A stretch of DNA of 49,224 bases, from assembly GCA_937951615.1 (NCBI GenBank), contig CALFBH010000051.1:1-49224 (forward strand). Direction: 5' to 3'. The first letter of the stretch is position 1. The number at the start of each line of letters is the position of its first letter. Shown here piece after piece: positions 1 to 49,224 of this stretch. Source of the DNA: an uncultured Saprospiraceae bacterium (GTDB lineage Bacteria; Bacteroidota; Bacteroidia; Chitinophagales; Saprospiraceae). Made by a program: the position numbers and the translations under genes. A model generated the notes under the pieces. That model worked only from the letters and a program-made list of their open reading frames with translations, had not been told where the DNA came from and searched no databases.

Positions 1-407
1 TTTTTTGAATATCGAATAACGAATATTGAACACCGAATTTCGAAGTATTTTGCCATCCAATTCACTTCAGTATTCCAGTTTTACTTGACATTTCTTCCTT
101 TCTAAATGTTCATCATTCATCTTAACTACTTCGATATTCGATATTCATCTGTATGGTTGAGCCTAGTATACTATTTTCTAATTGTCTATTCCCTTTAGGA
201 GAACTAAGAGTTGAGTGGTTGATCGAGCAAAGTAAGGTACTTTATAACAGGACTGATTACATAGATTTAAAAACGATGAGAATATCTTGTTAAGCATCAA
301 GTGCATGCCCACGCGCCTCTAGCTCCTAAGATATTTTAATCGTCATTGATACTGTAACTGCTACTGACACTGATATTACCACTCCTATTTCGTAATTTTG
401 CTAACCT
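1..407. other. gene-free left edge with inverted repeat words
   Basis: No convincing coding frame lies here. The first 45 bases are variations of the word GAATATCGAA, and bases 128-148 carry the opposite orientation (CTTCGATATTCGATATTC), so the two could pair across about 85 bases. A TTCATCATTCATC-type word lies at about 110-122. The last 15 bases hold the promoter of the next gene. The same words recur at 19628-19640 and 32495-32535. Confidence 0.6.
393..400 (+). promoter_or_regulatory. -7 promoter element TAATTTTG
   Basis: TAATTTTG matches the Bacteroidota -7 consensus TAnnTTTG exactly. It ends only 7 bases before the ATG at 408, so the transcript is predicted to start at or within a few bases of the start codon, giving a leaderless or nearly leaderless mRNA. 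Confidence 0.6.
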
Positions 408-845
408 ATGAACGATTCAAGTAGTTTTTCACAAAAAATGTCCCAGATGGTTGTGTGGGGCGATATGGACTCCTTCAAGCATGTTAATAATGTCATGTAC
501 TTTCGTTATATGGAGTCTGCCCGTGTAGAGTATTTTAGTAAAATTGGTTACACGCGTGGTGAAATTGGTGATACAGGTAAGGATGTAGGTCCAATATTAG
601 CGGAAGCTAATTGTAAATTCATCAAAGCACTTGAATATCCTGATACGGTGGAGGTGTGTACGCGGGTTTCCCGTATTGGGCGAACAAGTGTCATCATGGA
701 GCAGGCTATTATAAGTCCGAAAATAGGCTTGGCTGCTACCGGTACGGCTGTGGTGGTTTGTTATGATTATGGAAAAGAAGAAAAAGTCCCAGTTCCCGAA
801 AATATTCGACAGGCGATTGAGCACTTGGAGGGGAAGAAGTTTTGA
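408..845 (+). CDS. acyl-CoA thioesterase, 4HBT hotdog family
   Basis: A 145-residue single-domain protein of the YbgC/4-hydroxybenzoyl-CoA thioesterase family, which hydrolyses acyl-CoA thioesters in the cytoplasm. The N-terminal motif GDMDSFKHVNNVMYFRYME (about residues 18-36) is the family signature: the second Asp (about residue 21) is the expected catalytic acid, and HVNN..Y packs on the long hotdog helix. Length and the C-terminal strand pattern are normal. Start 408 is chosen because the next Met (residue 11) leaves less room before the motif and because a good -7 element lies just upstream. The gene stands alone and converges on dinB, with an inverted repeat between. The acyl substrate cannot be told from sequence. 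Confidence 0.88.
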   Translation: MNDSSSFSQKMSQMVVWGDMDSFKHVNNVMYFRYMESARVEYFSKIGYTRGEIGDTGKDVGPILAEANCKFIKALEYPDTVEVCTRVSRIGRTSVIMEQAIISPKIGLAATGTAVVVCYDYGKEEKVPVPENIRQAIEHLEGKKF

Positions 846-848
846 ATT

Positions 849-969
849 GTCCATAGTCGATGGTCGATAGACGATGGTCGATAGTTGTTTTAAAAAAACA
901 ATTCCATTTTGCTTTGCAAAATGTATCATCTGTATTTTTCCATCGACCATGGACTATCGACCATCGACC
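849..969. repeat. inverted TCGATGGTCGATAG word repeat between convergent genes
   Basis: The left arm (849-884) is built from the words CCATAGTCGATGG and TCGATAG. The right arm (940-969) carries the reverse complements (CATCGACCATGGACTATCG). A small perfect hairpin, CATTTTGC-TTT-GCAAAATG, sits between them at 905-923. The left arm begins 3 bases after the thioesterase stop and the right arm ends 7 bases before the dinB stop, so the unit fills the whole gap and could act as a two-way terminator. The same word family recurs at 5305-5333 and 23325-23392. Confidence 0.75.
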
Positions 970-975
970 TCCCCA

Positions 976-2061
976 TCATTCCCAATCAAAACGAAGTTGC
1001 TGCCCTGCTAAGTCTTCCTGCTCCTTTTCCAGATTACTGGCAGTCAGTCCGATGAGGCGTATCTTGTCGAAGGCGGTTTGGTTTTCGCGCAGCAGTCGCA
1101 GTGCCAATTGACTGATTTCTTGCTTGTCTTTTATATAATAATCTTTTGATTTACTTCTGGTGAGGGTTTGGAAATTACTGGTTTTCAGTTTGAGGGTCAA
1201 TGTCCGTCCATAATTGTCCGCTTTGTCTAATCGTTCGCAAAATTTATCTATAATATCTAGTAAAACAGGTTTGATTTCGTCTAGGGTGCTGAGGTCTTTA
1301 TTGAGTGTTCGTTCTACGCCCAATGATTTCCTGACTCGGCTAGGATTGACTGGACGATTGTCGATGCCCCGAACGATATTATAATAAAAAACGCCCATTT
1401 TACCGAAACGCCTCGCCAGTTCCAGTTGGCTTACTTTCTTGAGGTCAGCTCCAGTGTAGATGTCCATTTTTTCCATTTTAGCAGCCGTTACTTTCCCAAC
1501 GCCGAAGAAGTCTTTTACGGGCAATTTTTCTAAAAATGCCTCTGCATCCTTTGGTCGGATGATAGTCAGTCCATTGGGTTTTTTGAATCCTGAAGCGACT
1601 TTTGCCAGAAATTTACAATAAGAAACACCAGCCGAGCAGGTCAGTTGGGTTTCTTCCTCCACCTGTTTCATAATGGCTTTGGCAACATCCATTCCGTAAG
1701 GAATATTCTTTTTATTTACCGTAACATCCAAGAAAGCTTCATCCAGTGAGAGGGGTTCAATCAGGTCGGTATAATCCGCAAAAATAGCCCTGACCTGCCG
1801 GGAGACTTCCTGATAGACATCAAATCTTGGCGGGACAAAAATAAGTTGAGGGCAAAGTTGCTTCGCTCTATAGCCTGGCATAGCAGAGCGAACCCCAAAT
1901 TGTCGTGCTTCATAGCTAGCTGTTGTGGTCACGCCACGCTTGCCTCCACCACCTACTGCAATGGGTTTGCCACGCAATGCCGGATTATCTCTTTGCTCCA
2001 CCGAAGCATAAAAGGCATCCATATCAATGTGAACAATTTTTCTCGTGGCAGCAGGATCCAT
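976..2061 (-). CDS. dinB: DNA polymerase IV (Y-family, translesion)
   Basis: A 361-residue Y-family polymerase that copies past damaged template bases. The palm motifs are present: HIDMDAFYASVEQ at residues 11-23 with metal-binding Asp13, and PLSLDEAFLDV at 103-113 with Asp107 and Glu108. The helix-hairpin-helix segment (FFGVGKVTAAKMEKMDI) and little-finger region follow, with a short tail ending LRFDWE. The frame is open up to an ATG at 2115, but the start at 2061 is preferred because it places HIDMDAFYASVEQ at the family's usual distance from the N terminus and avoids overlap with the small gene ending at 2085. No clear clamp-binding motif is seen beyond the QLRFDW tail, which resembles one. 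No SOS-type operator is recognised. Confidence 0.95.
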   Translation of the reverse strand: MDPAATRKIVHIDMDAFYASVEQRDNPALRGKPIAVGGGGKRGVTTTASYEARQFGVRSAMPGYRAKQLCPQLIFVPPRFDVYQEVSRQVRAIFADYTDLIEPLSLDEAFLDVTVNKKNIPYGMDVAKAIMKQVEEETQLTCSAGVSYCKFLAKVASGFKKPNGLTIIRPKDAEAFLEKLPVKDFFGVGKVTAAKMEKMDIYTGADLKKVSQLELARRFGKMGVFYYNIVRGIDNRPVNPSRVRKSLGVERTLNKDLSTLDEIKPVLLDIIDKFCERLDKADNYGRTLTLKLKTSNFQTLTRSKSKDYYIKDKQEISQLALRLLRENQTAFDKIRLIGLTASNLEKEQEDLAGQQLRFDWE

Positions 2062-2084
2062 GATACAATGATAAACAATCCTGC

Positions 2085-2315
2085 TCACATTTTCACAAAC
2101 CGCCTGACTGTCCACTCCTTTCCTACTTGTACAGACATAAAATATACCCCCGCAGAAAACTCCGACATATCAAGAATATACCCGACACTTAGTGTTCCTG
2201 CCAATACCAGTTTTCCATCTGCATGGAATATTGTATAGTCTCCTTGCTCGATATTTTGTGCTGATATTGTAGCACAACAAAAAAGACAGAGTATAAGGAA
2301 GTAGATTCTTTGCAT
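2085..2315 (-). CDS. mini secreted protein: signal peptide plus truncated T9SS type A tail
   Basis: A 76-residue protein. Residues 1-20 (MQRIYFLILCLFCCATISAQ) form a typical signal peptide. The remainder resembles only the last two thirds of a T9SS type A sorting domain: a YTIFHADGKLVLAG strand pair, then DMSEFSAGVYFMSVQ and the basic end RRFVKM. The usual VYPNP opening of that domain is missing, and no cargo domain separates the signal from the tail. It ends 23 bases before the dinB start on the same strand. It may be the remnant of a larger secreted protein that lost its middle by deletion, or a genuine minimal T9SS substrate. The signal peptide and tail are clear; function is unknown. Confidence 0.65.
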   Translation of the reverse strand: MQRIYFLILCLFCCATISAQNIEQGDYTIFHADGKLVLAGTLSVGYILDMSEFSAGVYFMSVQVGKEWTVRRFVKM

Positions 2316-2430
2316 AATATTATTTTAAAATATAAAAAGCCGTTCGACACCATAGAACGTAATATGCTAAGATTAGGTTGCTTGTATAAGAAAAATTAAT
2401 ATTCAGGTAAAGTGCAAATTTGGAATAGTC

Positions 2431-2467
2431 AAAAAAAGAGCTTTCCAAAATATGGAAAACTCTTTTC
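2431..2467 (-). terminator. intrinsic terminator after the OsmC gene
   Basis: Read leftward, the stem AAAAGAG-TTTTCCA pairs across a short AT loop with TGGAAAG-CTCTTTT, with one internal mismatch, and runs into seven T residues. It lies 25 bases beyond the stop of the OsmC-family gene and would end the thioredoxin-OsmC transcript. Confidence 0.8.
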
Positions 2468-2491
2468 TACGGGTAAACTCGATTTATGTAA

Positions 2492-2902
2492 CTAACTCAA
2501 AGTTGTAGCATGTTCAATATCCCATTCTCCGTTTATCATTCTGTGGACATAACAGGCGTCTGCCTGCTTGAGCAATTCCGCTTTTTGCTCCTCTGTAAGG
2601 TCGCCTTCTATTTTCAAGGCAACCGCGACATGCGTGGATAGTTTGCCGCCCTTGCCTCGCTTCACGTTCATTTCCAATTCACCATCTACATCGCGAATGT
2701 CCCAGTTGTTTTTTCTGGCGATATATCGAACAGTGGCGACTTTGCACATAGCCAGACTGGACAGGATGAAATCTTCTGGTGAAAAACCCAAGTCTGTTCC
2801 TTTGCTCGTTAAGGGTTCATCTCCAAGCAGTGAATGTCTTCCGTTACTAATGAAAGATTGATAACCCGTTGGAATGTTTTTGATATTTATTTTCTTTCCC
2901 AT
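2492..2902 (-). CDS. OsmC/Ohr family protein
   Basis: A 136-residue OsmC-fold protein. Members act in the cytoplasm as thiol peroxidases that reduce organic hydroperoxides using two cysteines. Cys53, in the helix SSLAMCKVATVRYIA, and Cys117, in QADACYVHRM, occupy the family's two redox positions. The Glu/Arg that often complete the Ohr site are not obvious, so it belongs with the broader YhfA/OsmC-like group rather than true Ohr. The gene follows thioredoxin by 34 bases on the same strand, and a strong terminator closes the pair. Thioredoxin could plausibly re-reduce this protein, but that is inference. Confidence 0.88.
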   Translation of the reverse strand: MGKKINIKNIPTGYQSFISNGRHSLLGDEPLTSKGTDLGFSPEDFILSSLAMCKVATVRYIARKNNWDIRDVDGELEMNVKRGKGGKLSTHVAVALKIEGDLTEEQKAELLKQADACYVHRMINGEWDIEHATTLS

Positions 2903-2936
2903 TTTAAAATACTTTTATTGTAATTACTACTCTTTT

Positions 2937-3257
2937 CTAATTGCTCAATAGATTATTGATGCTCTTTGATATGGCAGATTTGCTCTGCAAACCATTTTGC
3001 TGACCCACCAGTTTTCCATTTTGAAAATAAAATAATGCTGGAATGCTTCTTACACCAAACTGTTGGGAAAGCTCAGGATTTTTATCCACATCAATTTTTG
3101 AAATGACTGCTTTTCCATCAAAATCTGTGGCAAGGCTTTCAAGTGTTGGATGCAATGCTTGACATGGTCCACACCAGTCTGCGAAAAAATCTACTAATAC
3201 TACGTCATTATTATTAATCGTAGATTGAAAATTTGAATTGTTTAGTTGCTGTATCAT
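2937..3257 (-). CDS. trxA: thioredoxin
   Basis: A 106-residue classical thioredoxin that reduces protein disulfides in the cytoplasm. The active site ADWCGPCQ has Cys29 and Cys32, and the conserved cis-proline is Pro73 in VRSIPALFYF. There is no signal peptide or extra domain. It is first of a two-gene unit with the OsmC-like gene. The -7-like CATCTTTG (3322-3329, leftward) is one base off the Bacteroidota consensus and would give a leader of about 60 bases. An AraC-type regulator lies upstream on the same strand beyond a 380-base gap. The genome may hold other thioredoxins, so the symbol is functional rather than positional. Confidence 0.92.
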   Translation of the reverse strand: MIQQLNNSNFQSTINNNDVVLVDFFADWCGPCQALHPTLESLATDFDGKAVISKIDVDKNPELSQQFGVRSIPALFYFQNGKLVGQQNGLQSKSAISKSINNLLSN

Positions 3258-3436
3258 GATTGTATTGTTTTGTTACTAAATAATTAGAGACCAATTTTTT
3301 CTTGTTCCCTTAATTGACAATGCAAAGATGAGCTAATAAAGCAGGTAGGTGATAGGCAGGAATTCCCGAAGAGTAGGTAATTTTTCCCGTTTAGGAATAA
3401 ATGAATGAGAAAATGAATGAATGAGAGATGTTATTT

Positions 3437-3643
3437 ACTACTTAGTGGTCAATCAAGTTAATATTGTCGGGTGATTAGGATGGTTGCATTGTTGAAATTG
3501 CTTCATTGCTATTGTTTTTTGCTACGCAAAAAATCACGATAACAATTTAACAATCATAGCAATAGAACAATTTGCACCAAAACCTGGCTCAAAAGATATA
3601 AAATTTAATTTACCCGACATTATTAACTGGAAGAACTACTTAG
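3437..3643. mobile_element. candidate small inverted-repeat element
   Basis: This explains most of the 382-base gap at 3258-3639. GTTAATATTGTCGGGT (3457-3472) is matched by ACCCGACATTATTAAC (3612-3627), 15 of 16 bases in inverted orientation. ACTACTTAG is repeated directly outside both (3437-3445 and 3635-3643), like a 9-bp target duplication, though the inverted repeats start about 8-11 bases inside it. The interior carries a perfect hairpin TTTTTTGC-TAC-GCAAAAAA (3515-3533) and CAAT-rich words in both orientations. There is no transposase. The right copy of the direct repeat overlaps the stop codon of the AraC gene. A mobile origin is inferred. Confidence 0.45.
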
Positions 3644-4494
3644 GGTTTTCCTTTAAATTCAGTGGGAGAAATGCCTTCTATTTTTTTGAAAAAGCGCCCA
3701 AAAGTCTGCAAATCTTCAAAGCCAATCTCGTAGGCGATTTCTTTGATACTCTTGTTTGTAAAACGCAAAAGTCTTCTGGCTTCTAGCATTTTTCGTTCTT
3801 GAATATATTGTAAAGGCGATTTATCAGCCAGTTTTGAGAATAAATTGGACAGTGTTTTAGGGGATTTATTTAGCATGGCTGCATATTCGGCAACTGTGTG
3901 TGTGGTTCGAAAATTCTGTTCGACTAAAAAATTATATTCCCGAACAATATCAATTTTCTGACTGCCTAGTGAGCTGTAGTTCTTCTGTGATTTAAATATT
4001 CGGGTACATAAAATGATAAAACGTTTGAGCATAGACTGCAACATTTCTAGTTGCAATTCATCATTGGATTGAAGTTCTATTTCAAACATTTTCCAGATGG
4101 TTTGAAATTTTTCTAACTCGTCCGTAGGAATTTGGAACATTGGAATTTGAGAAGCTCCGAAAAACAAAATCCCTTTGCAGCCTACTTCGCTATCATGGTC
4201 TAATACACAATAAAAAGGTCGATTAAAGCGCATCATTTTTGCATTGCATACATCTGCAATATCAACTTTGTGAAATTCGGTCAGACAAATAATCTGATTA
4301 GCGGCTGTTTTATATTCAATATTATCAATCGTAATCGTTTGTCCATCGTTTTCCAACCAGATAAAAGTAAGCGGACTCTCCAACACCTCTTTCTGCTCGT
4401 AACAATCCGTACAATGAATATTCTTTAATTGTAAGTACTCATTCGTCTTTCCTTTAAATATCATGTCCACTTTATTCTTTTGTCCAAAATTCAA
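3640..4494 (-). CDS. AraC-family transcriptional regulator
   Basis: A 284-residue DNA-binding regulator. The C-terminal 95 residues hold the two AraC helix-turn-helix motifs: TVAEYAAMLNKSPKTLSNLF for the first and KSIKEIAYEIGFEDLQTFGR for the second, ending in the family's FKKIEGISPTEF. The N-terminal 190 residues resemble a cupin-like sensor domain, with no recognisable ligand. It has its own promoter (TACCTTTG at 4554-4561), back to back with that of the rightward gene at 4732. The thioredoxin-OsmC pair downstream on the same strand is a plausible target, as is the divergent 4732 operon. Neither is shown by sequence. Confidence 0.9.
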   Translation of the reverse strand: MNFGQKNKVDMIFKGKTNEYLQLKNIHCTDCYEQKEVLESPLTFIWLENDGQTITIDNIEYKTAANQIICLTEFHKVDIADVCNAKMMRFNRPFYCVLDHDSEVGCKGILFFGASQIPMFQIPTDELEKFQTIWKMFEIELQSNDELQLEMLQSMLKRFIILCTRIFKSQKNYSSLGSQKIDIVREYNFLVEQNFRTTHTVAEYAAMLNKSPKTLSNLFSKLADKSPLQYIQERKMLEARRLLRFTNKSIKEIAYEIGFEDLQTFGRFFKKIEGISPTEFKGKP

Positions 4495-4553
4495 TCAAAA
4501 AAGGTTTTAGTTGTATTCCGTTTTCCAGTCTGAAATTATTATTAAGCCGTATT

Positions 4554-4561
4554 CAAAGGTA
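4554..4561 (-). promoter_or_regulatory. -7 promoter element TACCTTTG for the AraC gene
   Basis: Read leftward this is TACCTTTG, an exact TAnnTTTG match, 60 bases upstream of the AraC start codon. It is divergent from the rightward element at 4622-4629, so one regulator bound between the two could control both. Confidence 0.6.
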
Positions 4562-4621
4562 ATAAATTTGAGTAAATCTTACATCTACATAATTCAGAAT
4601 TGGTACTAAAGCACAAAATAG

Positions 4622-4629
4622 TATATTTG
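4622..4629 (+). promoter_or_regulatory. -7 promoter element TATATTTG for the 4732 operon
   Basis: An exact TAnnTTTG match with a TTGG about 20 bases upstream as a possible -33 element. It predicts a leader of about 95 bases before the ATG at 4732. Confidence 0.6.
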
Positions 4630-4731
4630 TAAGCCAGATGCTGAAAGATGTACGACATAGCAATATTTTCATTCCTCATGCCCTGATGATTCAGCGGCAT
4701 TGGAGAAACATTCTAGATAAAAAATAACAAT

Positions 4732-5142
4732 ATGAAAAACTCAAAGGATATTCCCACCTTATTGGAAATCAAAGCGATGGTCAGGCAGGAGACAAGTGGC
4801 AGTAAAATTATGCCTCGCTTTTATGATTTCATGGAAAATAATGATAAATACATGTTTAATTTGGACACCTGTAAAGATGATACGATACAACGCATGGTCG
4901 CTAAAGTGACAAAAAAAGGACTAGGTATAGATGGTGACTGGGCTAAATTTGAAAGAGCTATCTTCTTAGAAAATCGTGCAGACCACTTCTTTCACGGACA
5001 ATTTGTTATGGCATCCCATTTGGTCAGTTTCTTTTATTTTGACGATATAAAAATCGGCTGTATGGCAATGGCACCGCAACGGGGAGGACAGGTAATCTAT
5101 ATGAGATTTGACGGTAATGTTTTTAGAGACCAACTCAATTAA
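4732..5142 (+). CDS. conserved-looking hypothetical protein, 136 aa
   Basis: Not recognised. It is a soluble 136-residue protein with no signal peptide or membrane segment. The N-terminal third is helical and charged (IPTLLEIKAMVRQE). The C-terminal half looks beta-rich with hydrophobic strands (HLVSFFYFDDIKIGCMAMA, then GGQVIYMRFDG). Its length, a matched promoter and tight spacing (7 bases) to the DUF5522 gene argue that it is a real gene. The divergent AraC regulator makes joint regulation possible. Confidence 0.75.
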   Translation: MKNSKDIPTLLEIKAMVRQETSGSKIMPRFYDFMENNDKYMFNLDTCKDDTIQRMVAKVTKKGLGIDGDWAKFERAIFLENRADHFFHGQFVMASHLVSFFYFDDIKIGCMAMAPQRGGQVIYMRFDGNVFRDQLN

Positions 5143-5149
5143 AGGAATA

Positions 5150-5326
5150 ATGAATTCAAAGCCATTGAAAAAAGGAGAAGATTATTATATCAATGAAGCG
5201 GGTTTCTATGTTTTCACTGCAAAATACCTACTTGAGCGAGGGTATTGCTGTGGCAATGGCTGTAAACATTGTCCTTATGAAGGAGAAGAAAAAGTATTAA
5301 AGAAGTCGATAGACGATTGTCCATAG
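5150..5326 (+). CDS. DUF5522 family small cysteine-motif protein
   Basis: A 58-residue protein recognised from the DUF5522 pattern: GEDYYINEAGFYVFTAKYLL followed by ERGYCCGNGCKHCPY, with Cys33, Cys34, Cys38 and Cys41 forming a likely metal site. The start at 5150 (AAAGGA 5-10 bases upstream) is chosen over an in-frame ATG at 5108 inside the preceding gene, because the family begins close to the KxGxDYY segment. The last residues (SIDDCP) and the stop codon are encoded by an intergenic repeat word of the TCGATAG family, so the natural C terminus has probably been replaced or extended by repeat sequence. Function of the family is unknown to me. Confidence 0.82.
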   Translation: MNSKPLKKGEDYYINEAGFYVFTAKYLLERGYCCGNGCKHCPYEGEEKVLKKSIDDCP

Positions 5327-5333
5327 TCGATGG
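5305..5333. repeat. TCGATAG/CCATAGTCGATGG word repeat
   Basis: A single-arm copy of the family seen at 849-969 and 23325-23392. It overlaps the 3' end of the DUF5522 gene, whose TAG stop (5324-5326) lies inside the word CCATAGTCGATGG. It sits between convergent genes. Confidence 0.7.
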
Positions 5334-5360
5334 CTGCATTATGAGTTTGCTGAACACCAA

Positions 5361-6305
5361 CTAAAACCGCTTCAAATCTCCCCGCTTAAACGTCCATTCC
5401 GGCGTCTGCAAAACATCACCAAAATCAGTGGAATACCAGGGACTTAGGCGGGCATCATTTGGATTGACCAATATGTGCATATCCTGTGCAGGCATATAAC
5501 TTTGTGCCAACATAAACAATTGTTCCCCAGTCTTTTCATGTATAGCCATGTCGACAATAATCACAGCATGACCAGGAAAACCGCCTTGTATAAAAACATC
5601 GCCGAGCTGCATATCCTTTAGCTCGATTTGCTCCATTTCCTTCGACAATGAATGTGTGCCAGCATAACTGAATATCGACGTCATGTAACGTTTGAAATTT
5701 TTATACGAATTATCGCACTGAGTCTTGCGATCAGTGAAGGTAGAATTATTGGACGAGTTGATGACTGGTTTGCGTCCATATCGCCAATCATCAAAACTGA
5801 CTAATGCGCCATTGGTATAATTGAAATGAATGTCTTTATAAGCTTTCAGTCCATAATGATATTCCGCTTTCAGTCGCATGACGGCATCGGCGCATTGTTG
5901 GAGGTCGCGCTTACCTGTATCTATGTCTATGACGCTGTGTTGAACTCGTTGATTTGGTTTTTTACTGCCATTATAATAATACACTGCTGTGCCGTCTGGC
6001 TTGAGTGGAAGGTGGCGCAGCCAGTTGGCAAAACTTTCTTTACGGACTGGAGTTCTTTTATAATTTGAAGGTGTAGCAATACGATTTAGCAAAGCATCTT
6101 TAGGCTCAAAATTATCGAGCCAGGTGTAGCTGAAGTCTCTGCTTTTATCTATGATGACAGGTGATTGTTGTTTTACTGGCGGCGTTTTTTCTTCCTGTTG
6201 TACAATAGACATAGTACTGCCCGATGTAGTTGGGACATCGCAGGCACTAAAGCCAGTCAGTAGCAGAACAATCAGTAGAACGAATTTATAATTGATGGAG
6301 AACAT
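5361..6305 (-). CDS. DUF4846 lipoprotein
   Basis: A 314-residue protein with a lipoprotein signal: a hydrophobic stretch, then LTGFSACD, with Cys22 as the lipidated residue. The mature part matches the DUF4846 family of Bacteroidota. It has an FANWLRHLPLKPDGT segment, a QCADAVMRLKAEYHY helix, FNYTNGALVSFDDWRYGRKP, and a C-terminal GGFPGHAVIIVDMA...MLAQSYMPAQDMHIL block with conserved His and Gln. The conserved Cys-, Gly- and His-containing blocks give it a papain/NlpC-like look, but no catalytic triad can be assigned with confidence. It is monocistronic and converges on DUF5522. An imperfect inverted repeat lies 40-105 bases upstream. Confidence 0.85.
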   Translation of the reverse strand: MFSINYKFVLLIVLLLTGFSACDVPTTSGSTMSIVQQEEKTPPVKQQSPVIIDKSRDFSYTWLDNFEPKDALLNRIATPSNYKRTPVRKESFANWLRHLPLKPDGTAVYYYNGSKKPNQRVQHSVIDIDTGKRDLQQCADAVMRLKAEYHYGLKAYKDIHFNYTNGALVSFDDWRYGRKPVINSSNNSTFTDRKTQCDNSYKNFKRYMTSIFSYAGTHSLSKEMEQIELKDMQLGDVFIQGGFPGHAVIIVDMAIHEKTGEQLFMLAQSYMPAQDMHILVNPNDARLSPWYSTDFGDVLQTPEWTFKRGDLKRF

Positions 6306-6342
6306 GTTGTTTAAATTACGTCGACATTAGAATTGATAGTAT

Positions 6343-6409
6343 AACTGGATTTAAGGCTATTTTGTTACACCATACTAAAAGTAATTACGCTGAATTAGCC
6401 TTTCCAGTT
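6343..6409. repeat. imperfect inverted repeat upstream of the DUF4846 gene
   Basis: AACTGGA-TTT-AAGGCTA (6343-6359) pairs with TAGCCTTTCCAGTT (6396-6409), leaving a 3-base bulge and a 36-base loop. It sits in the gap between the exchanger stop and the lipoprotein start and may be a terminator-like structure or operator. Evidence is weak. Confidence 0.35.
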
Positions 6410-6499
6410 AATCTTGATGGTACTTTGACTAGTTGCCCTATTGTCAATATTTTTTTGAATTTGAATTTGACGTTTGGATTTGTATTTTCACTTCGTTAT

Positions 6500-7648
6500 T
6501 TAAAATAAACCCTGCAACCAGCCACCAAGCCACACTGCCCATTCCTGCTCATAAGCCTTAGAAAAAATATAAAACGCAAATAGCAGATAAATGCTTAACA
6601 ATAGATAGGCTTTTATGCGTCCCATACCTTTACCAATATAATAAATCAGAAAAGCAAGCACCGTCAAGAGGAAAAGTAAAGTCCACAACTCCGTAATATC
6701 TGCCACAACACCTGCGCTCATGGTAATCGGCCCTTGCAATAAGGTAAATAAGAACAGCGGAAAGCCCAATGCAAAACAAACATCAAAAATATTGCTGCCC
6801 AATGCATTCGCTACTGCATCGTCATATTCTCCGTCCATCGCATCCCGGTAAGATAAGATAGTGTCCGGCACGCTCGTTGCCGCAGCAGCCAGGATGACTG
6901 CTACAAAATAAGTATTAATGCCCAGTCCTTGTGCCGTCAATTCGCAGGCAAAAACCAGAAAAAAACAAGCGACACCAATAATCAACATAGCCATCAAAAG
7001 CAAAGTCCAGGCATTTTGGGTATTGATTTCTTTTTTTATAAAAACAGGGGCAAGGTTGAGGCTCAATAAATTATACCCGACTGACTTTTCACTATCATTT
7101 TCATAAAAGTCATCCTCTTCTTCACTCTGTGTTTTTTCCGACATGGTACTGAACATTATTATAACATAAATACTGTACAAGAACATCAGCATCAAGCCAT
7201 GCCACCAATATAAAGTCGTACCTGAGATTAGTAAAATCAGACAAATTTCCACTGCAATCAAGGATAAGCCATCTCGCAAAATCACTTTTCGGGACACCTC
7301 CACCTTGTTCACCATCCCCATACCAATGACAGCCAAAATCACGACTGCAGGAATAATCATCCCATTAAAAACAGCACTGCCTGCCGTTGTGCCTACGCCG
7401 CCTGCAAAACCATCATTTGCTAGTTCGGGATCGTGGATGAAATAGGCATAATAAATAAAAAAGAAAAGTGTGGTGAACAACTCCGGCATAGAACTGCCGA
7501 TGGCATTAATCGTCGCCCCGCGCACTCCGTCAGATAGGTTGCGCCCCAAATACTCCGATGCTACTTCAAAACCATCACTGGCCCGCCAGATGACAATGCA
7601 ACAAAACAAAATAATCAATATACCTGCAAGTAGTCCCATGATTGGCAA
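6500..7648 (-). CDS. sodium/calcium exchanger family membrane protein
   Basis: A 382-residue CaCA-superfamily antiporter, expected to exchange Ca2+ for Na+ or H+ across the inner membrane. Two inverted alpha-repeats are visible: NAIGSSMPELFTT (48-60) with GTTAGSAVFNGM (86-97), and ATSVPDTILSYRDA (257-270) with NALGSNIFDVCF (281-292). The acidic residues Glu56 and Asp262 take the ion-binding positions; the second repeat has Asp where many exchangers have Glu. About ten membrane segments are split by an acidic loop (residues 171-188, EKTQSEEEDDFYENDSEK), a plausible Ca2+ sensor. A long double palindrome lies 36-81 bases upstream of the start. The transported ion is inferred from family. Confidence 0.88.
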   Translation of the reverse strand: MPIMGLLAGILIILFCCIVIWRASDGFEVASEYLGRNLSDGVRGATINAIGSSMPELFTTLFFFIYYAYFIHDPELANDGFAGGVGTTAGSAVFNGMIIPAVVILAVIGMGMVNKVEVSRKVILRDGLSLIAVEICLILLISGTTLYWWHGLMLMFLYSIYVIIMFSTMSEKTQSEEEDDFYENDSEKSVGYNLLSLNLAPVFIKKEINTQNAWTLLLMAMLIIGVACFFLVFACELTAQGLGINTYFVAVILAAAATSVPDTILSYRDAMDGEYDDAVANALGSNIFDVCFALGFPLFLFTLLQGPITMSAGVVADITELWTLLFLLTVLAFLIYYIGKGMGRIKAYLLLSIYLLFAFYIFSKAYEQEWAVWLGGWLQGLF

Positions 7649-7683
7649 AGATAACCAGATGGGTTTACAAGTTCAAATTCAGC

Positions 7684-7729
7684 GAAAGAACGTTTACTAA
7701 ACCTGAGTAGGTTTAGTAAACGTTCTTTC
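7684..7729. promoter_or_regulatory. 21-bp-arm palindrome containing two GTTTANTAAAC sites
   Basis: Arms 7684-7704 and 7709-7729 are perfectly complementary over 21 bp around the loop GAGT. Each arm contains its own 11-base palindrome, GTTTACTAAAC (7692-7702) and GTTTAGTAAAC (7711-7721), with centres 19 bp apart. This arrangement looks like paired operators for a dimeric repressor (LacI or TetR type). It lies between the methyltransferase terminator and the exchanger gene, 36 bases before the latter's start. It could also fold as an RNA hairpin in the exchanger leader. Confidence 0.6.
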
Positions 7730-7760
7730 TGTGCAAAATCTCGCTTAATCGAACACTACC

Positions 7761-7797
7761 AAAAAATCCCCGTCAATTTTATTGACGGGGATTTTTT
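7761..7797 (-). terminator. strong intrinsic terminator after the methyltransferase gene
   Basis: A perfect 16-bp stem, AAAAAATCCCCGTCAA (7761-7776) and TTGACGGGGATTTTTT (7782-7797), with loop TTTTA. T-runs occur on both strands, so it can work either way, but it sits 40 bases beyond the methyltransferase stop and serves that leftward gene. Confidence 0.9.
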
Positions 7798-7836
7798 TAT
7801 GCTTATTAAATTTATATTCTGAAATGAATGACGAGT

Positions 7837-8652
7837 TCAAAGAGGCTTTTTCATTTTGAGTTCAAACATCAAAGGTATATTTCCTTCATGGTCTTTTACT
7901 TCGTATTTCCCCTTCGATGTTTCTACCATATTGGGAAAACAATTATAAGGAGAGTAAGGAAACTCGTCAAATTGCTCCAGTTGCAGTCCATTTTTCAATA
8001 AAGCAGTGATAATTTCACTCAGAGAATGTTGCCAAAAGTACTCCACGCCTGTTATGTCCGCATCCCGGTCTGCATAAGAACCTTCTACTTCTTCTTTAAA
8101 GACTTCTATATTAAAATAAGGATAAGTCAGTTGCAAATTATCAAAATCAATCATATAGTAGGTCGGATGGAACTCAACGATATAAAAAATACCGCCGGGC
8201 TTCAGGTAGTGAGCGACCAACTCCGCCCATCTATCCATATCAGGCAACCAACCCAATACACCATAAGAAGTAAATACAATATCGAACTGCCCTTTCAAAT
8301 GCTTTTTCAGGTCATAAACATTTGTACAAATAAACTCCGCATCTAAGGCTAGTTCTGTATTAAGCTCACGGGCTAGTTCAATTGCGGTGGATGAGAAATC
8401 AACTCCTGTCACCTTTGCCCCCATACGTGTCCAGGCCAAGCTGTCCTGCCCAAAATGACATTGCAGATGCAGCATACTTTGCCCTTTCACATCACCAAGC
8501 GCTGCCAACTCTATAGAATTGAGCGAAGTCTTCCCTTTTTTAAAACCTTCTACATCGTAAAAGTCAGATTTAGCATGAGGAAGTACACATTTATTCCAGT
8601 GTGCTTGATTTGCTTCAAAGTATTCGGTATTCTTCTCTTTTTTATTTGACAT
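7837..8652 (-). CDS. class I SAM-dependent methyltransferase
   Basis: A 271-residue Rossmann-fold methyltransferase. Motif I is LHLQCHFGQDSLAW (61-74), motif II is GAKVTGVDFS (78-87), and FDIVFTSYGVLGWLPDMDRW marks motifs IV/V, followed by YLKPGGIFYIVEFHP. The start at 8652 is preferred to an upstream in-frame ATG at 8685, because it yields the normal MSNKKEKNTEYFEANQAHWN opening of this Bacteroidota family and keeps the divergent promoter free. It is divergent from the DUF3467 gene with 92 bases between starts, and ends at a strong terminator. The substrate is unknown; the fold and SAM binding are secure. Confidence 0.9.
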   Translation of the reverse strand: MSNKKEKNTEYFEANQAHWNKCVLPHAKSDFYDVEGFKKGKTSLNSIELAALGDVKGQSMLHLQCHFGQDSLAWTRMGAKVTGVDFSSTAIELARELNTELALDAEFICTNVYDLKKHLKGQFDIVFTSYGVLGWLPDMDRWAELVAHYLKPGGIFYIVEFHPTYYMIDFDNLQLTYPYFNIEVFKEEVEGSYADRDADITGVEYFWQHSLSEIITALLKNGLQLEQFDEFPYSPYNCFPNMVETSKGKYEVKDHEGNIPLMFELKMKKPL

Positions 8653-8696
8653 AACTAAGCTTTTATTTCTTGTTTTCGGTTTCACAGGAAAAGATG

Positions 8697-8704
8697 TACC
8701 TTTG
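8697..8704 (+). promoter_or_regulatory. -7 promoter element TACCTTTG for the DUF3467 gene
   Basis: An exact TAnnTTTG match 40 bases before the chosen start at 8745. It lies downstream of an earlier in-frame ATG at 8670, which argues against that ATG. A TTGTTTT run about 22 bases upstream may serve as the -33 region. Confidence 0.65.
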
Positions 8705-8744
8705 CCCTACCGATATAAAATATTGTTCAAGTAAAGCAATTATC

Positions 8745-9059
8745 ATGGAAGACAAAAAAAATACACCAAGCCAATTAAACATTGAACTCCCAGAGGAAAT
8801 CGCAGAGGGTCTTTACTCTAATCTGGCACTTATTAACCACTCTCCTTCTGAGTTTGTGGTGGATTTCATCAGGATGGTGCCTAATGTCCCAAAAGCAAAG
8901 GTAAAGTCACGTATTATCCTCACCCCACAACATGCCAAGCGACTGCTTAATGCGCTAACGGATAATGTTAGAAAGTTTGAGGAAAACTTTGGAAAAATAG
9001 ATGACCCCAAAACGCCAACGCTACCTATGAATTTTAATACGCCTAAAGCACAGGCATAA
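8745..9059 (+). CDS. DUF3467 family protein
   Basis: A 104-residue protein of the DUF3467 family, common and single-domain in Bacteroidota. The core QLNIELPEEIAEGLYSNLAL is followed by INHSPSEFVVDFIRMVPN and AKVKSRIILTPQHAKRLLNA, then a helical tail. This resembles the pattern of small proteins that modulate other enzymes, but no function is established. Start 8745 is chosen because upstream in-frame sequence overlaps the promoter and reads poorly. A 46-base perfect palindrome downstream terminates it. Confidence 0.88.
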   Translation: MEDKKNTPSQLNIELPEEIAEGLYSNLALINHSPSEFVVDFIRMVPNVPKAKVKSRIILTPQHAKRLLNALTDNVRKFEENFGKIDDPKTPTLPMNFNTPKAQA

Positions 9060-9134
9060 AAGCAATTTAACCTTAATAGCCCCGTCACATTTTCCATCAT
9101 TTACGAGTTGCGAGACTTTGGCAAACGACTAAAA

Positions 9135-9180
9135 GATAAAAGAAAAGCCGATTCAAATTTGAATCGGCTTTTCTTTTATC
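9135..9180. terminator. 46-base perfect palindrome, bidirectional terminator
   Basis: Arms 9135-9157 and 9158-9180 are exactly complementary over 23 bp with no loop. Each contains an A-rich outer part (GATAAAAGAAAA) and the core GCCGATTCAAA. It lies between the convergent DUF3467 and T9SS genes, with T-runs leaving in both directions, so it should stop both transcripts. Confidence 0.88.
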
Positions 9181-9198
9181 AAAAACTAAGGTGTTAAT

Positions 9199-10350
9199 TT
9201 ATTTCTTGACCAGCTTCTGTACATTAGAAAACCAGTTGTCACCTTTCAGTTGAATCATATAAGTTCCAGGAACAAGATTTCCAGTATGGAAAGACAATAA
9301 GTTAGGACCTTCCGACACTTGCATTGTTTCTCTATATGCGACCTGTCCCAAAATGTCTAAAACATTCAATTCTACTTCACTGTCTCCCAAGTCTGTGTTG
9401 TAGAATTTGAAGTTAGCTTCCTTACTTGCAGGATTTGGAAACACTTCCAATATACTGTTGCTTACGCCTTCTTCAAAACAAGTAGAGTTAATCACCAATT
9501 GGCTACTGATGGTTGCACCACCATTAACATCAACTTGCTTTAAGCGGTAATAGTTTTTGACGGAAGGTGTTCTATCAACAAAAGTATAAGTATTTGTTGT
9601 AACTGAATTTCCGACAGCTTCAATCATGCCAATAGGCTGATAGTCGAAGCCTGTTGTACTTTTTTCTATTTGAAAAAAGTCATTGTCTGTTTCTGTAGCA
9701 GTTGTCCATGACAACTCAACTGAACATTCGTCGCGGTTATCAACAGCCGTAAAATCAGTAAGTTCTACTGGTAAAGGATTGCAAATATCACTAACACAGA
9801 TGTTGGTAATATTGGTATAGCTGTTTTGTGCAACAGGGACAAGTTGTTCAGCAGCATTCTTTTCGCTGATAAATGTTGGAGGGAAAATCCCCTGATCGTG
9901 CCAGATGAAATCCAGACAACTATTGTCAACACTTATAAGATCAAATTTAAGGGTTCCGACATTTAACCAGCTATTTTCAACCAGTACACCGTCACCACCT
10001 GCTAATTCAACATTATAGGAAACAATCGTGTCTAATGAGCCCGTTAATGTATGACCATTATAAAACCCAGTAGTTCCATTATCTTCATTTAAATAAAAAT
10101 CTACAAGGTTTTCCTTGTATAGCTCAGAACTTGCTGGCATAATCGAAGACCGAGTAAATGAAAACCGATAATTCTGTTCGGCAATTCTAAAAGCATTTGC
10201 AGCAGACGGTGCCTTGACATCTATATCAATATAGACTTCTTCATTGACACAATCAACGCTATCAACGCTAAATCTGACGTCATATAAAGCCTGGCTAAAA
10301 CCAGCTGTCGCAAACATTACGACGGATAAAAAGGTAAATAATCTTTTCAT
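9199..10350 (-). CDS. T9SS type A sorting domain secreted protein
   Basis: A 383-residue exported protein. Residues 1-20 (MKRLFTFLSVVMFATAGFSQ) are the signal peptide; this start at 10350 is chosen over an ATG at 10410 that would bury the signal. The mature N-terminal half (about 21-200) is a beta-rich domain with paired cysteines, resembling cohesin-like modules. A linker with NPLPVELTDFTAV opens the well-known Bacteroidota domain with ELSWTTATETDNDFFQIEKS and NYYRLKQVDVNGGA. The last 75 residues are a full type A sorting domain: ILEVFPNPASKEANFKFYN, NVLDILGQ, LVPGTYMIQL and QKLVKK. It is expected to be released or anchored at the cell surface through T9SS. Ligand is unknown. Confidence 0.9.
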   Translation of the reverse strand: MKRLFTFLSVVMFATAGFSQALYDVRFSVDSVDCVNEEVYIDIDVKAPSAANAFRIAEQNYRFSFTRSSIMPASSELYKENLVDFYLNEDNGTTGFYNGHTLTGSLDTIVSYNVELAGGDGVLVENSWLNVGTLKFDLISVDNSCLDFIWHDQGIFPPTFISEKNAAEQLVPVAQNSYTNITNICVSDICNPLPVELTDFTAVDNRDECSVELSWTTATETDNDFFQIEKSTTGFDYQPIGMIEAVGNSVTTNTYTFVDRTPSVKNYYRLKQVDVNGGATISSQLVINSTCFEEGVSNSILEVFPNPASKEANFKFYNTDLGDSEVELNVLDILGQVAYRETMQVSEGPNLLSFHTGNLVPGTYMIQLKGDNWFSNVQKLVKK

Positions 10351-10689
10351 GGAGGTAAAATTTAGTTTAAGTTGTAAGAGGAAAGAGATTTCGTTTATTT
10401 TAATTTTCACATTAGATTACTCTCGTAATTCTATACATAGACTGGATTTCTGGCGAATTGGTTGTAAAAATAATTATTATTTTTGCTTTTTTTCATAAAT
10501 AGGGACTAAATATCTTTCTTAAAAATTGTCACAGATAACTATAGTTACATTTTTCACTACTGATAAGCCTCTAATAATCACTATAAAAAACCAAATTCAA
10601 CAGGTATTTTACAAAGAAAAAATTTCACCTTATCTTGCAGTTCTAAAAGAAACAGCATAAAAAGGCATTCTTTCATACAAACATCAGTA

Positions 10690-11109
10690 ATGAGTGAAAC
10701 AAATACTCCGCCGAAATGGGAAATGATTGTATTTATTCTATTTGCAATCTTTTTTATTATGTGGTCATTTAAACGTTGTGAAACAGAAAAAATCAATGCT
10801 CGCCACAACCCGCGCCCTGCACAAACTCGCAGTAAAAAAGCACCACAAGAAGAAAATCAAAAACACTCTACATTATATGTTGTTGTAGATAGCCTCAACA
10901 TGCGTACTGCTCCCCATTTAGACAGCGCAATAGTAGCACGATTGCCCAAAGATGTTCCAGTCGAGTTTTACGGCTTGCGAACCTCATTTCGTCAGCAGAT
11001 TAATATCAATAATGCCCCCACTAATACACCTTGGATTTATATCCGAACCGAGTCGCAAAAAGAAGGTTGGGTATATGCAGGAGGCGTCAATTTTTACAAG
11101 GATTACTAA
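10690..11109 (+). CDS. membrane-anchored SH3-like domain protein
   Basis: A 139-residue protein with a short cytoplasmic N terminus and one membrane segment (MIVFILFAIFFIMWSF, about residues 12-27). A basic, proline-containing linker follows, then a bacterial SH3 domain (about 60-135): LYVVVDSLNMRTAPHLDSAI, VARLPKDVPVEFYG and EGWVYAGGV are the typical strand motifs. SH3b domains often bind peptidoglycan or its peptides, so a periplasmic wall-binding role is likely. The gene precedes the PKD giant on the same strand, 238 bases away, without obvious co-transcription. Confidence 0.85.
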   Translation: MSETNTPPKWEMIVFILFAIFFIMWSFKRCETEKINARHNPRPAQTRSKKAPQEENQKHSTLYVVVDSLNMRTAPHLDSAIVARLPKDVPVEFYGLRTSFRQQININNAPTNTPWIYIRTESQKEGWVYAGGVNFYKDY

Positions 11110-11347
11110 GTTTAACGCACGAATCATTTTAAAACTTTGAAAGTGCTATTCTGTTTTATACAGGTCGTTGCTGGTTCTTCGTGTCTTATTCACGAAAATA
11201 AAGTCTAAAGCATGGGAAATCAGCTTACAACATGTTGAAAATGTGTACTTTTTTTGTCAATAATATTATTTATATAGAAGCCCTTATTTATCAGAGCAAT
11301 TTTATCCCATTCTGAAATATAAAACCATAGTTTTCACAAAACGCATT

Positions 11348-14300
11348 ATGAAAATTTTTACAAAAATATTCCTGTCTCTTTTTATACTATGCTGTTTCAA
11401 TCCTCAACTTCAGGCAACGCATATAGTAGGAGGCGAATTATCCTATGAATGCCTTGGAGGGCAACAGTACCGTATTACGATGAAAGTATACCGAGATTGT
11501 TTTTTCGGACAAGCTTCATTTGACGACCCTGCCCGTATCGCTATTTATACTGGCTCAAACGGAACTACCTTATTTGACAATCTCTTGGTTGATCTTGACC
11601 AGATTGACAATATTCCACCAGTCGTCAGTAATCCATGCCTCACACCTCCCAGTAATGTTTGTGTGGAAGTAGGACTTTATCAGGAGGTTGTCACCTTGCC
11701 TTACGACCCTGATGGCTATCATTTTGCCTATCAGCGTTGCTGTAGAAATAATACCATCACGAATATCACCAATCCACAGGCAGCCGGAGCTACCTATACG
11801 ATTTATATTTCGGATGAAGCGCAACAAACCTGTAACAACAGTCCTACATTTGCCGATTTTCCGCCCATCGTTATTTGTGTAAATGAAGACATTAACTTTG
11901 ATAACTCTGCAACAGACATTGAAGGCGACCAGATTATTTATAGTTTTTGTGCACCTTTTCTTGGTGGTTCGCAGGCAACGCCCGTTCCCGCTACCGCAGC
12001 TCCACCTCCTTATAATCAGGTCAATTTTGTAACACCACCCTACACTGCCGGCGCGCCACTAGCTGGTATTCCTACAGTTACCATTGATCCAAATACCGGA
12101 TTGATTTCTGGCACCCCTCAAAATCTGGGTCAATTTGTCGTTGGGATTTGTATTGAAGAATATAGAAATGGACAGCTATTAAGTATTACAAAACGGGATT
12201 TTCAGTTCAATGTAGTAGATTGTGTACAGACACTTCTTGCAGATATTCAGGAAGATATTACCATCAGTGATGACGAATATGTACTCAATTCCTGCGGTGA
12301 CCCTACAGTGACTTTTGTAAACCAAAGTACTCCGTCCAACCTCATTAACAGTTACTATTGGGAATTTGATTTGAATAATGGAAATGTTGCCACATCCGGC
12401 TTGCAAAACCCTACCATTACTTTTCCTGGCCCAGACACTTATGCCGGTTTTCTAGTCGTGAATCCAGGCAATGTAAGTTGTACCGATACCGCAGAAATTT
12501 TTATCAATATTTTCCCTGACATCTTCGCAGACTTTGACATTACTTTTGATCCCTGTTCCCTAGATCCAATTGTCTTTACCGATCAAACTATTGCGGATGC
12601 TGGCGGTGTTATCTATGATTGGGACTTTGGTGATGGCAGTTCTTCAAACGATCAGAATCCGACACATATATTCGCCCCTGGCGACTACACCATCACACTG
12701 GATGTAGAAGATGTTAATGGTTGTACCGATCAGGTTTCACAAAATATCACCTACTACCCTACTCCCGCAATGGGTTTTGACATCAGCGATCCGGCAGGCT
12801 GCGCACCACATACTGTAATCTTTACCAACACCTCCCTACCTTTTACCAGTGATTACGATATCTTTTGGACTTTTGGCGACGGTGGAACTTCTAGCGATCT
12901 CAATCCAGCTTACACTTATACTACCCCAGGGCAATACGATGTTAGCCTCACTATAACTTCGCCAACTGGCTGTGTGGGTACAGAAGTTTTTCAAAGTATA
13001 GATATTCAACTGGGTCCCAATATCGATTTCACTAATTCCGATCTGTGTATAGAAGGTCTAATTAGTTTCACCGACCAAACCACGCCCGATGGTGGCCCCA
13101 TCACAAGCTGGGACTGGGACTTTGGTGATAGCAATGGCTCTAGCGATCAAAACCCCACACACGAATATGCAAACCCTGGAACTTACACCGTTAGCCTCAC
13201 GGTAGATGATGTGGAAGGCTGTAGCAATGATTTTGTACAAACTGTCGACTATTATCCAGTATCAGACATTGATATTAGTGTAGATGACGATGCAGGTTGT
13301 ACACCACATACTGCCACATTTACCAATAATTCCATGCCCTTTACGGGAACTTATGACATAGCCTGGGACTTTGGCGATGGACTCGGAACTTCTACGGCTG
13401 TCAATCCGACTTATACTTATACTACCCCCGGAACTTATACCGTAACAGTTGTTGTAACTTCGCCAACAGGCTGCACCAGTCAGGAAGTCTATACCGACAT
13501 GATCTTTGTGCAGGCTGGTCCAACGATCTCTTTTACAACTTCCGATTTGTGTGTAGCTGGCCCTATTATGTTTACCGACCAAACGGTAGCCGGCGATGGT
13601 GTACTGACCAACTGGAACTGGACTTTTGGCGATGGTGATGTCTCGACCGACCAGAACCCTATGCACGAATATGCGACACCTGGCACTTACGATGTCAGCC
13701 TGAATGTCATTGATGAATTTGGCTGTAATAATACCATTACCCAAACAATTGACTATTATCCGGCTCCAGATGTGGATATTGCGATTACTCCACCAGCAGG
13801 TTGTACGCCACTTACCGTGAATTTTAATAATAATTCTGCCCCATTCACAGCTGGATATACCATAGAATGGGATTTTGGTGATGGCATTGGAATTTCTCCC
13901 CTATTCAGCCCTACTTATGAATACACTACGGCAGGAACTTATGATGTCACCATCACGATGACTTCCCCCTCCGGCTGTACTGTACAACAGGTGTTCCCAG
14001 ATGCTGTCTTTGTGCAGGCTGGACCTGATGTATCCTTTACTTTTTCCGACCCCTGCACGCCAGGACCGATTAGTTATACAGACAACACCATTCCCGGAGA
14101 TGGGACAATTACCAACTGGAATTGGGATTTCGGTGATGGTGTCGGGACTTCTACGCTGCAAAATCCGACTTACGAGTTTACTGCACCAGGAACTTATACA
14201 GTGAATCTGGAAATTATTGATGAATTTGGTTGTACCAATACCGTTTCCGAAGTTATTGCTTATTTCCCTGCTCCGATTATTGATATAGATTATGATGATG

Positions 14301-17300
14301 CAGGTTGTACACCACACACCGTGACCTTTACCAATAATTCTCAGCCTATCACCCCCGCTTTTACAGTCGAATGGGATTTTGGTGACGGCATTGGGACTTC
14401 TACGGATGTCAGTCCGACCTATACTTATAATACGCCTGGCACATATCCCGTAACATTGACCATCACCTCGCCAAATGGTTGTGTGAGTCAGGCAACATTA
14501 CCATCCGTTTTTGTGCAGGCTGGTCCCACTGTTGCTTTCACTTTTTCCGACCCTTGTGTCATTGGTCCCATCAGCTATACAGACAATACGACACTTGGCG
14601 ATGGTGTGATTACCAACTGGAACTGGGACTTTGGAGATGGCGTCGGAACTTCTACTCAACAAAATCCGGTTTATGAATTTACTACGCCTGGCACTTATAC
14701 CATTACACTGGAAATTATCGATGCAAATGGTTGTATAAATACTTCATCTGAAACCATCGCTTATTTCCCCGCTCCTGTTATTGATATAGATTATGATGAA
14801 GCAGGTTGTACGCCACATACCGTCACCTTTACCAATAATTCCCAACCCATCACACCAGCTTTTCTGGTAGAATGGGATTTTGGTGATGGCATTGGAACTT
14901 CTACGGATGTCAGCCCGACTTATACCTATAATACGCCTGGCACATATCCCGTAACGGTGACGATTACTTCGCCAAATGGCTGTTCCAGTCAGACCACATT
15001 GCCATCCGTTTTTGTACAGGCTGGCCCGGTGGTGGCTTTCACCTATTCCGACCCTTGTATTCCTGGCCCGCTGAGCTATACCGATGGTACTACGCCAGGC
15101 GATGGTACGCTGACCAACTGGAATTGGGACTTTGGTGATGGTGTCGGAACTTCTACTCAGCAAAATCCATCTTACGAATTTGCTGTACCAGGAACTTATA
15201 CGGTTACTTTAGAAATTATTGACCAGTTTGGTTGTACCAATACCCTTTCAGAAACGATAGATTATTTTCCAGCCCCTGCCATTAGTATTGATATTGATCC
15301 AGCATCAGGTTGTACACCACACACGGTTACTTTTACCAATAATTCTCAGCCCTTATCGCCTGTTTATCTGGTAGAATGGGATTTTGGAGATGGCTTTGGA
15401 ACGTCTACAGACGTCAGTCCGACTTACACTTATAATCAGCCTGGCACTTATGATGTGACAGTAACGATTACTGCTCCTAATGGTTGTACCAACCAACAGG
15501 TTTTCTCCGATGCTATTTTCGCCCAAATCGGACCAAACTTAGCTTTCAGTTATTCTGATTTATGTGTAGCGGGGCCACTTGCATTTACAGACAATACAAC
15601 GATTGGCGATGGTACATTATCTACCTGGGATTGGGACTTTGGTGATGGTGTTGGCACTTCTACACAGCAAAATCCGACTTATGAATATACCACGCCAGGG
15701 ACTTATGTTGTTACCTTGAACATTACAGATACGAATGGTTGTGATAATAGTATTTCAGAAACAATAGATTATTTCCCTGCTCCTGTAGTTGATGTAACGA
15801 TTGACCCACCAGCAGGCTGTACGCCTCATACGGTGACCTTTACTAATAATTCTATGCCGCTTACAGGAGTTTATACTGTAGCATGGGATTTCGGTGATGG
15901 TATTGGAACTTCTACGGATGTCAGTCCGGTTTATACCTACACCACAGCAGGTACTTATGATGTAACACTCACGATGACTTCGCCGACCGGTTGTACTGTA
16001 CAACAGGTTTTCCCGGATGCTGTGTTTGCTCAAATTGGACCAAACTTAGCTTTCAGTTATTCTGATTTATGTGTAGCAGGGCCACTTGCATTTACAGACA
16101 ATACAACGATTGGCGATGGTACATTATCTACCTGGGACTGGGATTTCGGGGATGGCGTCGGAACTTCTACTCAACAAAACCCCTCTTACGAATATGCTAC
16201 GCCTGGCACTTACACAGTTACCCTGAACATTACAGATACGAATGGTTGTGATAATAGTATTTCAGAAACAATAGATTATTTTCCTGCTCCTGCAGTTGAT
16301 GTAACGATTGACCCGCCAGCAGGCTGTACGCCTCATACGGTGACCTTTACTAATAATTCTTTGCCGCTTACAGGAGTTTATACTGTAGCATGGGACTTTG
16401 GTGATGGTATCGGAACTTCTACGGATGTCAGTCCGGTTTATACCTACACCACAGCTGGTACTTATGATGTAACACTCACGATGACTTCGCCGACAGGTTG
16501 TACTGTACAACAGGTTTTCTCGGATGCTGTATTTGCTCAAATTGGACCAAACTTAGCTTTCAGTTATTCTGATTTATGTGTAGCTGGCCCACTTGCATTT
16601 ACAGACAATACCACAATTGGCGATGGCGCATTGTCCACTTGGAATTGGGATTTCGGGGATGGTGTTGGCACTTCTACACAGCAAAATCCGACTTATGAAT
16701 ATGCCACGCCTGGCACTTATACGGTCACGCTAAACATTACAGATACGAATGGTTGTGACAACACCATTTCGGAAACGATAGATTATTTCCCTGCTCCTGT
16801 AGTTGATGTAACGATTGATCCCCCAGCAGGTTGTACGCCGCATACGGTGACCTTTACCAATAATTCCTTGCCGCTTACAGGAGTTTATACTGTAGCATGG
16901 GATTTCGGTGATGGTATCGGAACTTCTACGGATGTCAGTCCGGTTTATACCTATACAACGCCAGGGACTTATGATGTAACACTAACCATGACTTCACCAA
17001 CAGGCTGTACTGTACAACAGGTATTTGCTGATGCAGTATTTGTACAGGTTGGTCCGAATATGGCTTTTATCTATTCTGACCTCTGTATTCCCGGCCCGAT
17101 TAGTTTCACTGACCAGACGACCATTGGTGATGGTGCATTAAGCAACTGGAATTGGGATTTTGGGGATGGAGCAGGAACTTCTACTTTGCAAAATCCGACT
17201 TACGAATATGCTACGCCCGGCACTTATATTGTTACGCTAAATATTCTTGATGCCAATGGTTGCGATAACACCATTTCGGAAACAATAGACTATTTCCCAG

Positions 17301-19588
17301 CTTCTGTTATTGATATTGACATTGACCCAGATACAGGCTGTACGCCGCTGACCAGTACATTTACCAATAATTCTACGCCTTATTCCAGTGCTTATGACAT
17401 CAGCTGGGATTTTGGTGATACCAATACTTCTACCGACGAGAATCCAATGCACACCTACACCACACCAGGCACTTATAGTGTAACGGTGAGCATCACTTCG
17501 CCGACAGGCTGTAACAGTCAGCAGGTCTATCCTGATGCTGTTTTTGTACAGGCAGGTTCTGCGGTAGGATTTACCTACGATTTTGATTCTTGTTCTTATG
17601 ATCCCATACAATTTATTGACCAGTCTATACCGGGTGATAGTCCGATTGCAGGCTGGGAATGGGACTTTGGTGATGGCAATACTTCTACTTTGCAAAACCC
17701 AATTCACACCTACGCAGATATTGGTTCTTACGATGTAACCTTAACAGTACCTGATGCGAGTGGATGTGCCAATTCAATCACACAGACCATCAACTGGTTT
17801 CCTGCTCCAGTCATTGATATTGTGCCAGATAATGTGCAGGGTTGTCAGCCTTTATCGGTGACCTTTGCCAATAATTCATATCCGCTTATAGGCTATACAA
17901 CAGTCTGGGATTTGGGCGATGGCAATACTTCTACCGATGCCAGTCCGGTGCATAATTATCCTTATGCCGGAACTTATGATGTGTCGGTGACGATTACTTC
18001 CCCAACCAATTGTGAAGAGACAGCATTTTTCCCAGCTTTAATTCAGGTGGACTCTGTACCGGAAGTCAATTTCGCGCCAAGCGGCGGAACTTGTTTATTT
18101 GGACCAGTGCAGTTTGAAGACCTGACACCTGATAATGGCGCACCGATGGCGAGCTGGGACTGGGATTTTGGTGATGGTAATACTTCTAATTTGCAAAACC
18201 CCATTTATGAATACACCACTTCAAACAGTTATGATGTGACCCTTACGGTAACAGCGCAAAATGGTTGTGCCAACACCATCACACAAACCATCAATTGGGA
18301 ATTTATACCTGATATTATTGTCGAACCTAGTGATGTAAGAGGTTGTATTCCGCATACCGTGACTTTTGATAATCTATCTGATCCGATTCCTAACTGGACA
18401 GCCATTTGGGATTTTGGTGATGGCAATAGTTCGACCGATATTAGCCCGACGCATACCTATCCCTACTCTGGGACTTATGATGTCATGCTGACCATGGAAT
18501 CGCCATTTGGCTGTGTAATTGATACTTTATATGTCAGTTATATTCAGGTTGATACGATACCAACGGCAGGTTTTGATTTTGAATTTTCCTGCGAAGATGA
18601 GGCCGTTGTTTTCACTGACACTTCTACGCCGAATGGCTCGCCAGTCGTCAGTTGGTTCTGGGATTTTGGTGATGCTACGACTTCGACTTTACAAAACCCA
18701 TTGCATGCTTTCCCGCCTGTTGCCGGCATGTATGACGTGACGCTTACGGTAACGGATGATAATGGCTGTATCGACAGCATCATGCAGCAGGTGGACTGGT
18801 TTCCGCCAGCAGTGGTAAATTTTGAAGCAGATGATGATTTTGGCTGTGCTCCGCATACCGTGACTTTTATCAACAACTCTGTGCCGCTCGATCCTGGTTA
18901 TGAAATGTTTTGGGATTTGGGCAATGGTGAAACCAGCACAGAACTGGAACCTGTCACGACTTACGATACAGGGGTTTATACGGTTTCTTTACAAATTACT
19001 GCGCCGACGGGCTGTGTGACGGAATTGGTACTCAATAATTACATCCGTGTAACTGATCCACCAATTGCTGATTTTACTTTTACACCGCCCAATCCGACCA
19101 ACTTAGATCCTGAAGTATCTTTTTCGGAAAATGCACAAAACGAAACGGAGTGGTATTGGGATTTTGGAAATGGCGATTCTTCGCAGCAACCCAATCCGAC
19201 TTATGCTTACCCTGATACAGGGATTTATAATGTGACTTTATACGTCTCTCAGCCTAGTGGTTGTACGGATAGTATTACGCAGGTCATTGATGTCGCGCCA
19301 GTCTTCACCTACTTCCTCCCCAATGCCTTCACGCCAAACTTTGACGATACGAATGACGGTTTTAAGGGAGCAGGTATTACTTGGACACTGCGCCAGTTTG
19401 AAATGACTATTTTTAATCGCTGGGGCGAAATGGTGTTCCAGACGAATGACCCAAATGAAGCCTGGAATGGACGAAAGAACAACAGCGGACAGATGTCGCC
19501 AAATGGTGTTTATGTATATCTGGTGACGCTAACGGAAGGACGTGGGAAGATGCATGAGTATAAGGGATATGCTACTTTGATTCGGTGA
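11348..19588 (+). CDS. giant PKD-array surface protein with gliding-type T9SS C-terminal domain
   Basis: A 2746-residue secreted protein. Residues 1-23 are a signal peptide. Residues 24-298 form the N-terminal domain typical of these giants (ATHIVGGELSYECLGG, VYRDCF, FAYQRCCRNNT). Then come about 28 PKD-like beta-sandwich units of about 82-87 residues each (residues about 300-2650), marked by WDFGDG, NPTYEY, PGTYTVTL and a closing NGC or TGC. Two types alternate strictly: one opens GCTPHTVTFTNNS, the other DLCVAGPLAFTDNT. Almost every unit has two cysteines, which should form one disulfide. The end (from about 2652, FLPNAFTPNFDDTNDGF, IFNRWGEMVF, PNGVYVYLV) is the type B/CHU_C sorting domain, so export is through T9SS with surface attachment. 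An adhesion or matrix role is inferred. The last about 90 bases of the neighbouring gap begin with GGGTTGC-type words. Confidence 0.95.
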   Translation: MKIFTKIFLSLFILCCFNPQLQATHIVGGELSYECLGGQQYRITMKVYRDCFFGQASFDDPARIAIYTGSNGTTLFDNLLVDLDQIDNIPPVVSNPCLTPPSNVCVEVGLYQEVVTLPYDPDGYHFAYQRCCRNNTITNITNPQAAGATYTIYISDEAQQTCNNSPTFADFPPIVICVNEDINFDNSATDIEGDQIIYSFCAPFLGGSQATPVPATAAPPPYNQVNFVTPPYTAGAPLAGIPTVTIDPNTGLISGTPQNLGQFVVGICIEEYRNGQLLSITKRDFQFNVVDCVQTLLADIQEDITISDDEYVLNSCGDPTVTFVNQSTPSNLINSYYWEFDLNNGNVATSGLQNPTITFPGPDTYAGFLVVNPGNVSCTDTAEIFINIFPDIFADFDITFDPCSLDPIVFTDQTIADAGGVIYDWDFGDGSSSNDQNPTHIFAPGDYTITLDVEDVNGCTDQVSQNITYYPTPAMGFDISDPAGCAPHTVIFTNTSLPFTSDYDIFWTFGDGGTSSDLNPAYTYTTPGQYDVSLTITSPTGCVGTEVFQSIDIQLGPNIDFTNSDLCIEGLISFTDQTTPDGGPITSWDWDFGDSNGSSDQNPTHEYANPGTYTVSLTVDDVEGCSNDFVQTVDYYPVSDIDISVDDDAGCTPHTATFTNNSMPFTGTYDIAWDFGDGLGTSTAVNPTYTYTTPGTYTVTVVVTSPTGCTSQEVYTDMIFVQAGPTISFTTSDLCVAGPIMFTDQTVAGDGVLTNWNWTFGDGDVSTDQNPMHEYATPGTYDVSLNVIDEFGCNNTITQTIDYYPAPDVDIAITPPAGCTPLTVNFNNNSAPFTAGYTIEWDFGDGIGISPLFSPTYEYTTAGTYDVTITMTSPSGCTVQQVFPDAVFVQAGPDVSFTFSDPCTPGPISYTDNTIPGDGTITNWNWDFGDGVGTSTLQNPTYEFTAPGTYTVNLEIIDEFGCTNTVSEVIAYFPAPIIDIDYDDAGCTPHTVTFTNNSQPITPAFTVEWDFGDGIGTSTDVSPTYTYNTPGTYPVTLTITSPNGCVSQATLPSVFVQAGPTVAFTFSDPCVIGPISYTDNTTLGDGVITNWNWDFGDGVGTSTQQNPVYEFTTPGTYTITLEIIDANGCINTSSETIAYFPAPVIDIDYDEAGCTPHTVTFTNNSQPITPAFLVEWDFGDGIGTSTDVSPTYTYNTPGTYPVTVTITSPNGCSSQTTLPSVFVQAGPVVAFTYSDPCIPGPLSYTDGTTPGDGTLTNWNWDFGDGVGTSTQQNPSYEFAVPGTYTVTLEIIDQFGCTNTLSETIDYFPAPAISIDIDPASGCTPHTVTFTNNSQPLSPVYLVEWDFGDGFGTSTDVSPTYTYNQPGTYDVTVTITAPNGCTNQQVFSDAIFAQIGPNLAFSYSDLCVAGPLAFTDNTTIGDGTLSTWDWDFGDGVGTSTQQNPTYEYTTPGTYVVTLNITDTNGCDNSISETIDYFPAPVVDVTIDPPAGCTPHTVTFTNNSMPLTGVYTVAWDFGDGIGTSTDVSPVYTYTTAGTYDVTLTMTSPTGCTVQQVFPDAVFAQIGPNLAFSYSDLCVAGPLAFTDNTTIGDGTLSTWDWDFGDGVGTSTQQNPSYEYATPGTYTVTLNITDTNGCDNSISETIDYFPAPAVDVTIDPPAGCTPHTVTFTNNSLPLTGVYTVAWDFGDGIGTSTDVSPVYTYTTAGTYDVTLTMTSPTGCTVQQVFSDAVFAQIGPNLAFSYSDLCVAGPLAFTDNTTIGDGALSTWNWDFGDGVGTSTQQNPTYEYATPGTYTVTLNITDTNGCDNTISETIDYFPAPVVDVTIDPPAGCTPHTVTFTNNSLPLTGVYTVAWDFGDGIGTSTDVSPVYTYTTPGTYDVTLTMTSPTGCTVQQVFADAVFVQVGPNMAFIYSDLCIPGPISFTDQTTIGDGALSNWNWDFGDGAGTSTLQNPTYEYATPGTYIVTLNILDANGCDNTISETIDYFPASVIDIDIDPDTGCTPLTSTFTNNSTPYSSAYDISWDFGDTNTSTDENPMHTYTTPGTYSVTVSITSPTGCNSQQVYPDAVFVQAGSAVGFTYDFDSCSYDPIQFIDQSIPGDSPIAGWEWDFGDGNTSTLQNPIHTYADIGSYDVTLTVPDASGCANSITQTINWFPAPVIDIVPDNVQGCQPLSVTFANNSYPLIGYTTVWDLGDGNTSTDASPVHNYPYAGTYDVSVTITSPTNCEETAFFPALIQVDSVPEVNFAPSGGTCLFGPVQFEDLTPDNGAPMASWDWDFGDGNTSNLQNPIYEYTTSNSYDVTLTVTAQNGCANTITQTINWEFIPDIIVEPSDVRGCIPHTVTFDNLSDPIPNWTAIWDFGDGNSSTDISPTHTYPYSGTYDVMLTMESPFGCVIDTLYVSYIQVDTIPTAGFDFEFSCEDEAVVFTDTSTPNGSPVVSWFWDFGDATTSTLQNPLHAFPPVAGMYDVTLTVTDDNGCIDSIMQQVDWFPPAVVNFEADDDFGCAPHTVTFINNSVPLDPGYEMFWDLGNGETSTELEPVTTYDTGVYTVSLQITAPTGCVTELVLNNYIRVTDPPIADFTFTPPNPTNLDPEVSFSENAQNETEWYWDFGNGDSSQQPNPTYAYPDTGIYNVTLYVSQPSGCTDSITQVIDVAPVFTYFLPNAFTPNFDDTNDGFKGAGITWTLRQFEMTIFNRWGEMVFQTNDPNEAWNGRKNNSGQMSPNGVYVYLVTLTEGRGKMHEYKGYATLIR
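15531..17051 (+). repeat. three near-identical 507-bp tandem copies within the PKD gene
   Basis: The marker GACCAAACTTAGCTTTCAG occurs at 15531, 16038 and 16545, exactly 507 bp apart, and a diverged copy begins at about 17052. Each 507-bp unit encodes one pair of alternating PKD units (169 residues). Long stretches are identical at DNA level, for example the phase around SETIDYFPAP, while flanking pairs are clearly diverged. Recent duplication or gene conversion in the array is the simplest explanation, and copy number may vary between strains. Confidence 0.9.
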
Positions 19589-19936
19589 TTGGGTTGCGAG
19601 TTGCGGGTTGGGCGAGTTGTTCAATTACTTCGATATTCATGTTGGAGTTTTCTGAATTTTAAAAAAGAGTTTTGGGCTTTTGGTTTTGGCAAATACACTT
19701 TTATAAAACATTATTATGAAAGTAAATAAACCAAATGTTCCTCCCTCAGAACCCAAGACCCAAAACTCTAAACGAAATGTGCATAATTAGAGCTGATAGA
19801 CATTTCTACCAGCCCTGATCAATAATTACGCTAAGGTAAAATCTCATTGTTTTTCAAGATATATTCTCTTATTATTTGTTATTTCATAAAAGTCCTAAAG
19901 TTTGTAGTTTCATAAGGCAAAAAAGCATCTTAATAC
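19589..19936. repeat. gene-free gap with several word repeats
   Basis: No reliable gene. Directly after the PKD stop lies GGGTTGCGAGTTGCGGGTTG, then ACTTCGATATTC (another family). AGAGTTTTGGG (19666-19676) is matched in inverted orientation by CCCAAAACTCT (19759-19769) about 80 bases on, each followed or preceded by further TTTTGG or CCAAGACC words. No T-tailed stem typical of a terminator is seen, although the inverted pair could serve as one. Confidence 0.6.
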
Positions 19937-20356
19937 TTGTTAATCAGCAATTTAAAATTAAAAGTATTTAGGTTTCAAGGCTTATGGTTTGTTGCAGCGG
20001 TAATCGGTGTCATCGTAATAACAAATGAGTTTTGTACATGTTCCGAGCCTTTATATAAGGTTGTAATGAAAACTCTTTCTGACTTAGATGATAGCGGGAT
20101 AACTGATCTGGAGGAAATAAAACCATCGTTTGATAAAGTCATTGAAAAATCTGAGGAGACAAAAATACGCCTTAACAAAAAACTGGGTAAAGAATGGATC
20201 ACAATTATGGTATCTTCTCATTCATACGCTCCAAAATATGAAAAACTGCCGGACAATACACGATGTTTTCTTTGTGTAATTGCAAATGGTCTGCAAATTC
20301 AAAATTATCGGTATATGGATATTCTCGGCAGGCTTTTGGTCGAACTTCGTAAATGA
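19937..20356 (+). CDS. possible small membrane protein, truncated or overlapping (uncertain)
   Basis: An open frame of 139 codons. The first about 88 codons read like a genuine protein: a hydrophobic segment GLWFVAAVIGVIVIT (about residues 15-29), a Cys-containing CTCSEP, then an amphipathic helix with DLEEIKPSFDKVIEK and EETKIRLNKKLG. From about 20205 it runs antisense through the 3' end of the ykgJ-like gene, and the remaining 50 codons look like a shadow. It may be a gene whose true 3' part was lost where it now meets its neighbour, or chance. No family is recognised. Confidence 0.3.
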   Translation: MLISNLKLKVFRFQGLWFVAAVIGVIVITNEFCTCSEPLYKVVMKTLSDLDDSGITDLEEIKPSFDKVIEKSEETKIRLNKKLGKEWITIMVSSHSYAPKYEKLPDNTRCFLCVIANGLQIQNYRYMDILGRLLVELRK

Positions 20357-20702
20357 GGCAGGTATGGTCTTGCTGTAGGAAAGGACAGGGCGTGGTCTTC
20401 ATCACCATATCGCCGTCTTCGTCCTCGTGCAAATATTCGCTTTGAAATTTAGAGGATTTCATGCCGAGGTTTTTGGCAATTCGAGAGGCATCGGTGCGAT
20501 TGACGATGGGTGGGATTGTGCTACAGCAGTTGGTACAGTCGAGACAGCTTATTTCTTTGAAAACTTCTTCGTGTAATTCATCGGCGCGTTGGTTGAGTTT
20601 TTTAGTGTTTTCTCGTTTGAGTCGGTCGATAAATTTTCGCTGCTCCCTCTTGGTGAGTTGGCGGCGGGTTTTCCAGTCTTCGATTAAGTTGATTGAATTC
20701 AT
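20205..20702 (-). CDS. YkgJ-type cysteine cluster protein
   Basis: A 165-residue protein of the CxxCxxCC zinc/iron-chelating family (YkgJ/FliB-like cluster). The motif SCLDCTNCCSTIPPIV is followed by NRTDASRIAKNLGM, then TPCPFLQQDHTCLIYEVRPKAC and REYPY with further cysteines, and YCPAV near the end. Eight cysteines probably bind a metal; function is unknown. The basic helical N terminus (TKREQRKFIDRLKREN) is normal for Bacteroidota members. It is last of the leftward run that includes ubiA, uppP and ftsX, but a 142-base GGGTTGC array separates it from ubiA. Confidence 0.85.
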   Translation of the reverse strand: MNSINLIEDWKTRRQLTKREQRKFIDRLKRENTKKLNQRADELHEEVFKEISCLDCTNCCSTIPPIVNRTDASRIAKNLGMKSSKFQSEYLHEDEDGDMVMKTTPCPFLQQDHTCLIYEVRPKACREYPYTDNFEFADHLQLHKENIVYCPAVFHILERMNEKIP

Positions 20703-20738
20703 TGTGTTGGTTGTTGAGTTGTTGAGTTGCGAGTTGTC

Positions 20739-20880
20739 GGGTTGCGGGTTGCGGGTTGTCGGGTTGCGGGTTGTCGGGTTGCGGGTTGTCGGGTTGTCGG
20801 GTTGCGGGTTGCGGGTTGTCGGGTTGCGGGTTGTCGGGTTGTCGGGTTGCGGGTTGTCGGGTTGCGGGTTGTCGGGTTGC
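20739..20880. repeat. two-word tandem array of GGGTTGC and GGGTTGTC
   Basis: Nineteen uninterrupted units of two kinds, a 7-mer S (GGGTTGC) and an 8-mer L (GGGTTGTC), in the order S S L S L S L L S S L S L L S L S L S: ten S and nine L, 142 bases with no other base. A degenerate lead-in (GTTGAGTTGCGAGTTGTC) precedes it from about 20712. Runs of three G every 4-5 bases on the + strand satisfy the G-quadruplex pattern many times over. It sits between ubiA and the ykgJ-like gene, 37 bases before the latter's start. It is not a CRISPR, since there are no spacers. Confidence 0.95.
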
Positions 20881-20915
20881 GCATCGGGGCGTTTTTTGAA
20901 CCACTAAGGTTTGAT

Positions 20916-20945
20916 TTATCATTCATAGTTCATCATTCATCATTC
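20916..20945. repeat. TTCATCATTCATC word repeat at the ubiA stop
   Basis: Bases 20918-20945 repeat the words ATTCATAG, TTCATCATTCATCATTCA. Read leftward the ubiA stop TGA (20944-20946) is the first base triplet of the repeat (TGAATGATGAATGATGAAC). The same words occur at 110-122, 22763-22820 and 28870-28890. Confidence 0.7.
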
Positions 20946-21804
20946 AAATAACGCTGTCCAAAATTACGCAAATTCCCAAAAACATGCTGGCGAATCCATT
21001 GGTGGTGAAAAAAGCGAGATTGACACGGCTGAGGTCATTGGGTTTTACTAAGGTATGTTGATAGCCTAATAGGAGAACAAAAACACCTGTTCCCAACCAA
21101 GTCAGCCAATTAAATGCGGGGAGACTTTGTAGGAAGTAAGCGGCAGCAATAATTAAAACTGCGCAGATAAAATGAAGAAAAGTGGAGAGTTGCAAAGCTC
21201 TGCCTTTACCAAGAAAAACAGGAATAGATTTCAGATTTAAAGAACGGTCAAATTCTTCGTCTTGCAAGGCATAAATAATATCAAAACCAGACACCCAGCA
21301 TAAAACCGCAAAGGAATAGAGTAGCGGAATGAGATCGAATGTGCCTCCCGCAGCGAGGTAGGCACCGATAGGTGCTAATGCCAACCCGAGTCCGAGTACA
21401 AAATGACATAAAGCTGTAAAACGCTTGGTATAACTATAACCCAGAATCACTAATAAAGCAATAGGGGAAAGGTAAAAGCAAAGTGGATTGATAAAATAGG
21501 TGGTCGCAATAAACAAAAGGCTTGAGATAATGACAAACCATAAAGCGGACTTGGCTGTAATAATACCTGCGGGAATTTCGCGCTGTATAGTCCGTGGATT
21601 TTTTTCGTCAATATCCCGATCTAAGTAGCGATTAAAAGCCATTGCTGCACTTCGTGCAAAGACCATGCAGAATAACATGAGTACAAATAAGCGGATATCG
21701 AAATAGGTATTAAATTGCTGTAAAGCAATAAAAAAACCAATCAACGCAAATGGCAATGCGAATATGGTGTGGCTAAATTTGATTAAAGAAAGGTAGTGTT
21801 TCAT
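20944..21804 (-). CDS. ubiA: UbiA-family prenyltransferase
   Basis: A 286-residue polytopic membrane enzyme that transfers a polyprenyl chain to an aromatic acceptor. Both Asp-rich motifs are present: NRYLDRDIDEKNPRT (58-72) and DIIYALQDEEFDRSL (175-189), with about eight membrane helices. The family is annotated as 4-hydroxybenzoate polyprenyltransferase. In menaquinone-making Bacteroidota such proteins are often the futalosine-pathway enzyme MqnP, and since ubiquinone is not expected here, that role is more likely than true UbiA. It follows uppP, another polyprenyl enzyme, in the same leftward run. The substrate is inferred. Confidence 0.85.
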   Translation of the reverse strand: MKHYLSLIKFSHTIFALPFALIGFFIALQQFNTYFDIRLFVLMLFCMVFARSAAMAFNRYLDRDIDEKNPRTIQREIPAGIITAKSALWFVIISSLLFIATTYFINPLCFYLSPIALLVILGYSYTKRFTALCHFVLGLGLALAPIGAYLAAGGTFDLIPLLYSFAVLCWVSGFDIIYALQDEEFDRSLNLKSIPVFLGKGRALQLSTFLHFICAVLIIAAAYFLQSLPAFNWLTWLGTGVFVLLLGYQHTLVKPNDLSRVNLAFFTTNGFASMFLGICVILDSVI

Positions 21805-21880
21805 TTTAAATGCTTTGTGAAATCACATTTAAAACCCCTAAAAAGCAGATAAGTTGAGTTAAAATCCAAAATTCAAAATT

Positions 21881-21950
21881 TTCTCGCAAAGTCGCGAAGG
21901 CGCAAAGTTTTTAATTTGCAATAAGCCCATTCGTAATTCGTAATTAATTC
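21881..21950. repeat. CGCAAAG-type and ATTCGTAATT-type words between uppP and ubiA
   Basis: Two word families lie side by side. TTCTCGCAAAGTCGCGAAGG continues into CGCAAAG (21881-21908), and CATTCGTAATTCGTAATTAA covers 21929-21948. The second runs into the uppP stop (TGA, 21949-21951). The 144-base gap contains nothing else recognisable. Confidence 0.65.
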
Positions 21951-22752
21951 AAAGCCCTGCGATGATGGCAATTGTACCAACAATAAAACAGTAAATCGCG
22001 AAATAAACCAGTTTGCCCCGTTTTACCAATTCAATCATCCAGGTACAGGCAATCAGACCAGAAATAAATGCAGCGATAAAACCAACCAGTAAAGGCATAA
22101 CATCAAAATTGGCAGGCGGAGCTTCGACCAAGTCTTTGACTTTGAGTAAAGTTGCTCCAATAATTGGTGGTAACACCATCAGAAAAGAAAACCGGGCAAT
22201 TTTAGTTTTATCAACGCCAAGCAATAAGCCCGTCGCAATAGTACTACCCGAACGAGAAATACCCGGCAAGACTGATATTGCTTGCGCGACGCCAATGATG
22301 GCAGCGTCTTTGAAACCGACTTTATGCCCTTTATTACGCAGCCCTTCAGCATATTTGGTCAGGTATAATAAAATTCCCGTGAGAATTAACATACAGCCGA
22401 CCAGCAATATATTACCATTGAAAAAAGACTCTACATATTCCTCGAAAAACAGACCAATCAGTCCGACTGGAACCATGGACAATAAAATCTTTGCCGCAAA
22501 TTGGGTTTCTTCATTCCAGTTGAAACGAAATAAACCACCTAAAATTTCAATAATATCCTTTCGGAAAACAATCATGGTACTCAGTACCGTAGCGAAGTGG
22601 AGAATGACAGTAAACAATAGCTCATATTCATTATCACCCGGATCATAATTGAGCAATACTTTCCCCAACTCAATATGCCCACTGCTGCTGACAGGTAAAA
22701 ATTCTGTCAATCCCTGCAAAATGCCCAATAAGAGGGCTTTTAGTAATTCCAT
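21949..22752 (-). CDS. uppP: undecaprenyl-diphosphatase UppP (BacA)
   Basis: A 267-residue inner-membrane enzyme that converts undecaprenyl diphosphate to the monophosphate, recycling the lipid carrier for peptidoglycan and surface glycans. The signature LQGLTEFLPVSSSGH (12-26, with Glu17) and the second motif PGISRSGSTIATGL are intact, with about eight membrane helices. Start 22752 is chosen: the open frame upstream to 22806 is merely translated repeat words (FIVHHSSF). It lies between DUF3098 and ubiA. The neighbourhood ftsX-DUF3098-uppP is a recurring Bacteroidota arrangement; truB, often next, is absent here and ubiA takes its place. Confidence 0.95.
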   Translation of the reverse strand: MELLKALLLGILQGLTEFLPVSSSGHIELGKVLLNYDPGDNEYELLFTVILHFATVLSTMIVFRKDIIEILGGLFRFNWNEETQFAAKILLSMVPVGLIGLFFEEYVESFFNGNILLVGCMLILTGILLYLTKYAEGLRNKGHKVGFKDAAIIGVAQAISVLPGISRSGSTIATGLLLGVDKTKIARFSFLMVLPPIIGATLLKVKDLVEAPPANFDVMPLLVGFIAAFISGLIACTWMIELVKRGKLVYFAIYCFIVGTIAIIAGL

Positions 22753-22762
22753 GTAATGTGAA

Positions 22763-22820
22763 ACGATAAATGATGAATGATGAACGATGAATTTTAAATT
22801 CACCACTTAAATTCATCATT
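22763..22820. repeat. TGATGAATGATGAA word repeat between DUF3098 and uppP
   Basis: AACGATAAATGATGAATGAT and GAACGATGAATTTTAAATT cover 22762-22800. AAATTCATCATT (22809-22820) is the inverted word, so GATGAATTT/AAATTCATC can form a hairpin. Translated, it gives the FIVHHSSFIV string that falsely lengthens the uppP frame. The unit spans the whole gap and reaches the DUF3098 stop codon. Confidence 0.75.
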
Positions 22821-23199
22821 ACTTTTTAAAGATGGCTACGATTTCTACGATGATGCCGGTCAAGATGAATAAGGGACCCAGTGTAATTCTGCGGAAACTA
22901 TAAATGATGCTTTCATCCCAGACTTCTGGATTGGGTTGCGCACCACCAGACATTAGAGCATAGCCGAGTAACATGAGTAAGACACCCAAGCCCATCAGCA
23001 TGTAATTTTGTCTGCCATAGAGTAAGGGTTCACCTTGTGATTGATTGGCAGCCATAGCAGCCGATTTTGGATTGAAGCGGGAAGCTGTTTTAGAAGGTGA
23101 TCTTTTGCCAGTTTCTACCGTTTTTTTCGAAGTGGTAATAACGACCTTCTTAGAGCTGTCTTGTGGCGTAGATTTTTTACTATATTTCTTTTTACTCAT
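22819..23199 (-). CDS. DUF3098 family membrane protein
   Basis: A 126-residue protein. The first about 60 residues are basic and low complexity (KKKYSKKSTPQDSSKKVV). The conserved C-terminal part has YGRQNYMLMGLGVLLMLLGY as the first membrane helix, ALMSGG, PEVWDESIIYSFRRITLGP and a second helix LFILTGIIVEIVAIF, all typical of DUF3098. The family is almost always next to ftsX and uppP in Bacteroidota, which suggests a role in envelope growth or division; no reaction is known. The long basic N-terminal tail is cytoplasmic and may contact nucleic acid or partner proteins. Confidence 0.9.
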   Translation of the reverse strand: MSKKKYSKKSTPQDSSKKVVITTSKKTVETGKRSPSKTASRFNPKSAAMAANQSQGEPLLYGRQNYMLMGLGVLLMLLGYALMSGGAQPNPEVWDESIIYSFRRITLGPLFILTGIIVEIVAIFKK

Positions 23200-23324
23200 T
23201 ACTTTATCGTGTTGATGTATTGTGGTGTTGGTGTGTTGTCGTGCAAAGTTAAGATATTAGTGCGAATTTTTGCCTAAAGAAAATATTAATTGCCGTTAAA
23301 GGCGCGTTAATAATTCTATTTGGA

Positions 23325-23392
23325 GGTCGATGGTCAATAGTCCATGGTCGATGGCTGTCTTAGCTTCGACTATTGACCATCGACTATGGACG
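23325..23392. repeat. inverted TCGATGGTC word repeat between ftsX and DUF3098
   Basis: Left arm GGTCGATGGTCAATAGTCCA continues to TGGTCGATGG (23325-23354). Right arm CGACTATTGACCATCGACTA ends TGGACG (23367-23392) in the opposite orientation. It lies inside a presumed operon rather than at a convergent junction, so terminator function is less likely here. It is a member of the family at 849-969 and 5305-5333. Confidence 0.75.
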
Positions 23393-23414
23393 AAAAGCAC
23401 TTTCTTTTGAAATT

Positions 23415-24296
23415 TCAATACAAATCATCCAAGCGCATTTTTAAATAGCGATTCACATTTCTACGAGTACTCCACCAGGAGACGAATGCGCCGACTGCCA
23501 GCACGATAGCAAATAGACTGAGAATGGTTAACCATTGATTCAAAAGCTTGAAGTCGGGCATTTGTCGCCAGACGACGAGTAAAATTAGTATCAAACCCAC
23601 GATTGCCAAGAGTCCACTATACAAGCCATTCAGAATGCCTTTGCGCATATAAGGGCGACGGATAAAACTCCAGGACGCACCCACAAGTTCCATATTTCTA
23701 ATTAAAAAACGATTGGAATATAGGGCAAGTTTGATGGTGTTATTAATGAGAACCAGAGCAATTAGCACAAACAGAAGACTAAGTCCTAAAGCCAAAAACG
23801 CCAGCTTTTTCAGATTGCCGACAATGCTGCTGACCAATTCTTCTTCGTAAAAAATGCTTTGCACAGCAGCTTGGTTTTGCAATTTATCAGAAAGTAGTTG
23901 GAGCTGAGAGGCATCCATGTTTTTGGCATGGACATTAAAGACGATAGCATCGTAGAGCGGATTGAGTCCGAGATTTTTAATGTCTTTTCCTGCAAAATCC
24001 TCCCGCATAATCTGCAAGGCTTCATCTCGTCCAATATGCTGAATACTCTCTGGTTTGACGACAGATTCCTGGTGGATAATATCTTGTAATGCACTAATTT
24101 CTGATTGACTACTGCCGTCTTGAAGTTCGACAATGACCTCTACTTTTTCTTTTAGAAAATCTGCTAAACTATTCAAATGAAGTATAATCAGCCCAAATAA
24201 GCCCAACATAAACAGCACTAAAGCCACGCTGATAATAGACAGCAGGTAATTGGGTTTGGTTCTGGAATCGCGAGGCTGACCAGTAGATTTACTCAT
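23415..24296 (-). CDS. ftsX: cell division protein FtsX
   Basis: A 293-residue permease-like protein that works with the ATPase FtsE to trigger septal peptidoglycan amidases. It has an N-terminal helix (YLLSIISVALVLFMLGLFGL), then a periplasmic loop of about 130 residues with EVIVELQDGSSQSEISALQD, and VFNVHAKNMDASQLQLLSDK. A C-terminal FtsX domain with three helices follows (LALGLSLLFVLIALVLINNT, GLYSGLLAIVGLILILLVVW and a last one before SWWSTRRNVNRYL). ftsE is not in the window, as is usual in Bacteroidota. It follows the coiled-coil gene by 9 bases, so the two are probably co-transcribed. The amidase at 26215 is a candidate downstream enzyme, by inference only. Confidence 0.93.
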   Translation of the reverse strand: MSKSTGQPRDSRTKPNYLLSIISVALVLFMLGLFGLIILHLNSLADFLKEKVEVIVELQDGSSQSEISALQDIIHQESVVKPESIQHIGRDEALQIMREDFAGKDIKNLGLNPLYDAIVFNVHAKNMDASQLQLLSDKLQNQAAVQSIFYEEELVSSIVGNLKKLAFLALGLSLLFVLIALVLINNTIKLALYSNRFLIRNMELVGASWSFIRRPYMRKGILNGLYSGLLAIVGLILILLVVWRQMPDFKLLNQWLTILSLFAIVLAVGAFVSWWSTRRNVNRYLKMRLDDLY

Positions 24297-24305
24297 CTTT
24301 TGTTA

Positions 24306-25139
24306 TTATTGCTGTCCCACCAATGCTTGATACTTATGATTGATGTCCACAAATTTGGTTTTGTATTCTTCAATCTTTTTCATCATGTTTTGTTGCTTGA
24401 CAAGCTCGCCCTTTTTCAATTGGTCAAGCTCTTCCAGTCCTTCCACTAATGCCTGAATACGGTCTTGTGCTTCGGCGAGTTCATGATGTGTATCATAATG
24501 TTTTTTCTCCCAATACTCGATGTCTTTTTTTAGCTTACCATTTGCACCCCGGAGGCGACGAAATTCGCGGCGGGTTTCTGTGGCTTCGTCTATTTTTTCG
24601 GTTTGTTCATTTAGCTTTTCCTGAAGTTTTGCCTTTTCTTTTTCGCCTTTTTCCCATTTGAATTTATAATCATCGGAAGTGCGGGTAAGGCGTTCGCGCA
24701 TGTTTTTCCAGCCCTTGCTGTCTTTCAGATCAATTGCATACCTTTCTTTGAGCTTTGCATGTTCTTTGTCTAACCGCTCAAATCTGTTGGTCATAGACCT
24801 TAAATCTGTCTCGCTCTGCTTTTTCAGGCTATCGTAAGCGGTGTTTTTCTCATTTAGAGCGAGTTGGAGTTCATCTACTTTCTTGGATAAAGAACCGTGT
24901 TCGGTCTTGAGGCTGTCGTATTTAGTTTGGGTGGACTGTGCCTGCTGGTTGAGTCGTTCGAGTTGTTTTTTATTTTTTTTAGAGGTTTTGCTGAGTTCTT
25001 TGTGACTGTTTTCCAACTCTTTGTATTGACTTTGCCAGTCACCATTTTTTCTTTTGTTCCAATATTGTCCAATAAAGAAACCTGTAAGAACAGAAAGCAG
25101 GAGTGCAATAATACCTTTAAGTAATGTAATTGTTAACAT
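24306..25139 (-). CDS. membrane-anchored long coiled-coil protein
   Basis: A 277-residue protein from the chosen start at 25139; an upstream ATG at 25175 would add a second hydrophobic piece. The membrane segment (TLLKGIIALLLSVLTGFFIG, about 4-23) is followed by a predicted continuous coiled coil from about residue 35 to 265, rich in Lys, Glu and Gln with heptad spacing (for example LEKLNEQTEKIDE-like stretches). No enzymatic motif is seen. It begins the ftsX run with a 9-base gap and may act as a scaffold in division or envelope assembly, by position only. A near-consensus -7 element (CACCTTTG, leftward at 25230-25237) lies about 90 bases upstream. Confidence 0.8.
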   Translation of the reverse strand: MLTITLLKGIIALLLSVLTGFFIGQYWNKRKNGDWQSQYKELENSHKELSKTSKKNKKQLERLNQQAQSTQTKYDSLKTEHGSLSKKVDELQLALNEKNTAYDSLKKQSETDLRSMTNRFERLDKEHAKLKERYAIDLKDSKGWKNMRERLTRTSDDYKFKWEKGEKEKAKLQEKLNEQTEKIDEATETRREFRRLRGANGKLKKDIEYWEKKHYDTHHELAEAQDRIQALVEGLEELDQLKKGELVKQQNMMKKIEEYKTKFVDINHKYQALVGQQ

Positions 25140-25603
25140 GAATGTTATTAGGTTTGGGAAGATGAAAAACCACAACTTAAGACTTGTTAATGGACGAATT
25201 GGTCACGTATTTTCATGTTAAATAACGTACAAAGGTGGTATAATGCTGCGCTACAGAAAAGGCTTTGAGAGATTAGTTAGGGCAAATGCATCAAAATTAT
25301 CTATTCTAAAACAGGCGAATATGGCGAAAAACATGTCGCAGCTACGCAGCTAAAATGCTGTTGGTCGACTATTTTCTACAAACGTATAGCATCTACGAAG
25401 CTAGTTCAACACTCTTTTAGAAAATCCAGCTTCATTCGGGGCGAAATATTTGTAGAAATATTGCGAATTAAAATTTTTAAAAGCCTCGTAGAGGCGACAG
25501 GTTAAATGTATACGTTTGCCCTAGAGATTAGTGGCTTTTTGCGAAGCAAAAAAATAATAGCACTGAAGCAATAATGGCAATCAAACCATCCTAAGAACAC
25601 GTT
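25140..25603. other. 464-base gene-free gap containing a MITE-like insertion
   Basis: The gap holds the candidate promoter of the coiled-coil gene at its left end, then a 246-bp element with inverted ends (25278-25523), then a small hairpin TTTTTGC-GAA-GCAAAAA (25536-25552). The remaining bases show nothing that I can support. Confidence 0.6.
25278..25523. mobile_element. MITE-like element with TAGGGCAAA ends and 9-bp target duplication
   Basis: The element begins TAGGGCAAATGCAT (25278-25291) and ends ATACGTTTGCCCTA (25510-25523). The two ends match as inverted repeats at 12 of 14 bases, the outer nine being identical. It is flanked by a perfect 9-bp direct repeat, GAGATTAGT (25269-25277 and 25524-25532), the expected target-site duplication. 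The 246-bp interior has no coding frame but several internal palindromic modules, such as GCCTCGTAGAGGC, GCAGCTACGCAGC and ATTTGTAGAAAT. Such GCCTCGTAGAGGCGAC modules look like those of repeats I recall from Bacteroidota genomes. The parent transposase is unknown. Confidence 0.75.
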
Positions 25604-26080
25604 CTAATTCTGCTCCCGCCTGCGTCGTTCTTCTTCCCTTACTCGTGTTTCTTCACGAATAGCAAGATTCAAAATACGCTTAATAAAACGGGCGATGGAT
25701 AAAAAAGCAAAAAAGCCAAAGGTGAGTATGATATAAATCCAGCTATAAGACCCAGCATCTTTGATGGAGATAGCTGAAAGCAAGGTGGCAAGGAGGGAAA
25801 GTAAGAGCATCAGTCCAAAAAAGGTGGGAATAGCTTGTTTCCAGTATTTACCCAAATCATCAGAAGAAACGCTTATCATGGCATCGAACATGGCAAAGAG
25901 AAGAATACAGGAAGCTGCTGTCAGCCAAAAAAACTCTGGCACAACATCCACACTGCCCGTCAGTCGGAGTGTCCAGCCAACAAGCATAATCGTTACGCCC
26001 AATGCCAGCGCAATCGCTGCCTGATGAATAGGACGTTGAATTTTGACCAATATACTTTCCTGCTCGTTTGGAAATTCCAT
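25604..26080 (-). CDS. four-helix membrane protein of unknown function
   Basis: A 158-residue protein not matched to a known family. Four membrane segments are visible: AAIALALGVTIMLVGWTL, FFWLTAASCILLFAMFDAMI, FFGLMLLLSLLATLLSAI and YSWIYIILTFGFFAFLSIA. The C-terminal tail after the last helix is strongly charged (REETRVREEERRRREQN) and should lie in the cytoplasm. It has its own promoter element (TATATTTG at 26135-26142, leftward) and stands alone between the MITE-like element and the divergent amidase. Confidence 0.75.
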   Translation of the reverse strand: MEFPNEQESILVKIQRPIHQAAIALALGVTIMLVGWTLRLTGSVDVVPEFFWLTAASCILLFAMFDAMISVSSDDLGKYWKQAIPTFFGLMLLLSLLATLLSAISIKDAGSYSWIYIILTFGFFAFLSIARFIKRILNLAIREETRVREEERRRREQN

Positions 26081-26134
26081 GTATAGGTAATAAGAAAATG
26101 GATAAATTGTTTAACTATGCTGTAATAAACTGTA

Positions 26135-26142
26135 CAAATATA
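26135..26142 (-). promoter_or_regulatory. -7 promoter element TATATTTG for the 25604-26080 gene
   Basis: Read leftward, an exact TAnnTTTG match 55 bases upstream of the ATG at 26080. On the other strand, TTTG (26159-26162) with TACTTTG about 17 bases on may be the promoter of the amidase, one spacing base short of consensus. Confidence 0.55.
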
Positions 26143-26214
26143 AGGAATAGGAACGCTATTTGTTTTACAAATTCCGTTACTTTGTAAATTAAAATTCTAA
26201 TCCGCCTTAAAGAT

Positions 26215-27420
26215 ATGGAGACAAAAAAGTTTCTGCTGCTACTTATAGCATTTTTTCAGTTGGCTGTGCTTACAGCACAGGATGACTACGTGCGTACAGT
26301 GGCGCGTCCAGGTGATACTATGGAATCGTTGCTACGCTGGTACAATCTGGATGGCTACTCTTGCAATGTTCGTCAATTTTATGAATTGAATAAATTGAAG
26401 CAAGGAGCGGGGCTTATCGCCAATAAAGTGTATTTCCTGCCGATTCGTTATTATAAGTATAATGGCAAAAGTATTCGGACGACCATCAATGACACAGACA
26501 TCAATAAAGCCCTTCGGATAAAAGCTTATAATGAAGAAATTCAAAAAATGGGCTTCATGGCAGTCAGTTTTGTAGAAACCCGCATTTTGTGGGTGCCTTA
26601 TCACGAACTGAAATGTCCAGGCGAGCGTCCGGTGGAAAGTGGGCAGCCGGCAATAAGTACGACAGCACCACCAGCCAAACCAAGTAAGACAAATTTCTCC
26701 ATATTCGGCAAAAACAATCCTGTAAAAATGGTGGACAATGCCTTGGCGGGGGCAGTGTATTATGTGGTCAGCGGACACGGCGGGCCGGATAGTGGCGCGG
26801 TAGGCACCCGCAATGGCAAAAATCTTTGTGAAGATGAATATGCTTACGATGTTTCGCTCCGACTAGCAAAAAATCTATTGGAACACGGCGCAACAGTATA
26901 TATGATAACTCGTGATAAAGATGGCATACGTTCTGGTGAACATTTGCCTTGCGATCATGATGAAACCTGTTGGGAAAATAAAACCATTCCACGTTCTCAA
27001 AAAGCCCGGCTTCAGCAACGTGCGGATGCCGTGAATGGCTTATTTGAATACCATAAAAACACAGCAAAAATTCAACGAGCGGTTATGATACACGTTGATT
27101 CTCGCAATAAATCTCAGCAAACCGACTTGTTTTTGTATCACCATCCATTGAGTCCGGGAGGACGGGATGTTGCGAATATTTTGCAAAATACAGTCCGGAA
27201 AAAGTACAAAAAATACCAACCCAACAGAGGATATGGCGGCACGGTAACTGCCCGCGACCTGCACATGCTTCGAGAAACCAAGCCTGCTGCGGTGTATGTC
27301 GAACTAGGCAATATTCGTCATTCACTCGATCAGCAACGCATTGTAAAAGCGTCTAACCGACAGGCATTAGCCGATTGGTTATACGATGGTTTTGTGGTGG
27401 ATTATAAGAAGAATAATTAG
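26215..27420 (+). CDS. N-acetylmuramoyl-L-alanine amidase (Amidase_3) with LysM-like domain
   Basis: A 401-residue exported enzyme that cuts the amide bond between peptide stem and glycan in peptidoglycan. Residues 1-21 are the signal peptide. A LysM-like wall-binding domain follows (about 25-78: VARPGDTMESLLRWYNLDGY, FYELNKLKQG, ANKVYFLPI). The Amidase_3 domain (about 180-395) has the zinc and catalytic residues His188 (VSGHGGPDSGAVG), Glu206 (LCEDEY), His293 (AVMIHVDSRN) and Glu363 (VYVELGNIRH). All key residues are present, so it should be active. The insertion GEHLPCDHDETCWENK with paired cysteines is typical of Bacteroidota members. It converges on the broken toxin gene 3 bases beyond its stop. 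Confidence 0.93.
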   Translation: METKKFLLLLIAFFQLAVLTAQDDYVRTVARPGDTMESLLRWYNLDGYSCNVRQFYELNKLKQGAGLIANKVYFLPIRYYKYNGKSIRTTINDTDINKALRIKAYNEEIQKMGFMAVSFVETRILWVPYHELKCPGERPVESGQPAISTTAPPAKPSKTNFSIFGKNNPVKMVDNALAGAVYYVVSGHGGPDSGAVGTRNGKNLCEDEYAYDVSLRLAKNLLEHGATVYMITRDKDGIRSGEHLPCDHDETCWENKTIPRSQKARLQQRADAVNGLFEYHKNTAKIQRAVMIHVDSRNKSQQTDLFLYHHPLSPGGRDVANILQNTVRKKYKKYQPNRGYGGTVTARDLHMLRETKPAAVYVELGNIRHSLDQQRIVKASNRQALADWLYDGFVVDYKKNN

Positions 27421-27423
27421 GGA

Positions 27424-27561
27424 CTAGCTATCGTTTCCACTTTTTACTGAAAATTGTTCTTCAAAAAGAAGTCCGAGATTATTTTTTTGCTCTTCATACC
27501 ACAAAAATGCTGTGGTGACGTCATACTCAGCCGCCTGTGCAATAGAAATAGAATAGGTCAT
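27424..27561 (-). pseudogene. truncated ParE/RelE-type toxin remnant
   Basis: A 45-codon frame read leftward from ATG 27561 to TAG 27424. Its first about 37 codons (ISIAQAAEYDVTTAFLWYEE, then QKNNLGLLFEEQF) match the N-terminal helical hairpin of ParE/RelE toxins: AxxDxxxAxxWYxxQxxxLGxxFxxx. Full members have about 95-105 residues, so the beta-sheet core with the catalytic or gyrase-contacting residues is missing. The start overlaps the antitoxin stop in an ATGA, the usual arrangement of such operons. The cut lies where the convergent amidase gene now ends (27420), suggesting that a deletion joined the two. The protein cannot be an active toxin. Confidence 0.75.
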
Positions 27562-27767
27562 TTTTTAAAGATGTCTTTTTTGGCTTCTGACCAGAGGCGG
27601 GTACTCATATCTCCATTTTCGATTTGTTCTAATCGTTTACTGACTTCTTCCTCCTGCCATTGTGGTACAGCATCTTCTTCCGGCATGGAAACATAATCAA
27701 GCGTTTTGATGAAATTTAAAAACGCTTTAAATTTGCCATCTTCTATGTTAAGAATGAGTTGTTTCAT
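27558..27767 (-). CDS. antitoxin of a ParE/RelE-type module
   Basis: A 69-residue protein with the organisation of small Bacteroidota antitoxins: an N-terminal MKQLILNIEDGKFKAFLNFI strand-helix part, a LDYVSM linker, and a charged helical C terminus (VSKRLEQIENGDMSTRLWSE). It has a strong -7 element (TATCTTTG) 20 bases before the ATG and overlaps the toxin remnant by 4 bases, so it was the first gene of a toxin-antitoxin operon. It is intact while the toxin is cut, so it is now an orphan antitoxin that could still neutralise related toxins or repress its own promoter. The family call rests on layout and pattern, not on a strong motif. Confidence 0.7.
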   Translation of the reverse strand: MKQLILNIEDGKFKAFLNFIKTLDYVSMPEEDAVPQWQEEEVSKRLEQIENGDMSTRLWSEAKKDIFKK

Positions 27768-27787
27768 AATAGTTGAATTTTACTACA

Positions 27788-27795
27788 CAAAGATA
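27788..27795 (-). promoter_or_regulatory. -7 promoter element TATCTTTG for the antitoxin operon
   Basis: Read leftward, an exact TAnnTTTG match ending 20 bases before the antitoxin ATG (27767). The short leader is as expected for an autoregulated toxin-antitoxin operon. Confidence 0.65.
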
Positions 27796-27828
27796 AGCGA
27801 TAAAAACATTAGAGACAAGCACGCTCCA

Positions 27829-28878
27829 CTAAACACGCAATAAATCTATCGCAATTCTGGAAAAACTCTCTGCAGCCAATCCAAATTTTTCCATGCGGGC
27901 ATCCGTTGATTTACCTAATACAAAACGTTGATATAATTGCTGTGAAATAACCGCCAATTTTATTAGGGCGAAAGCCTGATACCAGTTCATTCTATCCATA
28001 GAGAACCCGGTATGTGCTGCATATTTTTCAATCAAATAAGTGCGGTTGGGAAAATTGCCTTCTAGTTTGAGCAGAGGAGGAACTTGGTATTTTTGATTGA
28101 AAGCATAATCTGGCCAATACATTAATAAGGTAGCAAAATCGACTAATGGATCGCCTAAAGTGGTCATGTCCCAATCAAAAATAGCGGTCACTTCATCAGG
28201 ATTGTCGGGCTGAAATTGGCAATTGTCGAATTTAATGTCATTGTGAATAATGGCCACTGCCTGTGCTTTGGGTATATCTTCATTGAGCTTCGCCAATACC
28301 GTATCCATATCGGGAACTTCTTTAGTTTTCGATAAATTCCAACGCTTTGTCCAGCCGGCTACCTGACGTTGTAGAAAACCATCCGGCTTGCCGAGTTGAG
28401 TCAGTTCAGCTTTTTCTACATCAACAGTATGCAATTGGGCTAAAGCCTGAATTAAAGCATCGGTCAGTCGTTCTTCTGCTCGTTCAAATTCCTTAAAACA
28501 ATCTAGCAATTTAGTTCGTATCACTACGCCCGATTTGCGTTCCATAACGACGAAAGGCGCACCAATAATAGCTTCATCATCACAAAAATGATAGGCGCGT
28601 GGTGCTTGTGGAAAGTGTTTGTACAATTTGGACAACACCCGATATTCTCGCTTCATATCATGTGCTCCAGGCGCGATTTTACCAAAAGGCGGACGACGAA
28701 CCACCAACTCGGTATCTCCAAGAGTAATCAAGTAAGTCAGGTTGGCATGGCCGCCATGAAACTGGGCCACCTGCATGTCACCTTCCAGTTCTGGAATCGC
28801 CTGTCGAAGATAAGTTTCGAGAGATTGCCAGTCGAGTTCTTCGCCTTTTCTGACTTCATTTGCTTTGTCATTCATCAT
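27829..28878 (-). CDS. APH-fold phosphotransferase (ACAD10/11-like kinase)
   Basis: A 349-residue protein-kinase-like phosphotransferase. The nucleotide loop region AQFHGGHANLTYLI (38-51) and LVVRRPPFG (58-66) are present. The catalytic loop is AIIHNDIKFDNCQF (209-222) with Asp214 and Asn219, and the metal-binding motif is AIFDWDMTTLGDPLVD (232-247) with Asp235. This subfamily is usually linked with acyl-CoA dehydrogenases and hydroxy-acyl phosphorylation, as in animal ACAD10/11, rather than with antibiotic resistance. The natural partner gene is not next door. Its N terminus (MMNDK) is written in ATGATGAATGACAAA, similar to the adjoining TGATGAATGA words. It stands alone on the minus strand. 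Confidence 0.88.
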   Translation of the reverse strand: MMNDKANEVRKGEELDWQSLETYLRQAIPELEGDMQVAQFHGGHANLTYLITLGDTELVVRRPPFGKIAPGAHDMKREYRVLSKLYKHFPQAPRAYHFCDDEAIIGAPFVVMERKSGVVIRTKLLDCFKEFERAEERLTDALIQALAQLHTVDVEKAELTQLGKPDGFLQRQVAGWTKRWNLSKTKEVPDMDTVLAKLNEDIPKAQAVAIIHNDIKFDNCQFQPDNPDEVTAIFDWDMTTLGDPLVDFATLLMYWPDYAFNQKYQVPPLLKLEGNFPNRTYLIEKYAAHTGFSMDRMNWYQAFALIKLAVISQQLYQRFVLGKSTDARMEKFGLAAESFSRIAIDLLRV

Positions 28879-28902
28879 TTGTCATTTTCATTTCCCCACG
28901 CA

Positions 28903-28936
28903 CACCTCATTCCTAAAGGACGCCCTGCCCGTGAGG
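28903..28936. repeat. TCCTAAAGGA / CTGCCCG word pair
   Basis: The string CATTCCTAAAGGACGCCCTG is followed by CCCGTGAGG. In reverse complement it reads CGGGCAGGGCGTCCTTTAGG, which resembles CGGGCAGATTCTCCTTTAGG at 38100-38119 in the gldF-gldG gap. It is probably another dispersed intergenic family. It sits just upstream of the APH-fold gene and contains CCTCA/TGAGG arms. Confidence 0.5.
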
Positions 28937-29048
28937 AGATTCATTGTTCATCGTCTATCAATATTACAAATGAAAGCTCAAAGGAACAAATTGTAATCAG
29001 ATTATCTAAAAAAATCTTAAATTGCGCCCATTAATAAACAGCATTATT

Positions 29049-29696
29049 ATGAAAAAAACGTGTACTATTTTTACGGCATTGACTTTGGCTATTGTCCTGT
29101 TTTCTACGACTATTTTTGCGCAGCAAAAATTTGTCAAAAACGAAACGGTTGAGCAGGTATCCAAATCATTTATCAAGGGCTTTCAATTGCAAAATTATGA
29201 AGCTTTGTATGAATTATTTCCACCAAAAGACGAAGTAATTGCTTTGTATGACGCCATGTTGCCGAATGGCCCGGAAAAAGATACGGTGTTGGCGAATCTG
29301 GAAAATGTCTTCTCCCCACGCATTTATAAATATTACCAAAGTGAGTTTAATCGCATCCTTGCCAAAGGCAAAAGAGCAGAAATAGACTGGCGACGTATGA
29401 AATTGATTGATGTCGAATATGAGGTAGAATATGCTGGCGGTTATGAAGTAGCGAATCCGACTTACCTGACCTGCAAACATAGAGGCTCTATATACACCAT
29501 ACAAATACATAGTCTGAAACTCAATGATGGTTGGTATGTTTTGCCGCTAATCGGCGACGAAGCACGTATTGGTTACTGGGCTGACCCTATTGCTTTGAAA
29601 GAATTCAGGGCGCAGAAACGGGCGAAGAAGGAAGCTAAAAGAGAGGAGAAGAAGCTAGAAAAACAGGAGGCAAAAGCAGAGAAGCGAGGGAATTGA
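29049..29696 (+). CDS. exported protein of unknown function with Lys/Glu-rich tail
   Basis: A 215-residue protein from the ATG at 29049; an ATG at 29022 would push the signal inward. Residues 1-24 (KKTCTIFTALTLAIVLFSTT core) are a signal peptide ending in FAQ. The mature domain (about 25-190) is alpha/beta with no family recognised, containing VSKSFIKGFQLQNYEALYEL, DWRRMKLIDVEYEVEY and LNDGWYVLPLIGDEAR; the layout recalls small SnoaL/NTF2-like export proteins. The C-terminal about 27 residues are almost only Lys, Glu, Ala and Arg, probably a charged helix. A perfect 14-bp inverted repeat follows as terminator. Confidence 0.8.
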   Translation: MKKTCTIFTALTLAIVLFSTTIFAQQKFVKNETVEQVSKSFIKGFQLQNYEALYELFPPKDEVIALYDAMLPNGPEKDTVLANLENVFSPRIYKYYQSEFNRILAKGKRAEIDWRRMKLIDVEYEVEYAGGYEVANPTYLTCKHRGSIYTIQIHSLKLNDGWYVLPLIGDEARIGYWADPIALKEFRAQKRAKKEAKREEKKLEKQEAKAEKRGN

Positions 29697-29709
29697 TATT
29701 TCATTAGTT

Positions 29710-29756
29710 TACCGTCTGTTTTGCAAAAGTGAAAGCTTAATACAAAACAGACGGTA
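29710..29756. terminator. bidirectional terminator between convergent genes
   Basis: TACCGTCTGTTTTG (29710-29723) pairs perfectly with CAAAACAGACGGTA (29743-29756) around a 19-base loop. It is placed 14 bases after one stop and 14 bases before the other, so it serves both the exported-protein gene and the SBBP gene. Confidence 0.8.
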
Positions 29757-29770
29757 TTTAAAACCTCACT

Positions 29771-30883
29771 TTATTCTTTCACCAACTTCAATGTTGCCTT
29801 ATTTCCATTATCATCTAATAATTCAAGTATGTAAATTCCGGATGGATGTCTGACATTCATTTGAATAAGATGGGTGTTTCGGAAATTTTCATGTTCGATT
29901 AATTGCCCTGAAATAGAAAGTAACCGAACAGTCAGACTTTTCTGAATCTTGTCAAACTCAATGGCAAAATTTCCAGTAGTTGGGTTGGGATAAACTACAA
30001 AAGGTGTATCTTTGATATAATTATTTAAGCCAACTGTAGTGTTTGCCAGTTTTTGAATAAAAATATCATAACTGCCTACAGCAGATAAATTTTGTATGCT
30101 TGGGCCTGGATCAAAATCTGCTGTTCCATAGAAATTGCCTGTTGTATATACATTTCCATTAAAATCGGTGGCAATGGAGCTTCCGCTGTTTCTATCACTT
30201 CCTCCCATCTGTCCTGCCCAAAGAAAATTACCATCAGGATCTAACTTTTGAACAAAAATGTCATACCAACCTCCTGAAGTGAAATTTTGCACACCTGAAC
30301 CTGGGTCAAAGTCTGTCGTTTCTTCAAAACGCCCTGTTGTATATGCATTCCCACTAATGTCAATGGTAATGGAGTTTCCTCTGTCTTCTCCGCTTCCTCC
30401 CATTTGTTTAACCCAAAGGAGGTTTCCGTTGGTATCTAATTTTTGAATGAAGGTCTCAAAACCTGATGAAGCTGTTAAGTTTTGTGTGCTCGAACCTGGG
30501 TCAAAATCAATTGTTCCTTGAAAATCACCCTGAATATATATATTTCCCAGATTATCAACGGTAATAGGACTATGAAGATAATAAAAATTACCCCCTCCGG
30601 TTTGTTTGACCCAAAGTAAGTTGCCGTCGGCATCTAATTTTTGAATAAAGGTTCTATAATTTTCTGATGAAGTTAAGTTTTGTACACCCGGACCCGGGTC
30701 AAAATCGACTGTTCCTTCAAAAAAACCTCTTGTATATACATTTCCATTGGCATCGGTTGCTATAGAGTACCCTGTGTCTAAATCACTTCCTCCTATTTGT
30801 CTAGCCCATTCGAGGTTTGCATCTTGCGTATAACCTGCCAGTGCGAGGCAAGTGATTAGAATTGTTGTGTAAATCTTGTTCAT
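29771..30883 (-). CDS. SBBP-repeat protein with T9SS type A sorting domain
   Basis: A 370-residue secreted protein. The signal peptide is residues 1-19 (NKIYTTILITCLALAGYTQ region). Four SBBP-type beta-propeller repeats of about 62 residues follow, each with WARQIGGS or WVKQMGGS, DANGNVYTTG, a DFDPGP/DFDPGS turn and FIQKLDADGNLLW. The DFDPG turns are acidic and may bind calcium. The last 80 residues are a type A sorting domain (FVVYPNPTTGNFAIEF, RLLSISGQLIEHE, PSGIYILELL, TLKLVKE). Start 30883 is chosen, two codons after an in-frame ATG at 30889; either gives the same mature protein. It has its own -7 element (30932-30939, leftward). The ligand is unknown. Confidence 0.9.
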   Translation of the reverse strand: MNKIYTTILITCLALAGYTQDANLEWARQIGGSDLDTGYSIATDANGNVYTRGFFEGTVDFDPGPGVQNLTSSENYRTFIQKLDADGNLLWVKQTGGGNFYYLHSPITVDNLGNIYIQGDFQGTIDFDPGSSTQNLTASSGFETFIQKLDTNGNLLWVKQMGGSGEDRGNSITIDISGNAYTTGRFEETTDFDPGSGVQNFTSGGWYDIFVQKLDPDGNFLWAGQMGGSDRNSGSSIATDFNGNVYTTGNFYGTADFDPGPSIQNLSAVGSYDIFIQKLANTTVGLNNYIKDTPFVVYPNPTTGNFAIEFDKIQKSLTVRLLSISGQLIEHENFRNTHLIQMNVRHPSGIYILELLDDNGNKATLKLVKE

Positions 30884-30889
30884 GTCCAT

Positions 30890-31267
30890 TATTTTTAGTT
30901 TTTAATTAGATTTTATGTTGAAATATATAGACAAATGTAGGTTGATTTTAAACTAAGATCAATTACATTTTTTGATGTTTTCCATTAATTAATGGACAGA
31001 TTTTAGGTTTAATTAATTGATAAATAGCTGTTTATGCTAATGTTTTTCCGAGAATTCTAAAAGGAATGCTAATGTTTTTAAATTACTCGTAATTTATAAA
31101 TTTTACATAAATGTTTTATGGTTGTTTTTTGTGAAAAACAATAGGAAATCGAGGGTAAACTTGGTTTAAATATCTTATTATTAGTTGTTTATAAAAATAA
31201 AAATAATCAGAAAAAAAGTAAATTATGTTTTTTTATACTTGTCAATTTGTTATTCGTAATTTGTATT
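30890..31267. other. AT-rich gene-free gap between divergent genes
   Basis: About 375 bases, strikingly AT-rich, with long A and T runs on both strands. It contains the SBBP promoter. GCTAATGTTTTT is directly repeated (31035-31046 and 31066-31077), 31 bp apart, a possible regulator site pair. No hairpin or coding frame is convincing. The rightward acyltransferase gene must be driven from here, but no exact TAnnTTTG is found; GTAATTTG just before its ATG is the nearest. Confidence 0.5.
30932..30939 (-). promoter_or_regulatory. -7 promoter element TACATTTG for the SBBP gene
   Basis: Read leftward, an exact TAnnTTTG match about 48 bases before the start at 30883. No clear -33 TTTG is seen at the ideal distance. 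Confidence 0.5.
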
Positions 31268-32368
31268 ATGAATAAAAACCGAATAGCTTCTATTGATGTG
31301 CTCAGAGGAATCACTATTTTTCTGATGATTATCGTCAATACACCGGGTTCCTGGTCTCATGTATATGCTCCTTTTTTACATGCTAAGTGGCATGGCTGCA
31401 CGCCAACCGACCTGGTTTTTCCTTCATTTTTATTTGTCGTAGGGCTGTCGATGTCACAGTCATTTCGGCATTTAAAAACGGCAGATTCGGGAAAACTAAT
31501 CAGAAAAATTACGGTACGGGCGGGGATGATATTTTTAATTGGACTGTTGTTGAATTGGTTTCCATTTTACCTGACGGGGCTTTCTGAATTGAGAATTTTT
31601 GGTGTTTTACAACGCATTGCGCTTTCGTTTTTTGGGGCTGGAATACTCATTGTATTATTGAAAAAAAGGAATGGACTGATCTTTATGACTGTTCTGCTCT
31701 TATTATTGCATTGGGGAATATTGTATTTCTTTGGAGGCGAACATCCTTATTCATTGGAAGATAATATTGGTCGGCATCTTGATCTTAATTTGGTCGGAGC
31801 GCAGCATGTATATGGTGGTTTTGGAATACCCTTTGACCCAGAAGGCTTATTGGGTACAATTACAGGAATCAGTCAGGTCTTAATTGGATTTTTGATAGGC
31901 GGATATTTATTTGAAGACAAAGAAAAATTCAATAAAAGAATACGGCATATTTTGTATTTGACTGTAGGCTTATTTGTCTTGGGTAAATTATGGAATCTTG
32001 TGTTGCCCATCAATAAGCCTTTATGGACTTCTTCTTATGTGGTTTATACGGTTGCGATTGTTACTGCATTATTATTGTGCTTGGTGGAGCTTGTTGATAA
32101 ACGAAAGAAGGTACGATGGGCTTGGTTCTTTCGGGTATTTGGAAAAAATCCATTATTCAGTTACATCCTGTCTATACTTTTTGTCAAGTTATTTTTGCAA
32201 GTCATTAAGTGGGGCGATACCAATTTATATGCTTGGTTATATACGGATGTTTTGTCGGAGATTTTCTCTCCCAAGCTGGCCAGTTTGGTTTTTGCAGTAT
32301 GTTTTACTGTTTTTATTTGGCTTTGGGCTTATATACTACATCGTAGAAATATTGTTGTGAAAGTATAA
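31268..32368 (+). CDS. heparan-alpha-glucosaminide N-acetyltransferase-like membrane protein (NagX/DUF5009)
   Basis: A 366-residue protein with about ten membrane helices, matching the bacterial HGSNAT/NagX group (DUF1624/DUF5009). The N terminus NRIASIDVLRGITIFLMIIV with NTPGSWSHVYAPFLHAKWHG, then CTPTDLVFPSFLFVVGLS, is the family signature; the His in AKWHG is the likely catalytic site and Asp in TPTD is conserved. GILYFFGGEHPYSLEDN and DPEGLLGTITGISQVLIG also fit. Members transfer acetyl groups to glucosamine-type sugars across the membrane. Start 31268 is preferred to an ATG at 31247, which only adds residues outside the family. No sugar-use genes are adjacent. Confidence 0.88.
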   Translation: MNKNRIASIDVLRGITIFLMIIVNTPGSWSHVYAPFLHAKWHGCTPTDLVFPSFLFVVGLSMSQSFRHLKTADSGKLIRKITVRAGMIFLIGLLLNWFPFYLTGLSELRIFGVLQRIALSFFGAGILIVLLKKRNGLIFMTVLLLLLHWGILYFFGGEHPYSLEDNIGRHLDLNLVGAQHVYGGFGIPFDPEGLLGTITGISQVLIGFLIGGYLFEDKEKFNKRIRHILYLTVGLFVLGKLWNLVLPINKPLWTSSYVVYTVAIVTALLLCLVELVDKRKKVRWAWFFRVFGKNPLFSYILSILFVKLFLQVIKWGDTNLYAWLYTDVLSEIFSPKLASLVFAVCFTVFIWLWAYILHRRNIVVKV

Positions 32369-32429
32369 AACACGCTAAGAGAAAACAAACTTTCGGAACG
32401 GGTATAGAAAGATTTTGCTAGCTTCAAAT

Positions 32430-32560
32430 TAATTACGAATTATGAATGGTTTAATTACGAATTTACCAGTTTGCCAGTTCAACTCGCAACTTATCGGAAT
32501 ATCGAACATCGAACAGAAAAATATCGAATTACGAAGTAATGTAATCAACTCGCAACTCGT
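32430..32560. repeat. composite word repeats running into the dapA 3' end
   Basis: Three families stand in a row: AATTACGAATTATGAATGGT with TTAATTACGAATT (32430-32463), AACTCGCAAC (32480-32489), and CGGAATATCGAACATCGAAC then ATATCGAATTACGAAG (32495-32536). The last contains the dapA stop (TTA at 32529-32531, leftward). AATCAACTCGCAACTCG (32543-32559) lies within the final codons of dapA. Confidence 0.7.
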
Positions 32561-33434
32561 TCAACTGCTCCATAGCGATGCGCATTTTCTCCACCATTGC
32601 AGGCGACATGGCTACTAGTGGAAGTCGAACTTCTTTTTCACAAATGCCTTGTATGTTGAGCGCAGCTTTTACACCGGCAGGATTGCCTTCTACGAAAAGC
32701 AGATTCATAATGTCCAGTAAACTGAAATGTAGTTGAGCAGCAGTTTTGAAATCACCAGCTAGTCCGGCACGTACCAAATCAGAAAATTCGCGGGGATGTG
32801 AATTGGCTACAACAGAAATGACACCATCCATACCAAAAGACAACATGGGGAGCGTCAGGAAATCATCGCCTGACAAGACTAGAAAATCGTCTGGTTTTCC
32901 TTTTATAATGTCCATGCATTGAGCCAGATTGCCAGAGGCTTCTTTTACGGCAATAAATTGTTTGCTGGAATGTGCGAGACGCAAAGTAGTTTCAGCGGAA
33001 ATATTGGAACTGGTGCGTCCTGGTACATTATAAATGATAATTGGTCGCGGCGCAGCCTCTGCGAGTGCCATAAAATGCTGGTAAATACCTTCCTGTGTAG
33101 GTTTATTATAATAAGGACTCACAGCTAGAATAGCTGCTATGCCTTCGAAATGAAAATTGTGAAATTTATCAATAACTGCCTGTGTATGGTTACCGCCAAA
33201 ACCTGCGACAATGGGTACACGCTCATTGACTGTTTGTATAGTAAAATTTAAAACTTCGACGGATTCTTCCCAATTCAATGTTACGGATTCACCAGTTGTA
33301 CCCAGCGAAACAAGAAACTCCAAACCTCCGTCAATTGTATGTTCGATGACGTTTTTCAGTCCGTCAAAGTCAATTTTTCCATTGCGAAAAGGCGTGACAA
33401 GCGCGACGCCAGTTCCTCGAAATTGTTGATTCAT
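32529..33434 (-). CDS. dapA: 4-hydroxy-tetrahydrodipicolinate synthase
   Basis: A 301-residue TIM-barrel enzyme that condenses pyruvate with aspartate semialdehyde in lysine and diaminopimelate synthesis. Catalytic residues are present: Lys164 (IAVKEASG), Tyr135 and Arg140 (IIYNVPGRTS), and the TTGES segment at 46-50. The start overlaps the stop of the DUF6913 gene by 4 bases (ATGA), so translation is probably coupled. The C-terminal end (NELRVDYITS) is encoded by GAGTTGCGAGTTG-type and ATTACTTCGTAATTCG-type intergenic words, and the stop lies within the latter. The tail is thus probably not original, but it is short enough not to affect the barrel. Confidence 0.96.
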   Translation of the reverse strand: MNQQFRGTGVALVTPFRNGKIDFDGLKNVIEHTIDGGLEFLVSLGTTGESVTLNWEESVEVLNFTIQTVNERVPIVAGFGGNHTQAVIDKFHNFHFEGIAAILAVSPYYNKPTQEGIYQHFMALAEAAPRPIIIYNVPGRTSSNISAETTLRLAHSSKQFIAVKEASGNLAQCMDIIKGKPDDFLVLSGDDFLTLPMLSFGMDGVISVVANSHPREFSDLVRAGLAGDFKTAAQLHFSLLDIMNLLFVEGNPAGVKAALNIQGICEKEVRLPLVAMSPAMVEKMRIAMEQLNELRVDYITS

Positions 33435-33982
33435 TCCGGTCGATTGATAATTTTCAAATAATATTCTATTTGTTCGGAGAAGCCTTTCAAATCATAATCA
33501 TTGGCAACATCTACCATGAAATCGTAGGCTTCTTTATTGTCTTCTCTTGCACGTCCAACCCTAATGTGTGCATTGGAAATAGCAGAGACGTATTCTAGTG
33601 GAGGGGAAGGGTGTAGGTGCAAACTAATCAGAATGTCAAAAGACTGATTAGCAAATTCGCTTACAATCTGACTTTTGGGATGCCAGTACCAGGAAAGGTC
33701 TTTTTTGTTGAAATATTTGAAAATAACATTGCTGTGTTCTTGCTTGTCATCAAAGTATCCCAGAATACTCACCTGTTTGCCGCGTTCGAGTAGTGTTTCT
33801 CGGTATTCATTCATAAATACGCAGTTGGCCGACGATGAAGCGTCGAATAATATACCAATCGTCCTCGCACGGTCAAAGTTAATCGCCTCCCGAGGGCGAT
33901 CTGTGCGCCGGAGTTCTGCCAGCTTTTTCCTTAAGACGCGCTGATAAAATTTATACCGAAGGTTATTCACCTTTTGAAACAT
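33431..33982 (-). CDS. DUF6913 family protein
   Basis: A 183-residue cytoplasmic protein found beside dapA in many Bacteroidota. It begins with a basic helix (NNLRYKFYQRVLRKKLAELR), followed by an alpha/beta domain with TIGILFDASSSANCVFMNEY, GKQVSILGYFDD, FNKKDLSWYWHPKSQIVSEF and FDILISLHLHPSPPLEYVSA. The HLHPSPPLEY segment with two His is the most conserved-looking patch. No function is established. It sits 11 bases after accA and overlaps dapA by 4, so the three genes form one operon. It may bear on envelope precursor supply, by context only. Confidence 0.85.
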   Translation of the reverse strand: MFQKVNNLRYKFYQRVLRKKLAELRRTDRPREAINFDRARTIGILFDASSSANCVFMNEYRETLLERGKQVSILGYFDDKQEHSNVIFKYFNKKDLSWYWHPKSQIVSEFANQSFDILISLHLHPSPPLEYVSAISNAHIRVGRAREDNKEAYDFMVDVANDYDLKGFSEQIEYYLKIINRPE

Positions 33983-33993
33983 ATTTTTTACAG

Positions 33994-34956
33994 TTATTTT
34001 TCTTCAATACGCTCGAAATCTCCCATTTTTCCAAACTTCTCAATGCGCAAGTCAATGCGTTCATCAGTATCTAAAACCATGAGGTCAGCAACTTCCCGTT
34101 TGATTCGTTTTTTCAATAATTTAACCATTTCTTCGGGAGCAGTATGCGCACCGCCTAGTGGTTCTTTTATAATATCATCAATCAGGCCAAACTCAAGCAT
34201 GTGGTTGGGCGTCAGTTTAAGGGCTTCTGCCGCTTGCTCTTTATAATCCCAACTTCGCCACAAAATAGACGAACAGGATTCGGGCGAAATAACAGAATAC
34301 CAGGTGTTTTCCAGCATCAATATCCGATCACCTACACCAATACCCAAAGCACCACCCGAGGCACCTTCACCAATCACAACACATACAATCGGTACGCGTA
34401 ATTTTGACATTTCGTAGAGGTTTCTTGCAATGGCTTCTGCCTGCCCGCGCTCCTCCGCTTCCAATCCAGGATAAGCACCTGGCGTATCTATCAGACAAAC
34501 GACCGGATAATTGAACCGTTCTGCCATTTTCATCAGGCGAAGTGCTTTGCGATAGCCTTCCGGGTTGGCCATACCGAAGTTGCGGTACTGACGCATTTTA
34601 GTATTTACGCCTTTCTGATGACCGATAAACATATAAGTCTGACCTTCCATGCTGCCCAGACCACCTATAATGGCTTTGTCGTCTTTATAATACCGGTCGC
34701 CATGCAATTCCACAAATTTGTGGCACATGGCTTTGATATAATATAAAGAATAAGGACGCTCTGGATGCCTGGACAACTGAACCCGCTGCCAGCCTGTCAA
34801 GTTGTCGTAAATCTCCTTTTGTTTGACTTTTATCTTGGCTTCCAGCTCTTTGAGTGCCGTACTCATATCGACGTCGCCTTTGCTTTCCAGCTTTTTAGCA
34901 TCTTCCAATTGCTTATACAAGGCTTCTATTGGCTTTTCAAAATCGAGAAATATCAT
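33994..34956 (-). CDS. accA: acetyl-CoA carboxylase carboxyltransferase subunit alpha
   Basis: A 320-residue subunit that with AccD transfers the carboxyl group from biotin to acetyl-CoA, the first step of fatty acid synthesis. The N-terminal helical region ([20 protein letters not shown]) leads to the crotonase-fold core with [54 protein letters not shown], and [16 protein letters not shown], all intact. Length is normal. It has a -7 element (TAAATTTG, leftward at 35047-35054) about 90 bases upstream and is first of the accA-DUF6913-dapA operon. Linking fatty-acid and lysine/peptidoglycan precursor genes in one operon is unusual outside Bacteroidota. Confidence 0.96.
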
Positions 34957-35046
34957 AGTGTTTTGAGTAGTCGAACCTGCGGTGACATTTTATTTTTTAT
35001 TGAAAAAAAACGCCAAAACATGCTCTTAGTGTTATAGTAGAACTAA

Positions 35047-35054
35047 CAAATTTA
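35047..35054 (-). promoter_or_regulatory. -7 promoter element TAAATTTG for the accA operon
   Basis: Read leftward, an exact TAnnTTTG match about 90 bases before the accA ATG at 34956. Confidence 0.5.
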
Positions 35055-35128
35055 CTAATGTTCATTTGGATGCACAGGGTTTGTGATTTTTTTTTGAAAA
35101 TTATTTTTTATCTGTAGCCCTGATTTTT

Positions 35129-35136
35129 TATTTTTG
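35129..35136 (+). promoter_or_regulatory. -7 promoter element TATTTTTG for the DUF4340 gene
   Basis: An exact TAnnTTTG match about 90 bases before the ATG at 35228. The leader made from it would be largely composed of ATTCGTAATT words. Confidence 0.5.
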
Positions 35137-35166
35137 AGGCTGATTTAAGGCGATGTCCGATGTTAT

Positions 35167-35222
35167 AATTCGTAATTAACCCATTCGTAATTCGTAATTA
35201 ATTAACTAATTCGTAATTAACC
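35167..35222. repeat. ATTCGTAATT word repeat just before the DUF4340 start
   Basis: AATTCGTAATTAACC, CATTCGTAATTCGTAATTAA and TTAACTAATTCGTAATTAAC follow one another up to 5 bases before the ATG. This places the family in a 5' leader, in contrast to its 3' positions at 21929-21948 and 32430-32463. Confidence 0.75.
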
Positions 35223-35227
35223 AAAGT

Positions 35228-36139
35228 ATGAACAACAAAACACTACTTATTGTATTTTTAGCCTTATTGGGCATTTTTTTATTATCTAAATTATTTGACA
35301 CCAATAAACGAGTCAAAAGTTTTGACACAGAGCTTATTGCATTGGATACCGCAAGTATAAGCTCCATTATATTATATCCTAAAGCAGATGGACACGCAGA
35401 AACTCGACTTGAAAAGTCGGCAAATATCTGGACAGTGAGTCGAAACGGACAATCTTATCCGGCTGATCAGAATGCAATTAAATCATTATTGCCCGGACTC
35501 GCAGAAACAAAAGTCAAGCGCATGGTTGCTCGTTCTAAAGACAAATGGGAACAATACGAAGTAACGGACTCACTGGGTACACGAGTAAAAGTATATGCAG
35601 GGAAAAAAGAACTGGCAGATTTAATGATTGGTAAATTTACTTTTCAGCAAGAACCGCAGAGCATGACTTCGTTCGCTCGTCGCACCAAAGAAAATGACGT
35701 CTATGCGATAGATGGATTTTTAAGCATGGCTTATAATCGAGGCTTAGATGCCTGGCGCGATAAGTCTTTTATAAACGTAGATCCAAATAATATCAATAAA
35801 CTGACTTTCGATACACCGGAAGGGCAGCAAGTCATACAACAAGTTAGCGGAGAATGGATGGCTGGTAGCCGTGCATTAGATTCGCTAAGTGTAGCGACCT
35901 ATCTGAATATATTTAAAAACATGAACAATCAGCAGTTTGCTAGTCCAGTCAGCACAGCAGCCACGCATAGCTTAATGCTGGAAGGAAATAATATGCAGTC
36001 AGTCAATATCCGTTGTTTTGCAGACGGCGGTCAGTATGTATTGAATACCACAGCAAGTCCCGATGTTTGGGCAAAGAGCGATGCGAATGGCTTGTTTAAG
36101 CGTATTTTTACGGATGGATTAGCTTTAAACGAAAAATAA
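35228..36139 (+). CDS. DUF4340-like membrane-anchored protein beside the gld ABC genes
   Basis: A 303-residue protein. It has an N-terminal membrane anchor (TLLIVFLALLGIFLLSKLF, residues 4-22) and a periplasmic beta-rich domain that resembles DUF4340: SSIILYPKADGHAETRLEKS, IWTVSRNGQSYPADQNAIKS, VKVYAGKKELADLMIGK, YAIDGFLSMAYNRGLDAWRD, then NINKLTFDTPEGQQVIQQVS. DUF4340 proteins commonly travel with ABC-2 exporters whose partner is GldG-like, and here the gldA-gldF-gldG genes follow. A stem-loop and a new promoter lie between this gene and gldA, so it is only partly co-transcribed. Likely a fourth component of the gliding ABC complex, by context. Confidence 0.8.
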   Translation: MNNKTLLIVFLALLGIFLLSKLFDTNKRVKSFDTELIALDTASISSIILYPKADGHAETRLEKSANIWTVSRNGQSYPADQNAIKSLLPGLAETKVKRMVARSKDKWEQYEVTDSLGTRVKVYAGKKELADLMIGKFTFQQEPQSMTSFARRTKENDVYAIDGFLSMAYNRGLDAWRDKSFINVDPNNINKLTFDTPEGQQVIQQVSGEWMAGSRALDSLSVATYLNIFKNMNNQQFASPVSTAATHSLMLEGNNMQSVNIRCFADGGQYVLNTTASPDVWAKSDANGLFKRIFTDGLALNEK

Positions 36140-36146
36140 AATAGAA

Positions 36147-36173
36147 AAGCGAGACACTAATAAGGTTTCGCTT
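36147..36173 (+). terminator. weak stem-loop after the DUF4340 gene
   Basis: AAGCGAGAC (36147-36155) pairs with GTTTCGCTT (36165-36173) through one G-T pair, around a 9-base loop, 8 bases after the stop. No long T-run follows, so termination is probably partial. Confidence 0.45.
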
Positions 36174-36237
36174 CTGATTCTAACTCATGTATTAATAGAA
36201 TTAACAAAATCTATTTCCATAAAAAAAAGAAATACCT

Positions 36238-36245
36238 TATTTTTG
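36238..36245 (+). promoter_or_regulatory. -7 promoter element TATTTTTG for gldA
   Basis: An exact TAnnTTTG match with a predicted start about 80 bases before the gldA ATG at 36334. With the stem-loop after the DUF4340 gene it suggests that gldA-gldF-gldG have their own transcript. Confidence 0.6.
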
Positions 36246-36333
36246 CGTTCGAAAACAGAAAGGTGATAACACCACAACACGGCAACATAGCGTTTTGAGC
36301 AATTAACAAATTTTTACAAGTTGGAATACACTT

Positions 36334-37263
36334 ATGAACATAAAGATCCAAAACCTCACCAAACGTTACGGCGTACAAAAAGCCGTTGACGATATTTCTT
36401 TTGAGGTCAAAACAGGTGAAATTCTCGGCTTTCTCGGCCCGAATGGCGCAGGGAAAACCACCACAATGAAACTCATCACCAATTTCCTTGAAGTACAGGA
36501 AGGTGATATTAGCATTGACGGAAAGTCCATTAAAAACCACGCAGAAACACTCAAGCGACATATTGGTTACCTGCCCGAACACAATCCACTTTACATAGAT
36601 ATGGGTGTACTCGATTACTTGGGATTTTGTGCAGCACTCCAACAAGTACCCAAACAAGCTATACCCGAACGCATACGCGAAATGGTACGCCTTTGCGGAT
36701 TAGATCGTGAAAAACACAAACGCATCAGTGAATTGTCCAAGGGATATCGGCAGCGGGTCGGGCTGGCTCAAGCTATGATCCACGATCCAAAAATTCTGAT
36801 TCTGGATGAACCGACCACCGGACTCGATCCAAACCAAATTGTGGAAATACGAGAATTGATTCGCCAATTGGGACAACAAAAAACGGTTATTCTCAGCACG
36901 CATATTCTGCCGGAAGTAGAAGCTACTTGTGATCGTATCCTCATTATCAATCGAGGAAAAATTGTTGCAGATGGTACTTCTGCGACCCTTCGCAAACAAG
37001 CACAAGGGAAAGAAGTGCTGCGTGTACGCATTGAAGACGGCGATAGCGAAACGGTTTTTTCTGCCTTACAAAATATCTATACCACAGAACTGGTCGATAT
37101 TCTCGATAAGGGCAATCACCTTTTTGAAGTACAGAGCGTAACAGATATGTCTTCTAAGCGGGAAGTGTTTCAGCTTTGCGCAAAAAACAACTGGGTGCTT
37201 ACAGAAATGACCCCGCTGGAAACCAAACTGGAAGACATCTTCCGCGACCTGACTTTGAATTAG
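36334..37263 (+). CDS. gldA: gliding motility ABC transporter ATP-binding protein GldA
   Basis: A 309-residue ABC ATPase. The Walker A motif is GPNGAGKTT (35-43), the signature LSKGYRQRVGLAQAM (134-148), and Walker B ILILDEPTTGLDP (154-166). The switch His is in VILSTHILPEVEATCD. The C-terminal about 80 residues (KEVLRVRIEDGDSETVFSAL onwards) are the family's accessory domain. It powers the GldFG membrane component and is needed for gliding in Flavobacterium-type bacteria. In Flavobacterium johnsoniae gldA is remote from gldFG; here the three are contiguous. The gap to gldF is filled by a word repeat. Confidence 0.93.
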   Translation: MNIKIQNLTKRYGVQKAVDDISFEVKTGEILGFLGPNGAGKTTTMKLITNFLEVQEGDISIDGKSIKNHAETLKRHIGYLPEHNPLYIDMGVLDYLGFCAALQQVPKQAIPERIREMVRLCGLDREKHKRISELSKGYRQRVGLAQAMIHDPKILILDEPTTGLDPNQIVEIRELIRQLGQQKTVILSTHILPEVEATCDRILIINRGKIVADGTSATLRKQAQGKEVLRVRIEDGDSETVFSALQNIYTTELVDILDKGNHLFEVQSVTDMSSKREVFQLCAKNNWVLTEMTPLETKLEDIFRDLTLN

Positions 37264-37350
37264 TAAACGGTGATGAGTGATTAGTAACTAGTGATTAATT
37301 CACCAGTTATCAATTACCAGTCACCAATCACGAATTACCAATTACCAAAA
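37264..37350. repeat. GTGATTAGTAACTAGTGATT word repeat filling the gldA-gldF gap
   Basis: The gap between the gldA stop (37263) and gldF ATG (37352) consists wholly of such words: GTGATGAGTGATTAGTAACT, AGTGATTAATTCACCAG, then TTATCAATTACCAGTCACCA and ATCACGAATTACCAATTACC. The first half has GTGATTA in one orientation and the second has the reverse complements, so it can fold back on itself. Confidence 0.75.
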
Positions 37351-37351
37351 T

Positions 37352-38071
37352 ATGAATCCTCTCTGGACTGTTGCAAAACGTGAATTAGCCTCTTTTTTTG
37401 ATTCGCTGATTGCTTATATTCTACTCATTATTTTTCTGGTCTTTTGCGGGCTGTTCACTTGGCTATATGGTAGCGATATTTTTCTGGTTGGACAAGCTTC
37501 CTTACAGGCTTTTTTCAGTATTGCCATCTGGGTCTTGCTGTTTTTTATTCCTGCGCTGACCATGCGTATGATTGCAGAAGAAAAACGAAACGGCACCATT
37601 GAATTATTACTCACCAAAGCGGTCAGCGATCGCCAACTGGTCACCGGAAAATTTCTGGCTTGCCTCCTATTGGTTATTATTGCACTGGCTTTCACCCTGC
37701 CCTACTATATCTCAGTTAGTATGTTGGGAGATGTAGATCATGGCGCAGTTTGGTGTGGCTATCTTGGACTTATTCTGATGAGTGCAGCTTATATTGCTAT
37801 CGGCTTGCTGGCGAGTAGTATTACCGACAATCAGATTGTCGCTTTTTTATTGGCTATCGCAATGGGTGTTGTCTTTATGTTGCTACTTGGTTTTATTGGA
37901 AACGGGCTGCCCGGTATTTTGGGAGAGACATTGAGTTATCTGGATTTTCGAGGACATTTTGGCTCTATGGCAAGGGGTGTTATTGACACCAAAGACGTGA
38001 TTTATTTCCTTTCGGTAACGGCATTAGGATTGCTTTTGACGGAAGTCAGCATCAGCCGCTTGAGAGCTTGA
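37352..38071 (+). CDS. gldF: gliding motility ABC transporter permease GldF
   Basis: A 239-residue ABC-2 type permease with six membrane helices. The N terminus NPLWTVAKRELASFFDSLIA is typical of GldF, followed by AYILLIIFLVFCGLFTWLYG. RMIAEEKRNGTIELLLTKAV is the characteristic cytoplasmic loop contacting the ATPase, and SDRQLVTGKFLACLLLVIIA the next helix. It forms the membrane channel with GldG and is driven by GldA. Length is normal for the family. It is separated from gldG by 98 bases with a TCCTTTAGGA word. Confidence 0.93.
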   Translation: MNPLWTVAKRELASFFDSLIAYILLIIFLVFCGLFTWLYGSDIFLVGQASLQAFFSIAIWVLLFFIPALTMRMIAEEKRNGTIELLLTKAVSDRQLVTGKFLACLLLVIIALAFTLPYYISVSMLGDVDHGAVWCGYLGLILMSAAYIAIGLLASSITDNQIVAFLLAIAMGVVFMLLLGFIGNGLPGILGETLSYLDFRGHFGSMARGVIDTKDVIYFLSVTALGLLLTEVSISRLRA

Positions 38072-38097
38072 ACAGTAGCAACAGCAATTAAAATACT

Positions 38098-38136
38098 TGC
38101 GGGCAGATTCTCCTTTAGGAAGTTAGAGGCGAGCAA
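38098..38136. repeat. CGGGCAG / TCCTTTAGGA word repeat in the gldF-gldG gap
   Basis: CGGGCAGATTCTCCTTTAGG is followed by AAGTTAGAGGCGAG. It matches, in reverse orientation, the string at 28903-28936, and CCCTTTAGGAG occurs at about 191-201. TCCTTTAGGA is itself nearly palindromic. Confidence 0.5.
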
Positions 38137-38169
38137 GGGCAATTGCAATATCTTCAATCAAAAGAAAAA

Positions 38170-39681
38170 ATGAAAAACACGACCACTATATTACTTATTG
38201 TCGGCATTATTGTCGTAGTTAATTTTTTATCCAATCGCTTTTTTTACCGTTTTGATTTTACGGAAGGGAATCAATATACCCTCAGCAAAGCAACTAAAGA
38301 CATTCTCCGGGACTTGAACGAACCCGTCACCGTTACGGCTTATTTCTCCGATAAGCTTCCACCACAATATGCCAAGCACAAGCGGGATGTACAGGACATG
38401 CTGATTGAGTATAATAATCTTTCTCGTGGTAATGTGGTCTATGAATTTGTCAATCCATTAGAAAACAAAGAAAAAGAACAGGAAGCGATGCAAAATGGTA
38501 TTCAACCTGTTTTTGCCAATATTCGGGAAAAAGACCAGACAAAGCAACAGAAGATATTTATGGGGGCTTTGATGCAAATGGGCGACCAAAAAGAACCTAT
38601 TCCTTTTATACAGCCCGGCACGGCTATGGAATATGCCTTTTCTACAGGCATCAAAAAAATATCTGTCATCGACAAACCTTTTATCGGACTAGTGCAAGGA
38701 CACGGCGAACCAGCGATTAGTGAGTTGGTGCAAGTCTACCAGTCTTTGAGTATTTTGTATAATTTACAAAGTGTAGACCTGAGTCAGGAAATTCCGGCGC
38801 AGTATAAAACGATTGCTATTATTGCCCCAAAGGACTCTTTCCCACCCAATCATTTTGCTACATTAGATCAGTTTCTGGGTCGTGGTGGCAATATCTTTGT
38901 AGCAGCCAATGCGGTAGAAGGCGACTTTAGTACTGGACAGGGAAATCCCGTCACTACGGGACTAGAAACCTGGTTGCAAGGCAAAGGCATCAGCATTGAT
39001 CCCGCTTTTATTACAGATATTCAATGTGGTTCAGTAGCAGTATCTCGTGGTGGTGGTGGCAATAGCTTTTTCAGAATGCAGCAGCAAATCAAATTTCACT
39101 ACCTACCTATTATTTCCAATTTCGCAGATCATCCACTGAGCAAAGGACTAGAGCAAGTCGAGTTGCAATTTGCCAGTCCCATCAGCTTTTCTGGCGATGC
39201 GGCAAGCACTAAATTCACCCCATTTGCAAGAACTTCTAAAAAATCAGGTACAGCTAACACACCGCTCACTTTTGACATAGAAAAACGTTGGACAGAAAGA
39301 GATTTCCCTTTGGCAGAACTCGTCGTAGGGGGTATTATAGAAGGCAATTTTGTCAATGATGTCCCAGCTAAAATTGTTGTGGTCTCTGATGGCGATTTTG
39401 CGACCAATGGCCCACAACAACAGCAACGTCGAGTTGGTGAAGACAATGTCAATCTGATGGTCAATAGTATAGACTGGCTTTCAGATGATACCGGCTTGAT
39501 TGAGCTTCGTACCAAAGGTGTCAACTCCCGTCCTATTGCCCAGTTGGAAGATGGGCAGCGTTCTATGTACAAATACCTTAATTTCCTACTTCCTATCTTA
39601 TTGGTCATAGCTTATGGCCTATTTCGCTCACAACGAAGACGAAGCAAAAGAATGAAGCGAATGCAGGAGAATTACGCATAA
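38170..39681 (+). CDS. gldG: gliding motility ABC transporter component GldG
   Basis: A 503-residue protein of the Gldg family. It has one N-terminal helix (TTTILLIVGIIVVVNFLSNR), then the signature FTEGNQYTLSKATKDILRDL and NEPVTVTAYFSDKLPPQYAK, a central domain with RDVQDMLIEYNNLS, FIGLVQGHGEPAISELVQVY, FLGRGGNIFVAANAVEGD, and a C-terminal helix (LNFLLPILLVIAYGLF). The start at 38170 is chosen over an ATG at 38143 because it begins with the normal MKNTTTI. It is expected in the membrane with a large periplasmic domain that pairs with GldF. It ends at a 17-bp stem terminator. Confidence 0.94.
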   Translation: MKNTTTILLIVGIIVVVNFLSNRFFYRFDFTEGNQYTLSKATKDILRDLNEPVTVTAYFSDKLPPQYAKHKRDVQDMLIEYNNLSRGNVVYEFVNPLENKEKEQEAMQNGIQPVFANIREKDQTKQQKIFMGALMQMGDQKEPIPFIQPGTAMEYAFSTGIKKISVIDKPFIGLVQGHGEPAISELVQVYQSLSILYNLQSVDLSQEIPAQYKTIAIIAPKDSFPPNHFATLDQFLGRGGNIFVAANAVEGDFSTGQGNPVTTGLETWLQGKGISIDPAFITDIQCGSVAVSRGGGGNSFFRMQQQIKFHYLPIISNFADHPLSKGLEQVELQFASPISFSGDAASTKFTPFARTSKKSGTANTPLTFDIEKRWTERDFPLAELVVGGIIEGNFVNDVPAKIVVVSDGDFATNGPQQQQRRVGEDNVNLMVNSIDWLSDDTGLIELRTKGVNSRPIAQLEDGQRSMYKYLNFLLPILLVIAYGLFRSQRRRSKRMKRMQENYA

Positions 39682-39739
39682 AATAATCTTTTTTTCAAAC
39701 ATGTCACATTTTAAGCCCAAAAAACAAAAAAGCAGTACA

Positions 39740-39780
39740 AGTCCTTTCTTTCTTTGCCCCCTTCAAAGAAAGAAAGGACT
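39740..39780 (+). terminator. terminator after gldG
   Basis: AGTCCTTTCTTTCTTTG (39740-39756) pairs perfectly with CAAAGAAAGAAAGGACT (39764-39780) around CCCCCTT. It lies 58 bases beyond the gldG stop. There is no T-tail, so the stem length rather than a classic tail must do the work. Confidence 0.7.
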
Positions 39781-39845
39781 GAATAGTAGCAATTAACACC
39801 ATACACTTTTTCCACATACGACAAGAAGCCCAAGAAAAACTCTCC

Positions 39846-39911
39846 TCCTGTCACAAAAGAGAAAAAACATAGTCGTCACAATTCTACCTGTCAGGAAAGT
39901 TTGTGACAGGA
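39846..39911. promoter_or_regulatory. spaced inverted repeat upstream of the giant adhesin gene
   Basis: TCCTGTCACAAA (39846-39857) and TTTGTGACAGGA (39900-39911) are perfect inverted repeats 42 bases apart. Between them are GTCGTCACAAT and CCTGTCAGG, a further 9-base palindrome. Such clustered GTCAC/GTGAC words look like regulator sites for the adhesin gene at 40000, which has no exact -7 element. The rest of the 318-base gap between gldG and the adhesin holds only the gldG terminator and a weak 6-bp hairpin (39940-39960). Confidence 0.45.
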
Positions 39912-39999
39912 TTAAACAGCAACTTGCCGCGAGCGCATTATCTCTATTTTCAAGAGAGATGATTCCAATTATATTATCCGTCTTAAAATTACACTTGCG

Positions 40000-42900
40000 A
40001 TGCAACTATTTACTTTACTAAAGAACTGTTTTACACAACAAACAAGCAAACATCAAAAAAAGTCTATCGGACATTTTATTCAATTTATCTTGATTTTACA
40101 ATTATCCACGATAGCCTTCCAGGCATCTGCCCAATGCCCGACTATCTTTATAGATGATCTTTTTGGTGTACCGGGCTACCCCACGCTCAATGAAGCAAGT
40201 GTATGTGGTGAGCCGGATACTTTGTCTTATTATATACTCAATACCTCTGGGCAAACCCTACTCAATTCGCAAATTGAATTGGTCATTCCACAGGGTTTTG
40301 CGTATGCAGGATTTTATGATTATTACGACCCAGCATACCCTGTCGTTCAGGGTAGTACTGCTGACCCCAATGCGCCTTCTTTTGTGATGACTAATTTTAG
40401 TGCAGATAGTGTACAGATATTTACAATAGGGGTAGTAGCAGTATGTGATGTGTATGAACTGCCTTCTACTGCTGTTTTTGAATTTGACATGAATTTTAAT
40501 TTCATATATAATGACCCCCTACTTGGTTTACTTAGCTGTTCTACGACCTCTGCCGGAAATATTAATTATAGCCCTTATCTCAAGCGACCAGCCCTGAACA
40601 TTATTAGCAATAGTGTACCCAATATACGTATCGTCGATAATACTAGAAGGTGTACAAATATTACCGTTTCTCAAAACGGTATCGGAGCTTCGCTTACTGA
40701 TTTTAAATTTGAAATTGCAGGGATAGACCTCACGACAAATTATATATTAGACAGATTTAGAGTAAATGGTACGAATGTTCCCTGGACCTACGATGCCGCT
40801 ACGATGACAGTAACAGCAGATGTAACTTCCGGCTTCCTGCCTGGCGGTTCATTGACAGAGGATGAATCTGTGGTAGTACAGGTTTGCTATATGGATGCTT
40901 TGGATTGTGAGACAGATCAGACTATTCACAACCTCTTTTATGCCGCCTCATTCGGCTGTGGAGGTGGAGATGATTGTGTCGACCCTTCTACTGCCGAGGG
41001 TACAATACTATACGCGCCTAATTTTGGCGCAGACCCTGTAGTCAATGTAACACAGGTGCAAAGTCCAGCTATTTGTGGCGATAATGCTATTTTTGATGTA
41101 ACGGTCGCAAGTGATCTTGCCGACCCGCTTACAGGAGTTTTTGAAAGTCTTGAAGTGGGCTTTCAGATTTGTGAAGCAGATGCTTTCGACGTCGCAGATG
41201 TCAGGATCAATGGTGTATCTATTGATCCAAATTATTTTTATTATAATAATTTTGATTTTCTGGTTAATACGACCTTGTTCTCTACTGACCTTGACGGCCC
41301 GGGAGTAGGATTGGAAGATATAGACGGTGATGGTTTTTTCGATGATCTCCCCGGAGGTAATACATTCAGCCTGACCATAGAAGCTGCCATTAAGTGTCAA
41401 GACCCCGCACAAATCGTGGGTTGTGCAGCTTTGGATTGTACTTTTGAGCAGGCTACGGTGCGTGGCAAGAGACACTGTGGTCTGGATTTCCAGAAACTAC
41501 CCGTTATTAGTCCTGCCCCCGTATTTTCTTACGGTGCAGATACAGTTTATGTAGATGAAACCAATATTGGTACGGAGACCAGCCCAGTTTTTGGTTTTGA
41601 TTTTGGTACCGGTGTGAATTCAACACTAACAGATGTTACTGCTACATTTTGTTATGAATTCGGTGTGAATGGTATTGGCGAATGTGCAGAAGGCGATACG
41701 TATTTCGAGGTATCTGTCGGCGGGCCGCTTGTTGTTACTACGGATTTGGCGATCAATAATTCCACTGTTATGTTTGACAATGGTATATCAGGACCAACTC
41801 CTGTAGATTCTTCATTAATCAGTACTTATTACCCTTATGCTCCCTTGGATAGCGGACAAATAGTATTTAGAATTGAAGCGGGTAGCAATAATGAGGATGT
41901 AGATATATGTTATACGTTTACTTTAGAATTGGATGAATGTTTGTGCTATCCCGAACAAATTTTAGTGGCCAACATGCGTGTGGTGGAAGAATGTACGGCT
42001 TGTGCGCCAGATGCCTGTACGATTGTTCGCTCTTGTGAAGAGACTTTCCTCGCTACTCGCCGAACCTGTGCCTGTAGTTGTCCGATGAGTGATGATATTG
42101 TCGAAATACATCGTGTAGAATTTGGTTATGATGACAGGTTGCTCTCCAATCAATTTGACCTTAACTCGCCCGAAATAGCTAATGACCTGAACCGATATTT
42201 GCCTTGTGATTCGGTCTATGTGCATGTAGAGTATGAAGTCTTGGATGAGCTGACAGTCAATTCATCCAGTCGCCTGAGATTCGGCTTTTATGGAAGGGCA
42301 CTAGAGGGTTATCCCTTTAGTGCTGCTTTAGAATTATTACCTGATTTGACGCACGCTCGTATGAACGAGTTTTCTTTTGAAAAAGTGGGCAATCCTGGTG
42401 TCCATGTACCCATTGATTTTTCTTCCATTGATTGTGTTTCGGGTTCTGGTGCGCAGATTAGAAATATCAACGATGGTTTTTTTGAATCAATAGGTTTTGA
42501 AAAATGGGCTATTGACCCAAATACAGGACTTTCTACTTACAATTCAGGTAGAGATGTTTTTGATAATGAGCTAATTTACTTAGATATTTTAGATAGGGAT
42601 GAACAAGCAGCAGATGGTGGCGGTAATCCTAATCTGACTGGCGATTGTCTCAATCACCTCTTTGATACTCAAATGGGCGGATTGGAAAAAGGTGATAAAT
42701 TTCACTTTATTATTACTGTCCCCCTACAAAGAAATCCATATCGCGTACTCAATGCAGATATAGCCGCCAAACCTATATCTACGCTCAACTTTAGGGGATA
42801 CGGACAAATATGGCAGAGCGTAGGTGGTTCAACATCTTATGTTGGCATTACTTGTGGTGGCAATACACCCGTAGAAACTTATGTCCCAGACAAAATCACC

Positions 42901-45900
42901 GCTACTACGCTCTTGGACGTAAATGATTGTACAGCTACCGTAGAGCATGTATTTAAAATAGAAAACCTGCCTAATGACTGGTATCTCAACGAATACCGGC
43001 CCTTCTTTGAATTTGACCAACTTACAGTACCGATTGCAAGTCCTTTTGTCTATGCAGGTAATCCGACCGTACAGTTTCCGGATGGTACGATAGTCCCCCT
43101 CAACGAACCGACCTTTGCACCAGATATGTTTTGTGCTTTTGATAGTGGACAAAGTTACTGCACCCCAACGGGTACTACAGGTTATGCAACCTTTGATGTC
43201 TCTCAAATCCCCAATCTTGGGGTCGGACTTACCGGAGAACTACCTGACTCTATTGTAATACGTTACGACCTCGCACGTATCTGCCCTGGCATAGTCGAGA
43301 AACCACAAGAGTTTGAACTGTATTACGATTATAGTTATTTGTGCGAATACAATCCCGGTGGAAATTATTGTAACTATACCAATGCGGATGTCAATGGTAA
43401 TTATGGTTTCTTCAATGATGACCTCGTTTATCCCGTAGAGGATTGCTCTGGAGATAATTCCGGTGGTGCAGCTTATAGCGAACTCATCTTCGACCAAAGA
43501 GATTACCACGCTTTTGAAGACACTACTTTTACCCTCAATTTTAGAGACAACAGTAATCAGCTTCCTACCTTAAACTCTACCGTAGATTTCTCCCTAATCG
43601 CAGATGCTGTGGACGCACCAGAACAGAATGCCTATCAGGTTTGTGTCAATAATGATGGTGCAATACCGCATACCAATGTATTGACCACCATAAAAACACC
43701 ACCAACAATCGACTTACTCACCGTCACAGACAATAGCGGTGTAGGTATCAGCTACACCCAGACAGGTAGCGACCCCACAGGTACGACCTACCTAATTGAA
43801 CATCCTACAGATATGAATCCGGGTGATTGTTTTAACATCAACCTCGAAACAGAACTTATCTTCTGTCCCGGACCTGACACAGATACCAGAGTTTGTATCG
43901 GCACGACTTCGAGTTGCCTCAATCCTAGTTTAGCTTCACAGTTGTTTGCTGAAGGTGGCGGGGCTTGTACCAGTACACAAGCCTGCTTTGAGTACATTGC
44001 AGACGAAGCCGAACTTCAGGTAGAATGGACTTCTAGCACGCTCGACCCTATCCCACTTTGTTCGAGCGACACCCTTGAGGTATTGATTAAAAACACAAAA
44101 CTCGCTACACTCATTGATCTGGATTTTAATTTCATCTTACCTGCCGGACTCAATGTCGTTCCTGGCACTTACGAATATGCCTATCCGGGCGGTCCTAATA
44201 ATTTCGGAACATGGACATCCATAGCAGATCCTGTACCCAGCGGCATTAATGTGTTTGGTGATATAATTACCATGACTGATAATGGTATGCCGTACATCAG
44301 TGCCAATGGTATCCCCGGCATTGCATCTTCGCTGGATTCCAACAGACTGTCTATACGATTTGTTGTAGAAACATTTTGTGATGCATATACCTCCAATACA
44401 CCACTTTACTTTGAAGCTACGGCAGCCGACCCATGCGAAAGTCGTATTTCATCAGGTTATGCTGTCAATGAAGGCATACTTATTAACGAGGCAATTCCCC
44501 TAGAACAAGCTCAGTTTCTTATCGTTGCCGACCCACTACAATATACTTGCGGTGGTCCGGTACAGGTCAATGTAGCCGGCATCAATCTCTCTACAACAGG
44601 CGGAGTCACCAACTCCTCTGTGGCATGTTTTACTTTCCCCGCAGAAATAGCCTATACACCTGGTAGTTTCAATTTTACTTCACCCAGCAGTCATATTCCG
44701 GTACTTACCGAAACCGATCTTGGCGGCGGTATTTATGAAGTGTGCTTTGATTTGCCAGACGGTATCAGCCCGCAGCAATCATTTGCTTTTAACCTGGAAC
44801 TTACACCCGACCCTGGTATTACCTGTCAGCAATTATCCTTTACGGCACTCATACATTCTGTCATTGAAGAGCAAATATGTGTAAAAGACAATTCAATCTG
44901 TTCGGTATTTGTCAATAATACGATTAATCAGGAAGTCATTATGCAAATCTCACCACCCGTAGAGATCGCAGGAATGGAGGTTGTCGTTCAATGTGACAAC
45001 GACCCTACCATTACAACTTATGATTATACCACGACACTCAAAAATATTTCTACTTCAGATTATGTTGGAAATGTATTGATAGAATTTTATCAGGATGTGG
45101 ATCAAAACGGTTTATTAGACAGTTATGATATACTGGCAGCACCTGGTGTCAATCAGTTGGTCAATGTAAGTAGCGGGCAGGAAACCGATGTTTTGGGAAC
45201 AGTTACATTAACTGAAAGTACCTCCTGTCCGATTTTGATAAAAGCTACTTTTGATGTCAATTGTGAATGTGATGCTCATGTATTCCTTTATAATGAAGCA
45301 CCAACACCCGATTTTATTGCTCAATTTGATGGAGGAGAAACTATACTTTGCGCCGGTGATGACTTGATACTCGATGTGTGTATAGACTACAATTTTACCT
45401 TGTCTCCTTCTTTTGCCGGAACCATAACTAACGCTGGCGGTACACTCACTGTTGATATCAAAGATGGTTTTGGCGGACCCAATAATCCCGTAGTTCTTAA
45501 TATAACTTCACAACAAGCCGATTGTGGAGGCAATTTCAGTTTAGATATTTATCAACTTGAAGCTAGTTCCTTCCCATTCAGCATTGGACCTTATGCGCAA
45601 TTAGACGTATGTATGACGGGTTGTACGCAGCTTGACCTCAACATCCCTCTTGAATGGGAAACTAGCTTCAATTTTGAATGGTCGCCCACGGATTTCTTAG
45701 ATGACCCGACGTCACCAAACCCTATGATTTGTAACCCAACACAAGATATCGTTTATACCGTAACCGTAAGTGAACCAAACGGATTGTGTGAAACGACTGC
45801 CTTATTCCCCATCAATATTATTGATACAAATCCACCGACATTAGAATATCTTGGTAGCTATAATTGCTATCTGCCTTACGCCCCTGCCACGATAGAAGCT

Positions 45901-48900
45901 TCACCTCCAGGATTAGCCGGTTATGATTTTTATTATACTTTAAATGGTGTGGATGTACTCTTACAATCTGGTGCAAATAACCAGTTTGTTTTGCCATTTG
46001 GTGTAGGTGACTTTTATGTCATCGCAAATAACGGACAATGCGGCGTGGCATCTGATATACTCACACTTGATGTACCCGATTGTATCTTTGACATGGCATT
46101 AATAAAGGTACTTTCTACTTCTCAAATCACACCTGTTTACCCTGGAGATATCGTCACTTACGAAATAGAAGTCTTTAATCAGGGAACAGTACCTGCCGTT
46201 GACATTGAAATCGTTGATTATATTCCTAATTGCTTCCAGTTAGCAGATAATAATTGGTTTGACTTGGGGAGTAGCCAGGCAAGTATCTCCATTCCAGGAC
46301 CGCTTGCAGCAGGCACATCTACTACCGTTAGCATAGATTTAGAAGTCATGTCATGCGTTACCGCAGGAACGAATTTAAACTATGCAGAAATTGCAGCCGC
46401 AGATGATATCTACGGCGAAGCCTATCCTGATATTGATTCTGACCCCGACAACGATATTTTAAACGACGGTCCACCAGTCGATAATGTGACGGACAATTCA
46501 AACGGAGATGAGGACGACCACGATATTGCAGGTGTTCCTGTCGAAATATTTGATTTAGCATTGACAAAAACACTCGCAGCAGGGCAAGCCTCACCTGTCA
46601 CCGTAGGTGATGATGTAACTTATACAATAAATGTTTGTAATCAGGGTACTGTTGACGCCTATAATGTAGATGTCGTAGATTATCTCCCGACCGGACTTGC
46701 ATTAAATGATTTGGCATGGACTGCCGGAGCCAATAATACAGCATTCATAACTATTGCCGGCCCGATTGCAGCAAATAGTTGTTCGCCAGTTAATATTACC
46801 TGTACTATTAATGTTTTACCGACTAACGGTAGTTTACAAAACTTCGCAGAAATATCAGATGCAGAAGATCAGGGGGGCAACCAACCTGGTGATGTGGACA
46901 GTACACCCGATGACGACCCAAATAATGACGGACCTATAACTGACGACGATACGAATAATACGAATGGCGACGAAGACGACCACGACCCGGCTGTCATTCC
47001 CGTAGTCATTCCTGGTTGCGAAGTTTCCAATAACGGACCAGTATGCCCCGGCGACGACGCAGCACTTTACGAAACCGCAGGAGACGGAGTAGCATGGATA
47101 TGGTCTGGACCAAATGGCTTCTTCAGCACACTCCAAAACCCCATAGTCAGTCCTGCCTTAGCCGGTATTTATGCTGTTACAATAACAGATGCAAATAGTA
47201 TTACACAAGAATGTTTCACCCAACTTGATGTTACGCCTACTATGGTCATCAATGGGCAAACGACTGATGCTCTCTGTAATGGCGGTGCAGAAGGGTCTAT
47301 TGATATTCTTGTAAATGGCGGACTTGCACCCATTACTTATGATTGGGACAATGACGGCGCAGATGCAGTAGATAATGACTTTGAAGATTTGACCGGACTT
47401 ACTGCAGACACTTACACCGTAACCGTTACTGATGCTAATAATTGCACGATTATCGCAGCTTATACCATCAACGAACCTGCGGTGGTGAGTTGCGCTGCTA
47501 CTCCTACTGATGCACTTTGCAATGGTAGCGCAGATGGTATGGTAAGCGTTAGCGCAGCAGGAGGAACTGCCCCTTACGAATACAGTCTGAATGGTGGCGC
47601 ATGGCAGCCAGGCAACTCGTTCTCAGGAGTGGCGGCAGGTACATATACTGTTGAAGTTCGGGATATTAATGATTGTCTGAGTAACTGTAGCCTGACCATT
47701 GGTGAACCTGCTCCTCTAACTTGCACCACAGTATCTACCGACCTTACTGATTGCTTCATAGATGACGGGACAATTACCATCACAGGCGCAGGCGGTACAG
47801 GCACATATATGTATAGTCTTGATGGTGGAAACACCCAACAGGCAAATAATGCCTTCACAGGACTTGCAGTAGATAGCTATACGATCACCATCATTGATGC
47901 CAACGGCTGTACCAGCGAATGTACTGCCGAAATCGGTACGCCACCAACTCCGACCTGCACTATTACAGCCACCACAAATGTATCTTGCTATGGAGACAAT
48001 AGTGGTTCCTTGACCGTAGTAGGCGCAGATGGTACAGGTAATTACGAATACAGTATTGATGGTCTGAATTTCCAGCCGGGTACAACTTTCACAGGCTTAA
48101 ATGCAGGTATTTATTCCATTACGGTTAGAAATACCGACAGCCCTTCATGTGTTAGTGTATGCGAGGCAATTATTATCGAACCTGAATTCCCCTTAGACGG
48201 AGAAGTATTATTTACCGATGTGACTTGTGCCGAAAATGATGGTACAATCACGATTAATGTTGAAGGTGGTACACCACCTTACCAATATACCATTGATAAC
48301 GCAACTACTTTTTCAACGAATAATACATTCACCGGGCTTGCACCAGGTACATATACCGTAGGCGCAATAGACGTCAATGGATGTCCGTTTAAATATGGAG
48401 ACCTTAATGTTGGAATAGCTTGTTTTGACTTAGCTCTAACTAAAACAGTTGCTGCTACACAAGTTACACCAATTATACCCGGTGATATGGTCACTTACGA
48501 AATAGAAGTCATCAATCAGGGAACAGTTGACGCTTATAATGTAGAAGTTGTTGATTACATTCCAGGCGGAATGTTATTGTCAGATGCCAACTGGTCTCCG
48601 GGGGCGAATCCGTCTGAAGTGTATCAAACGATTCCTGGACCGATAACAGGTGCCAGCAGTATTACTTTGACTCTTGTACTACAAGTTGATCCAAATTATA
48701 GCGGTGGCGACACCCAAAATTTCGCAGAGATTAGTGAAGCCGACGACGATACCGACCCTAATAATGACCCACCGGTCGATTACGACTCCGACCCAGACAA
48801 CGATCCAAATAATGACGGAGATTACGAAGATGATGACACCGCCAATACCAATGGCGATGAAGATGACCATGATCCGGCAGACATTTTTGTAGAAGTGTTT

Positions 48901-49224
48901 GATTTGGCTTTGACCAAAACAATTTCACCAACACAAACCTTCCCCGTCGGACCAGGCGATGATGTCACTTTTACCCTTACGGTAATCAATCAGGGTAACG
49001 TAGATGCTTATAATATCGAACTAGCAGACTATATCCCAACGGATATGAGTCTCAACGATACCGACTGGACAGAAAATGCTCCGGGCATTGCCAACCTCAA
49101 TACAGCAATAGCCGGATCGCTTGCCCCAGGCACATCTACAACTGTGGACATCACCCTCACCGTTGATGCAAACTTCCAGGGCGATGCCATTACCAACTAC
49201 GCCGAGATCAGCGCAGCAGATAAT
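40000..49224 (+). CDS. giant SprB-repeat/DUF11 surface adhesin, 5' part, runs off the window
   Basis: One frame is open without a stop from ATG 40000 to the last base: 3075 codons, end not seen. I read it codon by codon. Upstream in-frame stops at 39904 and 39913 fix the start. Residues 1-45 are a long signal peptide (core FIQFILILQLSTIAFQASAQ). Residues about 46-1930 are a beta-rich, Cys-containing region resembling surface-adhesin modules, with a cysteine-dense segment at about 646-697. A CHU-like Ig/PKD module follows (WSPTDFLDDPTSPNPM, about 1895-1930). DUF11 domains lie at about 2030-2185 and 2184-2335, an Ig-like unit at 2341-2411, five SprB repeats at about 2417-2807 (ALCNGSADGMVSVSAAGG type), then DUF11 again from about 2808 and 2965. 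Asp-rich linkers join them. It is likely a T9SS-exported gliding adhesin; the sorting tail would lie beyond the edge. Confidence 0.92.
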   Translation, partial: MQLFTLLKNCFTQQTSKHQKKSIGHFIQFILILQLSTIAFQASAQCPTIFIDDLFGVPGYPTLNEASVCGEPDTLSYYILNTSGQTLLNSQIELVIPQGFAYAGFYDYYDPAYPVVQGSTADPNAPSFVMTNFSADSVQIFTIGVVAVCDVYELPSTAVFEFDMNFNFIYNDPLLGLLSCSTTSAGNINYSPYLKRPALNIISNSVPNIRIVDNTRRCTNITVSQNGIGASLTDFKFEIAGIDLTTNYILDRFRVNGTNVPWTYDAATMTVTADVTSGFLPGGSLTEDESVVVQVCYMDALDCETDQTIHNLFYAASFGCGGGDDCVDPSTAEGTILYAPNFGADPVVNVTQVQSPAICGDNAIFDVTVASDLADPLTGVFESLEVGFQICEADAFDVADVRINGVSIDPNYFYYNNFDFLVNTTLFSTDLDGPGVGLEDIDGDGFFDDLPGGNTFSLTIEAAIKCQDPAQIVGCAALDCTFEQATVRGKRHCGLDFQKLPVISPAPVFSYGADTVYVDETNIGTETSPVFGFDFGTGVNSTLTDVTATFCYEFGVNGIGECAEGDTYFEVSVGGPLVVTTDLAINNSTVMFDNGISGPTPVDSSLISTYYPYAPLDSGQIVFRIEAGSNNEDVDICYTFTLELDECLCYPEQILVANMRVVEECTACAPDACTIVRSCEETFLATRRTCACSCPMSDDIVEIHRVEFGYDDRLLSNQFDLNSPEIANDLNRYLPCDSVYVHVEYEVLDELTVNSSSRLRFGFYGRALEGYPFSAALELLPDLTHARMNEFSFEKVGNPGVHVPIDFSSIDCVSGSGAQIRNINDGFFESIGFEKWAIDPNTGLSTYNSGRDVFDNELIYLDILDRDEQAADGGGNPNLTGDCLNHLFDTQMGGLEKGDKFHFIITVPLQRNPYRVLNADIAAKPISTLNFRGYGQIWQSVGGSTSYVGITCGGNTPVETYVPDKITATTLLDVNDCTATVEHVFKIENLPNDWYLNEYRPFFEFDQLTVPIASPFVYAGNPTVQFPDGTIVPLNEPTFAPDMFCAFDSGQSYCTPTGTTGYATFDVSQIPNLGVGLTGELPDSIVIRYDLARICPGIVEKPQEFELYYDYSYLCEYNPGGNYCNYTNADVNGNYGFFNDDLVYPVEDCSGDNSGGAAYSELIFDQRDYHAFEDTTFTLNFRDNSNQLPTLNSTVDFSLIADAVDAPEQNAYQVCVNNDGAIPHTNVLTTIKTPPTIDLLTVTDNSGVGISYTQTGSDPTGTTYLIEHPTDMNPGDCFNINLETELIFCPGPDTDTRVCIGTTSSCLNPSLASQLFAEGGGACTSTQACFEYIADEAELQVEWTSSTLDPIPLCSSDTLEVLIKNTKLATLIDLDFNFILPAGLNVVPGTYEYAYPGGPNNFGTWTSIADPVPSGINVFGDIITMTDNGMPYISANGIPGIASSLDSNRLSIRFVVETFCDAYTSNTPLYFEATAADPCESRISSGYAVNEGILINEAIPLEQAQFLIVADPLQYTCGGPVQVNVAGINLSTTGGVTNSSVACFTFPAEIAYTPGSFNFTSPSSHIPVLTETDLGGGIYEVCFDLPDGISPQQSFAFNLELTPDPGITCQQLSFTALIHSVIEEQICVKDNSICSVFVNNTINQEVIMQISPPVEIAGMEVVVQCDNDPTITTYDYTTTLKNISTSDYVGNVLIEFYQDVDQNGLLDSYDILAAPGVNQLVNVSSGQETDVLGTVTLTESTSCPILIKATFDVNCECDAHVFLYNEAPTPDFIAQFDGGETILCAGDDLILDVCIDYNFTLSPSFAGTITNAGGTLTVDIKDGFGGPNNPVVLNITSQQADCGGNFSLDIYQLEASSFPFSIGPYAQLDVCMTGCTQLDLNIPLEWETSFNFEWSPTDFLDDPTSPNPMICNPTQDIVYTVTVSEPNGLCETTALFPINIIDTNPPTLEYLGSYNCYLPYAPATIEASPPGLAGYDFYYTLNGVDVLLQSGANNQFVLPFGVGDFYVIANNGQCGVASDILTLDVPDCIFDMALIKVLSTSQITPVYPGDIVTYEIEVFNQGTVPAVDIEIVDYIPNCFQLADNNWFDLGSSQASISIPGPLAAGTSTTVSIDLEVMSCVTAGTNLNYAEIAAADDIYGEAYPDIDSDPDNDILNDGPPVDNVTDNSNGDEDDHDIAGVPVEIFDLALTKTLAAGQASPVTVGDDVTYTINVCNQGTVDAYNVDVVDYLPTGLALNDLAWTAGANNTAFITIAGPIAANSCSPVNITCTINVLPTNGSLQNFAEISDAEDQGGNQPGDVDSTPDDDPNNDGPITDDDTNNTNGDEDDHDPAVIPVVIPGCEVSNNGPVCPGDDAALYETAGDGVAWIWSGPNGFFSTLQNPIVSPALAGIYAVTITDANSITQECFTQLDVTPTMVINGQTTDALCNGGAEGSIDILVNGGLAPITYDWDNDGADAVDNDFEDLTGLTADTYTVTVTDANNCTIIAAYTINEPAVVSCAATPTDALCNGSADGMVSVSAAGGTAPYEYSLNGGAWQPGNSFSGVAAGTYTVEVRDINDCLSNCSLTIGEPAPLTCTTVSTDLTDCFIDDGTITITGAGGTGTYMYSLDGGNTQQANNAFTGLAVDSYTITIIDANGCTSECTAEIGTPPTPTCTITATTNVSCYGDNSGSLTVVGADGTGNYEYSIDGLNFQPGTTFTGLNAGIYSITVRNTDSPSCVSVCEAIIIEPEFPLDGEVLFTDVTCAENDGTITINVEGGTPPYQYTIDNATTFSTNNTFTGLAPGTYTVGAIDVNGCPFKYGDLNVGIACFDLALTKTVAATQVTPIIPGDMVTYEIEVINQGTVDAYNVEVVDYIPGGMLLSDANWSPGANPSEVYQTIPGPITGASSITLTLVLQVDPNYSGGDTQNFAEISEADDDTDPNNDPPVDYDSDPDNDPNNDGDYEDDDTANTNGDEDDHDPADIFVEVFDLALTKTISPTQTFPVGPGDDVTFTLTVINQGNVDAYNIELADYIPTDMSLNDTDWTENAPGIANLNTAIAGSLAPGTSTTVDITLTVDANFQGDAITNYAEISAADN

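What the first reader, a model, noticed from the sequence alone, without database searches (positions are those of the whole stretch)
1..38140. Ten or so families of word-like intergenic repeats, each gap carrying its own set
Gaps are filled by quasi-periodic strings made of short variable words. Families: GAATATCGAA (1-45, 128-148, 19628-19640, 32495-32536); TCGATGGTCGATAG (849-969, 5305-5333, 23325-23392); CAATTTAACAATCATAGCAA (about 3490-3575); TTCATCATTCATC (110-122, 20916-20945, 22763-22820); GGGTTGC/GGGTTGTC (20712-20880, 19595-19617); CGCAAAGTCGCGAAGG (21881-21908); ATTCGTAATT (21929-21948, 32430-32463, 35167-35222); GTGATTAGTAACTAG (37264-37350); CCCAAAACTCT (19666-19769); TCCTTTAGGA (28903-28936, 38098-38136). 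They stay out of gene interiors, often occur in both orientations, and in the ftsX run each gap has a different family. No standard class (REP, ERIC, CRISPR, MITE) fits. A template-slippage or repair process acting on intergenic DNA, or a shared binding role, are open ideas.
Basis: partly seen in the sequence, partly recalled or inferred. Interest (0 to 1): 0.72.

Follow-up and report, generated by a model that had tools for sequence, protein, structure and literature searches.

The report
Heptad-armed mobile repeats between genes
The odd repeated words between this bacterium's genes are mostly the two mirror-image arms of small repeat units; one word family is clearly an old jumping DNA element with dozens of copies, and several other word families are built on the same plan.

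Summary
The strings are real: mostly arrays of 7-nt (also 8-nt) words, far commoner between genes than inside them. Most families have a fixed polarity and often form two inverted arms. Many units of different families share an apex hairpin, TTTTGC-nnn-GCAAAA (73 in gaps, 5 in genes, in a 1.25-Mb sample). Units come and go whole: at 4 of 16 orthologous junctions one species of the genus is almost empty and another holds a complete unit.

One family is solved. The TCGATGGTCGATAG words are subterminal heptads of a non-autonomous element of 159-186 bp with a conserved interior, terminal inverted repeats GTAACAGTTTAG, and 8-bp target duplications (mean identity 5.75/8; swapped flanks 2.75). At least 40 places in the genome match. 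Structurally this is a MITE, so "no standard class fits" is wrong for it. For the other families mobility is inferred; an end test was inconclusive.

The enzyme was not found: no IS66 transposase domain in this genome, no Y1 transposase in an element-rich sister genome. Heptameric intergenic repeats are known from several phyla without explanation. New here: heptads as MITE arms, the shared apex, and the inward G-rich polarity across many word families.

The parts
849..884 (+). left arm of a GTCSATR unit, starting 3 bp after the stop codon of gene 447-845
905..923 (.). apex hairpin CATTTTGC-TTT-GCAAAATG of that unit
940..969 (-). right (inverted) arm of that unit; a degenerate copy without GTAAC ends
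5305..5337 (+). solo GTCSATR arm followed by GGCTGC
23325..23392 (.). two inverted GTCSATR arms with only about 19 bp between them (read as a deletion derivative)
3470..3640 (.). ATTGTTG-type unit with apex hairpin at 3515-3533; similar to C4:27099-27391
3396..3426 (+). AATGAATGAG words; the orthologous gaps in G005 and G003 carry other units here
6454..6500. CAAATTC-type string (dispersed cluster 3)
19589..19640 (.). GGGTTGC words and a TTCGATATTC word
19664..19771 (.). inverted pair AGAGTTTTGGG...CCCAAAACTCT, not a heptad array
   Evidence: read directly
20712..20881 (+). long GTTGCGG/GTTGTCGG array of 7- and 8-nt words
20914..20946 (-). ATGATGA-type arm at the other edge of the same gap
21878..21948 (.). 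CGCAAAG words, then ATTCGTAATT words
22765..22820 (.). ATGATGAA unit with inverted arms; G001 has 6 bp here, G005 a unit of other words
23207..23243 (+). GTGTTGATG-type arm
28856..28885 (.). TCATTTG/TCATCAT words
28903..28936 (.). TCCTAAAGGA palindrome string, not a heptad
   Evidence: read directly
32428..32560 (.). AATTACGAA, CAACTCG and GAATATCGAA words in a convergent gap
35166..35222 (.). ATTCGTAATTA words upstream of gene 35228
37264..37351 (.). GTGATTA/GGTAATT unit with inverted arms, fills the gap; G001 has 6 bp here
38098..38136 (.). TCCTTTAGGA string, member of a small dispersed cluster of 3

Best explanation
The gaps hold several families of small non-autonomous elements built on one plan: an arm of 7/8-nt words, a central stretch (often the AT-rich triloop hairpin TTTTGC-nnn-GCAAAA), and an inverted arm. 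Shown for the GTCGATG/GTCCATA family: a unit of 159-186 bp with ends GTAACAGTTTAG, subterminal heptads and a conserved asymmetric interior lies at dozens of places and is flanked by 8-bp target duplications, so it is a MITE by structure. Inferred: it was moved by a transposase acting in trans that recognises the ends, with the heptads as likely repeated binding sites, and that enzyme is now lost or unidentified. Inferred for the other families: they are or were mobile in the same way, because units are dispersed, near-empty junctions exist in sister species, and different units occupy the same junction. Word number inside arms then varies by slippage, and selection removes units that fall in genes or promoters.
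For: GTCSATR family: 40 places in G000, the query itself included, at 79-97% identity apart from itself, 36 of them over at least 125 of 141 bases (only 40 of 316 candidates were scored, so a lower bound). Alignment of 29 copies shows GTAACAGTTTAG ends. 16 of 29 copies keep both ends within 3 mismatches; in these 4 have an 8/8 duplication (a 0-2 base shift allowed; swapped flanks mean 0.37, maximum 3 of 2,000), and adjacent 8-mers agree at 5.75 of 8 positions against 2.75, sd 0.31, 0 of 10,000 swaps reaching it (the length 8 was chosen). End-to-end length 159-186 bp in 10 copies. Common plan: apex hairpin 73 in gaps against 5 in genes, inward-reading words on both sides in 56 of 73, same family in 49 of 73; inverted repeats of score 40 or more in 103 of 668 gaps against 6 of 668 shuffled. 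Empty sites at 4 of 16 orthologous junctions.
Against: No autonomous partner found: IS66 DDE domain 0 in G000, and no such ends or arms around the five IS66 matches of sister genomes. For the non-GTCSATR units the test for target duplications was negative (22 units, 4.32 against 4.37 for swapped flanks), but the same crude method also missed them in GTCSATR (7 units, 4.43 against 4.17), so it is inconclusive. In one search words in the opposite orientation stand left of 10 and right of 9 of 73 apexes. 33 of 73 gaps with paired arms have no apex. GTCSATR arms occur in other phyla without this interior, which a single MITE does not explain.
Confidence: 0.62

Rival explanations
1. Local slippage: replication or repair with a 7-nt step creates arrays independently at each gap, perhaps where hairpins stall the polymerase; selection keeps them out of genes.
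For: Excess of periods 7 and 8; word numbers vary (4 to 16 copies of GTCGATG); heptamers are said to be the commonest long simple repeats, with a polymerase-footprint proposal by Mrazek et al. as cited in PMC4679880 and PMC4692102 (passages).
Against: Conserved non-repetitive interior, ends and target duplications in the GTCSATR family; the same mixed words at hundreds of sites; whole-unit empty sites.
Confidence: 0.2
2. Selected RNA or DNA hairpins: the inverted arms are kept because they terminate, insulate or stabilise transcripts; words are free to drift as long as the arms pair.
For: Inverted arms, apex hairpin, more strings in convergent (91 of 114) and tandem (290 of 448) than divergent gaps (75 of 146).
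Against: Arms of one gap are not more complementary than arms of different gaps: GTCSATR 27 pairs 0.744 against 0.777, GTGTTG 15 pairs 0.689 against 0.734; three other families had too few pairs. Sister species lack the unit altogether at 4 of 16 junctions.
Confidence: 0.12
3. Break-end extension: an enzyme adds G/T-rich heptads to both 3' ends of a broken gap, telomerase-like, and the ends are then joined.
For: The strand read from the gap edge inward has more G than C in 69.5 of 79 edge-hugging arrays of every gap type, 26 of 29 in same-genus relatives and 12 of 13 in other genera; units nested in units; the same polarity for G-rich heptamers in Xanthomonas and Nostoc (PMC4692102 sections 13 and 16).
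Against: Ku absent from G000 and the four same-genus genomes tested; the proven family has ordinary transposon ends; in the named-genome loci the bias is weak (41 G>C, 24 G<C, 14 equal).
Confidence: 0.04

Closest known systems
MITEs, in particular BrickBuilt of Porphyromonas gingivalis (PMC4596501, passages read)
   Same: Short, non-coding, dispersed, terminal inverted repeats, internal tandem repeats, in Bacteroidetes; for GTCSATR also target duplications
   Different: BrickBuilt has 23-nt repeats and 19 segments in one genome; here the repeats are 7-nt words forming the subterminal arms themselves, and many word families share one plan and one apex hairpin
Heptameric intergenic repeats: GGGAATC/GGGGAYT (PMC4692102: passages, sections 13 and 16), TAACTGA (PMC4679880: passages), four-heptamer elements of Geobacter (PMC2700814: passages); cyanobacterial STRR repeats (recalled)
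   Same: 7-nt period, mostly intergenic, sometimes inverted pairs, G-rich strand placed the same way relative to genes (PMC4692102)
   Different: Reported as single word families; in the passages read no interior, ends or target duplications are given
REPINs with RAYT transposases (PMC3116915, passages read)
   Same: Dispersed inverted doublets forming hairpins between genes; singlets as remnants
   Different: No Y1 transposase in element-rich G001; 8-bp target duplications and long TIRs here
IS66 family (GTAA ends, 8-bp duplications: recalled from ISfinder, not from a call)
   Same: End tetranucleotide and duplication length
   Different: No IS66 transposase domain in this genome and no matching ends around five matches in sister genomes

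Membership tests
MITE (GTCSATR family) | Terminal inverted repeats | tested here: met
   GTAACAGTTTAG at both ends within 3 mismatches in 16 of 29 copies
MITE (GTCSATR family) | Target-site duplication | tested here: met
   8 bp; 5.75/8 against 2.75/8 for swapped flanks
MITE (GTCSATR family) | 50-1000 bp, no transposase gene, many copies, mostly intergenic | tested here: met
   159-186 bp in 10 copies; at least 40 places
MITE (GTCSATR family) | Cognate transposase with the same ends | tested here: inconclusive
   None found; only IS66 and Y1 domains were looked for, and end pairs 1-4 kb apart in a list of 63 end-like places proved to be two separate units in the one case checked
MITE (other word families) | Target-site duplication | tested here: inconclusive
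   22 units, 4.32 against 4.37; method insensitive
REPIN | RAYT (Y1) transposase in the genome | tested here: not met
   0 Y1_Tnp in G001, which has 40 apex copies; G000 has 4 matches
IS66-derived MITE | IS66 transposase present or matching ends | tested here: not met
Heptameric long simple sequence repeats | Tandem 7-nt units, intergenic excess | tested here: met
CRISPR / ERIC | Spacer-repeat array / ERIC consensus | not tested
   no Rfam family in the window at gathering score; no specific search made

The most novel reading that the evidence does not exclude
The heptad arrays found between genes in many phyla are, in general, phased arms of a class of elements whose mobilising machinery reads the 7-nt phase, the inward G/T-rich strand and a small apex hairpin rather than a fixed sequence. 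That would explain why unrelated word families share one plan, why words differ at the same junction between sister species, and why the same polarity is reported in Xanthomonas and Nostoc.
Probability: 0.2. Interest if true: 0.8.

Novelty: new variant of a known kind. Interest (0 to 1): 0.58.

Why it matters
Heptameric intergenic repeats have been reported in Xanthomonas, Nostoc, Beggiatoaceae, Geobacter and others, with their function left open. Here one such word family is tied to defined element ends, target duplications, a conserved interior and dozens of copies, and other word families share its plan. The question of what these heptads are becomes testable: look for the same anatomy around other word families, and for the enzyme.

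Tried and rejected
All-frame stop-codon arrays: stops on the inward strand are not clearly above unit-permuted arrays (3' edges 112 against 100.4, sd 12.6, p 0.19; 5' edges 101 against 85.9, sd 8.9, p 0.05) and are rarer than at gap edges without arrays (4.2-4.5 against 6.6 per 100 nt). Stops on the other strand at 3' edges are fewer than permuted (21 against 48.8, sd 10.9); not explained.

Fold-back copying or matched stems; the two arms of a GTCSATR element are two different heptad series.

REPIN/RAYT, Ku-dependent joining, IS66 parent. Known RNA family: 0 in the window. Pure arrays of one word could still arise independently; the fixed order in 24 of 24 paired loci (81 unpaired) carries more weight.

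Limits of the counts. Genes are my own hexamer-based calls on 1.25 Mb, 18% of the genome. Searches used 80 of the 105 named loci; all 105. include one run of N among the arrays; one search leaves it out. loop-3 totals include 1,804 N positions; 18 of 29 units are linked to 15 or more others, but some links may rest on the apex alone. One search did not mask arrays, so some of its 914 links rest on words only. One search scored 40 of 316 candidates in G000. GTAACAGTTTAGGTC with at most 2 mismatches has 63 places, the reversed control 42, so single places are weak evidence; 10 are exact. One search dropped 13 of 29 copies that lack both ends. One search selects 10-mers partly by low genic count, so its coverage contrast (42,497 of 159,509 intergenic against 35,751 of 1,071,510 genic positions) is partly built in; searches are not. 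Weaker polarity: GTTGCGG 105:61, GCCACGAAT 18:11, the palindromic apex none; two patterns had 0 and 3 gaps.

Print: searches of the open library listed no paper that, from its title or abstract start, describes these elements or the shared apex. Mrazek 2007, Mazel 1990 and the minihairpin literature were not read (recalled or cited by others). PMC3733652 was seen as a listing only; PMC4060949 as two passages.
Full report
Setting. The window is the whole contig C51 of a 6.96-Mb draft genome in 142 contigs. The family is probably Saprospiraceae, because a named Saprospiraceae MAG carries a relative of the element interior; this is inference.

Observation. The strings are present as described. 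I sampled 1.25 Mb of the genome, called 998 genes (86% coding) and compared 903 gaps with the genes. Intergenic self-similarity peaks at lags 7 and 8. Period-7 and period-8 arrays number 85 and 71 in gaps, against 7 and 6 after shuffling, and 7 and 10 in six times as much coding sequence; period 6 is also raised (54 against 10, genes 21). Of gaps of at least 60 bp, 91 of 114 convergent, 290 of 448 tandem and 75 of 146 divergent ones carry enriched words. Arrays sit close to gene edges: 45 of 74 within 20 bp at 3' edges and 45 of 74 at 5' edges.

Polarity. GTCSATR is read from the gap edge inward 110:29, and in 23 of 23 paired gaps the order is + then -. Others: GTGTTGATG type 106:26, GAGTTGATT 65:7, AATTACG 48:12, ATGATGA 33:6, GTGATT 64:28, CAAATTC 62:23, GAATATC 44:18, and weaker GTTGCGG 105:61 and GCCACGAAT 18:11. 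The inward strand has more G than C in 69.5 of 79 edge-hugging arrays of all gap types, while edges without arrays have G/(G+C) of 0.51-0.60. Relatives: 26 of 29 in the genus, 12 of 13 in other genera of the family or order, but only 41 against 24 (14 equal) in the named loci. Rehm et al. describe the same placement for G-rich heptamers in Xanthomonas and Nostoc.

Shared apex. TTTTGC-nnn-GCAAAA occurs 73 times in gaps and 5 times in genes of the sample. Loops: AAA 26, GAA 19, GTA 14, ATA 4, GCA 3, GGA 2, AGA 2, ATG 2, AGC 1. Inward-reading words stand on both sides in 56 of 73, of the same family in 49; opposite words stand left of 10 and right of 9. An apex of this or a slightly looser form is in 40 of 73 gaps with paired same-family arms, 27 of 171 one-sided and 13 of 464 without words. 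ATTTTGCNNNGCAAAAT has 220 copies in this genome (control 0), 40 in G001, 12 in G005, 16 in G365, 4 in G019; 27 of 150 family genomes have any. Such GC-closed triloops are recalled as unusually stable DNA hairpins; not tested.

Units come and go whole. Twenty-seven comparisons at 16 orthologous junctions were recovered from five same-genus genomes. At 4 of 16, one species has almost nothing and another a complete unit: window 37264-37351, 88 bp against 6 in G001; window 22753-22818, 66 bp against 6 in G001 and 77 bp of other words in G005; C41:18893-19024, 132 against 8; and the junction at 33430, where the genes overlap in the window and G001 but G002-G005 carry 54-174 bp. Nested units are seen in G005 (gap 3258-3639) and G004 (gap 33815-33993).

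The solved family. Of 29 paired GTCSATR units in the sample, 18 are linked by similarity to at least 15 others. One copy used as query matches 40 places in G000, itself included, 36 of them over at least 125 of 141 bases and at 79-97% identity; only 40 of 316 candidates were scored. G001 has 48 matches, many of them an arm only; G002-G005 have 0-2. Twenty-nine aligned copies show ends GTAACAGTTTAG followed by heptads. In the 16 copies that keep both ends, adjacent 8-mers agree at 5.75 of 8 positions against 2.75 (sd 0.31) for swapped flanks, and none of 10,000 swaps reached that. End-to-end length is 159-186 bp in 10 copies. This meets the structural definition of a MITE. The two arms of an element are two different heptad series, which fits the finding that arms within a gap are not especially complementary. 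The window holds a degenerate copy (849-969), a solo arm (5305-5337) and a probable deletion derivative (23325-23392). A second GTCGATG-rich element with hairpin GTCGAGTGCC/GGCACTCGAC has 4 to 16 tandem words and lies at the starts of contigs C10 and C41.

Other families. Unmasked gap-to-gap comparison links 293 gaps; nine clusters have 20 or more members. Window gaps fall in the clusters of GTCSATR, GTGTTG/GTTG, GAGTTGATT/GTGATT, CAAATTC, ATTGTTG and TCCTTTAGGA. Their ends and duplications were not resolved.

Beyond the genus. Four-word GTCSATR arrays occur in 105 listed stretches of named genomes of many phyla (capped list). Where arms are paired the order is + then - in 24 of 24 (81 unpaired). 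The interior is shared by L162 (75.5% over 143 bp) and in part by L231, both from one Saprospiraceae MAG; the other matches are arms or weak. The apex is in 3 of 105 (L162, L182, L231). Why the words recur elsewhere without the interior is not explained.

Who moves it. No Ku in G000 or four same-genus genomes; no IS66 domain in this genome and no such ends near the five IS66 matches of sister genomes; no Y1 transposase in G001. The enzyme is unknown.

Verdict. The reading changes from ten classless repeat families to several families of small elements with heptad arms, one of them a demonstrated MITE. Shown: periodicity, polarity, shared apex, dispersal, empty junctions, and for one family ends and target duplications. 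Inferred: transposase in trans, heptads as binding sites, mobility of the other families, slippage within arms.

Noticed in passing
window 9084-9180 and L089 (G001): A terminator-like hairpin (AAAAGCCGATTC...GAATCGGCTTTT) is kept at the same place in G001 with a changed stem sequence.
   Followed up: no
L242 (G365:C1, core at locus 1501-1517): The same apex sits in a long near-perfect inverted repeat without heptads (GGCGTGTGTGTTTTG...CAAAACACACACGCC) in another genus.
   Followed up: no
L060-L058 region C31:18540-18800 and C41:82441-83471: Another dispersed inverted element, CTGGACTTTGGAC...GGGTATTAGG, cluster 4 (24 gaps).
   Followed up: no
C31:19271-19604, C31:39966-40266, C60:78447-79016: A dispersed element with ends AG(T/G)AATGGTAAAAAAATAA in inverted pairs and no heptads.
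   Followed up: no
C10:1-189 and C41:1-188: Assembly contigs begin inside long GTCGATG arrays, so such arrays break the assembly and are undercounted.
   Followed up: partly
20-kb samples of other family and order genomes: Period-7 arrays of other words are present in some genomes (G007, G016, G019, G022, G027, G028, G033, G056) and absent from the samples of others; no period-5, -10 or -11 arrays were seen in any sample.
   Followed up: partly
f42 genomes such as G180: The reversed control pattern itself is common (up to 78 and 42) in one other family, apparently another heptad word (TAGCTGA type).
   Followed up: no
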